A DNA stretch of 64,000 nt from Roseofilum casamattae BLCC-M143 (GTDB taxonomy: Bacteria; Cyanobacteriota; Cyanobacteriia; Cyanobacteriales; Desertifilaceae): NCBI RefSeq assembly GCF_030068455.1, contig NZ_JAQOSQ010000003.1, positions 1-64,000 on the forward strand, written 5' to 3'. Numbering within the stretch: the first letter of the stretch is position 1; every line of letters begins with the position of its first letter. The notes under the pieces were generated by a model. It saw only the letters and a program-made list of their open reading frames with translations. It did no database searches and was not told the DNA's origin. A program made the position numbers and the translations under genes. Positions 1 through 64,000 of the stretch are shown in pieces.

Positions 1-175
1 GAGATGACACTAATCCTAGTCCATTTAAGATCATCCCTTTGACTACTTGACCGGCACTGATTTTTTCCCCTCTTTGCTCACCTAGGATTTCATTAATTTT
101 TCCTTCCATTCCAATAGAATCAATGATGCCTGCTACCAATCCTAAATGGTCTATATTACTTATTTCTACTGACAT
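1..175 (-). CDS. IS1634-type transposase, 5' end only (runs off the left edge)
   Basis: The complement of 175-1 is an open frame of 58 codons starting with ATG and still open at the window edge. It begins MSVEISNIDHLGLVAGIID and continues with a segment containing GEQRGEKISAGQVVKGMILN. This matches the N-terminal DUF4277-type domain that opens IS1634-family transposases, as recalled from family knowledge. The catalytic DDE part would lie to the left, outside the window, so intactness cannot be judged. The element's end must lie between here and the cyclase gene; a hairpin and a short dispersed repeat occur in that gap. Confidence 0.75.
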   Translation of the reverse strand, partial: MSVEISNIDHLGLVAGIIDSIGMEGKINEILGEQRGEKISAGQVVKGMILNGLGLVSS

Positions 176-429
176 ATCTGAGAGTTGACTTTCGTCTATT
201 TCCTCTCTAGTATGACAGTCTGAGGGAACTTTGTTCCGACTTTTTTCAGTAAGCTTAAATACTCAATGCTTTTCCTCGAGTTCTTATACTACATTTTGTC
301 GCGCGGAATGTGGGATACAAGGTATAACAGAAATGATATTAGCTCTTCTCTGATTTCTGTTCCCTTGCTCTGAGTGGAGCCGAAGGATTATTCCCTCAAC
401 TCAATATTCATTTCACTGCCTCGACCTAC
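176..429. other. Non-coding gap between the transposase and the cyclase; probable IS end
   Basis: No convincing gene. A perfect short hairpin sits at 225-237 (GGAAC-TTT-GTTCC), followed within a few bases by a T run at 241-246. It lies in the presumed leader of the transposase gene. The terminal inverted repeat of the IS should be in this gap but cannot be recognised, because the partner end is outside the window. Confidence 0.4.
370..384 (-). repeat. Copy of a short dispersed repeat also found inside the multikinase genes
   Basis: Read on the minus strand this is TTCGGCTCCACTCAG. It differs by one base from TTCGGCTCCGCTCAG, the core of the 24-base unit repeated four times at 52559-52654 and found singly in three other kinase genes. 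It shows that the element is not confined to the coding cluster. Confidence 0.45.
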
Positions 430-3075
430 TCATTCTGGGTTTGATGGCTCAACCTCAACGATCGCGCCATTGTCCGGTTCGCTAGATCCAATCAACCAAT
501 AAGTGGTCATCGCTCCCTTACCTTTCACTTCAATTTCGCCTCGCTTTTCAAAGGCATAGCGGTGTTTCAACTGTTGGTAAGTGGCTTCGGTGACCTGAAT
601 CTTACCGGGAATACCTAACGACTCCATGCGCGAAGCTACGTTCACCGCATCTCCCCACAGATCGTAAATAAATTTAGCCACTCCAATCACTCCAGCAACT
701 ACGGGGCCGGTACTAATACCAATCCGTAACTTCAGCTGCTGGCCGTTGGGCTGCCGAAACTTGAGAATTTCCTGTTGCATATCTAACGCCATTTGCGCGA
801 TCGCCTCAGCATGATCGTCGCGGGGCGTTGGAATACCGCTCACTACCATATAAGAATCGCCGATAGTTTTAATTTTCTCCACTCCATGGACTTGCGCGAG
901 TTGGTCGAAAGCAGAGAAAATTTCATTAAGCAAGCTGACTAACTCCGTCGCCGAAATCCCCGATGACAACCGAGTGAAGTTCACAATATCGGCAAATAGA
1001 ATGGTCACCTCATCAAAGCGATCGGCGATGGCGTGCTGTTCTTGTTTTAATCGTTGGGCGATCGCTCCCGGCAAAATATTGAGCAGTAACTGCTCTGACT
1101 TTTGTTGTTCCGCCCTGAGAGCTGCTTCAGCTTGCTTGCGCTTGGTAATATCCTCCACAGTTCCCTCGCAAAAGAGCAGATTGCTTTGCTCGTCGCGCAC
1201 CGCTCTAGCATTTTCCGACGTCCAAATAATACTGCGATCCTGGCGATAGACTTGCGATTCAAAATTAGATACCGCATTTTCGCGGGCGATCGCGGACATA
1301 AACATTTCTCGCCGATGGGGATCGACATATAAGTTGTCCCCAACATTAGTCAATTGCTCCATCAACTCTTCCGGATTCCCATAGCCATACATGCGAGCCA
1401 AAGCCGGATTGGCACTCAAATAGCGACCCTCTGGCGTAATTTGGAAAATTCCTTCCGCTGCATTCTCAAAAATACTGCGGTATTTCTCCTCAGCAGCGCG
1501 CATGGCATCCACCACCCGTTTTCGCTCGGTCACATTCCGAGCCACCCAGATCGCGCAATTATCTGGCATCGGCGAGACCGTCGCTGCAAACCAAATTTCC
1601 CCAGGCTCTTGGAAATCCCCAGGAGAGTTCTCCACCGTATCCGATGGCAACGTTCCGTTAATCGCTGCCATCGGTAGAGAATATTCCAAATTCGCGGTTT
1701 GTCCTGTTTCGATAACCTTTTGAATTTGCCGAACAAATAAGTCCGCTTGTTCTGGGGGCAGTACATCATAAACCGTTTTGCCAATCCGATCGGTCGTTGG
1801 CGAAAATAGAGTTTCCGAATTCGTCGAAACCACCTTAATAAAACGACCTTCAGCGTCAAAGACGGTAATAATATCGGTCATGGCAGCAAACAACGCTCGC
1901 AACTCCGCCTCCGATACCCTCAGAGCGGCTTCCGCTCGTTGCCGTTCGCTAATTTCTACCGTAAGGCGATCGACCGCTTGCTTTAACTCAGCCGTTCTTC
2001 GCTCGACTCGCTGTTCTAACTCCTCGTTTAAGCGCCACAGTTTTTCTTCTGCTAACTTGCGCTCGGTAATATCTTCAACCGTTCCTTCATAATATAATAA
2101 ATTGCCTTGCTCGTCCCGTACCGCTCGGGCATTTTCGGAAATCCAAGTTAATTGTCCGTCCAGACGTTGGAGTTGTGATTCAAACCCAACGACAAAATCA
2201 TGTTGGTGTAGTAGATCGCTAAATTTTTGACGCTGCTCGGCATTAATATAAAGTTGCTCTCTAACATTAATTTCAGCGGTTTTTAACGCTTCTGAAGATG
2301 CATATCCATAAATTCTCGCTAGGGCTGGATTCGCACTAATATAGCGTCCGTCCGGCTCCATTTGAAAAATTCCTTCAACCGCATTTTCAAAAATCGCCCG
2401 ATATTTATTTTCTGCTTCTCGCAATGCTTCTTCTGCTTCTTTTCGTTCGGTAATATCAATACCAACCGTAAATGCGGCTCGATTATTGTCATATTTTTGC
2501 GCCACAATCAGGAAAATATGAGTTTTACCATGCATTTGAATCGAAACTTCGCGAAATGCTTCTTGAGCATCGCTGATGAAAAAATCTTGCACGAAGCGAT
2601 CGAATCCTTGAGAGCTGCCTAAAAAGCCTAATTCTTTACCAATAAAATCTTCCGGGTTTAGGTTAAAGGTCCGGGCCAAATGCTGGTTAACGCCAAGATA
2701 GTGCAAGTCGTCGCTAATCCAAGAAACCGTACCGGGAACAGCAGCTAAAATAGCTTCGAGTTGATCTTTGGCCGTTCGCAGAGCGTGCAAGACTTGATAG
2801 CGCTCGGCAATTTCAGCCACGAATTGATCGTTAGATTCTTTCAGAGCAGCGGTTCGTGCCTCGACTTCGGCCTTTAACTCGGCTTCGGTTTTGTGCCATC
2901 GGCTCTCCCAGTCTGCTTGAGTTACCCGCAGTTGATCTTGCAAGGTGCCCACTTCTTGGCGCAAGGAAACTAGCTCTTGTACCAATTGCTCTTTTGTTTT
3001 GTCGCGATCTCTCATCGGCTGTAGTTGCGGACTGCGTCCGACACGAACATGGACCTGGGAGGAGGGGGGTGTCAT
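430..3075 (-). CDS. Class III adenylate cyclase with four PAS domains
   Basis: 881 residues, probably cytoplasmic, since no membrane segment is visible. It makes cAMP from ATP under control of its N-terminal sensors. Order: coiled coil (about 25-100), PAS 1 (about 107-205), PAS 2 (221-340), coiled coil, PAS 3 (385-515), PAS 4 (530-650), signalling helix, and cyclase catalytic domain (about 690-865). The metal-binding aspartates are D696 in FADIVNFT and D740 in KTIGDSYM. K736, just before TIGD, and D805 in YDLWGD are the adenine-selecting residues; guanylate cyclases usually have Glu and Cys there. N812 and R816 in NVASRMES are the transition-state residues. All catalytic positions are therefore present. 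PAS 2 and PAS 4 are very alike and look like an internal duplication. The gene is monocistronic, transcribed toward the IS and divergent from dapB. The ligand of the PAS domains is unknown. Confidence 0.9.
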   Translation of the reverse strand: MTPPSSQVHVRVGRSPQLQPMRDRDKTKEQLVQELVSLRQEVGTLQDQLRVTQADWESRWHKTEAELKAEVEARTAALKESNDQFVAEIAERYQVLHALRTAKDQLEAILAAVPGTVSWISDDLHYLGVNQHLARTFNLNPEDFIGKELGFLGSSQGFDRFVQDFFISDAQEAFREVSIQMHGKTHIFLIVAQKYDNNRAAFTVGIDITERKEAEEALREAENKYRAIFENAVEGIFQMEPDGRYISANPALARIYGYASSEALKTAEINVREQLYINAEQRQKFSDLLHQHDFVVGFESQLQRLDGQLTWISENARAVRDEQGNLLYYEGTVEDITERKLAEEKLWRLNEELEQRVERRTAELKQAVDRLTVEISERQRAEAALRVSEAELRALFAAMTDIITVFDAEGRFIKVVSTNSETLFSPTTDRIGKTVYDVLPPEQADLFVRQIQKVIETGQTANLEYSLPMAAINGTLPSDTVENSPGDFQEPGEIWFAATVSPMPDNCAIWVARNVTERKRVVDAMRAAEEKYRSIFENAAEGIFQITPEGRYLSANPALARMYGYGNPEELMEQLTNVGDNLYVDPHRREMFMSAIARENAVSNFESQVYRQDRSIIWTSENARAVRDEQSNLLFCEGTVEDITKRKQAEAALRAEQQKSEQLLLNILPGAIAQRLKQEQHAIADRFDEVTILFADIVNFTRLSSGISATELVSLLNEIFSAFDQLAQVHGVEKIKTIGDSYMVVSGIPTPRDDHAEAIAQMALDMQQEILKFRQPNGQQLKLRIGISTGPVVAGVIGVAKFIYDLWGDAVNVASRMESLGIPGKIQVTEATYQQLKHRYAFEKRGEIEVKGKGAMTTYWLIGSSEPDNGAIVEVEPSNPE

Positions 3076-3665
3076 CTGTTTTACTATGTGGTGTTGAGTT
3101 TTGCAGCCTGGGGAAAACTAACGGCTAAAGCACCCTGTCATGTTTGAAGTTTGAGGCACCTGAGTAGGAAAACAACTCGGAATAGGAGCCATTCTATCTG
3201 CGATTGAACCCGGACGAAAGTTCGCAGGAATATTGAGCTATCATAATCGATTTTGTTAGAAGTTAGAGTCATAAGACGGTTGAGTCAGTTTAAGTTTTCT
3301 GGAAAATTTAATCGTTCGTTATTCTCTATCCAATGAGATTTATGTTCTTACCGGATAGTATGACCGGGTTAGTCAGATCTCGAGCTGGGATAGTTGGGGT
3401 TTATTGTCTCTTGATGGCTAGACCTTATCCTATTGTGTCTTTGATAAGAGCCGAACGCCAAGAGCTAGTCTGCATAATTCTACCAAACACTATTACATTG
3501 CTGGAGACGAGATCCCCAAAGAGAGGGAGATCGGGAAGGATAGCGGCCGGACAAGTCAAGCGCTACAATGGGCTGTGGATGTATCCATAACCCACTTTCC
3601 CATCCTGCGATTACACAGAGAGAGGGTGGGTTGATGTTGTTTTTACAGGGTGAGGAGTACAGACA
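3076..3665. other. 590-base intergenic region between divergent cyclase and dapB genes
   Basis: No supportable gene. An 85-codon open frame at 3333-3590 has no ribosome-binding site and reads as random, low-complexity protein. The region must hold the promoters of both flanking genes. A TACAAT (3564-3569) about 100 bases before dapB could be a -10 box, but no matching -35 was found. Near dapB a 7-base inverted pair (AACCCAC...GTGGGTT) brackets about 30 bases. Confidence 0.5.
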
Positions 3666-4490
3666 ATGAGCGATCGCTCGATTCCAGTGATGGTGAATGG
3701 TGCCGCTGGCAAAATGGGCCGGGAAGTAATTAAGGCTGTTGCTGGAGCAGAGGATATGAGACTCATTGGCGCTGTCGATCTCAATCCGGACTGCCACGGA
3801 CAAGATGTGGGAGAAGTCCTCGGGTTGGGAGCGCTAGAAGTTCCGGTTCTCGATCGCCTCGAAGCCATGCTGGCCTTTGCGACTCAAGAGACCGAACCGG
3901 TAGTAATGGTTGATTTTACTCATCCCGATAGCGTCTATGAAAATGTACGCAGCGCGATCGCCTATGGGATTTCTCCGGTGGTCGGGACGACGGGATTGAG
4001 CGTCCAACAACTGCAAGAGTTGGCTGAATTTGCCGATAAGGCCAGCACTGGATGTTTGGTCATTCCAAATTTTTCCATTGGTATGGTGCTGTTGCAGCAA
4101 GCAGCGATTCAAGCGTCTAAGTATTTTGACCATGTCGAGATTATCGAGCTGCATCACGACCAAAAGGCTGATGCTCCCAGCGGAACGGCAATTAAGACCG
4201 CTCAGTTATTAGGAGAGTTAGGTAAATCTTATAACCCACCGAAGGTGGAGGAAACGGAAAAAATATCTGGAGCTAGAGGGGGTTTGGCTGACGAAAACAT
4301 TCGCATTCACAGCGTGCGACTGCCCGGATTAATTGCCCATCAAGAAGTCTTGTTTGGATCGCCTGGAGAGTTATATACCTTGCGCCACGATACGAGCGAT
4401 CGCAGCTGTTATATGCCCGGAGTTCTGTTAGCGGTTCGTAAAGTCCGAGAACTGAAAACTCTGGTATACGGTTTGGAGAAAATTTTGTAG
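3666..4490 (+). CDS. dapB: 4-hydroxy-tetrahydrodipicolinate reductase
   Basis: 274 residues, the usual length. Reduces 4-hydroxy-tetrahydrodipicolinate with NAD(P)H in the lysine/diaminopimelate pathway, feeding lysine and peptidoglycan synthesis in the cytoplasm. The N-terminal nucleotide-binding loop reads [12 protein letters not shown] (about residues 10-21). The catalytic His pair with the substrate loop is in [17 protein letters not shown] (about 159-175), which carries the conserved His-His and SGTA. The start is fixed by a good GAGGAG ribosome-binding site eight or so bases before ATG. No frameshift or missing key residue was seen. It stands alone, with no other lysine-pathway gene adjacent. 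Confidence 0.96.
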
Positions 4491-4551
4491 CAGACCGTAT
4501 TGTTGGAGTAACTAAGCCAACTTAAACAAGAGGTTTAGATACGGAAGCTTT

Positions 4552-4692
4552 ATGAAAAATCAGCAATTCTGCCGCGAAATATGTGGATTCTGTGAAGATT
4601 GCGAGAATCTCGAAGACAAGATCGACAGCCTCGATCTAGAATCGATTCAACTAGGTGCAGGGAGGGAAAACCCCTCAAACAGAAGTCAATAA
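4552..4692 (+). CDS. Possible 46-residue Cys-rich micro-protein
   Basis: An ATG with a plausible GGAAG site 6-7 bases upstream opens a 46-codon frame ending in TAA. The N-terminal half contains FCREICGFCEDCEN, with Cys at 7, 11, 14 and 17 (C-x3-C-x2-C-x2-C). This spacing could bind zinc or an Fe-S cluster. The rest is acidic and polar. It sits 61 bases after dapB and 50 bases before the next gene on the same strand. No family was recognised. It could equally be a chance frame in a leader region. Confidence 0.35.
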   Translation: MKNQQFCREICGFCEDCENLEDKIDSLDLESIQLGAGRENPSNRSQ

Positions 4693-4741
4693 CATCACTC
4701 TGAATCCTGCCAACACCAATCGTTGGACATGGAGTATAATA

Positions 4742-5317
4742 ATGGCGTTTAAACTGCCAATTAATGAAAATACCCAATATAATTCGGACGATAAAACGGC
4801 CGAAACTCTATTTATAATTTCCCCGGAAAGACGCAGCGGGCTAATTCTGTGTCATGACTATTATGCTGAGTTTCTCGGTCCGGGAGCGGCAATCGTTCCT
4901 TACGAACAATGCCACGAATTAGTCTTTATTGACTCTCCAGTGCTGATTCCCGCCAGCGATCGCAAAGCTCACGATCGCGCTTATCGCATCCGACTGAGCT
5001 GGATACGTTGGTTGCAGAAAATTACTCGTTCTTCCCCCTGCCCCTTTTACCGCACCCAAAATTTACTTTGGAGTCTAGAGGTCTTTTTTGGGGTAGAAAC
5101 GATTAAAGAACTCACAGACGAGGTTCTCGCTCGCCTAATTGGCGTGTTTCCAGCAACCGTGCGACAAGTTCGCCAATGCCGACAATGGCACTGGCCGAGT
5201 CGGTCAAAGGTGGTGTCGTATTGGGAACCAGTTCACTTCGATCGAGCCTTTGAAGTTCATAGATTGAAATACTTACAATCTAACTTAACATCTCCTTCCT
5301 CAGTCCGAGCCATATGA
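4742..5317 (+). CDS. Hypothetical protein
   Basis: 191 residues from an ATG preceded by GGAG at a proper distance. The frame is open 29 codons further upstream (ATG at 4655), but that extension has no ribosome-binding site and overlaps the micro-ORF. The protein is soluble, without signal peptide or membrane span. It is rich in Trp and Arg in the second half (SWIRWLQKI, RQCRQWHWPSRSK) and has an acidic N-terminus (about 25 residues). I do not recognise the family. Its position just before the RNase III gene on the same strand (82-base gap) may mean co-transcription, but nothing shows a shared function. Confidence 0.7.
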   Translation: MAFKLPINENTQYNSDDKTAETLFIISPERRSGLILCHDYYAEFLGPGAAIVPYEQCHELVFIDSPVLIPASDRKAHDRAYRIRLSWIRWLQKITRSSPCPFYRTQNLLWSLEVFFGVETIKELTDEVLARLIGVFPATVRQVRQCRQWHWPSRSKVVSYWEPVHFDRAFEVHRLKYLQSNLTSPSSVRAI

Positions 5318-5399
5318 AATGCGATCGGACTCACGTTCGATCGGCTAAGATCGGGATATGATGTTTCCGCATCCTAGAGAGATTAGATAGGAGCGGTAA

Positions 5400-6134
5400 A
5401 TGCCTAACTCTGTTCCCGAACAAGTCGGTTATCCGCGACGGCAGCGGCAACTCCAAACAGCAATCCTAAAGTTAGGACTACCGGAAACTGCGCCGGTACA
5501 ATGGAAGCTTTTAGACCGAGCCTTAACCCATCCGAGTATTTCATCGACGGATAACTACGAGCAGTTAGAGTTTATTGGCGATGCCGTGGTGCGCATCGCC
5601 GCTTCGGAACTCCTTATGGAGCTATATCCTCAAGCTTCTGTGGGAGAGTTTTCGGCAATTCGGAAAATCTTAGTGAGCGATCGCACTTTGGCACAACTGG
5701 CCGACCTCTACAATGTGGAACAGTACTTGCTCATGGATCGGGGAACGGCCAGTGATAAATTGGGGCGAGCCTCGCGGTTGGCCGATGCCTTTGAAGCCAT
5801 CCTCGGAGCGCTATATTTAAGTACCCACACCTTAGAATTGGTTCGCCCGTGGCTCGATCCTCATTTTACTCGCCTTTCCACCGAAATACGCAAAGATCCC
5901 GCCCGCCAGGATTATAAGTCTGCGCTCCAAGAATGGACTCAAGCCGTACACAAAGTGTTGCCCGAATACAAAGTTGTTGCCGTGAAACCCCACGGTCATA
6001 GCGACCAACCGTTTACCGCTCAGGTTTGGGTGCAAGGGGAGCCTTATGGTGTCGGGAAAGGGCGATCGCGCAAAGCAGCGGAACAAGAAGCTGCCAAAGA
6101 TGCCTTATTCAAAATTCACCAGTACCGTCCTTAA
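5400..6134 (+). CDS. rnc: Ribonuclease III
   Basis: 244 residues. Cleaves double-stranded RNA in rRNA maturation and mRNA/sRNA turnover, in the cytoplasm. The RNase III signature is in YEQLEFIGDAVVRIAASEL (about 54-72), with the Glu and Asp that bind Mg2+. A second acidic patch is in ADAFEAILGALYL (about 128-140). The C-terminus holds a double-stranded RNA-binding domain (about 165-240) with the usual ending GKGRSRKAAEQEAAKDAL. Length and domain order are normal for the bacterial enzyme. The gene is followed after a short gap by the PTPS-like gene on the same strand. Cyanobacteria often carry several RNase III genes, so this need not be the only copy. Confidence 0.95.
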   Translation: MPNSVPEQVGYPRRQRQLQTAILKLGLPETAPVQWKLLDRALTHPSISSTDNYEQLEFIGDAVVRIAASELLMELYPQASVGEFSAIRKILVSDRTLAQLADLYNVEQYLLMDRGTASDKLGRASRLADAFEAILGALYLSTHTLELVRPWLDPHFTRLSTEIRKDPARQDYKSALQEWTQAVHKVLPEYKVVAVKPHGHSDQPFTAQVWVQGEPYGVGKGRSRKAAEQEAAKDALFKIHQYRP

Positions 6135-6256
6135 ATCTCCCTGGCGATCGCCTCGTTCCCAAAGTCGCCGAATTTTGATACCTTGGTAAGGCAACTACGT
6201 TGAATGAGAATAACCCCTCAGTTATTCTGGTAACCCTACGCAACAACTTTCTTGGA

Positions 6257-6769
6257 ATGACCAGTTTTCCCTCTTCTGAATCTTCTTACACTACTCCTGA
6301 TTTTAAGTATTGTTCGACGAAAGTCTTTGATGGATTTTCGACTTGTTTCCGGCAGTGGAGAGCCGAAAAATCTCATTGTCGTTTTTTGCATGGTTACAGC
6401 CTTACATTTAAAATTTGGTTTGTGGGCGAACTCGATGAAAAAGACTGGATCTGGGACTTTGGTGGCATGAAGCGCTCTACAAATACCATTGATGGCATGA
6501 GTCCCCAAGATTGGCTCAAATACATGTTCGACCATACTCTGCTTATTGCCGAAGACGACCCCCATTTAGAAGATTTTCGCATGTTAGCCGATCGCAAGCT
6601 CGCGCAACTGCGAGTCTTGCCTTCCGTTAGTGCGGAAAAGTTCGCTGAATTAATCTTTGTCAAAATGGATGAATTTGTCTACAAAGAAACGGGAGGTCGC
6701 GCGCGAGTCAAGCAAGTTGATGTGAGAGAACACGATAAGAATTCTGCGATCGCAATGGCTGTGGAATAA
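6257..6769 (+). CDS. Divergent 6-pyruvoyl-tetrahydropterin synthase / QueD-family protein
   Basis: 170 residues from ATG 6257. An alternative ATG at 6200 adds 19 residues and has only a weak AAGG upstream, so the start is uncertain. The PTPS/QueD fold is suggested by FKYCSTKVFDGFSTCF, CRFLHGYSLTFKIWF, IWDFGGMK, FDHTLLIAEDDP and VREHDKNSA. Classical members bind zinc through three His, one in FSAxH and two in LHGH. Here FSTCF lacks the first and LHGY keeps only one of the pair, while the Cys before LHG and the Glu and His near the C-terminus (VREHD) remain. QueD (7-deazaguanine pathway) or biopterin activity is therefore doubtful. It may be a non-zinc relative or use other ligands. It converges on the penicillin-binding protein gene with only 16 bases between them. 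Confidence 0.75.
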   Translation: MTSFPSSESSYTTPDFKYCSTKVFDGFSTCFRQWRAEKSHCRFLHGYSLTFKIWFVGELDEKDWIWDFGGMKRSTNTIDGMSPQDWLKYMFDHTLLIAEDDPHLEDFRMLADRKLAQLRVLPSVSAEKFAELIFVKMDEFVYKETGGRARVKQVDVREHDKNSAIAMAVE

Positions 6770-6785
6770 GATTGTCTTCAGGTCT

Positions 6786-9038
6786 TTAAAATAGCAAGTC
6801 TTCCATGTAATCCGACCATACCCGAGCGGCTTGAGAACTGCTGCCATAGGTTGGGGAATTATCATCATTTCCCAACCAAATTCCGGTGACTAAGCGGCGA
6901 CTGGGAACATAGCCGACAAACCAGAGATCGACGCCATTATTGGTGGTTCCGGTTTTTCCTGCTTCTTCTCCGAGTCCTAAGTTGGCGCTGCTTCCCGTAC
7001 CGCTCGCCACAACTCCTTGTAACAAATTAGTCATGGTTTGGGCAACTTGAGGAGAAACGGCAGGACGGCCGGCTTTCGGATCTTGCTGATAGTCGTAGAT
7101 GACGCGACAGGTATCGATTTGCTCGATAGTAGCACAATCGCTACTATCGAGGATGCGACGAATGGCGTGGGGACGGTTATACAGTCCGGAGTTGGCTAAG
7201 ACGGCAAATGCACCCGTAATTTCCAGGGGAGTGAGTTCGCTTTGACCGAGAACTAAACCGGGAGCCGAAGTTAAGTCAGCTTCGATACCGAAGAGACGAG
7301 CCATACGGATGACTTGGTCCAAGCCAACTTCTCGAGCAATACGCAAAGCAACGGCATTTTCAGATTGAGCGATCGCCGCTCCCATGTCAATATCCCCACC
7401 ACTGCGCTCGCATCCGCGATAGGACTGTCCTTTCCAGGTCAAAGGCGCGCAGGAGTAAGTTTTCCAGGGAGAAATGCCTCGGGAGATGGCGGCAGTATAG
7501 GCAAAAATTTTAAATGTCGATCCCGGTTGACGATAGGCTTGGACGGCGCGGTTAAATTGGCTTTCGCGGTAGTTCGCGCCTCCAGAGAGAGCGAGCACTT
7601 CTCCAGTTTGACTGTCTAAAGTGACCAGAGCACCTTGGTCAAAATTGAAACTCGCTCCGGTGGTGGCAACGGCCTGTTCCAGGTTGACCTGCGCCCGTTC
7701 TTGAATCAGCGGATCTAACCCCGTTTCGATAATAAAATTACCTTCTCGCGCCAGGGAACTACCGAGCAACTCTTCCAACTCCATGTAGACGTAGTCGTGG
7801 AAATAGGGAGCAATAGAACGATTTAACTCTTCTAAGGTTTTCGGATTTATGTTAATTCGCGATCGCCTGGCCCGGTCTGCCTCTTCGCGAGAAATCATCC
7901 CCAACTTCTCCATCCGATACAATACCCCATCCCGCTGTCGGATGGCAGCGCTGTAGTCGCGAATGGGATTAAAACTATTCGGCGCTGGCAAAATTCCCAC
8001 CAGAGTGGCAGCTTCAGACAATGTTAAGTCACTGGCAGATTTGCCCAAATAATACCGTGCGGCATCTTCAAACCCGTAGTTAGCACTGCCCAGATAAATT
8101 CGATTTAGATAAGTTAAGAGTAAGAAATCCTTGCTATAAAAGGTTTCCAATTTTAGCGCAACCACCATCTCGCGCAGTTTGCGCCCAGCCGTATCTGATG
8201 TTCCGACATAGTCACGAAATAGGCTGCGAGCAACTTGTTGGGTCACCGTACTGGCTCCCTCGCGGATGCCTCCACCTCTTACATTCGCCAGAACGGCTCG
8301 CGCAATGCCAACGGGGTCAATGCCAAAGTGCCAGTAAAAGCGGCTATCTTCCGAAGCAATAACGGCTTTGGCCAAATTAGAGGGAAAATCAGAAAGTTTT
8401 GCCTGTTCCAAGTGAGCGGTATTCGCAGGAGGAACGAGGGGAGTTTGCCCGTCTCTGGCATAGACAACTACCGGCCCTTGAATGGTACGGGGGAGGGGAG
8501 AAATATCAAACTTGCGCCATTCATTGAGAATGCATAACGCTAACAAAGCCGTTAGTCCTCCGCAACCGTACAGGGTATAGCGCAAGGCTTGTAGGGGCCA
8601 AGGGGGCGGATCGACGTAGCGTAGGGTAACGGAGGCTTGCAGTTCCGGCGGCCCGAGGGTGATGCGAGTGCCATGGTGCAACTGAATCTCGTTTAGTTTC
8701 CGCTTCCCTTGGTAGATGCCATTGGTAGCTCCTTCATCGCGCAAGGTATAGCCTCGTTTCGGATCGCGGTGTAGAGAACAGTGAATTTGGCTGACTACGG
8801 GATTGCGAATGACGATATCACAAGATTTTGAGGAGCGGCCGATTAAAATGCGATCGCCGAGTAAGGGATAGGTTTCTGGCTCTTCTCCCTCCGTTTCTAA
8901 TACGCTCAGCTTTGCCACCCTCGCATTCGCTTTCAGAGCCAGTTGCGACCACTTTACTCTGGCTTGAATGGTTTGCGCTACTTGGGTGAGCGTACCTAGC
9001 AGGTTTTTTGGAGGATCGGGGGGTTGGGGAGAACTCAT
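6786..9038 (-). CDS. Class A penicillin-binding protein (PBP1-type) with N-terminal FHA domain
   Basis: 750 residues. Polymerises and cross-links peptidoglycan on the outer face of the cytoplasmic membrane. An FHA domain (about 55-135; GDRILIGRSSKSCDIVI, then SQIHCSL and GATNGIY) lies on the cytoplasmic side. One membrane span follows (about 150-171), then the GT51 glycosyltransferase with catalytic Glu 230 in VIASEDSRFYWHFGID and the STVTQQVARSLF motif. The transpeptidase has Ser507 and Lys510 in QPGSTFKIF, SEN for SxN, and GKTGTTNNG (about 693-701). All active-site motifs are intact. The FHA domain binds phosphothreonine peptides in known families, so a link to Ser/Thr kinases is plausible. 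No partner kinase is adjacent. Confidence 0.93.
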   Translation of the reverse strand: MSSPQPPDPPKNLLGTLTQVAQTIQARVKWSQLALKANARVAKLSVLETEGEEPETYPLLGDRILIGRSSKSCDIVIRNPVVSQIHCSLHRDPKRGYTLRDEGATNGIYQGKRKLNEIQLHHGTRITLGPPELQASVTLRYVDPPPWPLQALRYTLYGCGGLTALLALCILNEWRKFDISPLPRTIQGPVVVYARDGQTPLVPPANTAHLEQAKLSDFPSNLAKAVIASEDSRFYWHFGIDPVGIARAVLANVRGGGIREGASTVTQQVARSLFRDYVGTSDTAGRKLREMVVALKLETFYSKDFLLLTYLNRIYLGSANYGFEDAARYYLGKSASDLTLSEAATLVGILPAPNSFNPIRDYSAAIRQRDGVLYRMEKLGMISREEADRARRSRININPKTLEELNRSIAPYFHDYVYMELEELLGSSLAREGNFIIETGLDPLIQERAQVNLEQAVATTGASFNFDQGALVTLDSQTGEVLALSGGANYRESQFNRAVQAYRQPGSTFKIFAYTAAISRGISPWKTYSCAPLTWKGQSYRGCERSGGDIDMGAAIAQSENAVALRIAREVGLDQVIRMARLFGIEADLTSAPGLVLGQSELTPLEITGAFAVLANSGLYNRPHAIRRILDSSDCATIEQIDTCRVIYDYQQDPKAGRPAVSPQVAQTMTNLLQGVVASGTGSSANLGLGEEAGKTGTTNNGVDLWFVGYVPSRRLVTGIWLGNDDNSPTYGSSSQAARVWSDYMEDLLF

Positions 9039-9271
9039 ACGTTGCCGTTTATTTGTCGGAGATTAAACCAGAATTGATGATGGGGCAGGTTGTTCCCAGA
9101 GCTGGGTTTCTCCACCATACCTTTTGTCAACCCGCTCCTTATTATAGCTTTTGCCGAAGCACGATCGTTTCCAGTTGTTTCCAGGGGGGCGATCGCGATC
9201 TACAATAACTGTAATTTAATCTTCTCAGTCTGCAGTTATTGTCGCACCTACCAATACAGTCAAAGGAGTTT

Positions 9272-9703
9272 ATGAAGCGATTGATTAGAATCATGAAAGG
9301 CTTTTTACATGGTTTTGAAAGCCTGACTGCTTTATTTTTGTTATTAATGCTGGTTTTTGTCGTTTTTGTCGGCACTATTGAGCTGGCGATTATTCTCGTG
9401 CAACAAATCCGAGAGAGTTCTAATTTTATTTTACTCAATATTGAAGAGATTTTAGAGGTATTTGATTATTTTCTATTGATTATTATTGGCTTGGAGTTAA
9501 TTGAAGCCACTAAGGTTTATTTGGAAGAGGATATTCTGCACGTAGAGACGATTTTCTTGGTGGCTATGGTGGCGATCGCGCGCAAGGTCATTATTCTCGA
9601 TTTGGATAAGTACAGTCCGTTAATGCTGTTCGGGATTTCGTCGATTATCCTATCTCTGACGATTGGATTCTACTTTTTAATTAAAACGTTAAAGCCGAAA
9701 TAG
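9272..9703 (+). CDS. PsiE-like small membrane protein
   Basis: 143 residues starting at ATG 9272, chosen because AAGGAG (9263-9268) precedes it; the frame is open 11 codons further upstream without such a site. Four hydrophobic segments are visible: about 14-38 (LTALFLLLMLVFVVFVG...), 58-75, 87-104 and 115-135. A charged stretch, EATKVYLEEDILHVET, lies between the second and third. This layout and that stretch resemble the phosphate-starvation-inducible PsiE family (PF06146), whose molecular role is unknown. It is located in the cytoplasmic membrane. The gene is divergent from the penicillin-binding protein gene, with 233 bases between the two starts. Confidence 0.75.
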   Translation: MKRLIRIMKGFLHGFESLTALFLLLMLVFVVFVGTIELAIILVQQIRESSNFILLNIEEILEVFDYFLLIIIGLELIEATKVYLEEDILHVETIFLVAMVAIARKVIILDLDKYSPLMLFGISSIILSLTIGFYFLIKTLKPK

Positions 9704-9774
9704 CTATATCAATTCAAAATTCAGAATTCAAAATTTGGATCGGTTCCTGGAAAGTAGTAGTAAGGTTTTGCCCC

Positions 9775-10848
9775 ATGCAAGATAGAGAGTCGATTATACC
9801 CCGTGCTCGGTCTTATTTCCTAGAGGATGTTGCCCCGCGCGCGATCGCCATCGATCGCGATCCAGATGCTTTAAAGATAGCATTCACCGGATTGGGCGAT
9901 CGCGGTTTGCTGGCTCTGTGTATTCCGCAACAGTGGGGAGGCGTGGAAGCGAGTTCGGTTACCTGGGCTGAGTTTACCCAACTGGTCGCCCGATATTCAG
10001 GAGCGTTGGCCTTTCTGCAAGCCCAGCATGAAGGAGCGGCGCGAATTTTGGTAAACTGCGATCGCCAGGAACTCAAACAAGAGTATCTGCCCCTGATGAA
10101 TACGGGTAAGCGGTTGTTAGGGGTAGGGGTTTCGCACCTTCGGCGATCGGGCATTCCTCCAGTAAAAGCCACTCCCGTGCAGGGAGGATATCGCATTACG
10201 GGCACCGTTCCTTGGATTACCGGATTCGGCATTTTCTCTGAGTTTATTGTTGCTGCGGCGTTAACTGATGGGCGTTCTGTCTTTGGTATTGCACCATTTC
10301 GCGAGACCGCAGATATCTCTATTTCGCCGCCCATGGAATTAGCTGCTGTCACATCTACCAACACGGTGAGTGCAACCCTCAATGACTGGTTTTTAGCAGA
10401 AAAGCGCGTCGCGATCGTCCAACCCCCTGGATGGATACAGGAACGGGATAAAAACAACGCGCTTAAGTTTAGTTGGTTTAGTTTGGGGTGTGCCAGAGCG
10501 GGATTAGATCTAGTGGAAAATGCCGCGAAGATGAAACAATTGTCTTTTATTAATGAGGCATTTCTCAGTCTCGATCGCGAATTAAATCGTTGTTGTCAGG
10601 CTATTTTGGAAGAGCAAAACTATCCAGTTCTTGCTTTAGAAAAACGGTTGGAACTGAGAGCACGGGCGATCGATCTTGCCGTTCGTTGCGCTCATGCTGC
10701 GGTTGCCGTTTCTAGTGGTGCAGCGAATACTATGGAACATAATGCTCAACGTATTTATCGCGAAGCGTTAGTCTTTACAGTTTTTGGCCAAACAACGGCC
10801 GTGATGGAAGCAACCCTGAGTCGGTTGATATCAAGTCTGGTTAATTAG
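9775..10848 (+). CDS. Acyl-CoA dehydrogenase family protein
   Basis: 357 residues, a little shorter than typical acyl-CoA dehydrogenases (about 380). The N-terminal helical domain (about 1-110) includes LLALCIPQQWGGVEASSVTWAEF. The middle beta domain (about 115-215) includes YRITGTVPWITGFGIFSEF, where the FAD-contacting WITG is visible. The C-terminal helical domain runs from 220 to 355. A flavin-dependent oxidoreductase of this superfamily is likely, but the substrate is not predictable. The catalytic Glu could not be assigned with confidence, and no fatty-acid oxidation genes lie nearby, so a hydroxylase or thioester-modifying role is equally possible. No strong ribosome-binding site precedes ATG. 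Confidence 0.8.
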   Translation: MQDRESIIPRARSYFLEDVAPRAIAIDRDPDALKIAFTGLGDRGLLALCIPQQWGGVEASSVTWAEFTQLVARYSGALAFLQAQHEGAARILVNCDRQELKQEYLPLMNTGKRLLGVGVSHLRRSGIPPVKATPVQGGYRITGTVPWITGFGIFSEFIVAAALTDGRSVFGIAPFRETADISISPPMELAAVTSTNTVSATLNDWFLAEKRVAIVQPPGWIQERDKNNALKFSWFSLGCARAGLDLVENAAKMKQLSFINEAFLSLDRELNRCCQAILEEQNYPVLALEKRLELRARAIDLAVRCAHAAVAVSSGAANTMEHNAQRIYREALVFTVFGQTTAVMEATLSRLISSLVN

Positions 10849-10859
10849 CTCAAGTATCG

Positions 10860-10901
10860 AGGTAGGGTGGGCAAGAGCATTGTGTAGAAATCTCCCTACC
10901 T
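10860..10901. repeat. Inverted repeat after the acyl-CoA dehydrogenase gene
   Basis: Arms AGGTAGGG (10860-10867) and CCCTACCT (10894-10901) are perfect complements, separated by 26 bases. It lies 11 bases after the stop of the preceding gene. The long loop and the lack of a T run make it a poor intrinsic terminator. It could be a small repeat element. Confidence 0.35.
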
Positions 10902-10971
10902 ACTCTACAATCTAATTGATATGATAGTCATTATGCGATCGCCAATAGCTTAAGATTCATGGACGGCAAAT

Positions 10972-11385
10972 ATGGCTAAGGATAAATATCATCAGTTAGT
11001 CAAAACGGCTCTGGTTAATGAGGGATGGCAGGTAACGGACGATCCGCTCATCGTTAGTGCTGGTAGTCGTAAAGTTCAAGTCGATCTCGGTGCGGAACGA
11101 CTGATTACAGCAGAACGCGATCGTGAGAAGATTGCTGTTGAGGTGAAAAGCTTTGTTGGTCTCTCTGCATTGCACGATCTTTATACCGCTTTAGGACAAT
11201 TTAACGTCTATCAATATGCTTTGGAAAAGGAAATGCCAGAGCGAGAATTATTTCTTGCCGTTCCCTCAGATACTTATAATGATTTTTTGAAAGAAGAATT
11301 TATGCAAGAATTACTCGATCGCCATCGCGTTAAATTGATTATTTACCACATTGAACGAGGAACTATTGACCAATGGATAAGGTAG
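10972..11385 (+). CDS. xisH: XisH-family protein (fdxN element excision controlling factor type)
   Basis: 137 residues, full length for the XisH family (PF08814). It begins MAKDKYHQLVKTALVNEGW, which is typical. The motifs VQVDLGAERLI and IAVEVKSF give an Asp...Glu-x-Lys arrangement like that of PD-(D/E)XK nucleases, so a DNA-cleaving ancestry is plausible. In heterocyst-forming Nostoc, XisH and XisI help the XisF recombinase excise the fdxN element. No XisF or nif gene is present here, so that role cannot be inferred. The gene overlaps xisI by 13 bases, so the two are certainly co-transcribed. Isolated XisH-XisI pairs are widespread in cyanobacteria, possibly as toxin-antitoxin-like or element-borne modules. 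Confidence 0.9.
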   Translation: MAKDKYHQLVKTALVNEGWQVTDDPLIVSAGSRKVQVDLGAERLITAERDREKIAVEVKSFVGLSALHDLYTALGQFNVYQYALEKEMPERELFLAVPSDTYNDFLKEEFMQELLDRHRVKLIIYHIERGTIDQWIR

Positions 11386-11714
11386 CTAAATATAAAGAAA
11401 TAGTTCGCGAGATTGCTGTAGCAATCGGACAACTCGGCGACTCTCCGGATAGTCCAATTAAAAATCAAATTATCTTAGATGATGAGCACGGCCACTACTT
11501 GCTTTATTTCAATGGATGGAAAGGTGAAAACCGTACCTATGGCTGTTATTTTCATGTTGATGTCAGCGAAGATGGTAAAGTTTGGGTACAACATGACGGA
11601 ACTGATTGTTTAGTAGCACAACAATTTCTCGATCGCGGTATTCCCCACGACGATATCGTCCTCGGTTTCCAGGCTCCGATTAAGCGACCCGATACCGGAT
11701 TTGCACTAGGATAG
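11373..11714 (+). CDS. xisI: XisI-family protein
   Basis: 113 residues, normal for the XisI family (PF08869). Recognisable segments are MDKVAKYKEIVREI, HYLLYFNGWKGENRTYGC, KVWVQHDGTD and GIPHDDIVLGFQAP. It is a small soluble protein. The start lies inside the end of xisH (overlap 11373-11385), which suggests translational coupling and a 1:1 complex with XisH. Biochemical function is unknown. Both proteins look intact. Confidence 0.9.
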   Translation: MDKVAKYKEIVREIAVAIGQLGDSPDSPIKNQIILDDEHGHYLLYFNGWKGENRTYGCYFHVDVSEDGKVWVQHDGTDCLVAQQFLDRGIPHDDIVLGFQAPIKRPDTGFALG

Positions 11715-11816
11715 CATTACCTTGTTGCAAAAGGGAGTATTATCCCTCGTGGAAGTGCTGGTTGTATTATAATTTAAGAGACTAAGCATCGAGTAAGCTA
11801 ACCAATAGAAAAGCGA

Positions 11817-12134
11817 ATGAGTGAAATACAACTGCGATCGCGATTGCAACCCGGTCGAATTTTCCCCGAAGCGGAATGGTCAGATAGGAAAAAAGCGGAA
11901 TGGCAGATAGAGCGCGATCGATTTTATCAGAGCTGTGAAGAGATATTTCAACAAGTTAAATCTGAATTAATAGAAACCCATTACTGCTGGTATGTGGCTA
12001 TAGAACCTCATAGCCAAGACTATTTTTTAGCTGAAAGCGAGTGGGAAGCTATTTCTCTAGCTCGTGCCAAATATTCTCATGCTCCGTTTCATCTCTTTCA
12101 AATTAATCAAACCGGAGTTTGTGGAGCCAAGTAA
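11817..12134 (+). CDS. Small hypothetical protein coupled to a retropepsin-like protein
   Basis: 105 residues. The N-terminal half is highly charged and helical (WSDRKKAEWQIERDRFYQSCEEIF). The C-terminal half, CWYVAIEPHSQDYFLAESEWEAISLARAKYS shortened here to its ends, resembles the small DUF5678-type module often found beside aspartic-protease-like genes (recalled similarity, not tested). The stop TAA shares its last base with the ATG of the next gene (TAATG), so the two are translated together. Function unknown. Confidence 0.75.
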   Translation: MSEIQLRSRLQPGRIFPEAEWSDRKKAEWQIERDRFYQSCEEIFQQVKSELIETHYCWYVAIEPHSQDYFLAESEWEAISLARAKYSHAPFHLFQINQTGVCGAK

Positions 12135-12505
12135 TGCAGGGAACATTGGGAGAAAATAATGAATTGTTTTTTGAAATTGGGTTAGTCACTACAGATGGCA
12201 CGGAATTTGCCATTGATGCGATGCTCGATACCGGTTTTTCAGGATGGTTAGCTCTCGATGTTCAAGATTTAGATGGATTGGATGTGCAGTATATTGGGAC
12301 TCAAAATATGCAACTAGCAACGGGAGAAGAAGTCCAGTTTAGTCTCTATACCACTCCCATCTATTTCGATCGAAGAGAAGTTCGTATTATTCATGCAGCT
12401 TTAGGGGTTCCACAAGTTTTATTGGGTCGCCAATGGCTGATAAATCGAAGGTTAGTGGTCGATGTATCTTCTTCGATTTTAACACTAGAAGAGAACGCGA
12501 AATAA
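12134..12505 (+). CDS. Retropepsin-like aspartic protease family protein (clan AA)
   Basis: 123 residues from ATG 12134, which overlaps the stop of the upstream gene. AIDAMLDTGFSGWLAL (about 28-43) contains the Asp-Thr-Gly triad of single-domain, dimeric aspartic proteases. The LLGRQWLINRRLVVD ending (about 98-112) matches the hydrophobic-hydrophobic-Gly part of the retropepsin fold. The protein is the size of a retroviral protease monomer and would have to form a homodimer for activity. No signal peptide. Substrate unknown; the coupled upstream protein is the obvious candidate partner. Confidence 0.82.
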   Translation: MQGTLGENNELFFEIGLVTTDGTEFAIDAMLDTGFSGWLALDVQDLDGLDVQYIGTQNMQLATGEEVQFSLYTTPIYFDRREVRIIHAALGVPQVLLGRQWLINRRLVVDVSSSILTLEENAK

Positions 12506-12526
12506 CACCATCTTGCTAATTCAATC

Positions 12527-13873
12527 TTAAATTACCTTAGAGACGCTTTCAATTGGCAAAACTTTATTGACAAATTCAGGAGACTTAGCATCTAAGGTGC
12601 GAGCGCGTTGGCGAATCCAAGGAAAAGTAATATCGACTAGTTTTAACAGTCTAAATATTTCCTGCGGATCGGATAAATGGCTGGTCGATATCTTTTGTCC
12701 TAGATGCTTAAAGACTAAACCAATAGGAATATTAATTTCATCTTGCAGGTGCAAGCATTGCGTGAGAAAATTACTGTAAGCACCGATAAGTGACCCGACA
12801 CCACCGCGAGCTTGTCCCCAACCGATATAGTATAATCCTTTGTAATCTTCCAAGAATGTGCCGGCATAGCATTGCACCACTGCGCCTTTCACCCGCTGCA
12901 AAGATTCGGGTAAAAAGGGATAGGAAACATGATAGCCGGTAGCGCAGACAATGAGGTCGAATTCTTCGGAAGTTCCGTCAGTGAAAAATACGCGATCGCC
13001 TTCCAATCTCGATACTTCCGGTTTTGGCATAATTTTCCCTTGTTTAATATAGTAAGGCACTTCACTATTAATCGTCGGATGTTTGGCAAATAAGGGATGA
13101 TTTGGCTTCGGCATTCCGTAGCGAGAATGAGGTCCGAATGTTGCATTAATAATGCCATGCACCATCAATTTTTGCATCCATTCTGGCATCCACCACCGAC
13201 CCAGATCCACAACCGGAATTCCGGCAAAAGTTTTTGGAATAAACCACACCGACTCGCGCAAACTTAAGACGGATTTTGCGGAAACTCGGGCTGCTTCTGC
13301 GGCAATATCGCAACCGGAGTTTCCGCCACCAATGGTGAGGACGCGCTGGCCTCGCAGTCGATCGGGAGTTTTATAATCCTTAGAATGGATAATTTCGCCA
13401 TTAAATTGTCCCGAAAATTCTGGAAAACGCTTGCACCAATGATGTCCGTTACAGAGCAACACGCCTCGATAAGTTCTTTGCTCTCCGTTCGCGAATTCTA
13501 CCGACCATAAGTTATTTTCAATCGGTTTTACGGCAATGACTTTACGATTCAGTTCGATGGAATCTGTCAACTGAAAGCGATCGCAAAACGATCGCAAATA
13601 CGCCAGCATTTGTTTCGCGCTGGGAAAATCCGGGTAATTCTCTGGCATGGGGAAACAGGGAAACTGCGTCACCTTGCGCGAGGAAATAATATGAGCGGTT
13701 TCGTAAACTCCGTGATACCAATTTCCGCCAATCTCGTCGCTAGCATCGACCTGATCGTAAGGGATATTTGCTGCTTGCAATGCTTGGGCAATACCGAGTC
13801 CGATAAACCCCGCACCAATAATGAGATGTTTACTTTCCGTATTCGTTATGGCGCGAGATTGCAGGCTAATCAT
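12527..13873 (-). CDS. Flavin-containing monooxygenase family protein
   Basis: 448 residues. An FAD- and NADPH-dependent oxygenase acting on a soft nucleophile or ketone. The FAD site is HLIIGAGFIGLGIAQAL (about 16-32). The family fingerprint FSGQFNGEIIHSKDY corresponds to FxGxxxHxxxY/W (about 153-167). The NADPH Rossmann motif is LTIGGGNSGCDIAAEA (about 179-194), and the ATGYHVSYPFL motif is near 310-320. Everything needed for activity is visible. Its ATG overlaps the stop of the upstream SDR gene by four bases (ATGA), so the two form an operon. SDR plus FMO pairs can successively oxidise or cleave a common substrate, but the substrate is unknown here. Confidence 0.9.
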   Translation of the reverse strand: MISLQSRAITNTESKHLIIGAGFIGLGIAQALQAANIPYDQVDASDEIGGNWYHGVYETAHIISSRKVTQFPCFPMPENYPDFPSAKQMLAYLRSFCDRFQLTDSIELNRKVIAVKPIENNLWSVEFANGEQRTYRGVLLCNGHHWCKRFPEFSGQFNGEIIHSKDYKTPDRLRGQRVLTIGGGNSGCDIAAEAARVSAKSVLSLRESVWFIPKTFAGIPVVDLGRWWMPEWMQKLMVHGIINATFGPHSRYGMPKPNHPLFAKHPTINSEVPYYIKQGKIMPKPEVSRLEGDRVFFTDGTSEEFDLIVCATGYHVSYPFLPESLQRVKGAVVQCYAGTFLEDYKGLYYIGWGQARGGVGSLIGAYSNFLTQCLHLQDEINIPIGLVFKHLGQKISTSHLSDPQEIFRLLKLVDITFPWIRQRARTLDAKSPEFVNKVLPIESVSKVI

Positions 13874-14685
13874 GATTCAGGAGCGCGAGAGATTTTTTGA
13901 CTTAATTGACTGGCGAGCCAATTTAAAAGAGATGGAGAAAATCGTTTCAGTAGATGAATGGCTCGTGCAGTGCGATCGGGAAAAACTTGGGGCTTATTCT
14001 CTACAATACCCTGAAGTACATTACCGATAACCATAACCGGATCGGTGGCTTCGCTTTCGGGAAATCCGGGTACAGATTGAGCTAAACTGCCGTAGCGGGG
14101 CGATCGCAAAATCGGCGTCCGACTAAAATAGGGATAAACTGCCGTTACCTTGACCTGATGCTCTCGGAGTTCGTCCAATAATCCTTCGCTAAATCCGCGC
14201 AAGCCAAACTTACTTGCGGCATAATGACTTAATCCCCCCGGTGCCGACCAACCGGCCACGGAAGAAATATTGACGATATGACCCTGGTTGCGATCGATCA
14301 TTTCCGGAACAAACAACCCGCATAACCGTATCGGAGTGAGGAGATTCAGTTGCATTAACTCCTCCGCTTTGTCCGCTGGCACCTCATCTGCTCGGCCGAA
14401 TACGGCAATTCCGGCATTATTAATTAAAACATCAATCGGACAATCCAGTGCTTTCACGCGATCGTAAAGCACTTGGCATCCCGCACTCGAACTTAAATCC
14501 GTTGCCAGGGTGGCAATAATTTCCCCAGGTGCGATCTCATTAGGCAGGCAATCTTTCATCGCTTGCTCGTCGCGATCGGTTAAAATCAAGCGGCTGCCTG
14601 CCGCCAGTAACTGCCGGATAAACTCCCGACCAAACCCTCCAGATGCCCCGGTTAATAGGACTGTAGCTCCATTTAGATCGGTCAC
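13870..14685 (-). CDS. Short-chain dehydrogenase/reductase
   Basis: 271 residues from GTG 14685 (MTDLNGATVLL...). A TTG at 14697 would add four residues; GGGGA lies just before the GTG, though close. A classical SDR: cofactor loop TGASGGFG, structural NNAG, catalytic Ser in VNISSVAG, and Tyr-x-x-x-Lys in YAASKFG. An Asp after the second strand (LTDRDE) favours NAD over NADP. First gene of the two-gene operon with the monooxygenase (four-base overlap). It is divergent from ahcY across about 180 bases. Confidence 0.9.
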   Translation of the reverse strand: MTDLNGATVLLTGASGGFGREFIRQLLAAGSRLILTDRDEQAMKDCLPNEIAPGEIIATLATDLSSSAGCQVLYDRVKALDCPIDVLINNAGIAVFGRADEVPADKAEELMQLNLLTPIRLCGLFVPEMIDRNQGHIVNISSVAGWSAPGGLSHYAASKFGLRGFSEGLLDELREHQVKVTAVYPYFSRTPILRSPRYGSLAQSVPGFPESEATDPVMVIGNVLQGIVENKPQVFPDRTARAIHLLKRFSPSLLNWLASQLSQKISRAPES

Positions 14686-14703
14686 GATTCCCCACAATAT
14701 TAG

Positions 14704-16149
<1,446 letters not shown>

Positions 16150-16222
16150 GTCGTTAGGGTAGAGTCTGGGTGAGCCTAATGGCTGGCTCCGAACCCTGCA
16201 CTTCGATTTCTTTTCCGTCTCT

Positions 16223-16834
16223 ATGGCTCAATTTTCAGCCGAATTAAAACGCTATTTTTGGCAAGAAGACCGCTCTCCGCAAGTAACCCTAGCAGAAATG
16301 CTGGATCTCGCTGGAGAGCGGGTTTTTGGTTTTTTATTTGTTTTATTGGCATTACCTTCAGCTTTGCCTATCCCCGCACCCGGCTATTCTATTCCCTTCG
16401 GCGTGGTCATGTTTGGATTAGCCATGCAGCTCGTAATTGGCGCTGAGAAGCCTTGGGTTCCGCAGAGGGTTTTGGATGCAAAAATGCCGTTAGAGAAGGT
16501 GCAAGGCATTGTTAACGCCGGGATTCCTTGGTTGCAGAAGATTGAAGCGATCGCGAAACCTCGCCTCAGTTATCTTTGTACCAGTTTACCGGGTCGGATA
16601 ATTTTGGGATTGGCGATCGCGCTCATGTCAACTTCCATGATGATACCCGTTCCCGGAACGAATACTTTGCCGGCGATCGCGATTTTCGTCATCGGCTTCG
16701 GCTTATCCGAAGATGACGGCTTCATTAGTTTAGCCGGTTTGGGGATTTCCGTCGTCGCCGCCAGCGTTTCTATCGGACTGATTTTCTTTGGTGTCAGTAT
16801 TTTAAATTGGGTGAAAGATTTTATTTTAGGATGA
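16223..16834 (+). CDS. ExoD-like exopolysaccharide synthesis membrane protein
   Basis: 203 residues of the ExoD family (PF06055). It shows the internally duplicated half-repeat with Pro-rich turns, LPSALPIPAPGYSIPFG and MMIPVPGTNTLPA. There are about four hydrophobic segments (33-50, 58-72, 128-160, 175-200). ExoD was named from rhizobial exopolysaccharide mutants, but its molecular activity is undefined. An inner-membrane location is predicted. It follows ahcY by 73 bases on the same strand, where no clear terminator is seen, so read-through is possible. Confidence 0.85.
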   Translation: MAQFSAELKRYFWQEDRSPQVTLAEMLDLAGERVFGFLFVLLALPSALPIPAPGYSIPFGVVMFGLAMQLVIGAEKPWVPQRVLDAKMPLEKVQGIVNAGIPWLQKIEAIAKPRLSYLCTSLPGRIILGLAIALMSTSMMIPVPGTNTLPAIAIFVIGFGLSEDDGFISLAGLGISVVAASVSIGLIFFGVSILNWVKDFILG

Positions 16835-16888
16835 CCTGAGTTTGCGATCGTTGAGAATTGAACATATTTGGCAGTGGCTTGCGTCTGC

Positions 16889-17302
16889 TCAAAACCTATC
16901 CATAAATCGATCTGGAGTCAAAATTTCTATGGATTGAAAAGGATGCAAGACCAACAAATCTGCATCTCCTGTAATTAAGATATTAGCATTGCCACTTACG
17001 GCCAACTCTAAAAACTTATTATCTTTTTCGTCTCGACAAACATCAATTTCTTCAGTAATGTTGACCAACTCACAGGAACTCAAAAATTTCAGTAGGAAAA
17101 CATTTCTCTCTTCTACAGAAACATACTTGTTAAACTTTGGTCGATCCAAAACTCGCTCTAATTCTTTTAAAGTGACTTCCGAATATAAGATGGGTCCTTG
17201 CTTCTCTGCCAATTCTATCGCCTGAAAAGGAATTGAGGACTTGAACAGTAAAGCACTAATGACAACATTAGTATCGATTACAAATCTATTCGTCATTGTC
17301 AT
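16889..17302 (-). CDS. PIN-domain toxin (VapC-like ribonuclease)
   Basis: 137 residues of the 'putative toxin-antitoxin PIN family' type. Acidic metal ligands are visible in FVIDTNVVISALLF (D10), in LKELERVL (Glu about 46-48), in EKDNKFLELA (about 91-100) and in ITGDADLL (about 109-116), making a complete PIN active site. Such proteins are Mg2+-dependent RNases that inhibit translation. Its start overlaps the end of the antitoxin gene by 17 bases, which is the usual antitoxin-first order and implies coupled translation. Confidence 0.88.
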   Translation of the reverse strand: MTMTNRFVIDTNVVISALLFKSSIPFQAIELAEKQGPILYSEVTLKELERVLDRPKFNKYVSVEERNVFLLKFLSSCELVNITEEIDVCRDEKDNKFLELAVSGNANILITGDADLLVLHPFQSIEILTPDRFMDRF

Positions 17303-17513
17303 CGGCTAAAATCTCTTGCAAAATTTCTGAGGTTAAGCCTCTTTGTTGAGCTTTGTCAGAAATCTCTGCCATTACCTCAGTCAAGCTCTTGCTATACAAC
17401 TGCTCGCGCAAAAACAATTGAACTAGATCGCTTAACTGTTTTTGCAGATCGGGGTTTGCCTGCTCAAATACTGCCTTAACCTCGGCATCAACTTCGAGAG
17501 TAATACTAGCCAT
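17286..17513 (-). CDS. Antitoxin paired with the PIN toxin
   Basis: 75 residues starting MASITLEVDAEVKAVFEQAN. The N-terminal beta strand followed by helices fits a ribbon-helix-helix-type or similar small DNA-binding antitoxin. The C-terminal half (LTEVMAEISDKAQQRGLTSE) would wrap the toxin. It overlaps the toxin gene. A second, degenerate copy of its C-terminal half lies about 90 bases upstream at 17601-17719. Function is inferred mainly from context. Confidence 0.8.
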   Translation of the reverse strand: MASITLEVDAEVKAVFEQANPDLQKQLSDLVQLFLREQLYSKSLTEVMAEISDKAQQRGLTSEILQEILADDNDE

Positions 17514-17600
17514 GATTTGTTGAATAAAGTTGTATCACCTAATCAAATCATAGCATAATGTTATTGCCTTATTCAATAAACTAAGTTAGCGATCGCAAAT

Positions 17601-17753
17601 CTATTCGCCATTGTCATCAGCTAAAATCTCTTGCAAAATTTCTGAGGTCAATCCTCTCTGTTGCGCTTTGTCAGAAATTTCTGCCATCACCTCAGTCAAG
17701 CTCTTACTGTATAACTGCTTAGGTTGAAAGAGATATCGCTTGGGATTAAACAT
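17601..17753 (-). pseudogene. Chimeric 50-codon remnant: new N-terminus fused to the antitoxin C-terminus
   Basis: On the minus strand ATG (17753-17751) opens an uninterrupted frame ending at TAG (17603-17601). It reads MFNPKRYLFQPKQ and then the last 37 or so residues of the neighbouring antitoxin with few changes. At DNA level 17596-17719 aligns without gaps to 17281-17404. The first 12 residues are unrelated to the antitoxin. The ATG lies inside the stop of the next upstream small gene (ATGTTTAA, 8-base overlap), so it could be translated by coupling. It may be a decayed second antitoxin or a working stub. Confidence 0.6.
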
Positions 17754-17964
17754 TTTGCGATCGCTTCTGTTCCGTTTCTAGTAACTGCATCAGTTGTTGT
17801 GCTGCACCATGGGAAGTATGCACTGCACCAATAACGTCTGTAGCTTCATTACCGAGACTAATTCCTTCTTCTTTCGCTAACTCAGCCATTAAAAACTGGA
17901 TCGCTTGGAATTTTTCAGAACGAGATAACTGTCGCAGTTGTATTAATAGTTCCGAATTTGACAT
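17746..17964 (-). CDS. Small protein, probable antitoxin-like
   Basis: 72 residues. The N-terminal helix MSNSELLIQLRQLSRSEKFQ and the following AIQFLMAELAKEEG are characteristic of small cyanobacterial proteins often seen upstream of toxin genes (recalled, not tested). No toxin follows; the downstream frame is instead the chimeric antitoxin remnant. Its stop overlaps that frame. It may therefore be an orphan left by rearrangement of a toxin-antitoxin locus. Confidence 0.6.
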   Translation of the reverse strand: MSNSELLIQLRQLSRSEKFQAIQFLMAELAKEEGISLGNEATDVIGAVHTSHGAAQQLMQLLETEQKRSQNV

Positions 17965-18137
17965 GGAACGGTTTTGGAATTGTTATTTTATTTTACTACA
18001 ACCTTCTGGCGATCGCACAATGCCAGACTCGAACTCATTTCCCAGCATCGCTCGATATATCGCGATCGCCTTCCATAACTTCATTCCCCGGCCAATAGTC
18101 GCTATCCAAGGTTTCCGCGATCGCAAAGGGACACAGT

Positions 18138-18560
18138 ATCGAGATTATTAAGCACTATGGCGATCTGCCCGAGGTGCAATGTTTCCCAGGTCAACTCAAC
18201 CAGGTGTTTATGAATTTGCTTGCCAATGCTATCGATGCTTTTGATGAAGTCAATCAAGGTAAGAGTTTTGCCGAGATCGAAGCCAATCCCAACCGCATTA
18301 CAATTGAAACCGAAAAACACGATCGGCAACAGGTACGAATCCGAATTACAGACAATGGTTGCGGCATGAAACCGGAAACCGTCGATCGCATTTTCGAGCA
18401 AGGATTTACGACGAAAGCCATCGGTAAAGGAACGGGTTTGGGAATGGCGATCGCCCTTTCAATTATCGAAGAAAAGCATGGGGGGAGAATTCGCTGTCGT
18501 TCTCAATTAGGCAAAGGGACTGAGTTTACCATCGCTATTCCTCTTCATTTTCCTGGGTGA
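18138..18560 (+). pseudogene. C-terminal remnant of a multikinase histidine kinase (ATPase domain only)
   Basis: From 18138 the frame reads IEIIKHYGDLPEVQ, then from 18174 the complete HATPase region: N box (QVFMNLLANAIDAF), G1 box (ITDNGCGMKP) and G2 box (IGKGTGLGMAIAL). It stops at 18560 with the same LHFPG tail as the kinase ending at 35317. The His phosphorylation helix and everything before it are missing. Sequence 5' of 18138 is unrelated. An ATG at 18171 (the MQC of a 128-codon frame starts at 18174 in alternate reading) could make a free ATPase domain, but a remnant of a deleted kinase is more likely. Its divergent residues (FDEVNQGKSFAEIEANPNR) resemble the kinase at 48722 more than its neighbours. 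Confidence 0.8.
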
Positions 18561-18676
18561 TATTACTTAAATACTTGTCAGGAATGACTGACGATCGCTG
18601 GGGGAGTGCGATCGAGATCTCTATTGCGGTGAAGATCGATAACTATAATAATGCCACAGCGATCGAAGCCAGAGAT

Positions 18677-21600
18677 ATGATCCCAGAACTAGCGAACTAT
18701 AAAATCGGCGAAAACATATACCAGGGAACCCGAACCCTAGTCTATCGAGGAGTTCGCTGTTCTGACTCGCTCAAAGTCGTTATCAAATTTTTGCGCAACT
18801 CATATCCGAGCTTTAACGAATTAGTACAGTTTCGCAACCAATATGCCATTGCGAAAAACCTCGATAGTGCAGGAATTCTGCAGCCCTTAAGCCTAGAACG
18901 CTATGGCAATGGTTACGCCTTGGTGATGGAAGATTTAGGGGCTATCTCTCTGGACAAACTATTGACAACAGATGAATTAGACTTAGAACGCTGTTTGGAT
19001 ATAGCCATTCAACTGGCTGAGATATTACAGGAGCTAGACCGGCAACGAGTCATTCACAAAGATATCAAACCCGGTAATATCCTGATTTGTCCGGAAACCC
19101 AACAAGTTAAACTCATTGATTTCAGCATTGCCTCTCTCCTGCCTCGCGAAGCGCAAGAAATAAAAAACTTTAACGTCCTAGAAGGAACTCTAGCCTACAT
19201 TTCCCCGGAACAAACCGGTCGGATGAATAGAGGCATCGACTACCGCAGCGACTTCTATTCTCTGGGAGCCACCTTATACCAACTGTTAACAGGAGTCTTA
19301 CCCTTCAGCAGCACCGATCCAGTAGAGTTGGTACATTGTCATATTTCTCAACAGCCAGTACCACCAGCAGCAAGAAACCCGGTTTCTCAAAGAAACCGGG
19401 TTTCTGGAATACCGCCAGTAGTTTCAGATATTGTAATGAAACTGATGGCTAAGAATGCAGAAGAGCGCTATCAGAGTGCCTTGGGGTTAAAGTTCGATCT
19501 GGAAACTTGTCTGAAGAAATGGAAGGAAACAGGCAAGATAGAACCATTTGAGTTAGCAACTCGGGATATTTCAGGCCGCTTCCTCATTCCCGAAAAACTC
19601 TACGGACGCGCAATAGAAGTCGAGACCTTACTGGCAGCATTCGAGAGAGTGGCAAATCCTAATGCCGAACTCTTCCTTAGTACGGGGAGGCAAGACCGGG
19701 TTGAAATGATGCTTGTTGCCGGATTCTCGGGAATTGGTAAAACCGCCGTCATCAACGAAGTCCACAAACCAATCGTGCGGCAGCGCGGCTATTTTATCAA
19801 AGGGAAATTCGACCAATTCAATCGCAATATTCCCTTTAGTGCCTTCACGATCGCCTTCCGGGATTTAATGAAGCAGTTATTAGCAGAATCAGACAGTAAG
19901 CTAGCCCAGTGGCAGCAAAAGATTCTCTCTGCATTGAGTGAAAACTGCCAAGTTATTATTGACATTATTCCCGAATTAGAACTACTGATTGGCAAACAGC
20001 CTCCCGTTCCCGAACTATCGGGCAGTGCGGCGCAAAATCGCTTTAACCTATTATTTGAAAAATTTATTAAGGTTTTTGCTACAAAAGAGCATCCCTTAGT
20101 TATTTTTATCGATGACCTTCAGTGGGCAGATTCGGCATCCCTGAAATTGATACAACTGCTAATGGGCGAGAGCGAAACGGGTTATCTACTCTTGCTAGGA
20201 GCTTATCGGGATAACGAGGTATATCCCGCCCACCCCTTGATGCTGACCTTAGATGAAATTAGCAACTCGGGAGCGACTATTAATACGATAACTCTGGCTC
20301 CTTTAAGCGCAACAGATATCAATGACTTGGTAGCAGATACTCTTAACTGTAGCCAAGAATTGGCTTGGCCTTTAACGGAATTAATTTATCAAAAGACCAA
20401 GGGCAATCCCTTTTTTGCCACTCAGTTTCTTAAGGCTCTCAATGAAGGTGAATGGATTAGCTACAATTCAGATTTTGGGTATTGGCAGTGCGATATGGCT
20501 TCGGTGCGGCAACTAACGCTGACAGATGATGTCGTGGAATTTATGGCAATTCAGTTACAGAAGTTGCCTCAAGAGACTCAGGAAGTGTTGAAATTAGCTG
20601 CTTGTATTGGCAACCAGTTTGACTTGGAAACTTTGGCTATTGTTAGCGAGCGATCGCCAATAGAAACCGCAACAGCATTGTGGAAGGCATTGCAAGAAAG
20701 GTTAGTATTACCCACCAATGAGGTGTACAAGTTCTATTGTTTTCAGGAAAATACCACCAGTTTATCCGGTTTCGAGGAGCAATCGCCAACTTATAAATTT
20801 TTACATGACAGAGTTCAACAAGCTGCCTATTCTTTGATTCCAGAAAACAAACAAAAAGAAACGCGCTTAAAAATCGGTTATCTACTCTTAAACTATGCCG
20901 ATGCAGAGAAATTATCCGAGCAAACTTTTGAAATTGTCGATCATTTTAATTTTGCTATCGAACTGATCGTCGATCCCTTAGAGCAAAAAAAGGTTGTCCA
21001 GCTCAACTTACAGGCTGGAAAACGTGCAATAGCCGCTACGGCCTATCAAGCGGCAAATAAATATTTAACAGTAGCACTAAGTCTTATAACCGACGACAAC
21101 TGGACAACGAGTTATGATTTAACTCTCGATTTACATATAGAGGCAGCAAATTCTGCTTATCTTCAAGGCGATTACGAAAAAATGGAAACACTGATCGAAG
21201 CTGCGATCGGTAATGCCCATTCAATTCGAGATCGAGTGCAAGCTTATGAAATAAAAATTCAGTCGTCAATGGCTCAAAATAAAAGATTGGAAGCTATTGA
21301 TATTGCTCTTGACTTCCTGGATGAACTAGGAGTGAAAATATCCAAAAATCCTAATGAATCAGACATCAGAAATTCGCTTGAAGAAACTAAGAATATTTTA
21401 GGAGAAACGCAGGTAAAAGACTTGGTCGATCTACCCAAAATGATCGATCCAGAAAAATTAGCAGCACTTCGTATCTTGGCTGCAATTTTTCCGGCAGCTC
21501 ATCAAGCATTTCCTCAGCTATTGCCGATAACAGTTTGCGAACAAATTAAATTATCAATTCAGTATGGAAATTCTCCTATTTCTCCTTTCTCCTATGTTCT

Positions 21601-24127
21601 TTACGGACTTATTCTCTGTGCAACTGTTGGAGATATTGAACTGGGATATCAATTTGGAGAGTTGGCATTAAGTTGTTTGCATGGGGATGATGTTAAACCG
21701 ATAAAATCCAGGACGATTCAAGTCGCTTGTGTCCTGACCAAGCACTGGAAAGAACATCTAAAAGAAACATTGGATTTATTGGAATTAGCTTACCAAGCTG
21801 GTTTAGAGGTTGGCGATTTAGACTTCATAGTTACTTCTGCTTTCGGATACTGCTTTAACTCATTTTTTATGGGTCGAGAGCTTAAATCTCTCGAGCAAAA
21901 AATGAGGTTTTATAGTGAGGCAATATTACGCCTTAAACATAAAACTGTATTCCATCATAACGAAATGTATCGCCAAGTTGTTTTGAACTTACTCGGGCAA
22001 AATAAAGAGACTGTAATGTTGGTAGGTGAAGCTTATAACGAGCAAGAGTTTGTGGAGCTTTATAAAGAAGCAAACGATCGCAATGCGTTAGGTTACTTAT
22101 GTAGCAATAAATTGTTTTTATGTTACTTATTTGGCTATCATACTCAAGCATTTGAAATAGCAGGCGAAGTTCGTGAAAAGTATATAGATGGCTTGACCGG
22201 GTTGCCGATGACTCCTTTCTTTTATTTTTATGATTCTCTGGCTCAAATTGCTGTTTATTTCGATATATCTAAATCCGGTCAAGAAAAAGTTATAGAGCAT
22301 GTTTCTGAAAATCAGGAGAAGATGAAAAAATGGGCATATCATGCTCCCATGAATCATCAGCATAAATTGAATCTAGTAAGCGCTGAAAAGTGCAGAGTAT
22401 TAGGGCAAAAGCTTGAAGCGATAGAATTATACGATCGCGCCATAGCTGGAGCCAAAGAAAACGAGTACATACAAGAAGAAGCCCTGGCCAACGAACTGGC
22501 AGCCAAATTTTACCTCGACTGGGGCTTCGACTCGGCTCAGCCGAACGGTAAAGAAAAAATTGCCCGAGTATATATGACCGATGCCTACTACTGCTATGCT
22601 CGCTGGGGTGCGAAAGCCAAAACTAACCAACTCGAAGCCAAATATCCGCAACTGCTCGCTCCAATTCTGCAACAACCTCCCTTGCAATTACACGGCAGTG
22701 AAACTGCGACCTATACTTTGACGCAAACGGTGGGTTCGAGCAGCAGCAAGATCGGCTCGATGCTTGATTGGGCAACGGCGATGAAAGCATCTCAGTCTCT
22801 ATCGAGCGAAATTCACCTGGATAAACTGGTCGCAGCTTTAATGAAAGCAGCGATAGAAAATGCCGGAGCGGACGGCGCTATTTTGCTTTTAAAGCAACAA
22901 GAAACTTGGAAAATTGTAGCTCGATGTTCGGGAGAAGGCTGTGATTTGTGTGCGACTGAAGCATCAGACGAGAGCAAGATTCCAATGAGTGTCATTAATA
23001 AGGTCAAACGCAGTAAAGAAGCAATTATTATTAACGACTTTCCTCGCGATACTCAGTTTGCAGGCGACCCTTATTTGTTGCAAGGACAAACCCTTAGTTT
23101 CTTGTGCGTGCCGGTTCTCAATCAAGGCAAACTCGTCGGCGTCCTCTATCTGGAGAACTATCTAGCCGTGGGAGCTTTTACGAGCGATCGCGTGGAACTC
23201 CTTTCTATGCTCTGTTCCCAAGCCGCTATCTCTCTGGAAAATGCCCGTCTGTACCAACAAGCGCAACAAGCGTTAACCGACTTACAAAAAGCACAACTGC
23301 AACTGGTGCAAAGCGAGAAGATGTCGGCTTTGGGCAACTTGGTTGCGGGAGTGGCCCACGAAATAAATAATCCGGTGGGATTTATTGCTGGAAACCTAGA
23401 TCCAGCTCAAGATTACTTAAAAGACTTGTTCGGACTCATTAACCTTTATCAGGAGAAATATCCCGAGCCTGATGCCGAAATAGAAGAAGAAATTGAAGCG
23501 ATAGACTTGGAATTTTTGCGCGACGATTTACCGCAATTAATCTCTTCCATGCGCGAAGGAACCGATCGCATTCGCCACATTAGCACGTCCCTACGCACCT
23601 TCTCGCGCACGGACAAAGAATACAAAGTTCCGTTTAATGTGCATGAGGGTCTTGACAGTACCTTGCTCATTTTGAAACATCGCCTGAAAGCCAACGAAGA
23701 GCGTCCGGACATTGAAATTATCAAAGAGTACGGACAATTGCCAGAAGTGCAATGTTTCCCCGGACAGCTCAACCAAGTGTTTATGAATCTAATTGCTAAT
23801 GCCATCGATGCATTAGATGAAGGAAATAACGGACGTAGCTTTGATGAGATTGCCGCTCGGCCCAATCAAATTGAGATTCGCACCTTCATCGAACACCAGC
23901 AAGTAAAAATCTGTATTAGGGACAATGGTATGGGAATGCCTGAGGAAGTGCAAGAGCGCATCTTCGAGCAAGGGTTTACCACGAAAGGAGTGGGGAAAGG
24001 TACGGGCTTGGGAATGGCGATCGCCCAGCAAATCATTGTGGACAAACATGGCGGCCGGATTACCTGTAGTTCGGAACCGGGCCGGGGAACGGAATTGGCG
24101 ATCGCTATTCCTACTGAATCGAATTAG
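18677..24127 (+). CDS. Multikinase K1: Ser/Thr kinase - AAA ATPase - helical region - GAF - histidine kinase
   Basis: 1816 residues, cytoplasmic, of the HstK type known from Nostoc/Anabaena. Kinase domain about 7-270: IHKDIKPGNILI (about 125) is the catalytic loop and LIDFSIASLLP replaces DFG by DFS. AAA-type ATPase with Walker A GFSGIGKTAV (about 348) and Walker B LVIFIDDLQWADS (about 474). Long TPR-like helical region to about 1300, ending in YDRAIAGAKENEYIQEEALA. GAF about 1371-1524. H box with His1561 in GVAHEINNP, then a complete HATPase. No receiver. ATG 18677 was chosen over an earlier in-frame ATG because the upstream sequence matches the non-coding spacer before K4, where the frame is different. 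A palindromic repeat (19373-19405) is built into the kinase domain. Confidence 0.92.
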   Translation: MIPELANYKIGENIYQGTRTLVYRGVRCSDSLKVVIKFLRNSYPSFNELVQFRNQYAIAKNLDSAGILQPLSLERYGNGYALVMEDLGAISLDKLLTTDELDLERCLDIAIQLAEILQELDRQRVIHKDIKPGNILICPETQQVKLIDFSIASLLPREAQEIKNFNVLEGTLAYISPEQTGRMNRGIDYRSDFYSLGATLYQLLTGVLPFSSTDPVELVHCHISQQPVPPAARNPVSQRNRVSGIPPVVSDIVMKLMAKNAEERYQSALGLKFDLETCLKKWKETGKIEPFELATRDISGRFLIPEKLYGRAIEVETLLAAFERVANPNAELFLSTGRQDRVEMMLVAGFSGIGKTAVINEVHKPIVRQRGYFIKGKFDQFNRNIPFSAFTIAFRDLMKQLLAESDSKLAQWQQKILSALSENCQVIIDIIPELELLIGKQPPVPELSGSAAQNRFNLLFEKFIKVFATKEHPLVIFIDDLQWADSASLKLIQLLMGESETGYLLLLGAYRDNEVYPAHPLMLTLDEISNSGATINTITLAPLSATDINDLVADTLNCSQELAWPLTELIYQKTKGNPFFATQFLKALNEGEWISYNSDFGYWQCDMASVRQLTLTDDVVEFMAIQLQKLPQETQEVLKLAACIGNQFDLETLAIVSERSPIETATALWKALQERLVLPTNEVYKFYCFQENTTSLSGFEEQSPTYKFLHDRVQQAAYSLIPENKQKETRLKIGYLLLNYADAEKLSEQTFEIVDHFNFAIELIVDPLEQKKVVQLNLQAGKRAIAATAYQAANKYLTVALSLITDDNWTTSYDLTLDLHIEAANSAYLQGDYEKMETLIEAAIGNAHSIRDRVQAYEIKIQSSMAQNKRLEAIDIALDFLDELGVKISKNPNESDIRNSLEETKNILGETQVKDLVDLPKMIDPEKLAALRILAAIFPAAHQAFPQLLPITVCEQIKLSIQYGNSPISPFSYVLYGLILCATVGDIELGYQFGELALSCLHGDDVKPIKSRTIQVACVLTKHWKEHLKETLDLLELAYQAGLEVGDLDFIVTSAFGYCFNSFFMGRELKSLEQKMRFYSEAILRLKHKTVFHHNEMYRQVVLNLLGQNKETVMLVGEAYNEQEFVELYKEANDRNALGYLCSNKLFLCYLFGYHTQAFEIAGEVREKYIDGLTGLPMTPFFYFYDSLAQIAVYFDISKSGQEKVIEHVSENQEKMKKWAYHAPMNHQHKLNLVSAEKCRVLGQKLEAIELYDRAIAGAKENEYIQEEALANELAAKFYLDWGFDSAQPNGKEKIARVYMTDAYYCYARWGAKAKTNQLEAKYPQLLAPILQQPPLQLHGSETATYTLTQTVGSSSSKIGSMLDWATAMKASQSLSSEIHLDKLVAALMKAAIENAGADGAILLLKQQETWKIVARCSGEGCDLCATEASDESKIPMSVINKVKRSKEAIIINDFPRDTQFAGDPYLLQGQTLSFLCVPVLNQGKLVGVLYLENYLAVGAFTSDRVELLSMLCSQAAISLENARLYQQAQQALTDLQKAQLQLVQSEKMSALGNLVAGVAHEINNPVGFIAGNLDPAQDYLKDLFGLINLYQEKYPEPDAEIEEEIEAIDLEFLRDDLPQLISSMREGTDRIRHISTSLRTFSRTDKEYKVPFNVHEGLDSTLLILKHRLKANEERPDIEIIKEYGQLPEVQCFPGQLNQVFMNLIANAIDALDEGNNGRSFDEIAARPNQIEIRTFIEHQQVKICIRDNGMGMPEEVQERIFEQGFTTKGVGKGTGLGMAIAQQIIVDKHGGRITCSSEPGRGTELAIAIPTESN
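19373..19405. repeat. Perfect 15-base inverted repeat inserted in frame in K1
   Basis: Arms AGAAACCCGGTTTCT and AGAAACCGGGTTTCT are exact reverse complements around CAA; each arm is itself nearly palindromic. It encodes RNPVSQRNRVS in a loop of the kinase C-lobe. The paralog at 24266 has a different linker of similar length there. This palindrome type is common between genes in cyanobacteria, so it looks like a mobile-type short repeat captured by the coding frame. Confidence 0.85.
22526..22549 (+). repeat. Single in-frame 24-base repeat unit in K1
   Basis: Encodes FDSAQPNG between DWG and KEK, exactly where K3, K5 and K7 have no insertion (DWGKEK). The stretch GGCTTCGACTCGGCTCAGCC has complementary ends GGCT/AGCC and is related to the unit at 52559-52654. 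Confidence 0.7.
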
Positions 24128-24196
24128 TTGACTTTACTGATGGCGACGTAAAATCAATAATTATTTTGTTACTCTTGAATGGCGATCGCGATCTGA

Positions 24197-24218
24197 CTAG
24201 ATCTATAATCTAATCTAG
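24197..24218. promoter_or_regulatory. Inverted repeat enclosing a TATAAT, possible promoter/operator before K2
   Basis: CTAGAT (24197-24202) and ATCTAG (24213-24218) are complementary and flank TATAAT (24204-24209), 57 bases before the K2 start. A good -35 at normal distance was not found. The 138-base gap between K1 and K2 holds nothing else recognisable. Confidence 0.3.
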
Positions 24219-24265
24219 AGGAATCTAAAAGCGACCATACAACTATAGCAAAAAATACTCGAGAA

Positions 24266-27200
24266 ATGACCATAGAACTATCAGGCTATCAAATTGGCGA
24301 AAACATATATGAAGGAACCCGAACTCTCGTCTATAGAGGAACTCGCCGTTCTGATGCGCAAAAAGTCGTTATCAAACTTCTGCGCAACTCATATCCCAGT
24401 TTTAGCGAACTGCTCCAGTTTCGCAACCAATATGCCATTGCGAAAAACCTCGATAGTGCGCGCATTCTCCAGCCCTTAAGCCTAGAACGCTATGGCAATG
24501 GTTACGTCTTGGTGATGGAAGATGTAGGGGCTATCTCTCTGGACAAACTATTGACAACAGAGGAGTTAGACTTAGAACGCTGTTTGGATATCGCCATTAA
24601 ACTAGCCGATATTTTACACGAGTTAGACCGGGAACGAGTAATTCATAAAGATATAAAACCGGCGAATATTCTCATCGAACCAGAGACTAAAAACATTAAA
24701 TTAATTGACTTTAGTATTGCCTCTTTACTGCCCAGAGAAGCCCAAGAAATCAAAAACTTTAATATCCTTGAAGGAACCTTAGCTTATATTGCTCCAGAAC
24801 AAACCGGCCGCATGAATCGAGGCATCGACTACCGCAGCGACTTTTATGCTCTAGGAGTCACCTTATACCAACTACTAACAGGAAACTTACCCTTCAGCAG
24901 CACTGACCCCGTAGAGTTAGTGCATTGTCATATTTCGCAACAACCCATACCGCCAGCAGAAGTTACCAATAAAAAGTCAAATATCGAAATTCCGCTAGTA
25001 GTTTCAGACATTGTGATGAAACTGATGGCCAAAAATGCAGAAGAGCGCTATCAGAGTGCCTTGGGGTTAAAATTCGATCTAGAAAACTGTCTGAAGCAAT
25101 GGAAGGAAACGGGCAAGATAGAAGCCTTTGAGCTGGCAACTCGGGATATTGCAAGACACTTCCTCATCCCCGAAAAACTCTACGGAAGAGAGGCAGAAGT
25201 AAAAACCTTACTGGCAGCCTTCGAGTGGGTAGCAGAAGGACAAAGTGAAATGATGTTAGTTGCTGGGTTCTCCGGAATTGGCAAAACTGCGGTCATCAAC
25301 GAAGTTCACAAGCCAATTGTGCGGCAACGGGGCTATTTTATCAAAGGGAAATTCGACCAATTCAATCGCAATATTCCCTTTAGTGCTTTCGTGCAGGCTT
25401 TCCGGGATTTAATGGAACAGTTATTAGCAGAATCAGACAGTAAGCTGGCTCAGTGGCAGGACAAGATTATCGCTGCATTGGGGGAAAATGGGCAAGTTAT
25501 TATTGACGTAATTCCCGAGTTAGAGCAGCTCATTGGCAAACAGCCTCCTGTTCCCGAACTCTCTGGCAGTGCGGCGCAAAATCGCTTTAACTTATTATTT
25601 CAAAAATTCATTCAAGTTTTCACCACAAAAGAGCATCCCTTAGTCATTTTCCTGGACGACTTGCAGTGGGCAGATTCGGCATCTCTGAACTTGATGCAAT
25701 TGCTAACGGCTGAGAGCCAGACGATTTATCTACTCTTGCTGGGAGCCTATCGGAATAATGAAGTATTTCCCGCTCACCCATTGATGCTGACTCTAGAAGA
25801 AATTGTCAAATTGGGAGCAAGTATTAAAACCATAACCTTGGAGCCTTTAAGTGATACCGATCTTAACGGTTTGGTAGCAGAAACTTTAAGCTGTAGCCGA
25901 GAAGTGGCTTCTCCTTTAACCGAATTAATTTATCAAAAAACCAAAGGTAATCCATTTTTTGCCACCCAGTTTCTTAAGGGATTGTATGAAGATGGGTTTA
26001 TTACTTTCGATCGCGATCGAGGCTATTGGTTCTGCGACATGATAGAGGTGCAGCAGTCGGCATTAACCGATGATGTCGTAGAGTTCATGGTCAGTCGCCT
26101 GCACAAGCTACCCGAAGCAACTCAGGAGATTTTGAAGTTAGCAGCTTGTATCGGCAACCAGTTTAACTCAGAGACTTTATCTATTATCAACAAACAGTCT
26201 CAGATGGAGGTGGCAGCAGATTTGTGGGAGGCGCTGCAAGAAGGATTGGTATTACCGATTGGCGATACCTACAAGTTTTTCCAAGAGAACGAGCCAGAGG
26301 AAAAAATACAGGAATTAGGCCTCTCAGTAACTTACAAATTCTTACACGATCGCGTTCAGCAAGCCGCTTATTCCTTGATTCCCGAAGAGCAAGGCAAGGT
26401 TACCCATCTCCAAATAGGACAACTCTTACTCGGCAATTACCAAAAATCAGAACGAGACGATCGCATTTTCGATATTGTCAATCAATTGAATATCGGACGC
26501 GAGTTAATTTTGCGGCAAATAGAACGCAATGAATTAGCACGATTAAATTTACAGGCAGGTAATAAGGCCAAGGCTTCTACAGCATATAATAGTGCGCTTG
26601 AGTATTTAAAAACGGGAATTGAATTACTAGCATCAGAGAGTTGGCAAACAGAATACAAGCTGACTTTAGCGCTCTATACCGAAGCGACAGAATCATCATA
26701 CCTCAATGCTGAATTTGAGGCAGCGGAGAATTATAGCGATCGCGTTTTGGAACAAGTTGAAGATATCCTAGATGCAATAAAAATATACGATTTAAAGATT
26801 CAAAAAAATATTGCTGAAGAGAATGCATTTGAAGCATTAGAGATAGGTTTACAAGCACTGAATTGTCTTGGTATGTCTCGGGATGAAATCATTGATTATG
26901 GCAAGGTAGAAATTCTTCTGCCTACAATAGAAGAGTTGGAAAAGATTCCAGAAATGACCGATCCATATCAGCTAGCCTTAATGCAACTTCTCGTGTCGAT
27001 TACGACTGCTGCTTTAAGTGTCGATCCAGAACTTTTATCCTCTGTTGTTGCTACCCAAGTACATATTTCCTTAGCCAGTGGCAATAGTAATTGGACAGCC
27101 TTTTCTTATGCTTGGTATGGCGCAATTTTATGTGCTGATTTTGAATACATAGAGAAAGGAGATCGATCGGCGAAGCTGGCAATGTATTTATTGGAAAAAT

Positions 27201-29671
27201 TTGAAACAGCATCGCTCAAGAGCCAAGTATTTAATCTAGTTTATCAGTTGATTGAGCCTTGGAAAAATCATCTCAATCAATGCCTGATTCCATTGTTAGA
27301 TGGATTTAAGTTTGGCATTGAAAACGGAGATTTAATTTATGCCAGCTACAATTCAGTAGATTATTGCATTAATTTATTGTTGAACGGTCATAATCTCGAG
27401 GACTTATTACAAAAGCAAACATTTTATATTGATTTCTTTCAGAAAAAGAAAATTGGTTACACGATCAACATAATGAATGTTTGCAAGCAATTTAATTTGA
27501 ATTTACAAGGGATGGTAGAGGATGTATGCAAGCTGACAGGAGAGGCAATGGACGAAGAATTATTACTGTCAAGACTGCCAGAAATAAATGATACTTGGGC
27601 TTTGTTCATATTGCATATTGTTAAAGAAATTTTGCTATATCTATTCGGCGATTATGCTGAATCAGCAGTTCAGTCAGTACGTGCCGAAGAATATACCTCT
27701 TCTGTTGGGGGATGGATTCCAATTTCAGTCCATAACTTATATGATTCTCTGTCTCTACTTGCTCTGTATCCAAATGCTAATAATATAGACAAACAGCAAT
27801 ATTTAAAAAAGGTAGCTGCCAATCAAGAAAAAATGCTGCGTTGGGCAAAACATGCCCCAATGAATTACCAACATAAATACGATCTAGTTGAAGCAGAGCT
27901 ACATCGTGCTTTAGACAACAAGACGGAAGCGATCGCACTCTACGATCGGGCGATCGCCGGAGCTAAAGAAAATGGCTTTGTCCAAGAAGAAGCCCTAGCC
28001 AACGAACTGGCAGCCAAATTTTACCTAGATTGGGGCTTCGACTCGGCTCAGCCGAACGGCAAAGAAAAAATCGGCCGAGTCTATATGACGGATGCCTACT
28101 ACGGCTACAGCCACTGGGGAGCTAAGGCCAAAATCGACCAACTCGAAGCCCAATATCCGCAACTGCTCGCTCCGATTCTGCAACAGTCCCGCTTCGAGTT
28201 ACAAAACGATCGCAGTGCAACTTACACTTTAACCCAAACGGTGAGTGCCAGTAGCAACAAGCTCGGCTCAATGCTCGATTGGGCAACGGCGATGAAAGCC
28301 TCCCAGTCCCTATCGAGCGAAATCCACTTGGACAAACTGGTCTCGATCTTGATGAAGGCAGGGATGGAAAATGCCGGAGCAGATTCAGGTATCCTGCTTT
28401 TACAGCAACCTTCTGGTTGGCAGATTGCTGCCCGACACTCGCAAGAAGGTCGCAATTTGCATTCGATCAAGGGAGAGGATCTCGCTATTCCGACAAGCGT
28501 CATTAATAAAGTCAAACGCAGACAAGAAACAATTATTGCGAATGATGTCCCGAGCGATACTGAGTTTGCCAGAGACTCATATCTGATGCAAGGACAACCG
28601 AAAAGCTTCCTGTGCGCGCCGCTCCTCAATCAAGGCAAACTTATCGGCATCATCTATCTGGAAAACCATCTGGCCACCGGAGCTTTTACGAGCGATCGCG
28701 TGGAACTCCTTTCTATGCTCTGTTCCCAAGCAGCAATATCTCTGGAAAACGCCAGACTCTATAAGCAATCCCAAGACTACGCACAGAAACTGGAAAACTC
28801 TCTGGCCGATCTACAGATGGCGCAACTGCAACTGGTGCAAAGCGAGAAAATGTCAGCCTTAGGTAACTTGGTTGCCGGAGTGGCCCACGAAATTAATAAT
28901 CCCGTTGCATTTATTGCTGGAAACCTAGACCCAGCAAGAGATTACCTAGACGATTTATTCCGGATAATTGACCTTTATCAGCAAGAACTACCGCATCCGA
29001 GCAAAGCAATTGAGGAAGAAATCGAAGCGATAGACTTAGAATTTCTGCGCGATGATTTACCGCAATTAATCTCTTCCATGCAGGAAGGAACCGATCGCAT
29101 TCGCCACATTAGCACGTCCCTACGCACCTTCTCGCGCACGGACAAAGAATATAAAGTTCCGTTTAATGTGCATGAGGGTATTGACAGTACCTTGCTCATT
29201 CTCAAACATCGCCTGAAAGCTAACGAAGAGCGTCCGGACATTGAAATTATCAAAGAGTACGGACAATTGCCAGAAGTGCAATGCTTTCCCGGACAGCTCA
29301 ATCAAGTATTTATGAATCTAATTGCTAATGCGATCGATGCATTAGATGAAGGAAATAACGGACGTAGCTTTGATGAGATTGCCGCTCGGCCCAATCAAAT
29401 TGAGATTCGCACCTTCATCGAACACCAACAAGTAAAGATCTGTATTAGGGACAATGGTACGGGAATGCCCGAGGAAGTGCAAGAGCGAATTTTTGAGCAA
29501 GGATTTACCACGAAAGGAGTGGGGAAAGGTACGGGTTTGGGAATGGCGATCGCCCTTTCAATTATCGAAGAAAAGCATGGAGGTAGAATTAGCTGTCATT
29601 CTGAATTAGGCAAAGGGACTGAGTTTGCGATCGCTATTCCTTTAGATGAGAAGCCATCAATTACAGATTAG
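24266..29671 (+). CDS. Multikinase K2: Ser/Thr kinase - AAA ATPase - helical region - GAF - histidine kinase
   Basis: 1801 residues starting MTIELSGYQIGENIYEGTRT, the shortest N-terminus of the group. Closest to K1 in the kinase, ATPase and GAF parts. Catalytic loop IHKDIKPANILI (about 125), DFS at about 147, and APEQTGRMNR where the others have SPEQ. Walker A about 333, Walker B about 458, helical region to about 1260, GAF about 1340-1495, phosphoacceptor His1541. The 3' block 29204-29641 is almost identical to 34862-35299 of K3, with only a few base differences, which points to recent duplication or gene conversion. The C-terminal tail (LDEKPSITD) differs from that of K3. An in-frame 24-base repeat unit is present at 28037-28060. 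Confidence 0.92.
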   Translation: MTIELSGYQIGENIYEGTRTLVYRGTRRSDAQKVVIKLLRNSYPSFSELLQFRNQYAIAKNLDSARILQPLSLERYGNGYVLVMEDVGAISLDKLLTTEELDLERCLDIAIKLADILHELDRERVIHKDIKPANILIEPETKNIKLIDFSIASLLPREAQEIKNFNILEGTLAYIAPEQTGRMNRGIDYRSDFYALGVTLYQLLTGNLPFSSTDPVELVHCHISQQPIPPAEVTNKKSNIEIPLVVSDIVMKLMAKNAEERYQSALGLKFDLENCLKQWKETGKIEAFELATRDIARHFLIPEKLYGREAEVKTLLAAFEWVAEGQSEMMLVAGFSGIGKTAVINEVHKPIVRQRGYFIKGKFDQFNRNIPFSAFVQAFRDLMEQLLAESDSKLAQWQDKIIAALGENGQVIIDVIPELEQLIGKQPPVPELSGSAAQNRFNLLFQKFIQVFTTKEHPLVIFLDDLQWADSASLNLMQLLTAESQTIYLLLLGAYRNNEVFPAHPLMLTLEEIVKLGASIKTITLEPLSDTDLNGLVAETLSCSREVASPLTELIYQKTKGNPFFATQFLKGLYEDGFITFDRDRGYWFCDMIEVQQSALTDDVVEFMVSRLHKLPEATQEILKLAACIGNQFNSETLSIINKQSQMEVAADLWEALQEGLVLPIGDTYKFFQENEPEEKIQELGLSVTYKFLHDRVQQAAYSLIPEEQGKVTHLQIGQLLLGNYQKSERDDRIFDIVNQLNIGRELILRQIERNELARLNLQAGNKAKASTAYNSALEYLKTGIELLASESWQTEYKLTLALYTEATESSYLNAEFEAAENYSDRVLEQVEDILDAIKIYDLKIQKNIAEENAFEALEIGLQALNCLGMSRDEIIDYGKVEILLPTIEELEKIPEMTDPYQLALMQLLVSITTAALSVDPELLSSVVATQVHISLASGNSNWTAFSYAWYGAILCADFEYIEKGDRSAKLAMYLLEKFETASLKSQVFNLVYQLIEPWKNHLNQCLIPLLDGFKFGIENGDLIYASYNSVDYCINLLLNGHNLEDLLQKQTFYIDFFQKKKIGYTINIMNVCKQFNLNLQGMVEDVCKLTGEAMDEELLLSRLPEINDTWALFILHIVKEILLYLFGDYAESAVQSVRAEEYTSSVGGWIPISVHNLYDSLSLLALYPNANNIDKQQYLKKVAANQEKMLRWAKHAPMNYQHKYDLVEAELHRALDNKTEAIALYDRAIAGAKENGFVQEEALANELAAKFYLDWGFDSAQPNGKEKIGRVYMTDAYYGYSHWGAKAKIDQLEAQYPQLLAPILQQSRFELQNDRSATYTLTQTVSASSNKLGSMLDWATAMKASQSLSSEIHLDKLVSILMKAGMENAGADSGILLLQQPSGWQIAARHSQEGRNLHSIKGEDLAIPTSVINKVKRRQETIIANDVPSDTEFARDSYLMQGQPKSFLCAPLLNQGKLIGIIYLENHLATGAFTSDRVELLSMLCSQAAISLENARLYKQSQDYAQKLENSLADLQMAQLQLVQSEKMSALGNLVAGVAHEINNPVAFIAGNLDPARDYLDDLFRIIDLYQQELPHPSKAIEEEIEAIDLEFLRDDLPQLISSMQEGTDRIRHISTSLRTFSRTDKEYKVPFNVHEGIDSTLLILKHRLKANEERPDIEIIKEYGQLPEVQCFPGQLNQVFMNLIANAIDALDEGNNGRSFDEIAARPNQIEIRTFIEHQQVKICIRDNGTGMPEEVQERIFEQGFTTKGVGKGTGLGMAIALSIIEEKHGGRISCHSELGKGTEFAIAIPLDEKPSITD
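28037..28060 (+). repeat. Single in-frame 24-base repeat unit in K2
   Basis: Same position and same peptide (FDSAQPNG) as in K1, inserted between DWG and KEK. Ends GGCT/AGCC are complementary, as in K1. Confidence 0.7.
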
Positions 29672-29872
29672 AATCATCTAAAAATCACCTGAGTGCAACA
29701 TACATTATCTTCAAATTTTTGTCAAAAAAAAATACAGGTATAATAGATCGAACATCGGAGTGCGATCGCGGTAAGCAGTTTACAGTTTATCTGCCGTTAA
29801 GTTAAAATAAATTCAGATCGTTAACAAAATATTTATAATCTTTTAGTTTTCATAAATTGAGGAGAGCAACCG
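29672..29872 (+). promoter_or_regulatory. Intergenic region with candidate promoters for K3
   Basis: 201 bases, AT-rich. Two TATAAT boxes are visible: 29739-29744, with TTTTTG 17 bases upstream (29716-29721); and 29834-29839, with TTCAGA 16 bases upstream (29812-29817). A GAGGAGA ribosome-binding site precedes ATG 29873. K3 is thus likely to have its own promoter rather than depend on K2. Confidence 0.4.
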
Positions 29873-32800
29873 ATGAATATCTCCAGTTTATCCCTAAGAA
29901 ACTATGAAATTAACACTCTTATTTACCAGAGCGTTCGCACCCTAGTTTATCGAGGACGAAAAATTAATGACGGACAACCCGTAGCGATCAAATTGATGCA
30001 ACGGGAATATCCAACCTTTAACGAATTAGTCCAATTTCGTAACCAGTACGCCATTGCCAAGAATGTCAGTATAGAAGGAATCGTAAAACCCTATGCTCTA
30101 GAACGTTACCAGAACCGTTATGCCCTCATCATGGAAGATTCTGGGGGAATTTCGCTAGCTGAATATTATCAAAACTCAACTCTAGCTCTCCCAGAATTTT
30201 TGTCTCTGGGCATTCAACTGTCCCGGATTCTCCATCAATTGCACCAACATCGGGTGATCCATAAAGACATAAAACCTGCAAATATACTCATCCATCCCGA
30301 AACTAAAGAAGTGCAACTGATCGATTTTAGCATTTCATCTTTACTGCCCAAAGAAACCCAAACTTTGCAAACACCGAATGTCCTTGAAGGAACTCTAGCC
30401 TATATTTCTCCAGAACAAACCGGTCGCATGAACCGAGGTATAGATTATCGCAGCGATTTCTATTCTCTAGGAGTCACATTTTATGAGCTTCTCAACGGCA
30501 ATTTACCCTTTGAGACCAATGATTCCCTAGAACTGGTTCACTGTCACATTGCCAAAACTCCTCCAGCAATAAACTCTCAAATTCCGAGTTCCTTGAGGAA
30601 TATAGTAATGAAACTAATGGCAAAAAATGCCGAAGACCGGTATCAAAGTGCTTTGGGTTTGAAGTATGATTTAGAAAAATGCTTTGCTCAGTGGCAAGAA
30701 AAAGGCACTATTGAGCTATTTGAGTTAGGAAAGCGGGATCTGAGCGATCGCTTCTGTGTCCCAGAAAAACTCTATGGGCGAGAAACCGAAGTTCAAACCC
30801 TACTGGATGCCTTCGAGCGAGTCACATCCCCAGACTTCAGTAAGAGTAACCAGGGAGAAGGTTCAAAAGCCGAAATAATTCTGGTGGCGGGCTACTCAGG
30901 CATCGGAAAAACCGCCATCATTAACGAAGTCCACAAACCGATTACGCGACAAAAAGGATACTTTATCAAAGGGAAATTTGATCAATTTAGCCGCAGCAAT
31001 CCCTTTTCAGCTTTCGTACAAGCATTTCGAGACTTAATTGGACAATTACTCGGAGAATTCGATGAGCAATTGCAAAGGTGGAAAGCGAAAATCCTAGAAG
31101 CTGTCGGAGAAAACGGGCAAGTGCTGATTGAAGTCATTCCCGAACTCGAACGCATTATTGGAGAGCAACCTCCAGTTCCCGAACTTGAAGGGAATGCAGC
31201 CCAGAACCGCTTTAACCTCCTATTCGAGAAATTCATCGCCATCTTCACCACCAAAGAGCATCCCTTAACCATCTTTATCGATGACTTGCAATGGGCGGAC
31301 TCAGCATCCCTAGATTTACTGAAAGTTTTGATGGGAGAGAGTCAGAATGGATATCTATTACTCTTAGGTGCATATCGAGATAACGAAGTGTCTCCCACCC
31401 ATCCATTTATCCTTTGCTTGGGGGAATTAGAGCAACACAACACGACCATTTCGACCCTTACTCTTAGCCCCTTATCTATCAGTTATATCAATCAATTAGT
31501 CGCAGAAACCCTCATTTGCGATCTCGAATTAGCCATGCCTTTAACGGAGTTAGTGCATCAAAAAACTCAAGGGAATCCCTTCTTTGCCACTCAGTTTCTA
31601 AAAGGATTACATAAAGATGGATTAATTGAATTTAATCCAGATTTGGGCTATTGGGAATGCGATTTCGTCAGGGTCAGAGAAGCCGCTCTCACAAATGACG
31701 TAGTACAGTTTATGATAGGACAGTTGCAAAAGCTGCCTGAAGATACTCAAGCCGTGCTAAAACTGGCCGCATGTATCGGCAACCAATTTGACTTAGAGAC
31801 ATTAGAGATTATCTGCAATACCCCTTCAGAAGAAGTAGCAGCCGCTCTGTGGAGTGCTCTCCGAGAAGGGTTAGTTTTACCCCAGAGCCAAGCCTACAAG
31901 TTTTTCCAAGGAGGGGAGAAAGAAGACGAAGGAGGAGAGAGGATCTCCGTAGTTTATCGTTTCTTGCACGATCGCGTACAGCAAGCAGCTTATGCCTTGA
32001 TTGAGGAAACACAGAAAAAAGCAGTTCACCTTCAAATCGGACAGTTGCTGCGGCAAAATACAGCAGCCGAGGCATCATCAGCAAGAATATTTGAAATTGC
32101 AGATCATTTAAATATTGCCTGGGAACTAATGGCGGATGAATCAGAACGAATCGCATTAGCGAGACTGAATTTAGAGGCAGGAAAAAAAGCAAAATCTTCG
32201 ACAGCTTATGCAGCAGCTTTAGAGCAATACTTTACTCGTGGAATTGAAGTGTTGCCAGCAGAAAAGTGGCAGAACTATTATGAATTGACATTTCGTTTAT
32301 ATCGAGAATGCTCGGAATGTGAATATCTCTGCGGTAATTTTGAGAAAGCCGAGGAACTATTTGACGAAATTTTAGAGCAAGTTAATTCAGATATTGAACG
32401 GGCAGAAATCCAAAACATCCGCGTCATTTTATATGATAATATAGGTAAATATGCAGAAGCAATCGAGACAGCAGCAGATGCAGTAAATCGGTTTGGGATA
32501 AACTTACCAACAACAGATACAGAAGCAATATCGTTGGAGTTTGAGAAAGAACTAGAACGACTGAATAACAGTCTCAAATTCATCAAGATTTCCGAACTGT
32601 TAGATATACCAGCAATGAACGATCCAGCTATGGTCGCTGCCATGAAACTCTTAGCCGATCTCACTGGCCCTACTTATTTCACCAATCAAGATTTATGTTC
32701 TTTGATATCATTGAAAATGGTTAATATATCCATCGACTATGGCAACTCCGAGAGTTCTGCTCATGGATATGTCTACTGGGGGTTTACGATTGGTCCAAAA

Positions 32801-35317
32801 CTAAATAACTACAAAGCAGCCTATGAATTCGGCCAATTGGGACTACAGCTAAACGAGCGTTTCAATAATCCTAGTTTGGACTGTAAGATTGCTAATATGT
32901 TTGGTGCTTTTGTCAATCCTTGGCGGAATCATCTAGAGGCAGGAATTCCAGTGTTAAGGCGTGGCGTTCAAATTGGTTCAGAGATTTTAGATGTCTGGGC
33001 GACTTATAACGGATATCATTTGATTCTGCAACGAATTCTCTGTGCAGAGGATCTTAATAGTATTCTAGAGGAGTCCAAGCAGCATCTTGAATTCTGTAAC
33101 AGAATCAAAAGTCATATTTTTTCTCTGCTTCAAAAATTCTATCAAGGCATTGTTCTAAATTTGAAAGGATTAACTCTAGACAAGTTTTCATTGAGTTTCT
33201 CATCCAATTCGTATGATTTTAATGAAGAAGAATGCCTGCAAGAATGGAAGGAAACGAACTTCATGCCTGGAGTCGTCCCTTACTACATATTTAAAGCTCA
33301 GATTTTTTTCTCTTATAGAGAATACGAAAAAGCCCTAGAAATGATTGAAAAGAGCGATCGCGACCTCGTTTTTATTTCAGGAATTCCCAGCCAAGCAAAT
33401 CATTATATGTACTATTCTCTAATTTTGATGGCACTGTATGCAGAAGCGGATACTTCGCAACAAAGGGAATACGAGGAAATTATCGCAGCCAATCAAGAGA
33501 AGATGAAGCTTTGGGCAGATAATTGCTCGGAAAACTTCTTACATAAATATACTTTAGTGGAGGCAGAAAGAGCCAGAATTGCCGGACAATATCTGAAAGC
33601 AATGGACGATTACGATCGCGCCATAGCCGCAGCCAAAGAAAATGGCTATATTCAAGAGGAAGCCTTAGCTAACGAACTCGCTGCTCAATTCTACCTCAAC
33701 TGGGGCAAAGAAAAGTTTGCCGCCGTTCATCTGCAAGCCTCCTACTACTGCTACGCTCAATGGGAAGCCAAAGCAAAAATGGACGATCTCCAACAGTGCT
33801 ATCCCGAACTTCTCAAGTCAATTGTTGAAAACGATCGCAACGCTTCAAAATCAGGAATTAGCATCTCCAAAATTACCAGCAATTATCATAGCAAAAATGC
33901 AAGTATTTCCAGCATTTCTTCTATTCTCGATTTTTCCTCCCTTTTAAAAGCCTCTCAAATCTTATCGGGAGAGATCGAACTCGATCGGCTAGTTTCCACC
34001 CTGATGAAGATCATTATCGAGAATGCCGGAGCAACGAAAGGAGCCTTATTATTAATTGACGATGAAGGATTGAAGGTAGAGGCGATCGCCACGCGCACCC
34101 ATGCCGAAAATGATTTAACGCTTGATTCGTTAAATCAATCCATTCCCCTCGAAAACTATTCCGATTTACCCGCCGGATTAATTAATACCGTTAGACGCAC
34201 CACCGAAACTGCTCTATTAGATGCCAAAACTGCCCAAACTCAATTTGCCACCGATAATTATTTACTGCGCTTTTCTCCCCAAAGTTTGCTCTGTATGCCA
34301 TTGCTCGGGCGCGGCAATTTAATCGGCATTCTTTATTTAGAAAATCATCTCACTGCCAATGCATTTACCATGGATAGAATAGAAGTGCTAGATGCCCTAT
34401 GTGCCCAAGCTGCAATTTCCTTAACCAATGCACGACTGTACGAACAGGCCCAACAAGCATTAACCGATCTGCAACAAGCCCAACTGCAATTAGTGCAAAG
34501 TGAGAAAATGTCAGCTTTGGGCAACTTGCTGGCAGGAGTAGCCCACGAAATTAATAATCCCGTGGCATTTATTGCCGGCAATATAGATCCAGCTCAACAT
34601 TACTTAGAAGACCTATTTGGACTCATTGACCTGTATCAGCAAGAATATCCACAGCCAACAGAAGTTATAGAAGAAGAAATCGAAACCATAGATTTAGAGT
34701 TTCTCAGAGAAGATTTACCCCAACTGATTGCGTCGATGCGAGAAGGAACCGATCGCATTCGCCACATTAGTACGTCCCTACGCACCTTCTCGCGCACGGA
34801 TAAAGAACATCAAGTCCCGTTTAATGTGCATGACGGCCTTGACAGTACCTTGCTCATTTTGAAACATCGCCTGAAAGCTAACGAAGAGCGTCCGGACATT
34901 GAAATTATCAAAGAGTACGGACAATTGCCAGAAGTGCAATGCTTTCCCGGACAGCTCAATCAAGTATTTATGAATCTAATTGCTAATGCGATCGATGCAT
35001 TAGATGAAGGAAATAACGGACGTAGCTTTGATGAGATTGCCGCTCGGCCCAATCAAATTGAGATTCGCACCTTCATCGAACACCAACAAGTAAAAATCTG
35101 TATTAAGGACAATGGTACGGGAATGCCCGAGGAAGTGCAAGAGCGAATTTTTGAGCAAGGATTTACCACGAAAGGAGTGGGGAAAGGTACGGGTTTGGGA
35201 ATGGCGATCGCCCTTTCAATTATCGAAGAAAAGCATGGAGGTAGAATTAGCTGTCATTCTGAATTAGGCAAAGGGACTGAGTTTGCGATCGCTATTCCTC
35301 TTCATTTTCCTGGGTGA
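29873..35317 (+). CDS. Multikinase K3: mosaic of K5-like front and K1/K2-like histidine kinase end
   Basis: 1814 residues. Start chosen by the GAGGAGA site. The N-terminus (NYEINTLIYQSVRTLVYRG, NDGQPVAIKLM) and the GAF region (DFSSLLKASQILSGEIELDR, LLRFSPQSLLC) resemble K5, while the final 430 bases are almost identical to K2. Catalytic loop IHKDIKPANILI (about 131), DFS about 150, Walker A with GYSGIGKTAI (about 339), Walker B about 465, GAF about 1355-1522, His1558. The helical region is poorly conserved with any neighbour. It has no 24-base insertion (NWGKEK). It ends in LHFPG, the same tail as the remnant at 18560, and the spacer that follows is also shared with the start of K1. Confidence 0.92.
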   Translation: MNISSLSLRNYEINTLIYQSVRTLVYRGRKINDGQPVAIKLMQREYPTFNELVQFRNQYAIAKNVSIEGIVKPYALERYQNRYALIMEDSGGISLAEYYQNSTLALPEFLSLGIQLSRILHQLHQHRVIHKDIKPANILIHPETKEVQLIDFSISSLLPKETQTLQTPNVLEGTLAYISPEQTGRMNRGIDYRSDFYSLGVTFYELLNGNLPFETNDSLELVHCHIAKTPPAINSQIPSSLRNIVMKLMAKNAEDRYQSALGLKYDLEKCFAQWQEKGTIELFELGKRDLSDRFCVPEKLYGRETEVQTLLDAFERVTSPDFSKSNQGEGSKAEIILVAGYSGIGKTAIINEVHKPITRQKGYFIKGKFDQFSRSNPFSAFVQAFRDLIGQLLGEFDEQLQRWKAKILEAVGENGQVLIEVIPELERIIGEQPPVPELEGNAAQNRFNLLFEKFIAIFTTKEHPLTIFIDDLQWADSASLDLLKVLMGESQNGYLLLLGAYRDNEVSPTHPFILCLGELEQHNTTISTLTLSPLSISYINQLVAETLICDLELAMPLTELVHQKTQGNPFFATQFLKGLHKDGLIEFNPDLGYWECDFVRVREAALTNDVVQFMIGQLQKLPEDTQAVLKLAACIGNQFDLETLEIICNTPSEEVAAALWSALREGLVLPQSQAYKFFQGGEKEDEGGERISVVYRFLHDRVQQAAYALIEETQKKAVHLQIGQLLRQNTAAEASSARIFEIADHLNIAWELMADESERIALARLNLEAGKKAKSSTAYAAALEQYFTRGIEVLPAEKWQNYYELTFRLYRECSECEYLCGNFEKAEELFDEILEQVNSDIERAEIQNIRVILYDNIGKYAEAIETAADAVNRFGINLPTTDTEAISLEFEKELERLNNSLKFIKISELLDIPAMNDPAMVAAMKLLADLTGPTYFTNQDLCSLISLKMVNISIDYGNSESSAHGYVYWGFTIGPKLNNYKAAYEFGQLGLQLNERFNNPSLDCKIANMFGAFVNPWRNHLEAGIPVLRRGVQIGSEILDVWATYNGYHLILQRILCAEDLNSILEESKQHLEFCNRIKSHIFSLLQKFYQGIVLNLKGLTLDKFSLSFSSNSYDFNEEECLQEWKETNFMPGVVPYYIFKAQIFFSYREYEKALEMIEKSDRDLVFISGIPSQANHYMYYSLILMALYAEADTSQQREYEEIIAANQEKMKLWADNCSENFLHKYTLVEAERARIAGQYLKAMDDYDRAIAAAKENGYIQEEALANELAAQFYLNWGKEKFAAVHLQASYYCYAQWEAKAKMDDLQQCYPELLKSIVENDRNASKSGISISKITSNYHSKNASISSISSILDFSSLLKASQILSGEIELDRLVSTLMKIIIENAGATKGALLLIDDEGLKVEAIATRTHAENDLTLDSLNQSIPLENYSDLPAGLINTVRRTTETALLDAKTAQTQFATDNYLLRFSPQSLLCMPLLGRGNLIGILYLENHLTANAFTMDRIEVLDALCAQAAISLTNARLYEQAQQALTDLQQAQLQLVQSEKMSALGNLLAGVAHEINNPVAFIAGNIDPAQHYLEDLFGLIDLYQQEYPQPTEVIEEEIETIDLEFLREDLPQLIASMREGTDRIRHISTSLRTFSRTDKEHQVPFNVHDGLDSTLLILKHRLKANEERPDIEIIKEYGQLPEVQCFPGQLNQVFMNLIANAIDALDEGNNGRSFDEIAARPNQIEIRTFIEHQQVKICIKDNGTGMPEEVQERIFEQGFTTKGVGKGTGLGMAIALSIIEEKHGGRISCHSELGKGTEFAIAIPLHFPG

Positions 35318-35434
35318 TATTACTTAAGTACTTGTAAGGAATGACTGACGATCGCTGGGGGAGTGCGATCGAGATCTCTTTGGAGGCGAAAATCGAAGGC
35401 TATAATTAATTCCACCGCGATCGAAGCCAGAGAT
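35318..35434 (+). repeat. Spacer duplicated from 18561-18676
   Basis: The bases after the stop of K3 repeat those after the remnant at 18560: TGATATTACTTAA, TACTTGT, then a run through the ACGATCGCTGGGGGAGTGCG segment, up to GCGATCGAAGCCAGAGATATG at the next start. A few substitutions and a short length change put the two upstream frames out of register, which shows that this spacer is not coding. It marks the edge of a segmental duplication that joined a kinase end to a kinase start. Confidence 0.8.
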
Positions 35435-38400
35435 ATGATCCCAGAACTAGCAAGCTATCAAATTGGCGAAAACATATATGAAGGAACCCGAACTCTCGTC
35501 TATAGAGGAATTCGCCGTTCTGACTCGCAAAAAGTGGTTATCAAATTTTTGCGCAACTCATATCCGAGCTTTAGCGAATTAGTACAGTTTCGCAACCAAT
35601 ATGCCATTGCGAAAAACCTCGATAGTGCAGGAATTCTCCAGCCCTTAAGCCTAGAACGCTATGGTAATGGTTATGCCTTAGTTATGGAAGATTTGGGAGC
35701 TATCTCTCTGGATAAGATATTGGCCAAAGAGGAGTTAGACTTAGGAAGATGCTTGGATATTGCCATTCAACTGGCTGAGATATTACAGGAGCTAGATCGG
35801 CAACGAGTTATCCACAAAGATATCAAACCCGGCAATATCCTAATTTGCCCGGAAACCCAACAAGTTAAACTCATTGATTTCAGTATTGCCTCTCTCCTGC
35901 CTCGCGAAGCGCAAGAAATAAAAAATTTCAATGTCCTAGAAGGAACCCTAGCCTATATTTCCCCGGAACAAACCGGACGGATGAATCGAGGCATTGACTA
36001 CCGCAGCGATTTCTATTCCCTAGGGGTCACATTCTACGAACTCCTCGCAGGACGCTTGCCCTTCAACAACGACGACCCGATGGAATTGGTTCACGCCCAT
36101 ATCGCCCAACAACCCATTCCCCCCTCCAATTGGTTGAATGGCAATGGAGAAAACTATCCTCAGAGCCTCTCGGATATTATCTTGAAATTAATGGCGAAAA
36201 ACGCCGAAGACCGCTATCAGAGCGCCCTCGGACTCAAATACGACCTCGAAAAATGTAGAAGGCAATATCAAGAAACTGGGGAAATCGTGCCATTTGTCTT
36301 GGGAGAGCGGGATATATGCGATCGCTTTCTCCTTCCCGAAAAACTCTACGGACGGGAAAAAGAAGTGCAAACCCTCCTCGATGCCTTTGAACGAGTCGCA
36401 GCCGGACAAACTGAAATGATGCTAGTAGCGGGATTTTCCGGCATCGGCAAAACCGCCGTCGTCAACGAAGTCCACAAACCCATCGTGCGACAGAAAGGCT
36501 ACTTTATCAAAGGGAAATTCGACCAATTCAATCGCAACATCCCCTTTTCTGCCTTCGTGCAAGCCTTCCGAGACTTAATGGAGCAATTACTCGGAGAAAG
36601 CGACACCCAATTGCAAGAGTGGAAAACCCAAATCTTAGCCGCCGTCGGAGAAAATGGGCAAGTTCTCGTCGATGTCATTCCTGAATTAAAACAAATTATC
36701 GGAGAACAATCTCCCGTCCCCGAACTTTCTGGCAGCGCATCCCAAAATCGATTTAACCTCCTGTTTGAGAAATTTATCGCCGTCTTTACCACCCAAGAAC
36801 ATCCCTTAACCCTCTTTCTTGATGACTTGCAATGGGCAGATTCAGCCTCATTAAATTTGTTAAAGATATTGATGGGAGACAATCAAACGGGATATCTGCT
36901 TTTGTTGGGGGCCTATCGAGATAACGAGGTTTTCCCCGCCCATCCCTTGATGTTAACTTTAGGGAAATTAGAGCAACAAAACACCACAATTTCGACGATT
37001 ACTTTAACTCCCCTATCAGTCCTTCACATTAATCAATTAGTAGCAGAAACTCTCAGTTGTTCGCAGGATTTAGCCACTCCGCTCACGGATTTAGTCTATC
37101 AAAAAACGAAAGGGAATCCTTTCTTTACCACTCAATTCTTAAAGGGATTGCATGAGGATGACTTGATTACCTTTAACCGAAATTTGGGCTATTGGGAATG
37201 CGATTTAGTGAAGGTGCGAGATGCCACTCTCACCGATGATGTGGTGGAATTTATGGCGGGACGACTGCATAAGTTACCCAAAGCAACCCAAAATATCCTC
37301 AAGTTAGCCGCCTGTATCGGCAATCAATTCGAGCTAGAGACCTTAGCCGTTATCTGCGAAAATCCAGCCGAAGAAGTGGCCGCCGATTTGTGGAATGCCT
37401 TGCGAGAAGGGTTAATATTACCTCAGAGCGAAACCTACAAGTTTTTTCAAGGATGGGAAGGAGAGAAAGAGCAAGCAGAGGGAGTTACCGTTGGGTATCG
37501 CTTCCTGCACGATCGCGTTCAACAAGCCGCTTATTCTTTGATTCCAGAAGACCAAAGAAAAGGAACTCACTTCAATATCGGTACATTGTTATTGGAGAAA
37601 ATACCAGAGGCTCAACTGGAAGAAGAGATTTTTACAATTACTTCTCATCTTAATCGGGGAATAGAACTCATTCCCACTCCAGAGAGACAACTTCAACTGT
37701 GTGAGTTGAATCTCTTGGCCACTCAAAAAGCCAAATCTTCCACCGCTTATACCGCAGCGTGGGAATATGTAGAAACGGGAATACAACTCCTAGAAAAGAG
37801 TTCTTGGCAAACTTATTATGACCTGACTCTAAATCTCTATACAGAAGCCGTAGAGGTTGCTTATCTTAAAAGTGATTTTGAGACCATGGAACAAATGGTG
37901 GAGATAGTCTTCAGCCAAGCTCATCATATTCTCGATCAAGTCAAGGTTTATGAGATGCAGGTTCAGCGTCTCTCCGTTCAAAATCAATTTATTGCGGCCA
38001 TTGAGGTGGCATTAGGCTATCTCAAACTATTGGGGGTCGATCTACCATTAGACCCAACAGTGGAAGAAGTAGAAACGTGGCTAGAGAACACTAATAGGGC
38101 AGTGGATAAGATGTCCGATGAAGCAATGATTGAGCTTCCTGAGATGACAAATCAGGAAATGAAAGCAGCGATGGAAATAATATCACGTTTGATTGGACCC
38201 TGTTACTTCTTTCGTCCCAACTTATTAGCGATTAGTGCATGTCAATCAGTCTTGTTGTCTTTGGAATATGGGAATACTTTAGATACACCTCCGGCTCTCT
38301 CAATGTATGCGACAGCTTTATGTAATGTCAATGACATATCTAGAGCATATCGGAGTGGAAGCATCGGAGTAAAAATCCTCCAGAAACAGCATAAAAACCC

Positions 38401-40798
38401 GCGTAAAACATTAGCATTCAATATGTTTTATGCCCATGTTTTTCATTGGAGTCAACATTATCGTCATAGCATCGATCCTTTGTACGAAGCCTACCAAAGC
38501 GGTATCGATGTCGGTGAATTAGAATTTGCAAGTTATGCTTTGACCAGTCATGTGGATTGTCGGTATTGCGCGGGGGAAGAACTGAGTGGATTGATTCCTG
38601 ATTTCAAACGGTCTGTCGAATTTTGTTATTCAAATCAATTGGAAGGAACGGGCTTTTATACTGCTTCTGTCTTACAGACTGCTTATAACCTGATCCATGC
38701 TTCTGAGGAACCTTGGTGTTTACAAGGTGAGTTCTATGATGAAACGACAGTCATCGAGTCATTTCACAAAAATCGTAATATCACGGGATTGGCGATCCAC
38801 CACTTCAACAAGATATATCTGAGCTATCTGTTTGAAGGAGATTTGGAGTCTCTCTTTGAAGCAGAACAATATCTTTATGGAATCCAAGGACATCTACTTT
38901 TCCCCATTTTTAACTTTGTTGGCGGCTTAGCTTATCTTTCTCTAGCAGGGAAAGCAATAGGCGAAGAGAGATATCAATATCTTGAACGGGCTAAAAAATA
39001 CAGCGATCTCCTTAAGTTTTGGGCAGGTCACGCACCCATGAACTTTCAACATAAGTCGGATTTGATGCAAGCAGAAACCTGTCGGGTGCTGGGACAGAAA
39101 TTAGAAGCGATCGCGCTCTACGATCGCGCTATTGCCGGAGCAAAAGAAAATGGCTACATCCAAGAAGAAGCCCTCGCCAACGAACTGTTTGCTAAATTCT
39201 ATCTCGACTGGGACTTCGGCTTCGCTCAGTCCAAGGGACGAGAAAAATATGCTGCCGTTCATATGCAGGAAGCCTACTATTGCTATGCCCAATGGGGAGC
39301 CAAAGCCAAAACGAGCCACCTCGAACGCACATATCCTCAACTTCTCACCCCCATCCTCCAACAACCGCAACGCCCCTTAACGGAATCGCTCCACAGGACG
39401 ATCTCCTGTACCACCACGGGAACGGGATCTCTATTCGATCTCACCTCCTTGATGAAAGCGTCCCGCACCCTGAGCGAAGAAATTGACCTCGATCGCGTTA
39501 TTGCCAACCTCATGCAGGTGGTGCGGGAAAATGCCGGAGCCGAAACCGTCGCCCTAATGCTCTGGCACGAGGGCATCTTGAGACTTGAAGCCCTTATCGC
39601 CAACGAGATTTCCGAAGCCATCGACCCCATACCCGTAGAGGAGAGCGATCGCCTTCCCCTCACCCTCATCAATCAGGTCAAGCGCACCCAACAACCCCTC
39701 ATTTTGGACAATGCCCGCCAAGAGACCCACGGTACGGCAGACCCTTATCTGCAAACCCATCAACTCCAATCGGTGCTTTGTCTGCCTTTAATCGATCGCG
39801 GCCAACTCATCGGCATTCTCTACCTCGAAAATAATCAAGTATCGGGGGCATTCACGAGCGATCGCGTGGAAATTCTGCAACTCCTCTGCTCTCAGGCTGC
39901 CATTTCCCTCGAAAACGCCCGCTTGTATCGACAGGCGCAAAACGCTCTCACGGATTTACAACAAGCACAGTTGCAAATGGTTCAACAGGAAAAAATGGCC
40001 GCCTTGGGGAATCTCGTGGCCGGGGTCGCCCACGAAATCAATAATCCCCTCGGTTTCATCGGAGGAAATGTCGGAGCAGCACAAGAGTATTTGCAAGACT
40101 TGCTAGAAATTGTTTCTCTCTATCAAGAAAACACCTCTCCTCCCGAAGAGATTGCCGAAGAGATCGAAGACCTCGATCCCGAATTTATCGCCGAAGACTT
40201 CCCGAAACTGATTGCATCGATGCAAACGGGCTGCGATCGCATCCGCAACATCAGTACATCTTTGCGAACTTTTTCGCGCACGGATACTGATGCGAAAACC
40301 GAGTTCAATTTGTACGAAGGTCTTGATAGCACCCTCTTAATCCTCAAATATCGCCTCAAGGCCAACGAACAAAGACCCGCCATTGAAATTGTTAAAAAAT
40401 ACGGCGAGATTCCCGAAGTCAAATGCTATGCCGGACAAATCAATCAAGTGTTTATGAACTTGTTAGCGAATGCGATCGATGCTCTCGATGAAGGGAATTT
40501 AGGAAAAACCTATGAAGAGATCGAAAAAGCGCCCAATTGCATTACTGTTTGCACGGAATTAAGCGAAAACAAAAAGAACGTTCTCGTGAAAATTGCCGAC
40601 AATGGAACGGGAATGCCAGAAACCGTAAAAGAGAAAATATTCGAGCAAGGATTTACCACGAAAGGAGTGGGGAAAGGAACGGGTTTGGGCATGGCGATCG
40701 CCCATCAAATCATTACCGAAAAACACGGCGGTGCGATCGCTTGCCAATCGGAACTCGGTAAAGGTACAGAATTTATCATTTCCCTATCGATCGGCTAA
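35435..40798 (+). CDS. Multikinase K4: mosaic of K1/K2-like kinase front and K5-like remainder
   Basis: 1787 residues from ATG 35435; a GTG further upstream (35363) lies in the non-coding duplicated spacer. The first 190 or so residues, up to GRMNRGIDYRSDF, are nearly those of K1. After that the C-lobe and ATPase (HAHIAQQPIPP, ERDICDRFLLPEK) follow K5 and K6. Catalytic loop IHKDIKPGNILI about 126, DFS about 147, Walker A about 331, Walker B about 458, GAF about 1335-1495 (a divergent version), His1533. Block 40232-40710 is almost identical to 47911-48389 of K5. One 24-base repeat unit (39212-39235) is present. The chimera is intact, with no frameshift. Confidence 0.92.
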   Translation: MIPELASYQIGENIYEGTRTLVYRGIRRSDSQKVVIKFLRNSYPSFSELVQFRNQYAIAKNLDSAGILQPLSLERYGNGYALVMEDLGAISLDKILAKEELDLGRCLDIAIQLAEILQELDRQRVIHKDIKPGNILICPETQQVKLIDFSIASLLPREAQEIKNFNVLEGTLAYISPEQTGRMNRGIDYRSDFYSLGVTFYELLAGRLPFNNDDPMELVHAHIAQQPIPPSNWLNGNGENYPQSLSDIILKLMAKNAEDRYQSALGLKYDLEKCRRQYQETGEIVPFVLGERDICDRFLLPEKLYGREKEVQTLLDAFERVAAGQTEMMLVAGFSGIGKTAVVNEVHKPIVRQKGYFIKGKFDQFNRNIPFSAFVQAFRDLMEQLLGESDTQLQEWKTQILAAVGENGQVLVDVIPELKQIIGEQSPVPELSGSASQNRFNLLFEKFIAVFTTQEHPLTLFLDDLQWADSASLNLLKILMGDNQTGYLLLLGAYRDNEVFPAHPLMLTLGKLEQQNTTISTITLTPLSVLHINQLVAETLSCSQDLATPLTDLVYQKTKGNPFFTTQFLKGLHEDDLITFNRNLGYWECDLVKVRDATLTDDVVEFMAGRLHKLPKATQNILKLAACIGNQFELETLAVICENPAEEVAADLWNALREGLILPQSETYKFFQGWEGEKEQAEGVTVGYRFLHDRVQQAAYSLIPEDQRKGTHFNIGTLLLEKIPEAQLEEEIFTITSHLNRGIELIPTPERQLQLCELNLLATQKAKSSTAYTAAWEYVETGIQLLEKSSWQTYYDLTLNLYTEAVEVAYLKSDFETMEQMVEIVFSQAHHILDQVKVYEMQVQRLSVQNQFIAAIEVALGYLKLLGVDLPLDPTVEEVETWLENTNRAVDKMSDEAMIELPEMTNQEMKAAMEIISRLIGPCYFFRPNLLAISACQSVLLSLEYGNTLDTPPALSMYATALCNVNDISRAYRSGSIGVKILQKQHKNPRKTLAFNMFYAHVFHWSQHYRHSIDPLYEAYQSGIDVGELEFASYALTSHVDCRYCAGEELSGLIPDFKRSVEFCYSNQLEGTGFYTASVLQTAYNLIHASEEPWCLQGEFYDETTVIESFHKNRNITGLAIHHFNKIYLSYLFEGDLESLFEAEQYLYGIQGHLLFPIFNFVGGLAYLSLAGKAIGEERYQYLERAKKYSDLLKFWAGHAPMNFQHKSDLMQAETCRVLGQKLEAIALYDRAIAGAKENGYIQEEALANELFAKFYLDWDFGFAQSKGREKYAAVHMQEAYYCYAQWGAKAKTSHLERTYPQLLTPILQQPQRPLTESLHRTISCTTTGTGSLFDLTSLMKASRTLSEEIDLDRVIANLMQVVRENAGAETVALMLWHEGILRLEALIANEISEAIDPIPVEESDRLPLTLINQVKRTQQPLILDNARQETHGTADPYLQTHQLQSVLCLPLIDRGQLIGILYLENNQVSGAFTSDRVEILQLLCSQAAISLENARLYRQAQNALTDLQQAQLQMVQQEKMAALGNLVAGVAHEINNPLGFIGGNVGAAQEYLQDLLEIVSLYQENTSPPEEIAEEIEDLDPEFIAEDFPKLIASMQTGCDRIRNISTSLRTFSRTDTDAKTEFNLYEGLDSTLLILKYRLKANEQRPAIEIVKKYGEIPEVKCYAGQINQVFMNLLANAIDALDEGNLGKTYEEIEKAPNCITVCTELSENKKNVLVKIADNGTGMPETVKEKIFEQGFTTKGVGKGTGLGMAIAHQIITEKHGGAIACQSELGKGTEFIISLSIG
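39212..39235 (+). repeat. Single in-frame 24-base repeat unit in K4
   Basis: Encodes DFGFAQSK after DW. The ends GGACT/AGTCC are complementary. It is the same type as the four-copy array in K6. Confidence 0.7.
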
Positions 40799-40820
40799 AT
40801 TTTATCTAATTATTAAAAAA

Positions 40821-40870
40821 TGTAAATCTCAAGGAATCTTCACAAGTTTTTCACAACCTTTGTTTAAACT
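40821..40870 (+). promoter_or_regulatory. Conserved 50-base upstream element, copy 1 (before the kinase pseudogene)
   Basis: Starts TGTAAA, contains TCTTCACAAGTTTTTCACAA and ends TTTGTTTAAACT, 31 bases before the pseudogene ATG at 40901. It aligns without gaps to 42942-42991 and 48637-48686. It probably carries the promoter of these genes. Confidence 0.6.
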
Positions 40871-40900
40871 GAAAATCTATCTCCAGAATGATAAGAAGCC

Positions 40901-41292
40901 ATGAATGCTATCTCGACCCCACTGCCTAAAATTCTCAATTATCAAACCAGCGAACTCATCTTAAAAGCGATCGCACCGTCGTTTATCGCGATCGCAATGG
41001 ATAAAATAGACGCTCGATCTCGATCGCATGAATGCACGATGAATATCCTTTTTTGGGAGAATTAGTTCGATTTCGCGATCGCTATACCATTATCAAAAAT
41101 CTAGAAATAGACAAGATTGTCAAACCTTACGCTTTAGAGTGCGACGAGAATTGCGATGCTTCGATCGCAGAAGATACAGGAAGCATAATTTTTAGCAGAA
41201 TACAATATCTTGCTATTGAGCAATTAAATTGGACAGTCCGGATTGCATCAGTTAAGAAACTTATGCTATCAGACGAACTCCTATCTCTCTAA
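40901..41292 (+). pseudogene. N-terminal remnant of a multikinase (K5-like), frameshifted and truncated
   Basis: ATG 40901 opens MNAISTPLPKILNYQTSELIL, matching the K5 start (MNAISTDLPKIGNY). The frame is then broken near 40960-41030. Homology resumes at 41032 in YPFLGELVRFRDRYTII, then NLEIDKIVKPYALECDEN, which equal the K5 kinase N-lobe. After about 41200 the similarity ends. Catalytic residues are absent. The matching C-terminal end of such a kinase survives at 42850-42915, beyond the small histidine kinase gene. Confidence 0.85.
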
Positions 41293-41359
41293 ATGCGTAA
41301 AAACTTATCAACCAACCCAGCATGATTGATAGCTCAGGACAATTATTCGCAAGATACTC

Positions 41360-42835
41360 ATGAATACTTCATCTAATCTCGATAATTTTACAGAAGAAAC
41401 TCGACCGACGATCTCAGCGCAACATCATTGGGAAGCAGATCTCAAATTGATTGTTGAAGGAATTGCTTCTCAAATTGGAGAAAAATTCTTTCGTTTTTGC
41501 GTCCGTTATTTAGCAGAATTACTCCAAGTTCAGTATGCGCTTATTGCTGAATTTATCGACGGTGAAGAGCCAAAAGCTCGAATATTAGCCTTGTGGGCTG
41601 GAAATAAATTTGCACCGAATTTTGAGTATGTCCTTGCCGGAACTCCTTGTGGCATAGTCATTGAGAAAGGACTGCAAATTTACGATCGCGGGATTCAGAA
41701 AAAATTCCCGGAAGACACGGACTTAGTAACAATGGAAGCAGAAAGTTACTTGGGAATTGCGATTTACAACAGTCACGGGAAGATAATCGGACATCTTGCG
41801 GCCTTGCATACTCAACCTTTAAATCGCAGCCATGAGGAGCAAGAGGCCATCTTGAAAATTTTTGCAGCTCGCTCTGCGGCAGAAATTGAACGGCAAATTA
41901 CCGAGCAGGAATTGAAACAGCAGAACCAGCGTTTGGAGGAAACGTTGATGGAGTTAAAGCACACTCAAGCGCAACTAATTCAAGCGGAAAAAATGTCGAG
42001 CTTGGGGCATATGGTTGCCGGAATTGCCCATGAAATTAATAATCCCATCAATTTTATTCATGGAAATATTGCTCATGCCAGTGAATACTATGACGATTTA
42101 CTACACATTATTCAACTGTATCAGCAAGAATATCCTCATCCGAGTCAAGTCATTCAGGAGGAAATTGAATCCCTAGACCTTAATTTTATACAAACAGATA
42201 TCAAAAAAATACTCCAGTCCATGCAGGTTGGTTCTCAGCGTATTAGCGATATTGTTAAATCCTGTCGTAATTTCTCGCGACTCGACGAATCAACCTTTAA
42301 GGTTGTGGATATTCACGAAGGTTTAGAATCCGCATTGATGATTTTGCAAAGTCGCCTCCGCACTGACGATCGATCTTTTGGGATTGACGTAGTGAAAGAA
42401 TATGGAAAATTGCCTCATATTTATTGCTCTCCCGAACAGTTGAATCAAGCCTTTTTCAATCTTATACACAATGCGATCGATGCTTTGGAAGAAGTAGATC
42501 GAAAATGTGATACTGAAGGCATGACCAATCAGAAAAACAAAATTTGGATTCGGACTTATCTGAATTCAGAGATGGGTGCAGATAACAGAATTTTCATCTC
42601 TATTGCAGATAATGGCATGGGAATTCCAGATGAGATTCAAGCTAAAATGTTCGATCCCTTTTTTACGACTAAATCTGTCGGGAAAGGCACTGGATTGGGT
42701 TTATCTGTGAGCTATGAAATTATTACTAATCTTCATGATGGGACATTAATCTGTAATTCTACGGTGGGACAGGGTACAGAATTTGTGGTGAGCCTACCCA
42801 TCCGCTTAAATGTCGATCGCACTACAAATATCTAG
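41360..42835 (+). CDS. GAF-domain sensor histidine kinase
   Basis: 491 residues, cytoplasmic. A GAF-like sensor occupies about 25-185 (LQVQYALIAEFIDGEEPKAR, AESYLGIAIYNSHG), followed by a coiled coil. The H box is in GHMVAGIAHEINNPINF (His about 226), and a complete HATPase follows with FFNLIHNAIDAL, ADNGMGIPDE and GKGTGLGLSVS. It is related to the kinase module of K1-K6 but clearly separate; for example it has MFDPFFTTKSVG rather than IFEQGFTTKGVG. It has no receiver. It lies between the two halves of a decayed multikinase and may have arrived with the event that destroyed it. Partner unknown. Confidence 0.92.
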   Translation: MNTSSNLDNFTEETRPTISAQHHWEADLKLIVEGIASQIGEKFFRFCVRYLAELLQVQYALIAEFIDGEEPKARILALWAGNKFAPNFEYVLAGTPCGIVIEKGLQIYDRGIQKKFPEDTDLVTMEAESYLGIAIYNSHGKIIGHLAALHTQPLNRSHEEQEAILKIFAARSAAEIERQITEQELKQQNQRLEETLMELKHTQAQLIQAEKMSSLGHMVAGIAHEINNPINFIHGNIAHASEYYDDLLHIIQLYQQEYPHPSQVIQEEIESLDLNFIQTDIKKILQSMQVGSQRISDIVKSCRNFSRLDESTFKVVDIHEGLESALMILQSRLRTDDRSFGIDVVKEYGKLPHIYCSPEQLNQAFFNLIHNAIDALEEVDRKCDTEGMTNQKNKIWIRTYLNSEMGADNRIFISIADNGMGIPDEIQAKMFDPFFTTKSVGKGTGLGLSVSYEIITNLHDGTLICNSTVGQGTEFVVSLPIRLNVDRTTNI

Positions 42836-42849
42836 GTATTATTCATCGC

Positions 42850-42915
42850 GCGATCGCTTGTCAATCGGAATCGGGTAAAGGCACAGAATTCATCATTTCT
42901 CTGCCCATCGGTTGA
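42850..42915 (+). pseudogene. Last 21 codons of a deleted multikinase
   Basis: In frame: AIACQSESGKGTEFIISLPIG and a TGA. This is nearly the C-terminus of K4 (AIACQSELGKGTEF...), and the spacer after it is the same. Together with 40901-41292 it brackets the histidine kinase gene and shows that a whole kinase copy once stood here. Confidence 0.8.
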
Positions 42916-42941
42916 ATTTTGTGCGATCGTGCTTAAAAAAT

Positions 42942-42991
42942 TGTAAATTCTTACCACTCTTCACAAGTTTTTCACAATCTTTGTTTAGACT
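42942..42991 (+). promoter_or_regulatory. Conserved 50-base upstream element, copy 2 (before K5)
   Basis: Same element as 40821-40870, with the identical core TCTTCACAAGTTTTTCACAA. It lies 30 bases before ATG 43021. A likely promoter or regulator site for K5. Confidence 0.6.
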
Positions 42992-43020
42992 AAATGGAAT
43001 TTCCAGAACTCGAAGCAACC

Positions 43021-46000
43021 ATGAATGCTATCTCAACCGATCTACCCAAAATTGGTAATTATCGAGCGATCGCACTCATCTACGAAAGCGATCGCACTCG
43101 CGTTTATCGCGGGCAGAATGTCGAGAATGGGCAGCCCGTCATTATCAAATTAATGAGCAACGCATATCCTTCCTTTGGAGAATTAGTCCGATTTCGCAAT
43201 CAATATGCCATTGTTAAAAATCTAGAGATCGAAGGGATTGTCAAAACTTATGCCTTAGAGCGCTACGAAAACCGCTATGCCTTGATTATGGAAGATATAG
43301 GCGGAGTCTCTTTCGCTGAATATCAAAGAAGAACCTCTCTCTCGATCGAGCAATTTCTTGACATTGCCGTTCAACTGGCAGACATTCTGCATCATCTGCA
43401 TCAAAATAATATTATTCATAAAGATATCAAACCCGCAAATATCCTGATTCAACCAAAAACCCACCAAGTCAAATTAATTGATTTCAGTATTTCTACTCTC
43501 TTGCCCAGAGAAACTCAAACCATTCAAACCCCCAATATCTTAGAAGGAACATTAGCCTACTTATCTCCAGAACAAACCGGACGAATGAATCGAGGCATCG
43601 ATTATCGCAGCGATTTTTATTCTTTGGGAGTTACCTTTTACGAACTCCTAACGGGCAATGTCCCATTTGCCAGCGAAGATTCTTTAGAGTTGATTCACGC
43701 TCATATTGCCCAAAACCCAGATCCGCCGAGTAAATGGGTCGGTTTGGAAGGAAAATTCTGTTCTGCCCTCCTTTCAGATATCGTTTTAAAATTAATGGCA
43801 AAAAATGCCGAAGATCGCTATCAGAGTGCCTTGGGACTCAAATACGACCTCGAACAATGCCTCTCGTACTATCGAAAAACAAAAGAAATTGTAGCGTTTG
43901 AATTGGGAGAGCGAGATCTATGCGATCGCTTCCTTATCCCAGAAAAACTCTACGGACGGGAAAAAGAAGTGCAAACCCTCCTGGATGCCTTCGAACGAGT
44001 CGCATCCCCCTCAGCCTCCCTACAACCCAAAGCCGAAATGATGCTAGTGGCAGGATTTTCAGGCATTGGCAAAACCGCCGTTATCAACGAAGTCCACAAA
44101 CCCATCGTCAAAAATCGCGGCTACTTTATCAAAGGGAAATTCGACCAATTCAATCGTAACATTCCCTTTAGCGCCTTTGTGCAAGCCTTCCGCAGTTTAA
44201 TGGGACAATTGTTGGGCGAATCCGATGCCGATTTAGCCAACTGGAAAGCTAAGATTCTCACAGCCCTCGGAGAAAGCGGACAAGTTCTCATCGAGGTCAT
44301 CCCCGAACTCGAATGGGTTATTGGCAAACAGCCTCCTGTCCCGGAATTATCTGGAAGTGCTGCCCAAAATCGCTTTAATCTCCTGTTTGAAAAGTTTATC
44401 GCCGTCTTCACCACCAAAGAACATCCTTTAACCATCTTTCTCGACGATTTGCAATGGGCGGATTCCGCTTCGTTGAGTCTGATGAAAGTGTTGATGGGGA
44501 ATAACAAAACAGGCTATTTGCTGCTGCTGGGAGCCTATCGAGATAACGAAGTTTTTCCCGCTCATCCTCTGATGTTGACTCTCGAAGAATTAGCCAAACA
44601 AGAAGCCACAATTTCCACAATTACCCTATCCTCGCTATCGGTACATCATATCAATCAATTGGTTGCAGAAACTCTCAGTTTCAAGGAGGAAACAGCTCAA
44701 TCTTTGACTCAATTAATTTATCGGAAGACCCGAGGCAATCCATTCTTTACCACCCAATTCCTAAAAGGATTATATGAAGATAAACTTATTGTATTTAACC
44801 GCAATTTAGGATATTGGGAATGCGATTTAGTCAAGGTACAAGATGCGACACTCACCGATAATGTGGTGGAATTTATGGCGGGACGGCTGCATAAGTTACC
44901 CGAACAGACGCAAAAAGTCTTGAAATTCGCCGCCTGTATCGGCAACCAATTCGATTTAGAAACATTAGCCATTATCTGTGAAACGCCTTCAGAGGAAGTC
45001 GCCGCCGCTTTGTGGAGTGCCCTGCGAGATGGGTTAATTTTACCTCAGAGCGAAGCCTACAAGTTTTTCCAAGAGTGGGACAGAGAAAACAGTCAAGAGG
45101 AAGAGATTGCAGTGGGTTATCGCTTCTTGCACGATCGCGTTCAACAAGCTGCTTATTCTCTGATTCCTGAAGAACGAAAACAGGAAACGCATTTAAAAAT
45201 TGGTCGAGTGCTTCTCGCGGAAACATCGGCAACAAATTGGGAAGATTGGATTTTTGAGATTACCAACCATCTGAATATAGGAATCGATTTGGTTATCAAG
45301 CCTGACGAGAAACAACAACTCGTCGGCTTGAATTTGCAAGCAGGATGCAAAGCCAAAAATGCAACAGCTTATGAGTCATCCATCGAGTATTTATTATTGG
45401 GGATCGAGTTACTAGAAACCGATTGTTGGCAATCTCAGTACGAATTGACTTTAGCATTATACGAATCTGTAACGGAAGTTTTCTATCTTAATGGCAACTT
45501 CCAAAAAATGGAGGAATTTTCCGATATTGGATTAAAGAATGCGCGAGATTTACTCGATACGATCGCAATTTATGAAGTTAAAGTTCAAGCCTTGCAAGCT
45601 CGACTGAAGTTCCAAGAAGCAATAGATACTGCAATGATTATTCTGGAAAAACTGGGGATTCGTCGTTTCCCAGAAAATCCGGAATCTTGCCATGTCGAGC
45701 TTGGGTTGGAGGAGGTTCGGAAAAACTTGCAAGATCGCGTGCCTTCAACGCTAGTGAATTTGCCAAGTGCGATCGACCCGAAGGCAATTGCCGCGATGCG
45801 GATTCTTGCAAGTATTAGCAGTGCGGCTTATAAAGCAGCACCGATGTTAATGCCATTAATCACTTTTGAACAAATCAATTTATCGATTAAGTATGGTAAC
45901 TCTCCTATTTCTGCTTTTGCTTATGCCCATTACGGCTTAGTTTTGTGTGGAGTCTGCAACGATGTGGAAGTGGGCTATCAATTTGGCGAACTGGCATCCC

Positions 46001-48477
46001 AGCTATTACAACAAGGCGGACAGTTTTATGCTGCCCGAAATTTTCTCGTTATTAATGCTCATATCAAGTATAACAAAGAACATTTACGAACAACTCTTGA
46101 AGGTTTAAAAACAGCCTATTTTGTTGGATTAGAAACAGGAGATCTTGAATTTGCAAGCTATGGAGCTTTATATTATACATTGTATTGTTATCTGTGCAGT
46201 CGGGAATTGTCAGAACTCGAACAAGAGATATCTAATTATGGCCTCGGGGTAGCACGCATCAAACAAGCAACGTCTAAAAACTATATCGATATCTATCATC
46301 AAGCCATACAGAATTTGTTAGGAAACTCCCAAAATCCTTGTTTGCTGATTGGTGCAGTTTATGATGAAGAGAAGATGCTCCCTATTCATCAACAAGCTAA
46401 CGATCTAACGGCTCTATATTATGTAAACTTTAATCGAGGGTTTCTTCATTATCTTTTTCAAGAGTATGGGCGCGCATCTCAATGTTTCGAGATCGCGCAA
46501 AAATATTTAGGAGGAGCAGTCGCCACCCCTCTGATTCCACTCTTCCATTTCTACCAGTCTTTAACAATACTCACCCTGTCGATCGGCCAAGCAGACAGGG
46601 AATATCAAGCTGCTCTCGAACAGATTAAAGACAATCAAGCAATTCTGAAGAATTTAGCCGAACTCGTTCCAGCAAACTACTTTCATAAATGGTGTCTTGT
46701 GGAAGCAGAAAAACAGCACCTACTGAGCAATAAAATAGAAGCGATTAATTTATACGATCGCGCGATCGCCGGAGCAAAAGAAAATGAATACATCCAAGAA
46801 GAAGCCTTAGCCAACGAACTTGCTGCTAAATTCTACCTCGACTGGGGCAAAGAAAAGTTTGCCGCTTTATATATGCAAGAAGCCTACTACTGTTATGCCC
46901 AATGGGGAGCAAAAGCAAAAACAAACGATCTCGAACAACGCTATCCCCAGCTATTAAAGCCAATCCTACAACGAGATTCCCGACACGGGACGCTTCGCGA
47001 TCGCCCTTCCTCTTCGGCAACAACGGCCATTTCCAAAATTACCAGCACTTCTCATTCTCAAACCGCAACCATTGCCAATATTTCCTCGGTTCTCGATTTA
47101 TCTTCCCTCTTGAAAGCCTCTCGAATCTTATCGGGAGAAATCGAACTCGATCGCTTGCTCTCGACTCTGATGAAAATTATTCTCGAAAATGCCGGAGCGA
47201 CCAAAGGAGCATTATTATTAACGAGCGAGAGGGGTTTAACAGTAGAAGCGATCGCCACTCGTACCGATGCAGAAAAAGCATTACAATTCGATTCTCTACA
47301 TCAATCAATTCCTCTCGATAATTATCCAGAATTACCCACAGGATTAATTAACTATGTCCGGCGCACCACAGAAACATCCCTGTTAGATGCGAAAGCCGCA
47401 CAAACCCAATTTTCGACCGATAATTATTTGCTGCGCTTCTCTCCCCAAAGTTTACTCTGTTTGCCTCTCCTCGAACGAGGGAATTTAATCGGCGTTCTTT
47501 ATTTAGAAAATACGCTGACTGCTGACGCATTTACAAGCGATCGCGTGGCATTATTAGATGCACTATGCGCTCAAGCAGCCATTTCTTTAACCAATGCGCG
47601 GCTTTACCAACAAGCACAACAGGCATTAACAGATTTACAACAAGCACAGTTGCAATTGGTACAAAATGAAAAAATGGCAACCTTGGGGAATCTTGTTGCA
47701 GGGGTTGCTCACGAAATTAATAATCCTGTCGGCTTTATTGGCGGGAATGTGGGGGCAGCACAAGAACACCTGCAAGATTTGCTCGCAATCCTTTCTCTCT
47801 ATCAAGAAAATGCGTCTCTTCCCGAAGATATCCTTGACGAGATTGAAGACCTCGATCCCGAGTTTATTGCCGAAGATTTTCCCAAACTGATTGCATCTAT
47901 GCAATCAGGATGCGATCGCATCCGCAACATCAGTACATCTTTGCGAACTTTTTCGCGCACGGATACTGATGCGAAAACCGAGTTCAATTTGTACGAAGGT
48001 CTTGATAGCACCCTCTTAATCCTCAAATATCGCCTCAAGGCCAACGAACAAAGACCCGCCATTGAAATTGTTAAAAAATACGGCGAGATTCCCGAAGTCA
48101 AATGCTACGTGGGACAAATCAATCAAGTGTTTATGAACTTGTTAGCGAATGCGATCGATGCTCTCGATGAAGGGAATTTAGGAAAAACCTATGAAGAGAT
48201 CGAAAAAGCGCCCAATTGCATTACTGTTTGCACGGAATTAAGCGAAAACAAAAAGAACGTTCTCGTGAAAATTGCCGACAATGGAACGGGAATGCCAGAA
48301 ACCGTAAAAGAGAAAATATTCGAGCAAGGATTTACCACGAAAGGAGTGGGGAAAGGAACGGGTTTGGGCATGGCGATCGCCCATCAAATTGTCGTCGAAA
48401 AACACGGCGGTGCGATCGCCTGTACCTCTGAATTGGGTAAAGGCACGGAGTTTGCCATTTCCATTCCAGTCAATTAA
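43021..48477 (+). CDS. Multikinase K5: Ser/Thr kinase - AAA ATPase - helical region - GAF - histidine kinase
   Basis: 1818 residues from ATG 43021 (MNAISTDLPKIGNY). An ATG at 42994 is in frame, but it lies only three bases after the conserved upstream element, and the pseudogene copy starts at the equivalent of 43021. The glycine-rich loop is unusual (ALIYESDRTRVYRG, only one Gly left). Catalytic loop IHKDIKPANILI about 133, DFS about 152, Walker A about 345, Walker B about 470, GAF about 1353-1526, His1564. No 24-base insertion (DWGKEKFAALY). The 3' histidine kinase block is shared with K4. Confidence 0.92.
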   Translation: MNAISTDLPKIGNYRAIALIYESDRTRVYRGQNVENGQPVIIKLMSNAYPSFGELVRFRNQYAIVKNLEIEGIVKTYALERYENRYALIMEDIGGVSFAEYQRRTSLSIEQFLDIAVQLADILHHLHQNNIIHKDIKPANILIQPKTHQVKLIDFSISTLLPRETQTIQTPNILEGTLAYLSPEQTGRMNRGIDYRSDFYSLGVTFYELLTGNVPFASEDSLELIHAHIAQNPDPPSKWVGLEGKFCSALLSDIVLKLMAKNAEDRYQSALGLKYDLEQCLSYYRKTKEIVAFELGERDLCDRFLIPEKLYGREKEVQTLLDAFERVASPSASLQPKAEMMLVAGFSGIGKTAVINEVHKPIVKNRGYFIKGKFDQFNRNIPFSAFVQAFRSLMGQLLGESDADLANWKAKILTALGESGQVLIEVIPELEWVIGKQPPVPELSGSAAQNRFNLLFEKFIAVFTTKEHPLTIFLDDLQWADSASLSLMKVLMGNNKTGYLLLLGAYRDNEVFPAHPLMLTLEELAKQEATISTITLSSLSVHHINQLVAETLSFKEETAQSLTQLIYRKTRGNPFFTTQFLKGLYEDKLIVFNRNLGYWECDLVKVQDATLTDNVVEFMAGRLHKLPEQTQKVLKFAACIGNQFDLETLAIICETPSEEVAAALWSALRDGLILPQSEAYKFFQEWDRENSQEEEIAVGYRFLHDRVQQAAYSLIPEERKQETHLKIGRVLLAETSATNWEDWIFEITNHLNIGIDLVIKPDEKQQLVGLNLQAGCKAKNATAYESSIEYLLLGIELLETDCWQSQYELTLALYESVTEVFYLNGNFQKMEEFSDIGLKNARDLLDTIAIYEVKVQALQARLKFQEAIDTAMIILEKLGIRRFPENPESCHVELGLEEVRKNLQDRVPSTLVNLPSAIDPKAIAAMRILASISSAAYKAAPMLMPLITFEQINLSIKYGNSPISAFAYAHYGLVLCGVCNDVEVGYQFGELASQLLQQGGQFYAARNFLVINAHIKYNKEHLRTTLEGLKTAYFVGLETGDLEFASYGALYYTLYCYLCSRELSELEQEISNYGLGVARIKQATSKNYIDIYHQAIQNLLGNSQNPCLLIGAVYDEEKMLPIHQQANDLTALYYVNFNRGFLHYLFQEYGRASQCFEIAQKYLGGAVATPLIPLFHFYQSLTILTLSIGQADREYQAALEQIKDNQAILKNLAELVPANYFHKWCLVEAEKQHLLSNKIEAINLYDRAIAGAKENEYIQEEALANELAAKFYLDWGKEKFAALYMQEAYYCYAQWGAKAKTNDLEQRYPQLLKPILQRDSRHGTLRDRPSSSATTAISKITSTSHSQTATIANISSVLDLSSLLKASRILSGEIELDRLLSTLMKIILENAGATKGALLLTSERGLTVEAIATRTDAEKALQFDSLHQSIPLDNYPELPTGLINYVRRTTETSLLDAKAAQTQFSTDNYLLRFSPQSLLCLPLLERGNLIGVLYLENTLTADAFTSDRVALLDALCAQAAISLTNARLYQQAQQALTDLQQAQLQLVQNEKMATLGNLVAGVAHEINNPVGFIGGNVGAAQEHLQDLLAILSLYQENASLPEDILDEIEDLDPEFIAEDFPKLIASMQSGCDRIRNISTSLRTFSRTDTDAKTEFNLYEGLDSTLLILKYRLKANEQRPAIEIVKKYGEIPEVKCYVGQINQVFMNLLANAIDALDEGNLGKTYEEIEKAPNCITVCTELSENKKNVLVKIADNGTGMPETVKEKIFEQGFTTKGVGKGTGLGMAIAHQIVVEKHGGAIACTSELGKGTEFAISIPVN

Positions 48478-48636
48478 ACTAGACATAATTAATTATTGGT
48501 GGCGATCGCCCGACAATTTTCACAAAAAAAATACGAAATAGCGATTTTTTGTAACTCACAATTAGGCGGACAAAGCTACAAAATTTGTTGTTTCTTTACC
48601 CACAATCTGAGTGACACCTAATCTGTCCTTTGAAAA

Positions 48637-48686
48637 TGTAAAGTGCCAACACTCTGCAAAAGTTTTCCTTAATTTTTGTTTAAACT
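48637..48686 (+). promoter_or_regulatory. Conserved 50-base upstream element, copy 3 (before K6)
   Basis: More diverged than the other two, but it keeps TGTAAA at the start, CACTCTGCAAAAGTTTT in the middle and TTTTTGTTTAAACTGAG at the end. It lies 36 bases before ATG 48722. The rest of the 244-base gap (48478-48636) shows nothing recognisable beyond AT-rich sequence. Confidence 0.5.
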
Positions 48687-48721
48687 GAGTAGTATCTCCA
48701 TTACCAGAACTAAAAGCAAGA

Positions 48722-51700
48722 ATGAACACCAGCGCTATTACTCTTCCTCAAATTAGCAGTTATCAAGCGATCGCGCTCATCTACGAAAGCGATCGCACCC
48801 TAGTCTATCGCGCTCTCGATCTAGAGACTGGGCAGCCTGTCGTTATCAAATTGATGCGAAATGAATATCCTTCCTTTAATGAATTAGTTCGGTTTCGCAA
48901 TCAATACGCCATCTCCAAAAATCTAGAAGTGGAAGGAATTATCCAACCCTACGCTCTAGAACGCTACAAAAACCGCTATGCTCTAATTATGGAAGATGTA
49001 GGAGGCATATCCCTTGCAGAATATAAAGATACCTCCTCCCTATCTATCGTTCAATTTCTCGAGATAGCCCTCCAACTAGCGAATATTCTGCATCATCTAC
49101 ATCAAAATAAGATTATTCATAAAGATATTAAACCCGCTAATATACTGATTCACCCAGAAACAAAACAAGTTACATTAATTGATTTAAGTATTTCTACTCT
49201 CTTGCCAAAAGAGACTCAAAACCTACAAACTCTCAATGTTTTAGAAGGAACTTTAGCGTATTTATCTCCAGAACAGACCGGACGGATGAATCGCGCGATT
49301 GATTATCGCAGCGATTTTTATTCCTTGGGGATCGCATTTTACGAAATCCTCGCCGGCCGCGTTCCCTTTAGTTCCAACGATCCTTTAGAACTAATTCACG
49401 CACATATCGCCCACAGTCCCGAGCCGATTAGTAAATTGATTTGCTTGGAAGGACAATTATGTCCGATTCCCCTCTCAGATATCGTCTCTAAACTAATGGC
49501 CAAAAATGCCGAAGACCGCTATCAAAGTGCTTTGGGATTGAAATACGACTTAGAAAATTGTCTTTCTCAATGGCAGGAAACCAGAAAAATCGAATCTTTT
49601 GTATTAGGAGAGCGAGATCGGTGCGATCGCTTTCTGATTCCTGAAAAACTTTACGGACGAGAGCAAGAGGTGCAGGCATTGCTTGCTGCTTTTGAACGAG
49701 TTGCTGATGGGGGAGCCTCAGGAGAACGTACCCCCTCATTTCCTCACGCCGAACTGATATTGGTGGCAGGATTCTCAGGTGTCGGCAAAACAGCAGTGGT
49801 CAATGAAGTTCACAAACCCATTACTCGCCAACGAGGTTACTTCCTTGAAGGGAAATTCGATCAATTCAATCGCGATATTCCCTTTTCTGCCTTCGTACAA
49901 GCCTTTCGAGATCTGACCGGGCAATTGTTAAGCGAATCAGATGCAGCCTTGGCAAGCTGGAAAACCAAAATTCTGGAAGCTGTGGGCGACAATGGTCGAG
50001 TTCTCATCGAAGCGATTCCCGAATTAGAGCGAGCGATCGGTTCTCAACCTCCCATCCCCGAGTTATCGGGAACCGCCGCTCAAACTCGCTTTAAATTACT
50101 ATTCCAGAAGTTTATTGCCGTCTTCGCCACGCCAGAACATCCATTGGTATTATTTTTGGACGATCTGCAATGGGCAGACTCGGCCTCCCTCAATTTGATT
50201 GCCATATTGATGGAAGATAACGCCGGATCTCTATTAGCGATTGGTGCTTATCGCGATAACGAGGTCTTTCCCGCCCATCCATTAATGTTAATGCTCGCCG
50301 ATTTGGAAAAACAACGAGCGAACCTATCAACCATTACCCTACCAGCCCTATCGCCCGATTCCATCAATCTTTGGGTTGCCGAAACCCTTAATTGCAGTCT
50401 CGATTCAGCCCAACCCCTGACGGAGCTACTCTATCAAAAAGCGAAAGGCAACCCATTCTTTACCGCACAGTTTCTGAAGGGACTCCACGAAGACGGGTTA
50501 ATTTTCTTCAATCAAGAAGTCATAGGCTGGGAATTCGATCTGCCTCAGATGCAAAATACTACCCTCGCAGAGGATGTGGTGGAATTTATGGCGGAGCGAT
50601 TGCAAAAATTGCCCCGAGGGGCGCAGGATATTCTCAAGTTTGCCGCCTGTCTTGGCAATCGATTTACCTTGGAAAGCCTAGCTGTCGTCTGCGATCGCCC
50701 TCAAGAAGCGATCGCGGCAGATTTATGGAGCGCGCTGCAAGAAAATTTTATCATCCCCGAAAGCGATACCTACAAGTTTTTTCAAGGCGATCGTGGCGAT
50801 ACCGGCGATACCGAGGTTGCCGAAAATATTTTGACCGGTTATCGCTTCCTGCACGATCGCGTTCAACAAGCGGCTTATAATTTGATTCCAGACGATCGCA
50901 AACAAGCTACCCATTTGGCGATCGGTCGGCTACTACTCCAAAATCCGTCGGAATCGGAGACAAACATCTTTGCGATCGTCAATCATTGGAATATGGCGAT
51001 CGACTTAATCGATAATTCTGCTCAACAAATACAACTGGCAGGACTCAACTTGCAAGCCGGTCTGAAAGCCAAATCTTCGGTGGCTTACGAACCTGCCTTA
51101 AAATACTTCCAAACCGGCTTGAATTTGTTAAGCGATGACTGTTGGCAAACGCAATACGAATTAGCGCTGAATCTCTACACAGAGTCTGCAAAAACAGCTT
51201 TGATTTGCGGACAGTACGCGCGGATGGAGCAGCAATCGGAGATTGTTTTACAAAATGGCAGGACAGTCTTAGATCGAGTCGAAATGTATGATGTTCGCAT
51301 TCAAGCTCAGATGGCCCGAGCCAAACCCGCGATCGCCATTCAAATTGCGTTCGCGGCCTTGAATTTATTAGAGATTGCCCTTCCAGAAACACCAACTCCG
51401 GCAGATATCCAACACGAACTCGAGATTACTCAAAAACTGTGGCAGCAACAAAACATTGCCGATTTGGTCGATCTTCCTCCCATGACCAATCCGGAAATGT
51501 TGTCTGCAAGTATTATTTTATCGAGTATTTTCGCTCCCTCATTTATTGCCAAGGCCGATATTTTACCTTTAATTGCCTGCAAACAAATTCAGCTATCTCT
51601 GCACTATGGAAACTGCGAATACTCGGCTTTTGGGTACTCGAATTACTCGGCAATTCTCAATACTATATGTCACGATCTTGAAGCGTCCTATGAGTTTGGA

Positions 51701-54274
51701 CAACTGGCGATCGCTTTGGTTGAAAAACTTAATGCCAAGAGTGTCAAAGCGAGAACATTCAATCAAGCCGCTATTTTTAGTATGCACGGGAAAGTTCATC
51801 TAAAAGCAGCACCGCCGATTTTAAAAGAAGGTTGTCAAAGCGGAGTCGAAAATGGAGACTTAGAATTTGCCGGTTATGCCGCCTATAACTGGTCGCAGTA
51901 TTCTTACTTTAGCGGCTTAAATCTCATCGATCTTCAGAAAGGAGCTGAAACCTATGGGTTATTGCTCGAGCAAATCGATCAACAAATATCTCTCAGTTGC
52001 AACCAGATCGTACAACAAGCTGCGCTCAATCTCTTAGGTCACTCGGATGATGTTTGTCAGTTAACCGGAGCGGTATTTAATGAGGAAGAAGCGCTCAGAC
52101 AATTTACGGAGGATCGGGTTTTTTCTGGAATTCAATATCTTTTTCTGCATAAGATCGTCCTGTGTTTCCTCTTTGCAAAATTCGATCGCATTCAAGACTA
52201 TATCGAGCGATGGGAACAATATCTTAATGCTTCAACCGGTATGATTACCGTGCCGAGTTTCTATTTTTATGCTACCTTAAGTCGGCTGCAACTCTATTCT
52301 CAATCTCCTGCTAATTCCGGTCAGATTCTCCCGCAAATTGAGGATGGGATGGCGGAAATGCGTCGGTGGGCAGAACAAGCCCCAATGAATTTCCAGCATA
52401 AGTCCGATTTGATTGTAGCCGAGTACGAGCGCATCCTTGGCGATCGCTATAGAGCTGCCGACTTTTACGATCGCGCCATTACCGGTGCTCGAGCCAATGA
52501 ATACGTTCAAGATGAAGCCCTTGCAAACGAGTTAGCTGCTAAATTCTATCTGGACTGGGACTTCGGCTCCGCTCAGTCCAAGGACTTCGGCTCCGCTCAG
52601 TCCAAGGACTTCGGCTCCGCTCAGTCCAAGGACTTCGGCTCCGCTCAGTCCAAGGGTAAGGAAAAAGTTGCCGCAGGCTATATGCAGGAAGCCTACTATT
52701 GCTATTTTCGTTGGGAAGCCAAAGCTAAAACAACCGATTTAGAAAACCGCTATAGCGAATTGCTTTACCCCATCTTGCAAGGATTGACAACATCCATCGA
52801 TGTTTTAAACACGCTAACGACTATTGCTTCACCCGTAATATCCGTTAATTCGGGCACTTGCCAAGGTTTCAACGATAACAACCTCAATCAAACTCTCGAT
52901 TTTGCCAGTATTCTCAAAGCCTCCCAAGCCCTTTCCGGTACAATCCAACTGGACGAGTTATTATGTCAGCTCGTTCAAATTATTTTGCAAAACTCGGGGG
53001 GCGATCGCTGTGCCTTGATTTTACCGACGGACACTGAAGAATGGCAAATACGGGCGATCGCTACGCCAAAAGAGACGCAACTGTGCAGGACATCTCTGAC
53101 CGATACATCTCAACTTCCCATCAAACTCCTCCAATACGTGAAAAATACCCGAGAAGTTCTTGTTATTGATAACCTAGAAACCGATCTGCCCGCGATCGAT
53201 GATTATTTGATTGAACATAAGCCGAAGAGCTTGTTGTGTTTGCCGATTCTCCATCAAGGTCATTTAATCGGTCTTTTGTATCTTCAAAATAGTCTCACTA
53301 TAGGAATATTTACTCAAGAGCGCATTACGATCCTCAACTTTCTCTGCACCCAAGCTGCCATTTCTCTAGAAAATGCTCGTCTCTATCAGCGATCGCAGGA
53401 AATGGCAGACAATCTGCAACATGCTTTGAATGATTTGCAGCAAACACAATTGCAATTAGTACAGAACGAAAAAATGGCAACCTTGGGCAATCTTGTTGCT
53501 GGAGTTGCCCACGAAATTAATAATCCTCTCGGTTTTATCAGTGGCAACGTCAACATCCTACAAGAGAATCTCACCGATCTTTCTGCCATTGTTGAAGGCT
53601 ATCGCGAAGAATATCCCGAACCGAGTCCCCAACTCGCAGAAGAAATTGAAGAACTAGATCTTGATTTTCTGCTGGAGGATATTCCTAAAACCATTGCATC
53701 GATGGAAGAAGGAGTCAAACGCATTGGCAACATCAGCACATCCTTACGAACGTTTTCTCGCACGGATACCGATCGGAAAACCGAGTTTAACTTGCACGAA
53801 GGTATTGATAGTACCTTATTAATTTTAAAATATCGCCTCAAAGCAAATGAGCAACGCCCTGCGATCGAAATTGTGAAAAATTACGGCAATATTCCCACGG
53901 TAAAATGCTATCCCGGACAACTCAATCAAGTGTTTATGAATATATTAGCCAATGCAATCGATGCTTTTGATGAAGCGAATCAAGGGAAAAGCTATCAGGA
54001 AATTGAATCCAGCCCAAATATTATCACAATTCACACTTCAACGATTGATAAACAAGTTAAAATCCAAATTCAAGATAATGGTTGTGGAATGAAGCCAGAG
54101 ACGATCGAAAAAATTTTTGAACAAGGGTTTACCACAAAAGGCGTTGGTAAAGGAACGGGTTTAGGAATGGCGATCGCGCGGCAAATTATTGTGGAGAAAC
54201 ATGGTGGCGCGATCGACTGTAATTCCGAAGTAGGTCAAGGCACAAAATTTATTATTTCTTTATCTTGCTCCTAA
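48722..54274 (+). CDS. Multikinase K6: with DLS kinase motif and an eight-residue tandem repeat
   Basis: 1850 residues. Kinase catalytic loop IHKDIKPANILI about 133, but the metal-binding motif reads LIDLSIST (DLS instead of DFG), and GRMNRAID replaces GRMNRGID. Walker A is GFSGVGKTAV (about 348) and Walker B LVLFLDDLQWADS (about 477). Near 1280-1311 the protein has four copies of DFGSAQSK, from the DNA array at 52559-52654. GAF about 1400-1556; His1597 in GVAHEINNPLGF; complete HATPase with CGMKPETIEKIFEQGFTTKG. It is the most divergent of K1-K6 overall and its 3' end is not part of the near-identical blocks. Confidence 0.92.
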   Translation: MNTSAITLPQISSYQAIALIYESDRTLVYRALDLETGQPVVIKLMRNEYPSFNELVRFRNQYAISKNLEVEGIIQPYALERYKNRYALIMEDVGGISLAEYKDTSSLSIVQFLEIALQLANILHHLHQNKIIHKDIKPANILIHPETKQVTLIDLSISTLLPKETQNLQTLNVLEGTLAYLSPEQTGRMNRAIDYRSDFYSLGIAFYEILAGRVPFSSNDPLELIHAHIAHSPEPISKLICLEGQLCPIPLSDIVSKLMAKNAEDRYQSALGLKYDLENCLSQWQETRKIESFVLGERDRCDRFLIPEKLYGREQEVQALLAAFERVADGGASGERTPSFPHAELILVAGFSGVGKTAVVNEVHKPITRQRGYFLEGKFDQFNRDIPFSAFVQAFRDLTGQLLSESDAALASWKTKILEAVGDNGRVLIEAIPELERAIGSQPPIPELSGTAAQTRFKLLFQKFIAVFATPEHPLVLFLDDLQWADSASLNLIAILMEDNAGSLLAIGAYRDNEVFPAHPLMLMLADLEKQRANLSTITLPALSPDSINLWVAETLNCSLDSAQPLTELLYQKAKGNPFFTAQFLKGLHEDGLIFFNQEVIGWEFDLPQMQNTTLAEDVVEFMAERLQKLPRGAQDILKFAACLGNRFTLESLAVVCDRPQEAIAADLWSALQENFIIPESDTYKFFQGDRGDTGDTEVAENILTGYRFLHDRVQQAAYNLIPDDRKQATHLAIGRLLLQNPSESETNIFAIVNHWNMAIDLIDNSAQQIQLAGLNLQAGLKAKSSVAYEPALKYFQTGLNLLSDDCWQTQYELALNLYTESAKTALICGQYARMEQQSEIVLQNGRTVLDRVEMYDVRIQAQMARAKPAIAIQIAFAALNLLEIALPETPTPADIQHELEITQKLWQQQNIADLVDLPPMTNPEMLSASIILSSIFAPSFIAKADILPLIACKQIQLSLHYGNCEYSAFGYSNYSAILNTICHDLEASYEFGQLAIALVEKLNAKSVKARTFNQAAIFSMHGKVHLKAAPPILKEGCQSGVENGDLEFAGYAAYNWSQYSYFSGLNLIDLQKGAETYGLLLEQIDQQISLSCNQIVQQAALNLLGHSDDVCQLTGAVFNEEEALRQFTEDRVFSGIQYLFLHKIVLCFLFAKFDRIQDYIERWEQYLNASTGMITVPSFYFYATLSRLQLYSQSPANSGQILPQIEDGMAEMRRWAEQAPMNFQHKSDLIVAEYERILGDRYRAADFYDRAITGARANEYVQDEALANELAAKFYLDWDFGSAQSKDFGSAQSKDFGSAQSKDFGSAQSKGKEKVAAGYMQEAYYCYFRWEAKAKTTDLENRYSELLYPILQGLTTSIDVLNTLTTIASPVISVNSGTCQGFNDNNLNQTLDFASILKASQALSGTIQLDELLCQLVQIILQNSGGDRCALILPTDTEEWQIRAIATPKETQLCRTSLTDTSQLPIKLLQYVKNTREVLVIDNLETDLPAIDDYLIEHKPKSLLCLPILHQGHLIGLLYLQNSLTIGIFTQERITILNFLCTQAAISLENARLYQRSQEMADNLQHALNDLQQTQLQLVQNEKMATLGNLVAGVAHEINNPLGFISGNVNILQENLTDLSAIVEGYREEYPEPSPQLAEEIEELDLDFLLEDIPKTIASMEEGVKRIGNISTSLRTFSRTDTDRKTEFNLHEGIDSTLLILKYRLKANEQRPAIEIVKNYGNIPTVKCYPGQLNQVFMNILANAIDAFDEANQGKSYQEIESSPNIITIHTSTIDKQVKIQIQDNGCGMKPETIEKIFEQGFTTKGVGKGTGLGMAIARQIIVEKHGGAIDCNSEVGQGTKFIISLSCS
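52559..52654 (+). repeat. Four exact tandem copies of a 24-base unit inside K6
   Basis: Units at 52559-52582, 52583-52606, 52607-52630 and 52631-52654. Each encodes DFGSAQSK, in frame. Each contains GGACT...AGTCC complementary ends. K1, K2 and K4 have one related unit at the same protein position, while K3, K5 and K7 have none. The copies are identical, so the expansion is recent, by slippage or unequal crossover. Confidence 0.95.
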
Positions 54275-54347
54275 GCGATCGCTGGTTGGAGGTGATGGCC
54301 GGGGCTGTTTGAGATGAGGGTTACTGCTTGCCTGGCTATACTCTCGC

Positions 54348-54353
54348 TATAAT
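54348..54353 (+). promoter_or_regulatory. Candidate -10 box upstream of the rhodanese gene
   Basis: A TATAAT lies 60 bases before ATG 54414. A TTGCCT upstream is only 14 bases away, too close for a standard -35. Weak support. Confidence 0.3.
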
Positions 54354-54413
54354 TAGAATCTATGCGGTAACCTCGCTCTGCGGAAAAAAAAATCTGTTCG
54401 TCATTTATCCCCT

Positions 54414-54953
54414 ATGCCATCACTATTTCAACACCTTCAATCAATTCTACTCTCCAGTACTCGTCTGTTTAGCGGACTGACCCAAAAAGATCGCCAACCT
54501 CAAGTCCCATCTTGGCCAAGCCTGAAGGCGCAAATTCGAGCTGAGTTTCCGACTGTTAAACATATTGGAATTACAGATCTTGAACAGCACTTGCTCCCAA
54601 CACAACAGGAGAAAACACTCATTGTTGATGTGCGCGCACCCGAAGAATTTGCGGTGAGTCATCTCAAAGGAGCCGTGAATCTGGAAGACCCTGAAGCCAT
54701 TCTTCAACTCGCTCAACAACAACAAGCCGAACAGATCGTTCTCTACTGTTCGGTAGGTTATCGTTCTGCGCAGATGGCACAAATGATAGAAGAGCAAGGT
54801 TGGGATGCAGTGGTTAACTTTGAAGGCTCCATTTTTGAATGGGCCAATTCCGGTCGCCCGGTTTTCCTGAAGAGCGAAGAAGTAGAGGTTGTTCATCCTT
54901 TCGATCCTGTCTGGGGGAAACTACTCGATGGGCAATATCACCCGACAGAATGA
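54414..54953 (+). CDS. Rhodanese-like domain protein
   Basis: 179 residues. Single rhodanese domain (about 48-145) with LIVDVRAPEEFAVSHLKGAVNL and the active-site loop YCSVGYRSAQMA, whose Cys would carry the persulfide. The first 45 residues are weakly hydrophobic then basic, without a clear signal peptide. It could be a sulfurtransferase or a sulfane-sulfur sensor. It sits between K6 and the membrane histidine kinase on the same strand (gaps of about 140 and 65 bases), which leaves open a link between sulfur or redox state and the kinases. That link is speculative. Confidence 0.9.
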   Translation: MPSLFQHLQSILLSSTRLFSGLTQKDRQPQVPSWPSLKAQIRAEFPTVKHIGITDLEQHLLPTQQEKTLIVDVRAPEEFAVSHLKGAVNLEDPEAILQLAQQQQAEQIVLYCSVGYRSAQMAQMIEEQGWDAVVNFEGSIFEWANSGRPVFLKSEEVEVVHPFDPVWGKLLDGQYHPTE

Positions 54954-55018
54954 GTACTCCTTGCTCCGATATAACAGTGAAAGTGTTAATTTATTTATGA
55001 GATTTAGTATTGTTGTAA

Positions 55019-57097
55019 ATGCACAATATTTTTACGAATGAAATCGCTTTTGACCCACTTTTACAACCCTACCGAGAACGTGCCGATCGCATCATGGTAG
55101 GGATGAATTTTTTTTTATGCCTCATTTGCATTGCTCTCATCCCTTTGCACCATACAGAGATTGCAGTATTGAGCATTGGAATGCCAACCTTATTAATTTC
55201 AGTATGGCTAAGGTATTATCATTCCGGCACATTAGCTACTCGACTATTTATGGCTTGTGGCTTCATGATTTATACAGCCTTAATTATTCATCAAAATGTT
55301 GGCGTGACTGAAGCCCATTTCTCTGCCTTTGGTTTAATCGGTATACTTCTTTACTATCGAGATTGGCGTACCATTCTTGCTGCTACAGTAACTATTTATC
55401 TACACCATCTCATTCTTGGCTATGCTCAAACGTTGGGTTGTCCTATCTATGTATTTGCAAACCCCCATTTTTGGTTGATGTTTTGTAGCCATATTCTCTA
55501 CTTTCTCCCCTTTGTTGGCATGATGTTATATCTTTCTATTTGGTTGCGTCGAGAAGGATATGAAAACCAACAGGATCTAAAGGCTCTTAGGGAAGTAGAA
55601 CAGGAATTAACCAAACTCAATGAATTACTAGAAAATCGGGTAGAAGAGCGAACGAAGGAACTAGTTGTTGCGAAAGAAAAAGCGGAAGTGGCCAACCAAG
55701 CGAAAAGCTCCTTTATCGCCAATATGAGTCACGAATTACGAACGCCTCTCAATGCGATTTTGGGATTTGCTCAGATTATGACGCGATCGCAAACTCTTCC
55801 CTCAGAACACCAAGAAAGCGTTGGCATTATTAACCGCAGTGGAGAGCATCTTTTGACCCTAATTAATAACATTCTCGACCTCTCTAAAATTGAAGCCGGA
55901 CGTATAACTCTGAACGAGAAAAACTTCGATCTGCATCGCTTGCTCGACGACCTTCACGATATGTTCCAACTCAAAGCCAGCGACAAAGGTTTGCAGTTGC
56001 TTTTAGAATCTGAAGAAAATCTGCCTCGCTACATTCGCACCGATGAAGTCAAACTGCGGCAAATCCTGATTAATTTAATTAACAACGCCCTCAAATTTAC
56101 CGAACAAGGGGGCATTTCTGTCAAAGTCACTCACCAGTTAGAGAAGCAACAGCCAACCACCATACATTTTGCAGTCGAAGACACCGGAGCTGGCATTGCC
56201 CCTGAAGAACTCGACCAGCTCTTTGAAGCGTTTACTCAAACGGCAAGCGGCAAACAAGCCCAAGAAGGAACCGGACTCGGACTCTCCATCAGTCGTAAAT
56301 TTGTGCAATTAATGGGAGGAGACATACAGGCAACCTCTCGCGTGGGAGAAGGAACGGTCTTTAGCTTCGAGATTCAATGTCTGGAAGTAGAAAGCACCGA
56401 TGTGGAAGCATTAAACAGTCAACGGCGCATTATTGCTCTCGAACCGGGTCAACCTCGCTATCGCCTGCTTATTGTCGATGATAAACCAGTCAATCGCCAA
56501 CTATTAATTCATTTGCTCGGTCCTTTAGGTTTCGAGTTGCAAGAAGCCAGTAATGGTAAAGAAGCTGTGGAAGTGTGGGAGCAATGGGAACCCCATCTGA
56601 TTTGGATGGATATGCGGATGCCGGTGATGGATGGATTTGAAGCGACTAAAACGATCAAAGCCACGACCAAAGGACAAGCCACGGCGATCGTGGCCTTAAC
56701 TGCTAGCGTCTTGGAAGAAGAGCGGGCAGTAGTATTATCAGCCGGATGCGATGATTTCCTGCGCAAACCCTTCCGAGACGAGGAAATATTTCAAGCTCTA
56801 GAAAAATATCTAGAGGTGCGTTATATCTACGAAGAGAAAGCACCTTCTTCTGAGAATGAGGCTCTACAAAAAGAAGTGCTGACTGCCGAAAATGTGCAAG
56901 CTTTGTCCCCAGAATTACAGAAGCAATTGCGTCAGGCAGTTATTAGTAGTAGTCAAAAACAAATTGCGGTAGTTGTGGCAGCGATCGCCGAAACAAATCT
57001 GACTTTGTCGGAAGCGATCGCCTCTCGTTTATATAACTTTGAATATGACAAGATTTTGCAATTAATTCCCAATACAAAGGAACCACTTTCATCCTAA
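55019..57097 (+). CDS. Membrane hybrid histidine kinase with receiver domain
   Basis: 692 residues. About six membrane segments (27-172) form an integral sensor, then a coiled coil (about 180-225). The HisKA domain has His238 in NMSHELRTPLNAIL. The HATPase has NLINNALKF, DTGAGIAPEE and GTGLGLSISRK. A receiver domain begins LLIVDDKPVN (about 480) with phosphoacceptor Asp531 in WMDMRMPVMDGFEA. A short C-terminal helical extension ends near IPNTKEPLSS. From 55743 to 57072 the DNA aligns gap-free to 61906-63235 at the end of K7 with few differences. Apart from K7, it is the only protein of the cluster with a receiver. Confidence 0.94.
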   Translation: MHNIFTNEIAFDPLLQPYRERADRIMVGMNFFLCLICIALIPLHHTEIAVLSIGMPTLLISVWLRYYHSGTLATRLFMACGFMIYTALIIHQNVGVTEAHFSAFGLIGILLYYRDWRTILAATVTIYLHHLILGYAQTLGCPIYVFANPHFWLMFCSHILYFLPFVGMMLYLSIWLRREGYENQQDLKALREVEQELTKLNELLENRVEERTKELVVAKEKAEVANQAKSSFIANMSHELRTPLNAILGFAQIMTRSQTLPSEHQESVGIINRSGEHLLTLINNILDLSKIEAGRITLNEKNFDLHRLLDDLHDMFQLKASDKGLQLLLESEENLPRYIRTDEVKLRQILINLINNALKFTEQGGISVKVTHQLEKQQPTTIHFAVEDTGAGIAPEELDQLFEAFTQTASGKQAQEGTGLGLSISRKFVQLMGGDIQATSRVGEGTVFSFEIQCLEVESTDVEALNSQRRIIALEPGQPRYRLLIVDDKPVNRQLLIHLLGPLGFELQEASNGKEAVEVWEQWEPHLIWMDMRMPVMDGFEATKTIKATTKGQATAIVALTASVLEEERAVVLSAGCDDFLRKPFRDEEIFQALEKYLEVRYIYEEKAPSSENEALQKEVLTAENVQALSPELQKQLRQAVISSSQKQIAVVVAAIAETNLTLSEAIASRLYNFEYDKILQLIPNTKEPLSS
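55743..57072 (+). repeat. 1330-base module duplicated at 61906-63235
   Basis: Covers the second half of HisKA, HATPase, receiver and C-terminal extension. The two copies keep a constant offset of 6163 bases from end to end, so no insertion or deletion separates them. Only scattered substitutions are visible. Upstream of the block the two proteins share only the ELxVAKEKAE coiled-coil pattern. Confidence 0.92.
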
Positions 57098-57185
57098 AAA
57101 TTCCCCAGCGCTCGCTGTGACGGAAAATAGGGCATACTAAAGATTAGTGCAAGCGCAACTTGGGTTAAGCTCAAACCGAACGATA

Positions 57186-60100
57186 ATGAATACTCCTTCG
57201 ATCTCCCTCCCCAACTATCAGATCGCAGATCCGATTTACAGTGGTTCTCGTACCCTGGTTTATCGAGCTATCCGCATCCCTGACGAACGAGCTGTCATCA
57301 TTAAAATTCTGCGAAATCCACATCCCCACTTCAACGAACTCCTCGGATTTCGCAATCAATATGCGATCGCCACAAATCTCGACTCTCCCTATATTGTTCG
57401 ACCTCTGGCCTTGGAACGCTATGGCAGCGGCTATGCCCTAGTGATGCCCGATGAGGGAGCCATCTCTCTTTCAGAATACTGGCAAGCATCGGTATCGGAT
57501 CTAACCACTTTTCTGGAGATTTCCATCCAACTGGCAGATGTCCTCCATTACCTAACTCAACAGCGCATCATCCACAAAGACATCAAACCGGCCAACATTC
57601 TCATCCATCCGGAAACCGGACAAGTTCAGCTCATCGACTTCAGCATTGCCTCTTTGCTGCCCAAAGAACAGCAGCAACTGGTCAACCCCAATGTATTAGA
57701 AGGAACCCTAGCCTATATCTCCCCGGAACAAACGGGACGGATGAACCGAGGTATTGACTATCGTACTGATTTTTATTCCTTGGGAGTAACTCTCTACGAA
57801 CTACTGACCGGATTATTACCCTTCAGTAGCGATGACCTCATGGAGTTAATTCACAGTCATATTGCTCAAAAAGTCCAATTTCCCAGCGATCGGAAGATTC
57901 CTCATGTTTTACAGACAATACTGTTGAGACTCATGGCGAAGAATGCCGAGGAGCGATATCAGAGTGCGTTAGGATTGAAACATGACTTAGAGCAATGTTT
58001 GCGATCGCTGCAAGACATGGGAGAAATTGCCGAGTTTGAATTAGGAGAGAGAGATATTTGCGATCGCTTCATCATTCCCGAAAAGCTCTACGGACGGGAA
58101 ACAGAGCTTCAAACCCTCTTAGAAGCCTTTGAAGACGTAGCCAATGGCACCAGTAAAATGATGCTCGTGGCTGGATTTTCTGGAATCGGGAAAACCGCTG
58201 TCATTAATGAAGTTCACAAACCCATTGTCGAAAAGCGCGGCTATTTTATCAAAGGTAAATTCGACCAATTTAACCGCAACATTCCCTTCTCTGCTTTCGT
58301 GCAAGCCTTTCGAGATTTAATGGGACAACTGTTAAGTGAATTGGATGAGGAACTAGCCAACTGGAAGAGCAAAATTCTCGCAGCCTTGGGAGAAAATGGA
58401 CAAGTCTTGATTGATGTGATTCCCGAGTTAGAACGAGTCATCGGCCAGCAACCACCGGCTACAGAGCTTTCCGGAACCGCAGCCCAGAATCGGTTTAATT
58501 TGCTCTTTCAAAAGTTTATTGCGGTCTTCACCACTCCAGAGCATCCCTTAGTCATGTTTCTCGATGACTTGCAATGGGCAGATTCAGCCTCACTCAATCT
58601 GATGAAGGTATTGATGGGAGAGAGTCAGACGGGCTATTTGCTGTTGCTGGGAGCCTATCGAGATAACGAGGTATTTCCCGCTCATCCGCTGATGTTAACG
58701 TTGAGTGACTTGGAAAAACAAGAGGCAGCAATTTCAACCATTACCCTAGCTCCCTTACCCGTTTCTGATATTAATCAATTAATCGCTGAAACCCTAAGTT
58801 GCTCGTCAAGGTTAGCACAACCGCTGACAGAGTTGGTGTATCAAAAGACGAAAGGAAACCCATTTTTTACCACCCAGTTTTTGAAGGGGTTATACGAGGA
58901 TGAGTTGCTTGTCTTCAATTTCAGTCTGGGATATTGGGAATGCGATCTGGTGAAGGTACGAGATGCTGCTTTAACAGATGATGTCGTTGAATTTATGGCT
59001 CGAAGGTTGCAGAAGTTGCCCCAGGTTGCCCAAAAGGTGATGAAATTAGCCGCTTGTATTGGTAATCAATTTGATCTGGAAACCTTGGCAATTGTCTGCG
59101 AGTCCTCCGTTAAAGAGGCTGCAACCGACTTGTGGGTTGCGTTACAGGAGGGGTTGATTCTACCGAGGACTGAGGCGTATAAATTTTTTCAGGCAGGCGA
59201 TCGCGACGAATCATATTCCGATGAGATTGCCGTGAGTTATCGCTTCTTACACGATCTCGTTCAACAAGCAGCCTATTCATTGATTGCCGACGATCGAAAA
59301 CAGCCAGTTCACCTTAAAATCGGACAATTGCTCTTAGCGCATCAATCGAACGGCGAGCAAGAAGATAACGATAACATTTTTAGTATTTTGAACCATCTGA
59401 TGATGGGTATTGATGCTGACCCGTCTTCCATTCCAGTCACGCAGCTTGCAGAACTAGCACTTTCTGCTGGGATGAAAGCCAAACTCTCCATTGCTTATCA
59501 AGCAGCAATTGAATACTTCAATTTTGGACGCTCCCGGCTGCCCGAAGATGCCTGGAATACCCACTACCGACTCATGCTCGATCTCAATCGAGAAAAAGCA
59601 GAATGTGACTATTTAGTCGGTCGATTTGAAGAATCTGAATCCATACTTAACGAGGCCTTGACCAAAGCTCAATCGCCCCTCGATTCAGCTCAAATTTATG
59701 TCATTTTGATGAATCAGTCTATCACTCAAGGAACCAATATCTCAGCAGGTGTTGATGCTGGGATTAAAGGTTTAGCTATTTTAGGACTGAAGCTGTCGAC
59801 TGATACAGCGACTCTAGAACCCCTGGTGGAAGAAGAACTTCAACAAGTTCGGGACACCTTTGATCGAGTGCCTCCTCGGATACTTTTAGAGTTACCTGAA
59901 ATGAGCGATCCAGTGCAACAGAGTTTGATGGAACTCCTCAGTACTTTGTGGACGATCTCTTTTGTCTCTGGAAATCAATTCCTCGGCTGGTTTCTCACGC
60001 TACGAATGATTAATTTATCAATCAAATATGGACGCGCGCCAAGTTCTAGTCTTACCTATAGTTTCTATGCCGTGGCGTTGGCTAATGAAGAGCACTATCA

Positions 60101-63100
60101 AGAAGCCTATGAATTTTGTCGTGTCGCACTAGATTTCGACCGTACTTTCCACAACACCCAATTTATCGGAAAAAATAACAATGCATTCGCCAATCATATT
60201 GCTCCATATGTTCGTCCGCTCGCAGAAAACTTGATTTTATATTCACATTCCATTCAAGTTTGTGCTGAAGTCGGAGATTTGATCTATGGTGTATGGGCTG
60301 CTTTCCTCCTCATCTGGACTCATTTGCTCATCGGAACTCCTTTGCCTTTCGTTGAAGAGGAAATTCAAAAATATATTGACTATGTCCGAAATGTAAACGA
60401 CCAGAACATCCTGAATATTTTTGAACGTCAACACCAACTTGTTCGAGAATTAATGGATAATACGGTTGAGGATGGAACGCTAACCTTGAAAGGATTTGTT
60501 GATAGTCCATTCTTGGAGAATTGGAGAAAGATAAAATTCGATCATGGGATCAACTGGTATGGTTTTCTCGTCTTAAAACGGCTTTATCTGAAAGGGAATT
60601 ACGAGCAAGCCTTGCAGGTCGCTCAATTATTACAAACCACATTGCCGGGAAACAGCGGTCTGTTTCCCATTATTACTTATCACGTTTACTATCCCCTCAG
60701 TCTGAGTGCGGTCTATTCGGCAGCAGACGGTGCAACTCAGACGATTTATTTGCAGCAAATACAAGAACAACAGCAAATACTTCAGAAGTTCTCAGAAAAC
60801 TGTTCGTACAATTTCCTGCACAAATATCAATTAATTTCGGCAGAAATAGCTCGTCTCAATGGCGATCGTATGCAGGCAATGGAGCTATACGATCGCGCCA
60901 TAGCAGGAGCAAAAGAAAATGAATACATTCAAGAAGAAGCCTTAGCTAACGAACTCGCTGCCAAATTCTATCTCGACTGGGGCAAGGAAAAAATAGCAGC
61001 GACCTACATGCAAGAAGCATACTACTGCTACACTCGCTGGGGAGCCAAAGTCAAAACCGACCATCTCGAAGCCAACTACCCTCAATTGTTGCTTCCTATT
61101 CTGCAACAACAACAGGTTGAATTTAACCCAATAGACAGCCTTGCCAATTTAACGCAAATATTAACATCAACGCTCCAAAGCCAAACCCAAAGCAGTACCA
61201 ATATCTCTGAAGCCCTGGACTTTGGCTCCATTGTGCAAGCGGCTCAGAAACTCTCGAACACCATTGAATTAGAGAAACTTCTGGCAGATATTACTCAGAT
61301 TATTCTCACCAATGCGGGAGCCGAAAAAATAGCTTTGTTGGTTCCCGACGAACAACAATGGCAGATTCAAGCTAGGGCAGAACTGGCTAGCGATGGGACG
61401 GTTGTAACCCAAACTTCAGCCGAATCTCTGACCCCAGAAAGTCCAGTTCCAATTCGTTTAATTCAATATGTCAAAAATACCCAAAAACCGGTTCTGATCG
61501 ATGAAGGAAAAACTGACATATCGGGAATTTTGGAAGGCTATCTGCTCGAGCAACAACCGCAAAGCGTCTTTTGTATTCCGCTGCTCAATCAAGGAGAATT
61601 GGTCGCCATTATCTATCTCGAACACGCCACTACCAAAGGAGTATTCACCACCAACCGCCAAACCATTATTGAGTTCCTTTGTGCGCAAGCAGCAGTGGCA
61701 TTACAGAATGCCAAGCTTTATAGCCAAGCTCAAAAATCCCAATGGCAGGCAGAACAGGCATTAAGCGAACTCCAGCAAGCCCAACTTCTATTGGAACAAA
61801 AAGTGATAGAGCGCACTGCCGAACTGGCCGTTGCGAAAGAAAAAGCCGAGGATGCCAACAAAGCCAAAAGTCAGTTTATTGCTAATATGAGCCATGAATT
61901 GCGATCGCCTCTCAATGCGATTTTGGGATTTGCTCAGATTATGACGCGATCGCAAACTCTTCCCTCAGAACACCAAGAAAACGTCGGCATTATTAACCGC
62001 AGTGGAGAGCATCTTTTAACCCTAATTAATAATGTCCTCGACCTCTCCAAAATCGAAGCCGGACGCATAACTCTGAATGAGAAAAACTTCGATCTGCATC
62101 GCTTGCTCGACGACCTTCACGATATGTTCCAACTCAAAGCCAGCGACAAAGGTTTGCAGTTGCTTTTAGAATCTGAAGAACATCTGCCTCGCTACATTCG
62201 CACCGATGAAGTCAAACTGCGGCAAATCCTGATTAATTTAATTAACAACGCCCTCAAATTTACCAAACAAGGAGGCATTTCTGTCAAAGTCACTCACCAG
62301 TTAGAGAAGCAACAGCCAACCACCATACATTTTGCAGTCGAAGACACCGGAGCTGGCATTGCCCCTGAAGAACTCGACCAGCTCTTTGAAGCCTTTACTC
62401 AAACGGCAAGCGGCAAACAAGCCCAAGAAGGAACCGGGTTGGGACTCTCCATCAGTCGTAAATTTGTGCAATTAATGGGAGGAGACATACAGGCAACCTC
62501 TCGCGTGGGAGAAGGAACGGTCTTTAGCTTCGAGATTCAATGTCTGGAAGTAGAAAGCACCGATGTGGAAGCATTAAGCACCCAACGGCGCATTATTGCT
62601 CTCGAACCGGGTCAACCTCGCTATCGTCTTCTAATTGTCGATGATAAACCAGTCAATCGCCAACTATTAATTCATTTGCTCGGTCCTTTAGGCTTCGAGT
62701 TGCAAGAAGCCAGTAATGGTAAAGAAGCTGTGGAAGTGTGGGAGAAATGGGAACCTCATTTAATTTGGATGGATATGCGGATGCCGGTGATGGATGGATT
62801 TGAAGCGACTAAAACGATCAAAGCCACGACCAAAGGACAAGCCACGGCGATCGTGGCCCTGACTGCCAGCGTCTTGGAAGAAGAACGGGCAGTGGTATTA
62901 TCGGCAGGATGCAATGATTTCCTGCGCAAACCTTTCCGAGACGAGGAAATATTTCAAGCCCTAGAAAAACATCTAGAGGTGCGTTATATCTACGAAGAGA
63001 GCGGGCCTTCCTCGAAGAATGAGGCTCCACAAAAAGAAGTGCTGACTGCTGAAAATGTGCAAGCTTTGTCCCCAGAATTACAGAAGCAATTGCGTCAGGC

Positions 63101-63242
63101 AGTTATTAGTAGTAGTCAAAAACAAATTGCGGTAGTTGTGGCAGCGATCGCCGAAACAAATCTGACTTTGTCGGAAGCGATCGCCTCTCGTTTATATAAC
63201 TTTGAATATGACAAGATTTTGCAATTAATTCCCAACGAGTAA
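57186..63242 (+). CDS. Multikinase K7: Ser/Thr kinase - AAA ATPase - helical region - GAF - hybrid histidine kinase with receiver
   Basis: 2018 residues from ATG 57186 (MNTPSISLPNYQIADP), chosen over an in-frame start at 57147 that lacks homology to the paralogs. Kinase loop IHKDIKPANILI about 129, DFS about 148, Walker A about 328, Walker B about 456, GAF about 1348-1511. The C-terminus does not carry the AHEINNP-type kinase of K1-K6. Instead it has the MSHELRSPLN type with His1570, followed by a receiver with Asp1863, taken from or given to the neighbouring membrane kinase. No 24-base insertion (DWGKEKIAATY). All domains look intact, giving Ser/Thr, His and Asp phosphorylation sites in one chain. 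Confidence 0.93.
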   Translation: MNTPSISLPNYQIADPIYSGSRTLVYRAIRIPDERAVIIKILRNPHPHFNELLGFRNQYAIATNLDSPYIVRPLALERYGSGYALVMPDEGAISLSEYWQASVSDLTTFLEISIQLADVLHYLTQQRIIHKDIKPANILIHPETGQVQLIDFSIASLLPKEQQQLVNPNVLEGTLAYISPEQTGRMNRGIDYRTDFYSLGVTLYELLTGLLPFSSDDLMELIHSHIAQKVQFPSDRKIPHVLQTILLRLMAKNAEERYQSALGLKHDLEQCLRSLQDMGEIAEFELGERDICDRFIIPEKLYGRETELQTLLEAFEDVANGTSKMMLVAGFSGIGKTAVINEVHKPIVEKRGYFIKGKFDQFNRNIPFSAFVQAFRDLMGQLLSELDEELANWKSKILAALGENGQVLIDVIPELERVIGQQPPATELSGTAAQNRFNLLFQKFIAVFTTPEHPLVMFLDDLQWADSASLNLMKVLMGESQTGYLLLLGAYRDNEVFPAHPLMLTLSDLEKQEAAISTITLAPLPVSDINQLIAETLSCSSRLAQPLTELVYQKTKGNPFFTTQFLKGLYEDELLVFNFSLGYWECDLVKVRDAALTDDVVEFMARRLQKLPQVAQKVMKLAACIGNQFDLETLAIVCESSVKEAATDLWVALQEGLILPRTEAYKFFQAGDRDESYSDEIAVSYRFLHDLVQQAAYSLIADDRKQPVHLKIGQLLLAHQSNGEQEDNDNIFSILNHLMMGIDADPSSIPVTQLAELALSAGMKAKLSIAYQAAIEYFNFGRSRLPEDAWNTHYRLMLDLNREKAECDYLVGRFEESESILNEALTKAQSPLDSAQIYVILMNQSITQGTNISAGVDAGIKGLAILGLKLSTDTATLEPLVEEELQQVRDTFDRVPPRILLELPEMSDPVQQSLMELLSTLWTISFVSGNQFLGWFLTLRMINLSIKYGRAPSSSLTYSFYAVALANEEHYQEAYEFCRVALDFDRTFHNTQFIGKNNNAFANHIAPYVRPLAENLILYSHSIQVCAEVGDLIYGVWAAFLLIWTHLLIGTPLPFVEEEIQKYIDYVRNVNDQNILNIFERQHQLVRELMDNTVEDGTLTLKGFVDSPFLENWRKIKFDHGINWYGFLVLKRLYLKGNYEQALQVAQLLQTTLPGNSGLFPIITYHVYYPLSLSAVYSAADGATQTIYLQQIQEQQQILQKFSENCSYNFLHKYQLISAEIARLNGDRMQAMELYDRAIAGAKENEYIQEEALANELAAKFYLDWGKEKIAATYMQEAYYCYTRWGAKVKTDHLEANYPQLLLPILQQQQVEFNPIDSLANLTQILTSTLQSQTQSSTNISEALDFGSIVQAAQKLSNTIELEKLLADITQIILTNAGAEKIALLVPDEQQWQIQARAELASDGTVVTQTSAESLTPESPVPIRLIQYVKNTQKPVLIDEGKTDISGILEGYLLEQQPQSVFCIPLLNQGELVAIIYLEHATTKGVFTTNRQTIIEFLCAQAAVALQNAKLYSQAQKSQWQAEQALSELQQAQLLLEQKVIERTAELAVAKEKAEDANKAKSQFIANMSHELRSPLNAILGFAQIMTRSQTLPSEHQENVGIINRSGEHLLTLINNVLDLSKIEAGRITLNEKNFDLHRLLDDLHDMFQLKASDKGLQLLLESEEHLPRYIRTDEVKLRQILINLINNALKFTKQGGISVKVTHQLEKQQPTTIHFAVEDTGAGIAPEELDQLFEAFTQTASGKQAQEGTGLGLSISRKFVQLMGGDIQATSRVGEGTVFSFEIQCLEVESTDVEALSTQRRIIALEPGQPRYRLLIVDDKPVNRQLLIHLLGPLGFELQEASNGKEAVEVWEKWEPHLIWMDMRMPVMDGFEATKTIKATTKGQATAIVALTASVLEEERAVVLSAGCNDFLRKPFRDEEIFQALEKHLEVRYIYEESGPSSKNEAPQKEVLTAENVQALSPELQKQLRQAVISSSQKQIAVVVAAIAETNLTLSEAIASRLYNFEYDKILQLIPNE

Positions 63243-63332
63243 ATTTAAAGATGATATATCTTGAAATTCTCAATTTATTGCCTCAAGTCGTTAAAATAAA
63301 GTGAAATTACAGCAGGATAAGAAAGAGCGTTG

Positions 63333-63992
63333 ATGAACGACACAGCTACGCACAGAAATGGGTCTCTTGGCGATCGCAATCCCGTATTACTCATCCACGG
63401 TATTTTTCGCAAAGCTTATGTGTTCGATAAGATGGCAAGATTTTTAGACGATCGCGGATGGGAAGTACATCGATTTAATGTGGTTCCCAATACTTCTGTG
63501 GTAGGCTTAGACCGATTGGCTTTACAGATTAAAGATTATGTAGATACTCATTTTTCCCCCGAACAACCCATCGATCTGGTGGGATTAAGCATGGGAGGAT
63601 TGGTCAGTCGCTACTACCTGCAACGCCTGGGAGGAATTGAGAGAGTTCAGCGATTTATTACCATTGCTTCGCCCCATCATGGCACTTATTTAGCTTATTT
63701 TCTTCCCTTTATTGGCTGCGTGCAAATGCGTCCGGGGAGCAACTTTTTAAAGGATCTCAATCAAGACGCGCAACAGCTCGATCGACTGCAGTTTACCTCA
63801 ATTCGGACGGATTATGATTTTGTCATTATTCCAGCGAATAGTTCGCACATGCCAGTCGGCCGCAATCTGAAAATTCCGGTGTTTCCCCATGCGATGATGG
63901 TGCGTAGCGATCGCACGTTGGCCATTGTTGAAAACGCCTTGATGGAGAAACCGCGATCGCCGCTGAAAAACCGGATTTCTCGCTCTACCTGA
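63333..63992 (+). CDS. Lipase-like alpha/beta hydrolase
   Basis: 219 residues from ATG 63333, which directly follows a possible TTG. PVLLIHGIFRKAYVFDKMA (about 18-36) has the oxyanion-hole HG. The nucleophile elbow is VGLSMGGLVSRYYLQ (GxSxG, Ser about 89). ASPHHGTYLAYF follows, as in triacylglycerol lipase/PGAP1-like proteins. A His near the C-terminus (FPHAMMV, about 187-193) and an Asp before it would complete the triad. No signal peptide, so probably cytoplasmic. It is separated from K7 by 90 bases and not obviously linked to it. Confidence 0.88.
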   Translation: MNDTATHRNGSLGDRNPVLLIHGIFRKAYVFDKMARFLDDRGWEVHRFNVVPNTSVVGLDRLALQIKDYVDTHFSPEQPIDLVGLSMGGLVSRYYLQRLGGIERVQRFITIASPHHGTYLAYFLPFIGCVQMRPGSNFLKDLNQDAQQLDRLQFTSIRTDYDFVIIPANSSHMPVGRNLKIPVFPHAMMVRSDRTLAIVENALMEKPRSPLKNRISRST

Positions 63993-64000
63993 AGTCATGA

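Follow-up and report, generated by a model that had tools for sequence, protein, structure and literature searches.

A tandem array of HstK-type dual kinases in Roseofilum casamattae, with apparent exchange of kinase ends and private TPR cores

Genes and domains of the array

The window considered here is a stretch of 64,000 nucleotides from Roseofilum casamattae BLCC-M143, read on the forward strand. Between positions 18557 and 63242 it holds seven intact giant open reading frames, all on the plus strand, of 1801-2031 codons when the longest start is taken. This bears out the initial annotation, which had described seven intact paralogues on one strand; the size range of 1787-2018 residues given there is recovered if A4 and A7 begin at internal ATGs (residue 25 of A4 and residue 14 of A7), and otherwise the range of the longest starts applies. 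The genes and remnants are listed below.

18129..18560, plus strand: relic 1, a solitary HATPase_c tail left from a lost HstK copy (74% amino acid identity to A2; 90% nucleotide identity over 177 bp to the end of A3)
18557..24127, plus strand: A1, HstK-type dual kinase, 1856 codons
24266..29671, plus strand: A2, HstK-type dual kinase, 1801 codons, the reference for residue numbers
29873..35317, plus strand: A3, HstK-type dual kinase, 1814 codons
35363..40798, plus strand: A4, HstK-type dual kinase, 1811 codons
40901..41292, plus strand: relic 2, remnant of a lost HstK copy, a broken kinase start with stops and frame changes (75% nucleotide identity to A5 over 258 bp)
41360..42835, plus strand: separate intact GAF-HisKA-HATPase_c histidine kinase, 491 aa, from domain matches
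42994..48477, plus strand: A5, HstK-type dual kinase, 1827 codons
48722..54274, plus strand: A6, HstK-type dual kinase, 1850 codons
54414..54953, plus strand: rhodanese-domain protein, 179 aa, from Pfam; no kinase fragment
55019..57097, plus strand: intact hybrid histidine kinase, 692 aa, with HisKA, HATPase_c and receiver; source or partner of the A7 tail
57147..63242, plus strand: A7, HstK-type kinase with a hybrid HK-receiver tail, 2031 codons

A truncated relic and a split pseudogene had also been reported, the latter with no coordinates. Two relics are indeed present, and neither 41360-42835 nor 54414-57097 is debris. The first of these is another kind of gene, an intact GAF-HisKA-HATPase_c kinase with 41-50% identity to the HstK tails listed, and within the second the hybrid kinase at 55019-57097 is likewise intact, which rules out both as pseudogene pieces. 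The N-terminus of the hybrid kinase, judged by eye, is hydrophobic. A scan of 40700-57200 for promoters and terminators found no more of them than in shuffled sequence.

The modules of the array proteins follow one order: a Hanks kinase, a STAND-type NTPase, a TPR superhelix, GAF and a histidine kinase. Pfam places Pkinase, AAA_16, GAF and HATPase_c in all seven; HisKA is also listed for all seven, although its match falls below the Pfam cut-off in A5, equals it in A3 and only slightly exceeds it in A1 and A4. The catalytic Lys and HxD of the Ser/Thr kinase and the P-loop motifs are intact in A1-A7, with DFG replaced by DFS or DLS. The H, N, G1 and G2 motifs of the histidine kinase occur in A1-A6, and A7 carries a different histidine-kinase type followed by a receiver. 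With an N-terminal Ser/Thr kinase, GAF and a C-terminal HisKA-HATPase_c, the HstK-type identity proposed at the outset is supported, and by their domain content the array proteins are HstK/cbSTKIII dual kinases, a known cyanobacterial family.

STAND proteins are marked by Walker A, a DD-type Walker B, hhGRE, a sensor I Arg and GxP. Among the 27 HstK copies of this genome (C3_68m, a non-HstK protein of 1768 aa, is excluded from these counts), Walker A and a GxP-like motif were found in 27, hhGRE in 26, DD-type Walker B in 25 and the sensor I Arg in 24, and a winged-helix pattern of our own definition in 18; A6 is without the sensor I pattern and A1 has LYGRA. The AAA-WH-TPR part of A2 was modelled with a pLDDT of 88.4, as a helical superhelix after the NBD and winged helix. 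Its best fold match is the TPR-sensor STAND protein PH0952 (6mfv, E 2.5e-9), followed by Apaf-1, ORC/Cdc6, CED-4 and others, with low TM-scores of 0.12-0.29 on the query among the 50 matches listed; relatives of the STAND-TPR fold include NLRs and RdrA. A search of PDB sequences with an 88-sequence profile gave no match at E 0.01. Motifs and model together point, in every array protein, to a STAND-type switch flanked by a kinase on both sides.

Exchange of kinase ends between neighbours

Compared domain by domain, the modules disagree on who is related to whom. The PK modules of A1 and A4 are 83% identical and the GAF modules of A3 and A5 81%, the HK modules of A1, A2 and A3 share 88-92% and those of A4 and A5 93%, and TPR identity is 29-45% in all 21 array pairs. 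(C3_68m was present in the 28-ORF set used for domain identities and best matches, and is an outlier in the TPR tree.) The HK tree joins A1-A2-A3 (SH-aLRT 99) and A4-A5 (97), and it is incongruent with the TPR tree. Both trees exclude G006 entirely and any row with <60% of the module, and the HK tree also 23 rows with another HK type, A7 included. Within the genome near pairs are more alike than far pairs, a difference reached in 0 of 2000 shuffles for PK, 0 for AAA, 2 for HK, 5 for WH, 9 for GAF and 111 for TPR (C3_68m excluded). Such homogenisation is not found in every adjacent pair, the HK modules of A3 and A4 being 65% and those of A6 and A7 25% identical. AU tests on the PK data (23 of 27 hand-picked rows have this part) rejected A1-A3 and A4-A5; A1-A2-A4 gave p 0.365 and is absent from the free tree.

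Silent sites locate the exchange. In the last ~145 residues of A2 and A3 all 53 silent polymorphic codons are alike, and dS over the last 145 codons is 0.02 for A2/A3 (A2 residues 1651-1795) and 0.17 for A4/A5, compared with 0.84 to saturation and 0.58 to saturation, respectively, elsewhere in these pairs. Across the 481 silent polymorphic codons of A1-A6 (A7 left out), A2 and A3 share an identical run of 54 codons and A4 and A5 one of 62, each reached in 0 of 5000 any-pair shuffles, and A1 and A2 one of 25, reached in 1 of 5000. The likeness of the kinase ends in A2/A3 and A4/A5 is not due to conservation, because silent sites agree too. Two tracts deserve separate mention.

29213..29632, plus strand: A2 tract matching A3 at every silent polymorphic codon (A2 residues 1650-1789; the run of 54 silent codons)
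61821..63235, plus strand: A7 tail, 95.3% identical in nucleotides to the adjoining hybrid kinase (counterpart 55658-57072; 1416 columns; A7 nt 4675-6089 against hybrid nt 640-2054)

Concerted evolution is recognised where paralogues are closer than orthologues, at silent sites too and in tracts, and this is the pattern of the HK best matches, which lie within the array for A1-A6, and of the silent runs. At the level of sequence, these data demonstrate that gene conversion or unequal crossing-over has passed kinase ends between some of the neighbouring copies, and A7 evidently gained its hybrid HK-receiver output through exchange.

The TPR core and the family in other genomes

The TPR modules behave otherwise. 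Their best match lies outside the array for all seven copies, with a margin of only 2-5 points for A1, A3, A5 and A6, and in the TPR tree A2, A4 and A7 group with copies of other loci or species (support 99-100). AU tests on the TPR data of the hand-picked rows, with clades named after the trees had been seen, rejected an A1-A3 clade (p 6e-8) and an A4-A5 clade (p 2e-73). High-identity tracts were mapped in this genome (ORFs of at least 1500 aa) and in same-genus genomes (at least 250 aa). A stricter search (>=90%, 150 bp) had found none in G001, G002 or G006, with 16 copies each, and the threshold was then lowered to >=84% nucleotide identity over >=200 bp, at which G006 still gave no tract; in this genome A2/A3, at 91.5%, is the only long HstK tract above 90%, the others standing at 88.7 and 89.0%. 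The 21 tracts obtained, from this genome and two same-genus species, give a mean coverage of 12.0 for HK, 5.9 for GAF, 3.4 for AAA, 3.3 for the TPR end, 2.0 for WH, 1.8 for PK and 0.0 for the TPR core, which none of the 21 enters. Judged by these comparisons, each array copy keeps a private TPR core.

The age of this diversity was gauged from the dispersed copy C8_167m, whose whole-gene orthologues are present in each of the five same-genus species examined. Their TPR (67-69%) is only moderately less conserved than their HK (77-79%), which implies that much of the TPR diversity of the array is old paralogy and rules out fast TPR evolution as its sole source. The locus had been called rapidly evolving; this fits the exchange of kinase ends, which is the process seen here, and does not fit the largely old TPR diversity. 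Two G001/G002 pairs, with TPR identities of 66 and 80% next to GAF and HK identities of 96 and 96% and of 93 and 96%, indicate that a gene can be conserved in its other parts and yet have a TPR core that has diverged or been replaced.

There are 27 HstK matches in this genome and 4-19 in the five same-genus species, and differences of this size uphold the birth and death of copies that the initial annotation had seen in the array. The ahcY-exoD pair is conserved in these five species, and no HstK match (E <= 1e-200) was found on their ahcY-exoD contigs, nor on those bearing the best match of the downstream lipase; a conserved genomic site for the array was accordingly rejected, G002 saying little here because its ahcY contig spans just 4.1 kb. 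HstK genes had been thought usually dispersed, which is true in part; clusters occur in this genome on C5 (five genes), C18 (four), C17 and C22, and among 69 public loci where an ORF of at least 1500 aa lies on the same strand, 13 contain between two and four HstK genes (in a fourteenth candidate, L095, the second ORF is unrelated). Filamentous cyanobacteria commonly carry this family, and its clusters are no rarity. In other genera the neighbours of L061 share 95% in PK and 36% in TPR, and those of L081 90% in GAF and 38% in TPR. In the clusters L068, L071 and L108 the likeness extends to TPR (60-84%), and by these identities they are closer to plain duplication.

Interpretation and likeness to known systems

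The reading that we favour, and regard as probable, is that of a tandem HstK/cbSTKIII cluster in which copies are gained and lost, kinase ends are exchanged and TPR cores stay private, so that it forms a sensor repertoire on a shared chassis. The TPR core would bind an inducer, either a small molecule or a protein; by analogy with the STAND family, binding would open the STAND module, allowing ADP/ATP exchange and oligomerisation, and the opened module would drive the histidine kinase. The Ser/Thr kinase may provide a further output or act as a modulator. On this view the cluster would amount to a repertoire of different sensors on a common, interchangeable kinase chassis. We know of no ligand for the HstK family.

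Several other explanations were weighed. A scenario in which a single gene was recently duplicated in tandem and its copies then diverged fast in TPR without any exchange is suggested by the single strand, the head-to-tail order and the relics, but it is very unlikely given that the TPR cores of A2, A4 and A7 share lineages with other loci or species, that the modules disagree on kinship and that silent sites are identical in short tracts. Purifying selection as the sole cause of the likeness of the kinase ends can be practically dismissed. Parts of the protein, from AAA to the TPR end, are strongly conserved in the family, but dS drops to 0.02-0.17 within a gene, silent runs reach 54 and 62 codons, and neighbours are more alike than the dispersed copies of this genome, to a degree reached in 0 of 2000 shuffles for PK and 2 for HK. 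An assembly artefact, in which short-read collapse or chimeras made the array or its shared tracts, is also very improbable. Several G001 and G002 contigs end inside HstK genes, so that the family seems to trouble assemblers; against this, the array sits inside a 347-kb contig, its longest exact direct repeat is 278 bp, only 18 repeat pairs reach at least 60 bp, and the tracts, taken at full length, show 88-95% identity and not 100%. That the locus is an NLR-like cluster of immune (anti-phage) receptors, with invaders recognised by the TPR cores, is unlikely. The idea draws on the fold relatives, NLRs, Apaf-1 and RdrA among them, and on the clustered, copy-number-variable genes with private sensors. 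The PADLOC matches listed, however, the best 25 of 33-34 families per HstK protein with PD-T4-6 and mad6 among them, fall on the Ser/Thr kinase region, as expected for a Hanks kinase. No full-length defence match stands among those listed for A2, A4, A7 or the hybrid kinase, four of the nine window kinases; the longest HstK match among the best 25 of 33-34 reaches residue 354, and the hybrid kinase shows just one, a weak hit within its HK (E 2e-6). Filing as a defence system was rejected on the confinement of the matches to kinase regions. Among ten neighbour proteins scanned against Pfam none was recognised as part of a defence system, and known HstK members are tied to nitrogen and iron responses in the available text of PMC2176072.

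A purely mechanical account has considerably more weight, and we rate it as a serious contender at somewhat short of even chances. Recombination needs long near-identical stretches; it would homogenise the conserved ends and could not reach the diverged TPR core, with no need of selection for sensor diversity. The same tract map is predicted, tracts lie mostly in the conserved kinase tail, and the TPR core is less conserved than AAA-WH family-wide (entropy about 2.1-2.8 against 0.7-1.9 bits). On the other side, 8 of the 11 orthologous pairs listed for G001 and G002 have TPR cores with 91-97% identity, close enough for a recent copy of the whole gene to show up there, and L108 is a case in which whole copies were duplicated; these observations do not decide between selection and mechanics. 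More speculatively, filamentous cyanobacteria may keep NLR-like dual-kinase repertoires in which selection preserves private TPR sensors, gene conversion refreshes the chassis, and new sensor-output combinations, such as the A7 receiver, arise by recombination between neighbours. We hold this extension to be possible but doubtful; if it is true, the empty TPR core in the map of 21 tracts and the like contrast in the clusters of other genera would reflect a general rule of the family.

Returning to the favoured reading of a cluster with exchanged ends and private cores, the tract map would make the TPR core (A2 residues about 761-1195) the part by which each copy differs and the ends interchangeable, and it offers a guide for domain swaps and ligand screens. 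Plant and fungal NLR clusters are clustered STAND receptors with copy-number change, homogenised shared parts and diverse sensor repeats. By analogy, we read the evolution of the array as an NLR-like "shared chassis, private sensor" pattern and a bacterial parallel to NLR cluster evolution, with the differences that the diversity of the array is largely old and that an immune role is only a candidate. Fungal group X hybrid histidine kinases, of the CHK1 type, unite GAF, HK and receiver with a kinase-related domain in a single protein and, to our knowledge, are not found as tandem arrays. The array resembles them in that part of the A3 TPR region matches Pfam TPR_CHK1 (E 1.2e-8) and A7 has a receiver. 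The available text of PMC4965123 names group X, an S/T kinase-related domain and GAF separately and does not tie them together. Our literature searches found no paper on the dual-kinase architecture with clusters and, for gene conversion in histidine kinases, none on the HstK family among the matches listed.

With PH0952 and MalT, STAND proteins with a TPR sensor, the array proteins share the NBD, the winged helix and the TPR-like superhelix, together with the P-loop, DD Walker B and GxP-like motif (PMC6468293, in its available part); their outputs differ, being two protein kinases and not a DNA-binding domain. The closest likeness is to HstK/cbSTKIII itself. An undescribed system, as first supposed, this is not, since HstK was described in 2001 (according to the reference list of PMC2176072) and the family in 2007 as cbSTKIII (Alr2258, Alr0709-Alr0710), in a paper that, as far as its available text (PMC2176072) goes, already reported domain shuffling and disagreement among the kinase, GAF and HisKA trees. 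There, too, an N-terminal Ser/Thr kinase, GAF and a C-terminal histidine kinase are combined, and a neighbouring pair is known. What the present analysis adds is how the array evolves, by exchange of kinase ends between neighbours around a private TPR core; it differs from the known members in its seven genes in a row, the silent-site signal of exchange, the tract map, the private TPR core and the hybrid HK-receiver output that A7 has in common with its neighbour.

Contents and surroundings of the array

The + strand carries seven open reading frames (ORFs) of 1801-2031 codons, A1 to A7, from 18557 to 63242, each with Pkinase, AAA_16, GAF and HATPase_c domains by Pfam, which bears out the seven giant same-strand multikinases of the initial annotation. 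A7 has an extra receiver domain. Catalytic motifs are present in A1 to A6 and likewise in A7, except for its differing type of histidine kinase (HK), and on inspection all seven Ser/Thr kinase (PK) domains have DFS or DLS at the DFG position. The truncated relic and split pseudogene that had also been proposed are upheld in part: two relics exist, but two other ORFs are intact kinases unlike the array genes.

18129-18560: relic, a HATPase_c tail standing alone
40901-41292: relic, a broken kinase start
41360-42835: intact kinase of a kind other than the array genes
54414-54953: rhodanese gene
55019-57097: intact kinase of a kind other than the array genes (the hybrid kinase)

Directly upstream of the array (16889-17964), a PIN-domain ORF and a small partner ORF are followed by an incomplete second partner copy; by our reading the pair appears toxin-antitoxin-like. 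On the - strand lie a penicillin-binding protein with an N-terminal FHA domain (6786-9038), possibly a phospho-Ser/Thr reader near the array, and a large, PAS-rich adenylate/guanylate cyclase (430-3075). Within A6, a perfect 24-bp repeat runs in frame for 4.1 copies (52558-52655; DFGSAQSK units). Its 16-mer occurs once, with 0-1 mismatches, at the like-reading place in A1, A2 and A4, and has 8 matches in the window and none in 100 shuffles. The repeat resembles a short mobile element within a linker of the TPR end.

Kinship of the modules and exchange at silent sites

Judged from sequence identities within the array, each module gives a different kinship. A1 resembles A2 and A4 in PK; in GAF A3 resembles A5, and A1 resembles A2; in HK the likenesses are A1-A2-A3 and A4-A5. 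The TPR regions, at 29-45%, show no grouping. In a tree of 49 HK rows, with SH-aLRT as the only support, A1-A2-A3 received 99 and A4-A5 97. In the TPR tree (74 rows, including one unrelated outlier), A2 stands beside the own-genome copy C17_62m and copies from two same-genus species, G001 and G002 (99), A4 within a seven-row group from other loci and species (100), A3 alone inside an 18-row group (95), and A7 with the own-genome copy C5_51p (100); A1, A5 and A6 are placed at support of 83-89. C5_51p (locus L023, contig C5 51346-56592) matches A7 at 68% in both TPR and GAF and has an in-frame stop within its histidine kinase tail. The domain-by-domain phylogeny suggested in the initial annotation thus yields conflicting HK and TPR trees. 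In AU tests on 27 chosen rows, with clades picked after the trees had been seen, TPR data rejected the HK clades and HK data the TPR clades (p 9e-5 to 1e-103); the PK data rejected A1-A3 and A4-A5, and A1-A2-A4 was neither held nor rejected (p 0.365).

Synonymous divergence (dS) points to the same mosaic apart from protein-level selection. Over the last 145 codons dS is 0.02 for A2/A3 and 0.17 for A4/A5, and in the TPR region it is 2.5 or more, mostly saturated, in all 21 pairs. On 481 silent polymorphic codons, with an any-pair control of 5000 shuffles, the longest identical silent run in A4/A5 spans 62 codons (A2 residues 1612-1763; 0/5000 shuffles), and runs of 54 codons in A2/A3 (A2 residues 1650-1789; 0/5000) and 25 codons in A1/A2 (1/5000) were also found. 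None of the remaining 12 pairs passes this control at 5%; the best of them, A1/A4, has 15 codons (44-78; 416/5000 any-pair and 1/5000 own-pair shuffles). The tail of A7 is 95.3% identical to the neighbouring hybrid kinase over 1416 columns. Because the same hybrid type (80-83%) also occurs as separate genes between the HstK genes of the C5 cluster, A7 was likely the receiver of this tail.

Copies in other genomes and the sparing of the TPR core

The own genome (5.1 Mb, 74 contigs) holds 27 HstK matches at E <= 1e-200, the limit also used for the related genomes, with clusters on the array contig C3 (seven, plus one on the opposite strand 15 kb further), C5 (5), C18 (4), C17 and C22; an HstK gene on C23 is split into two ORFs. 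Matches occur in 11 of the 12 genomes searched, own included, and one same-family genome has zero. On GTDB contigs, at least 584 of at least 586 pattern matches encode relatives, and all 79 kept loci are labelled cyanobacterial. Two to four HstK genes occur in 13 of the 69 kept loci with a same-strand ORF of at least 1500 aa; with the own-genome clusters on C5, C18, C17 and C22, this qualifies the earlier statement that such genes are usually dispersed. In the proposed comparison of locus and copy number, five same-genus species have 19, 16, 4, 6 and 6 matches against the 27 here, the first two counts being rough, as they take in contig-end pieces and pieces of one broken gene. The pair upstream of the array, ahcY-exoD, is kept in all five (exoD 76-79%, ahcY 88-92%), and since their ahcY-exoD contigs carry no HstK match at this limit, we see no conserved genomic site for the array.

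Mapped on A2, 21 within-genome tracts (>=200 bp, >=84% identity) were found in the own genome and two same-genus species (5, 7 and 9), those sharing a gene being non-independent. Mean coverage is 12.0 in HK, 5.9 in GAF, 3.4 in the NTPase (AAA), 3.3 in the TPR end, 2.0 in the winged helix (WH), 1.8 in PK and 0.0 in the TPR core (A2 761-1195). The two sister species have no tracts at >=90%, and a further relative, G006, none at either level. Had the core been exchanged recently, this would be visible, because orthologous G001/G002 cores (reciprocal best TPR matches, >=60%) are 91-97% identical in 8 of the 11 pairs listed. Two of the other three pairs have TPR at 66 and 80 with GAF and HK at 93-96%, which indicates a core diverged or replaced; a G001/G005 pair (C72 and C109) has the opposite pattern (TPR 83, HK 58). 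Among public clusters, the contrast is present in L049, L058, L061, L081 and L094 (at least one pair with PK, GAF or HK at 70-95%, TPR at 25-47%) and weaker or absent in L042, L057, L076, L083 and L114, and L068, L071 and L108 are alike throughout, TPR included (60-84%); between-locus background medians are 57 for PK, 53 for HK and 34 for TPR. The sparing of the core may reflect either selection for distinct sensors or a plain lack of homology in the core.

Proposed mechanism and relation to known systems

A confident model of A2 AAA-WH-TPR from 88 sequences (pLDDT 88.4, pTM 0.83) has an NTPase, a winged helix (our reading of secondary structure) and a long alpha-superhelix. Among its Foldseek matches the TPR-sensor STAND PH0952 ranks first and Apaf-1 next, with ORC/Cdc6, CED-4 and NLRs lower; TM-scores are low, as might be expected of hinged multi-domain chains. 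Variability within the superhelix is high at about A2 860-1190, falls sharply in its last helices (1198-1284), and is again present in the following linker. In TPR-sensor STANDs, an inducer bound to the sensor releases autoinhibition, the nucleotide-binding module opens, and multimerisation follows (PMC6468293). Carrying this scheme over by analogy, we infer that in HstK the TPR region would be the sensor, the STAND module the switch and the two kinases the outputs.

The family is cbSTKIII, for which a 2007 study of 21 species described shuffling and domain trees that disagree (PMC2176072). The word "kinase" does not appear in the main text of a genome-wide survey of prokaryotic concerted evolution (PMC6053082), and among the papers listed by our literature searches there was neither silent-site evidence for exchange between neighbouring HstK genes nor a report of exchange being absent from the HstK TPR core. 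Because the family and its shuffling are known and either cause named above may explain the spared core, we read the array as a variant within a known family, with silent-site evidence of exchange, and not as the undescribed system once suspected.
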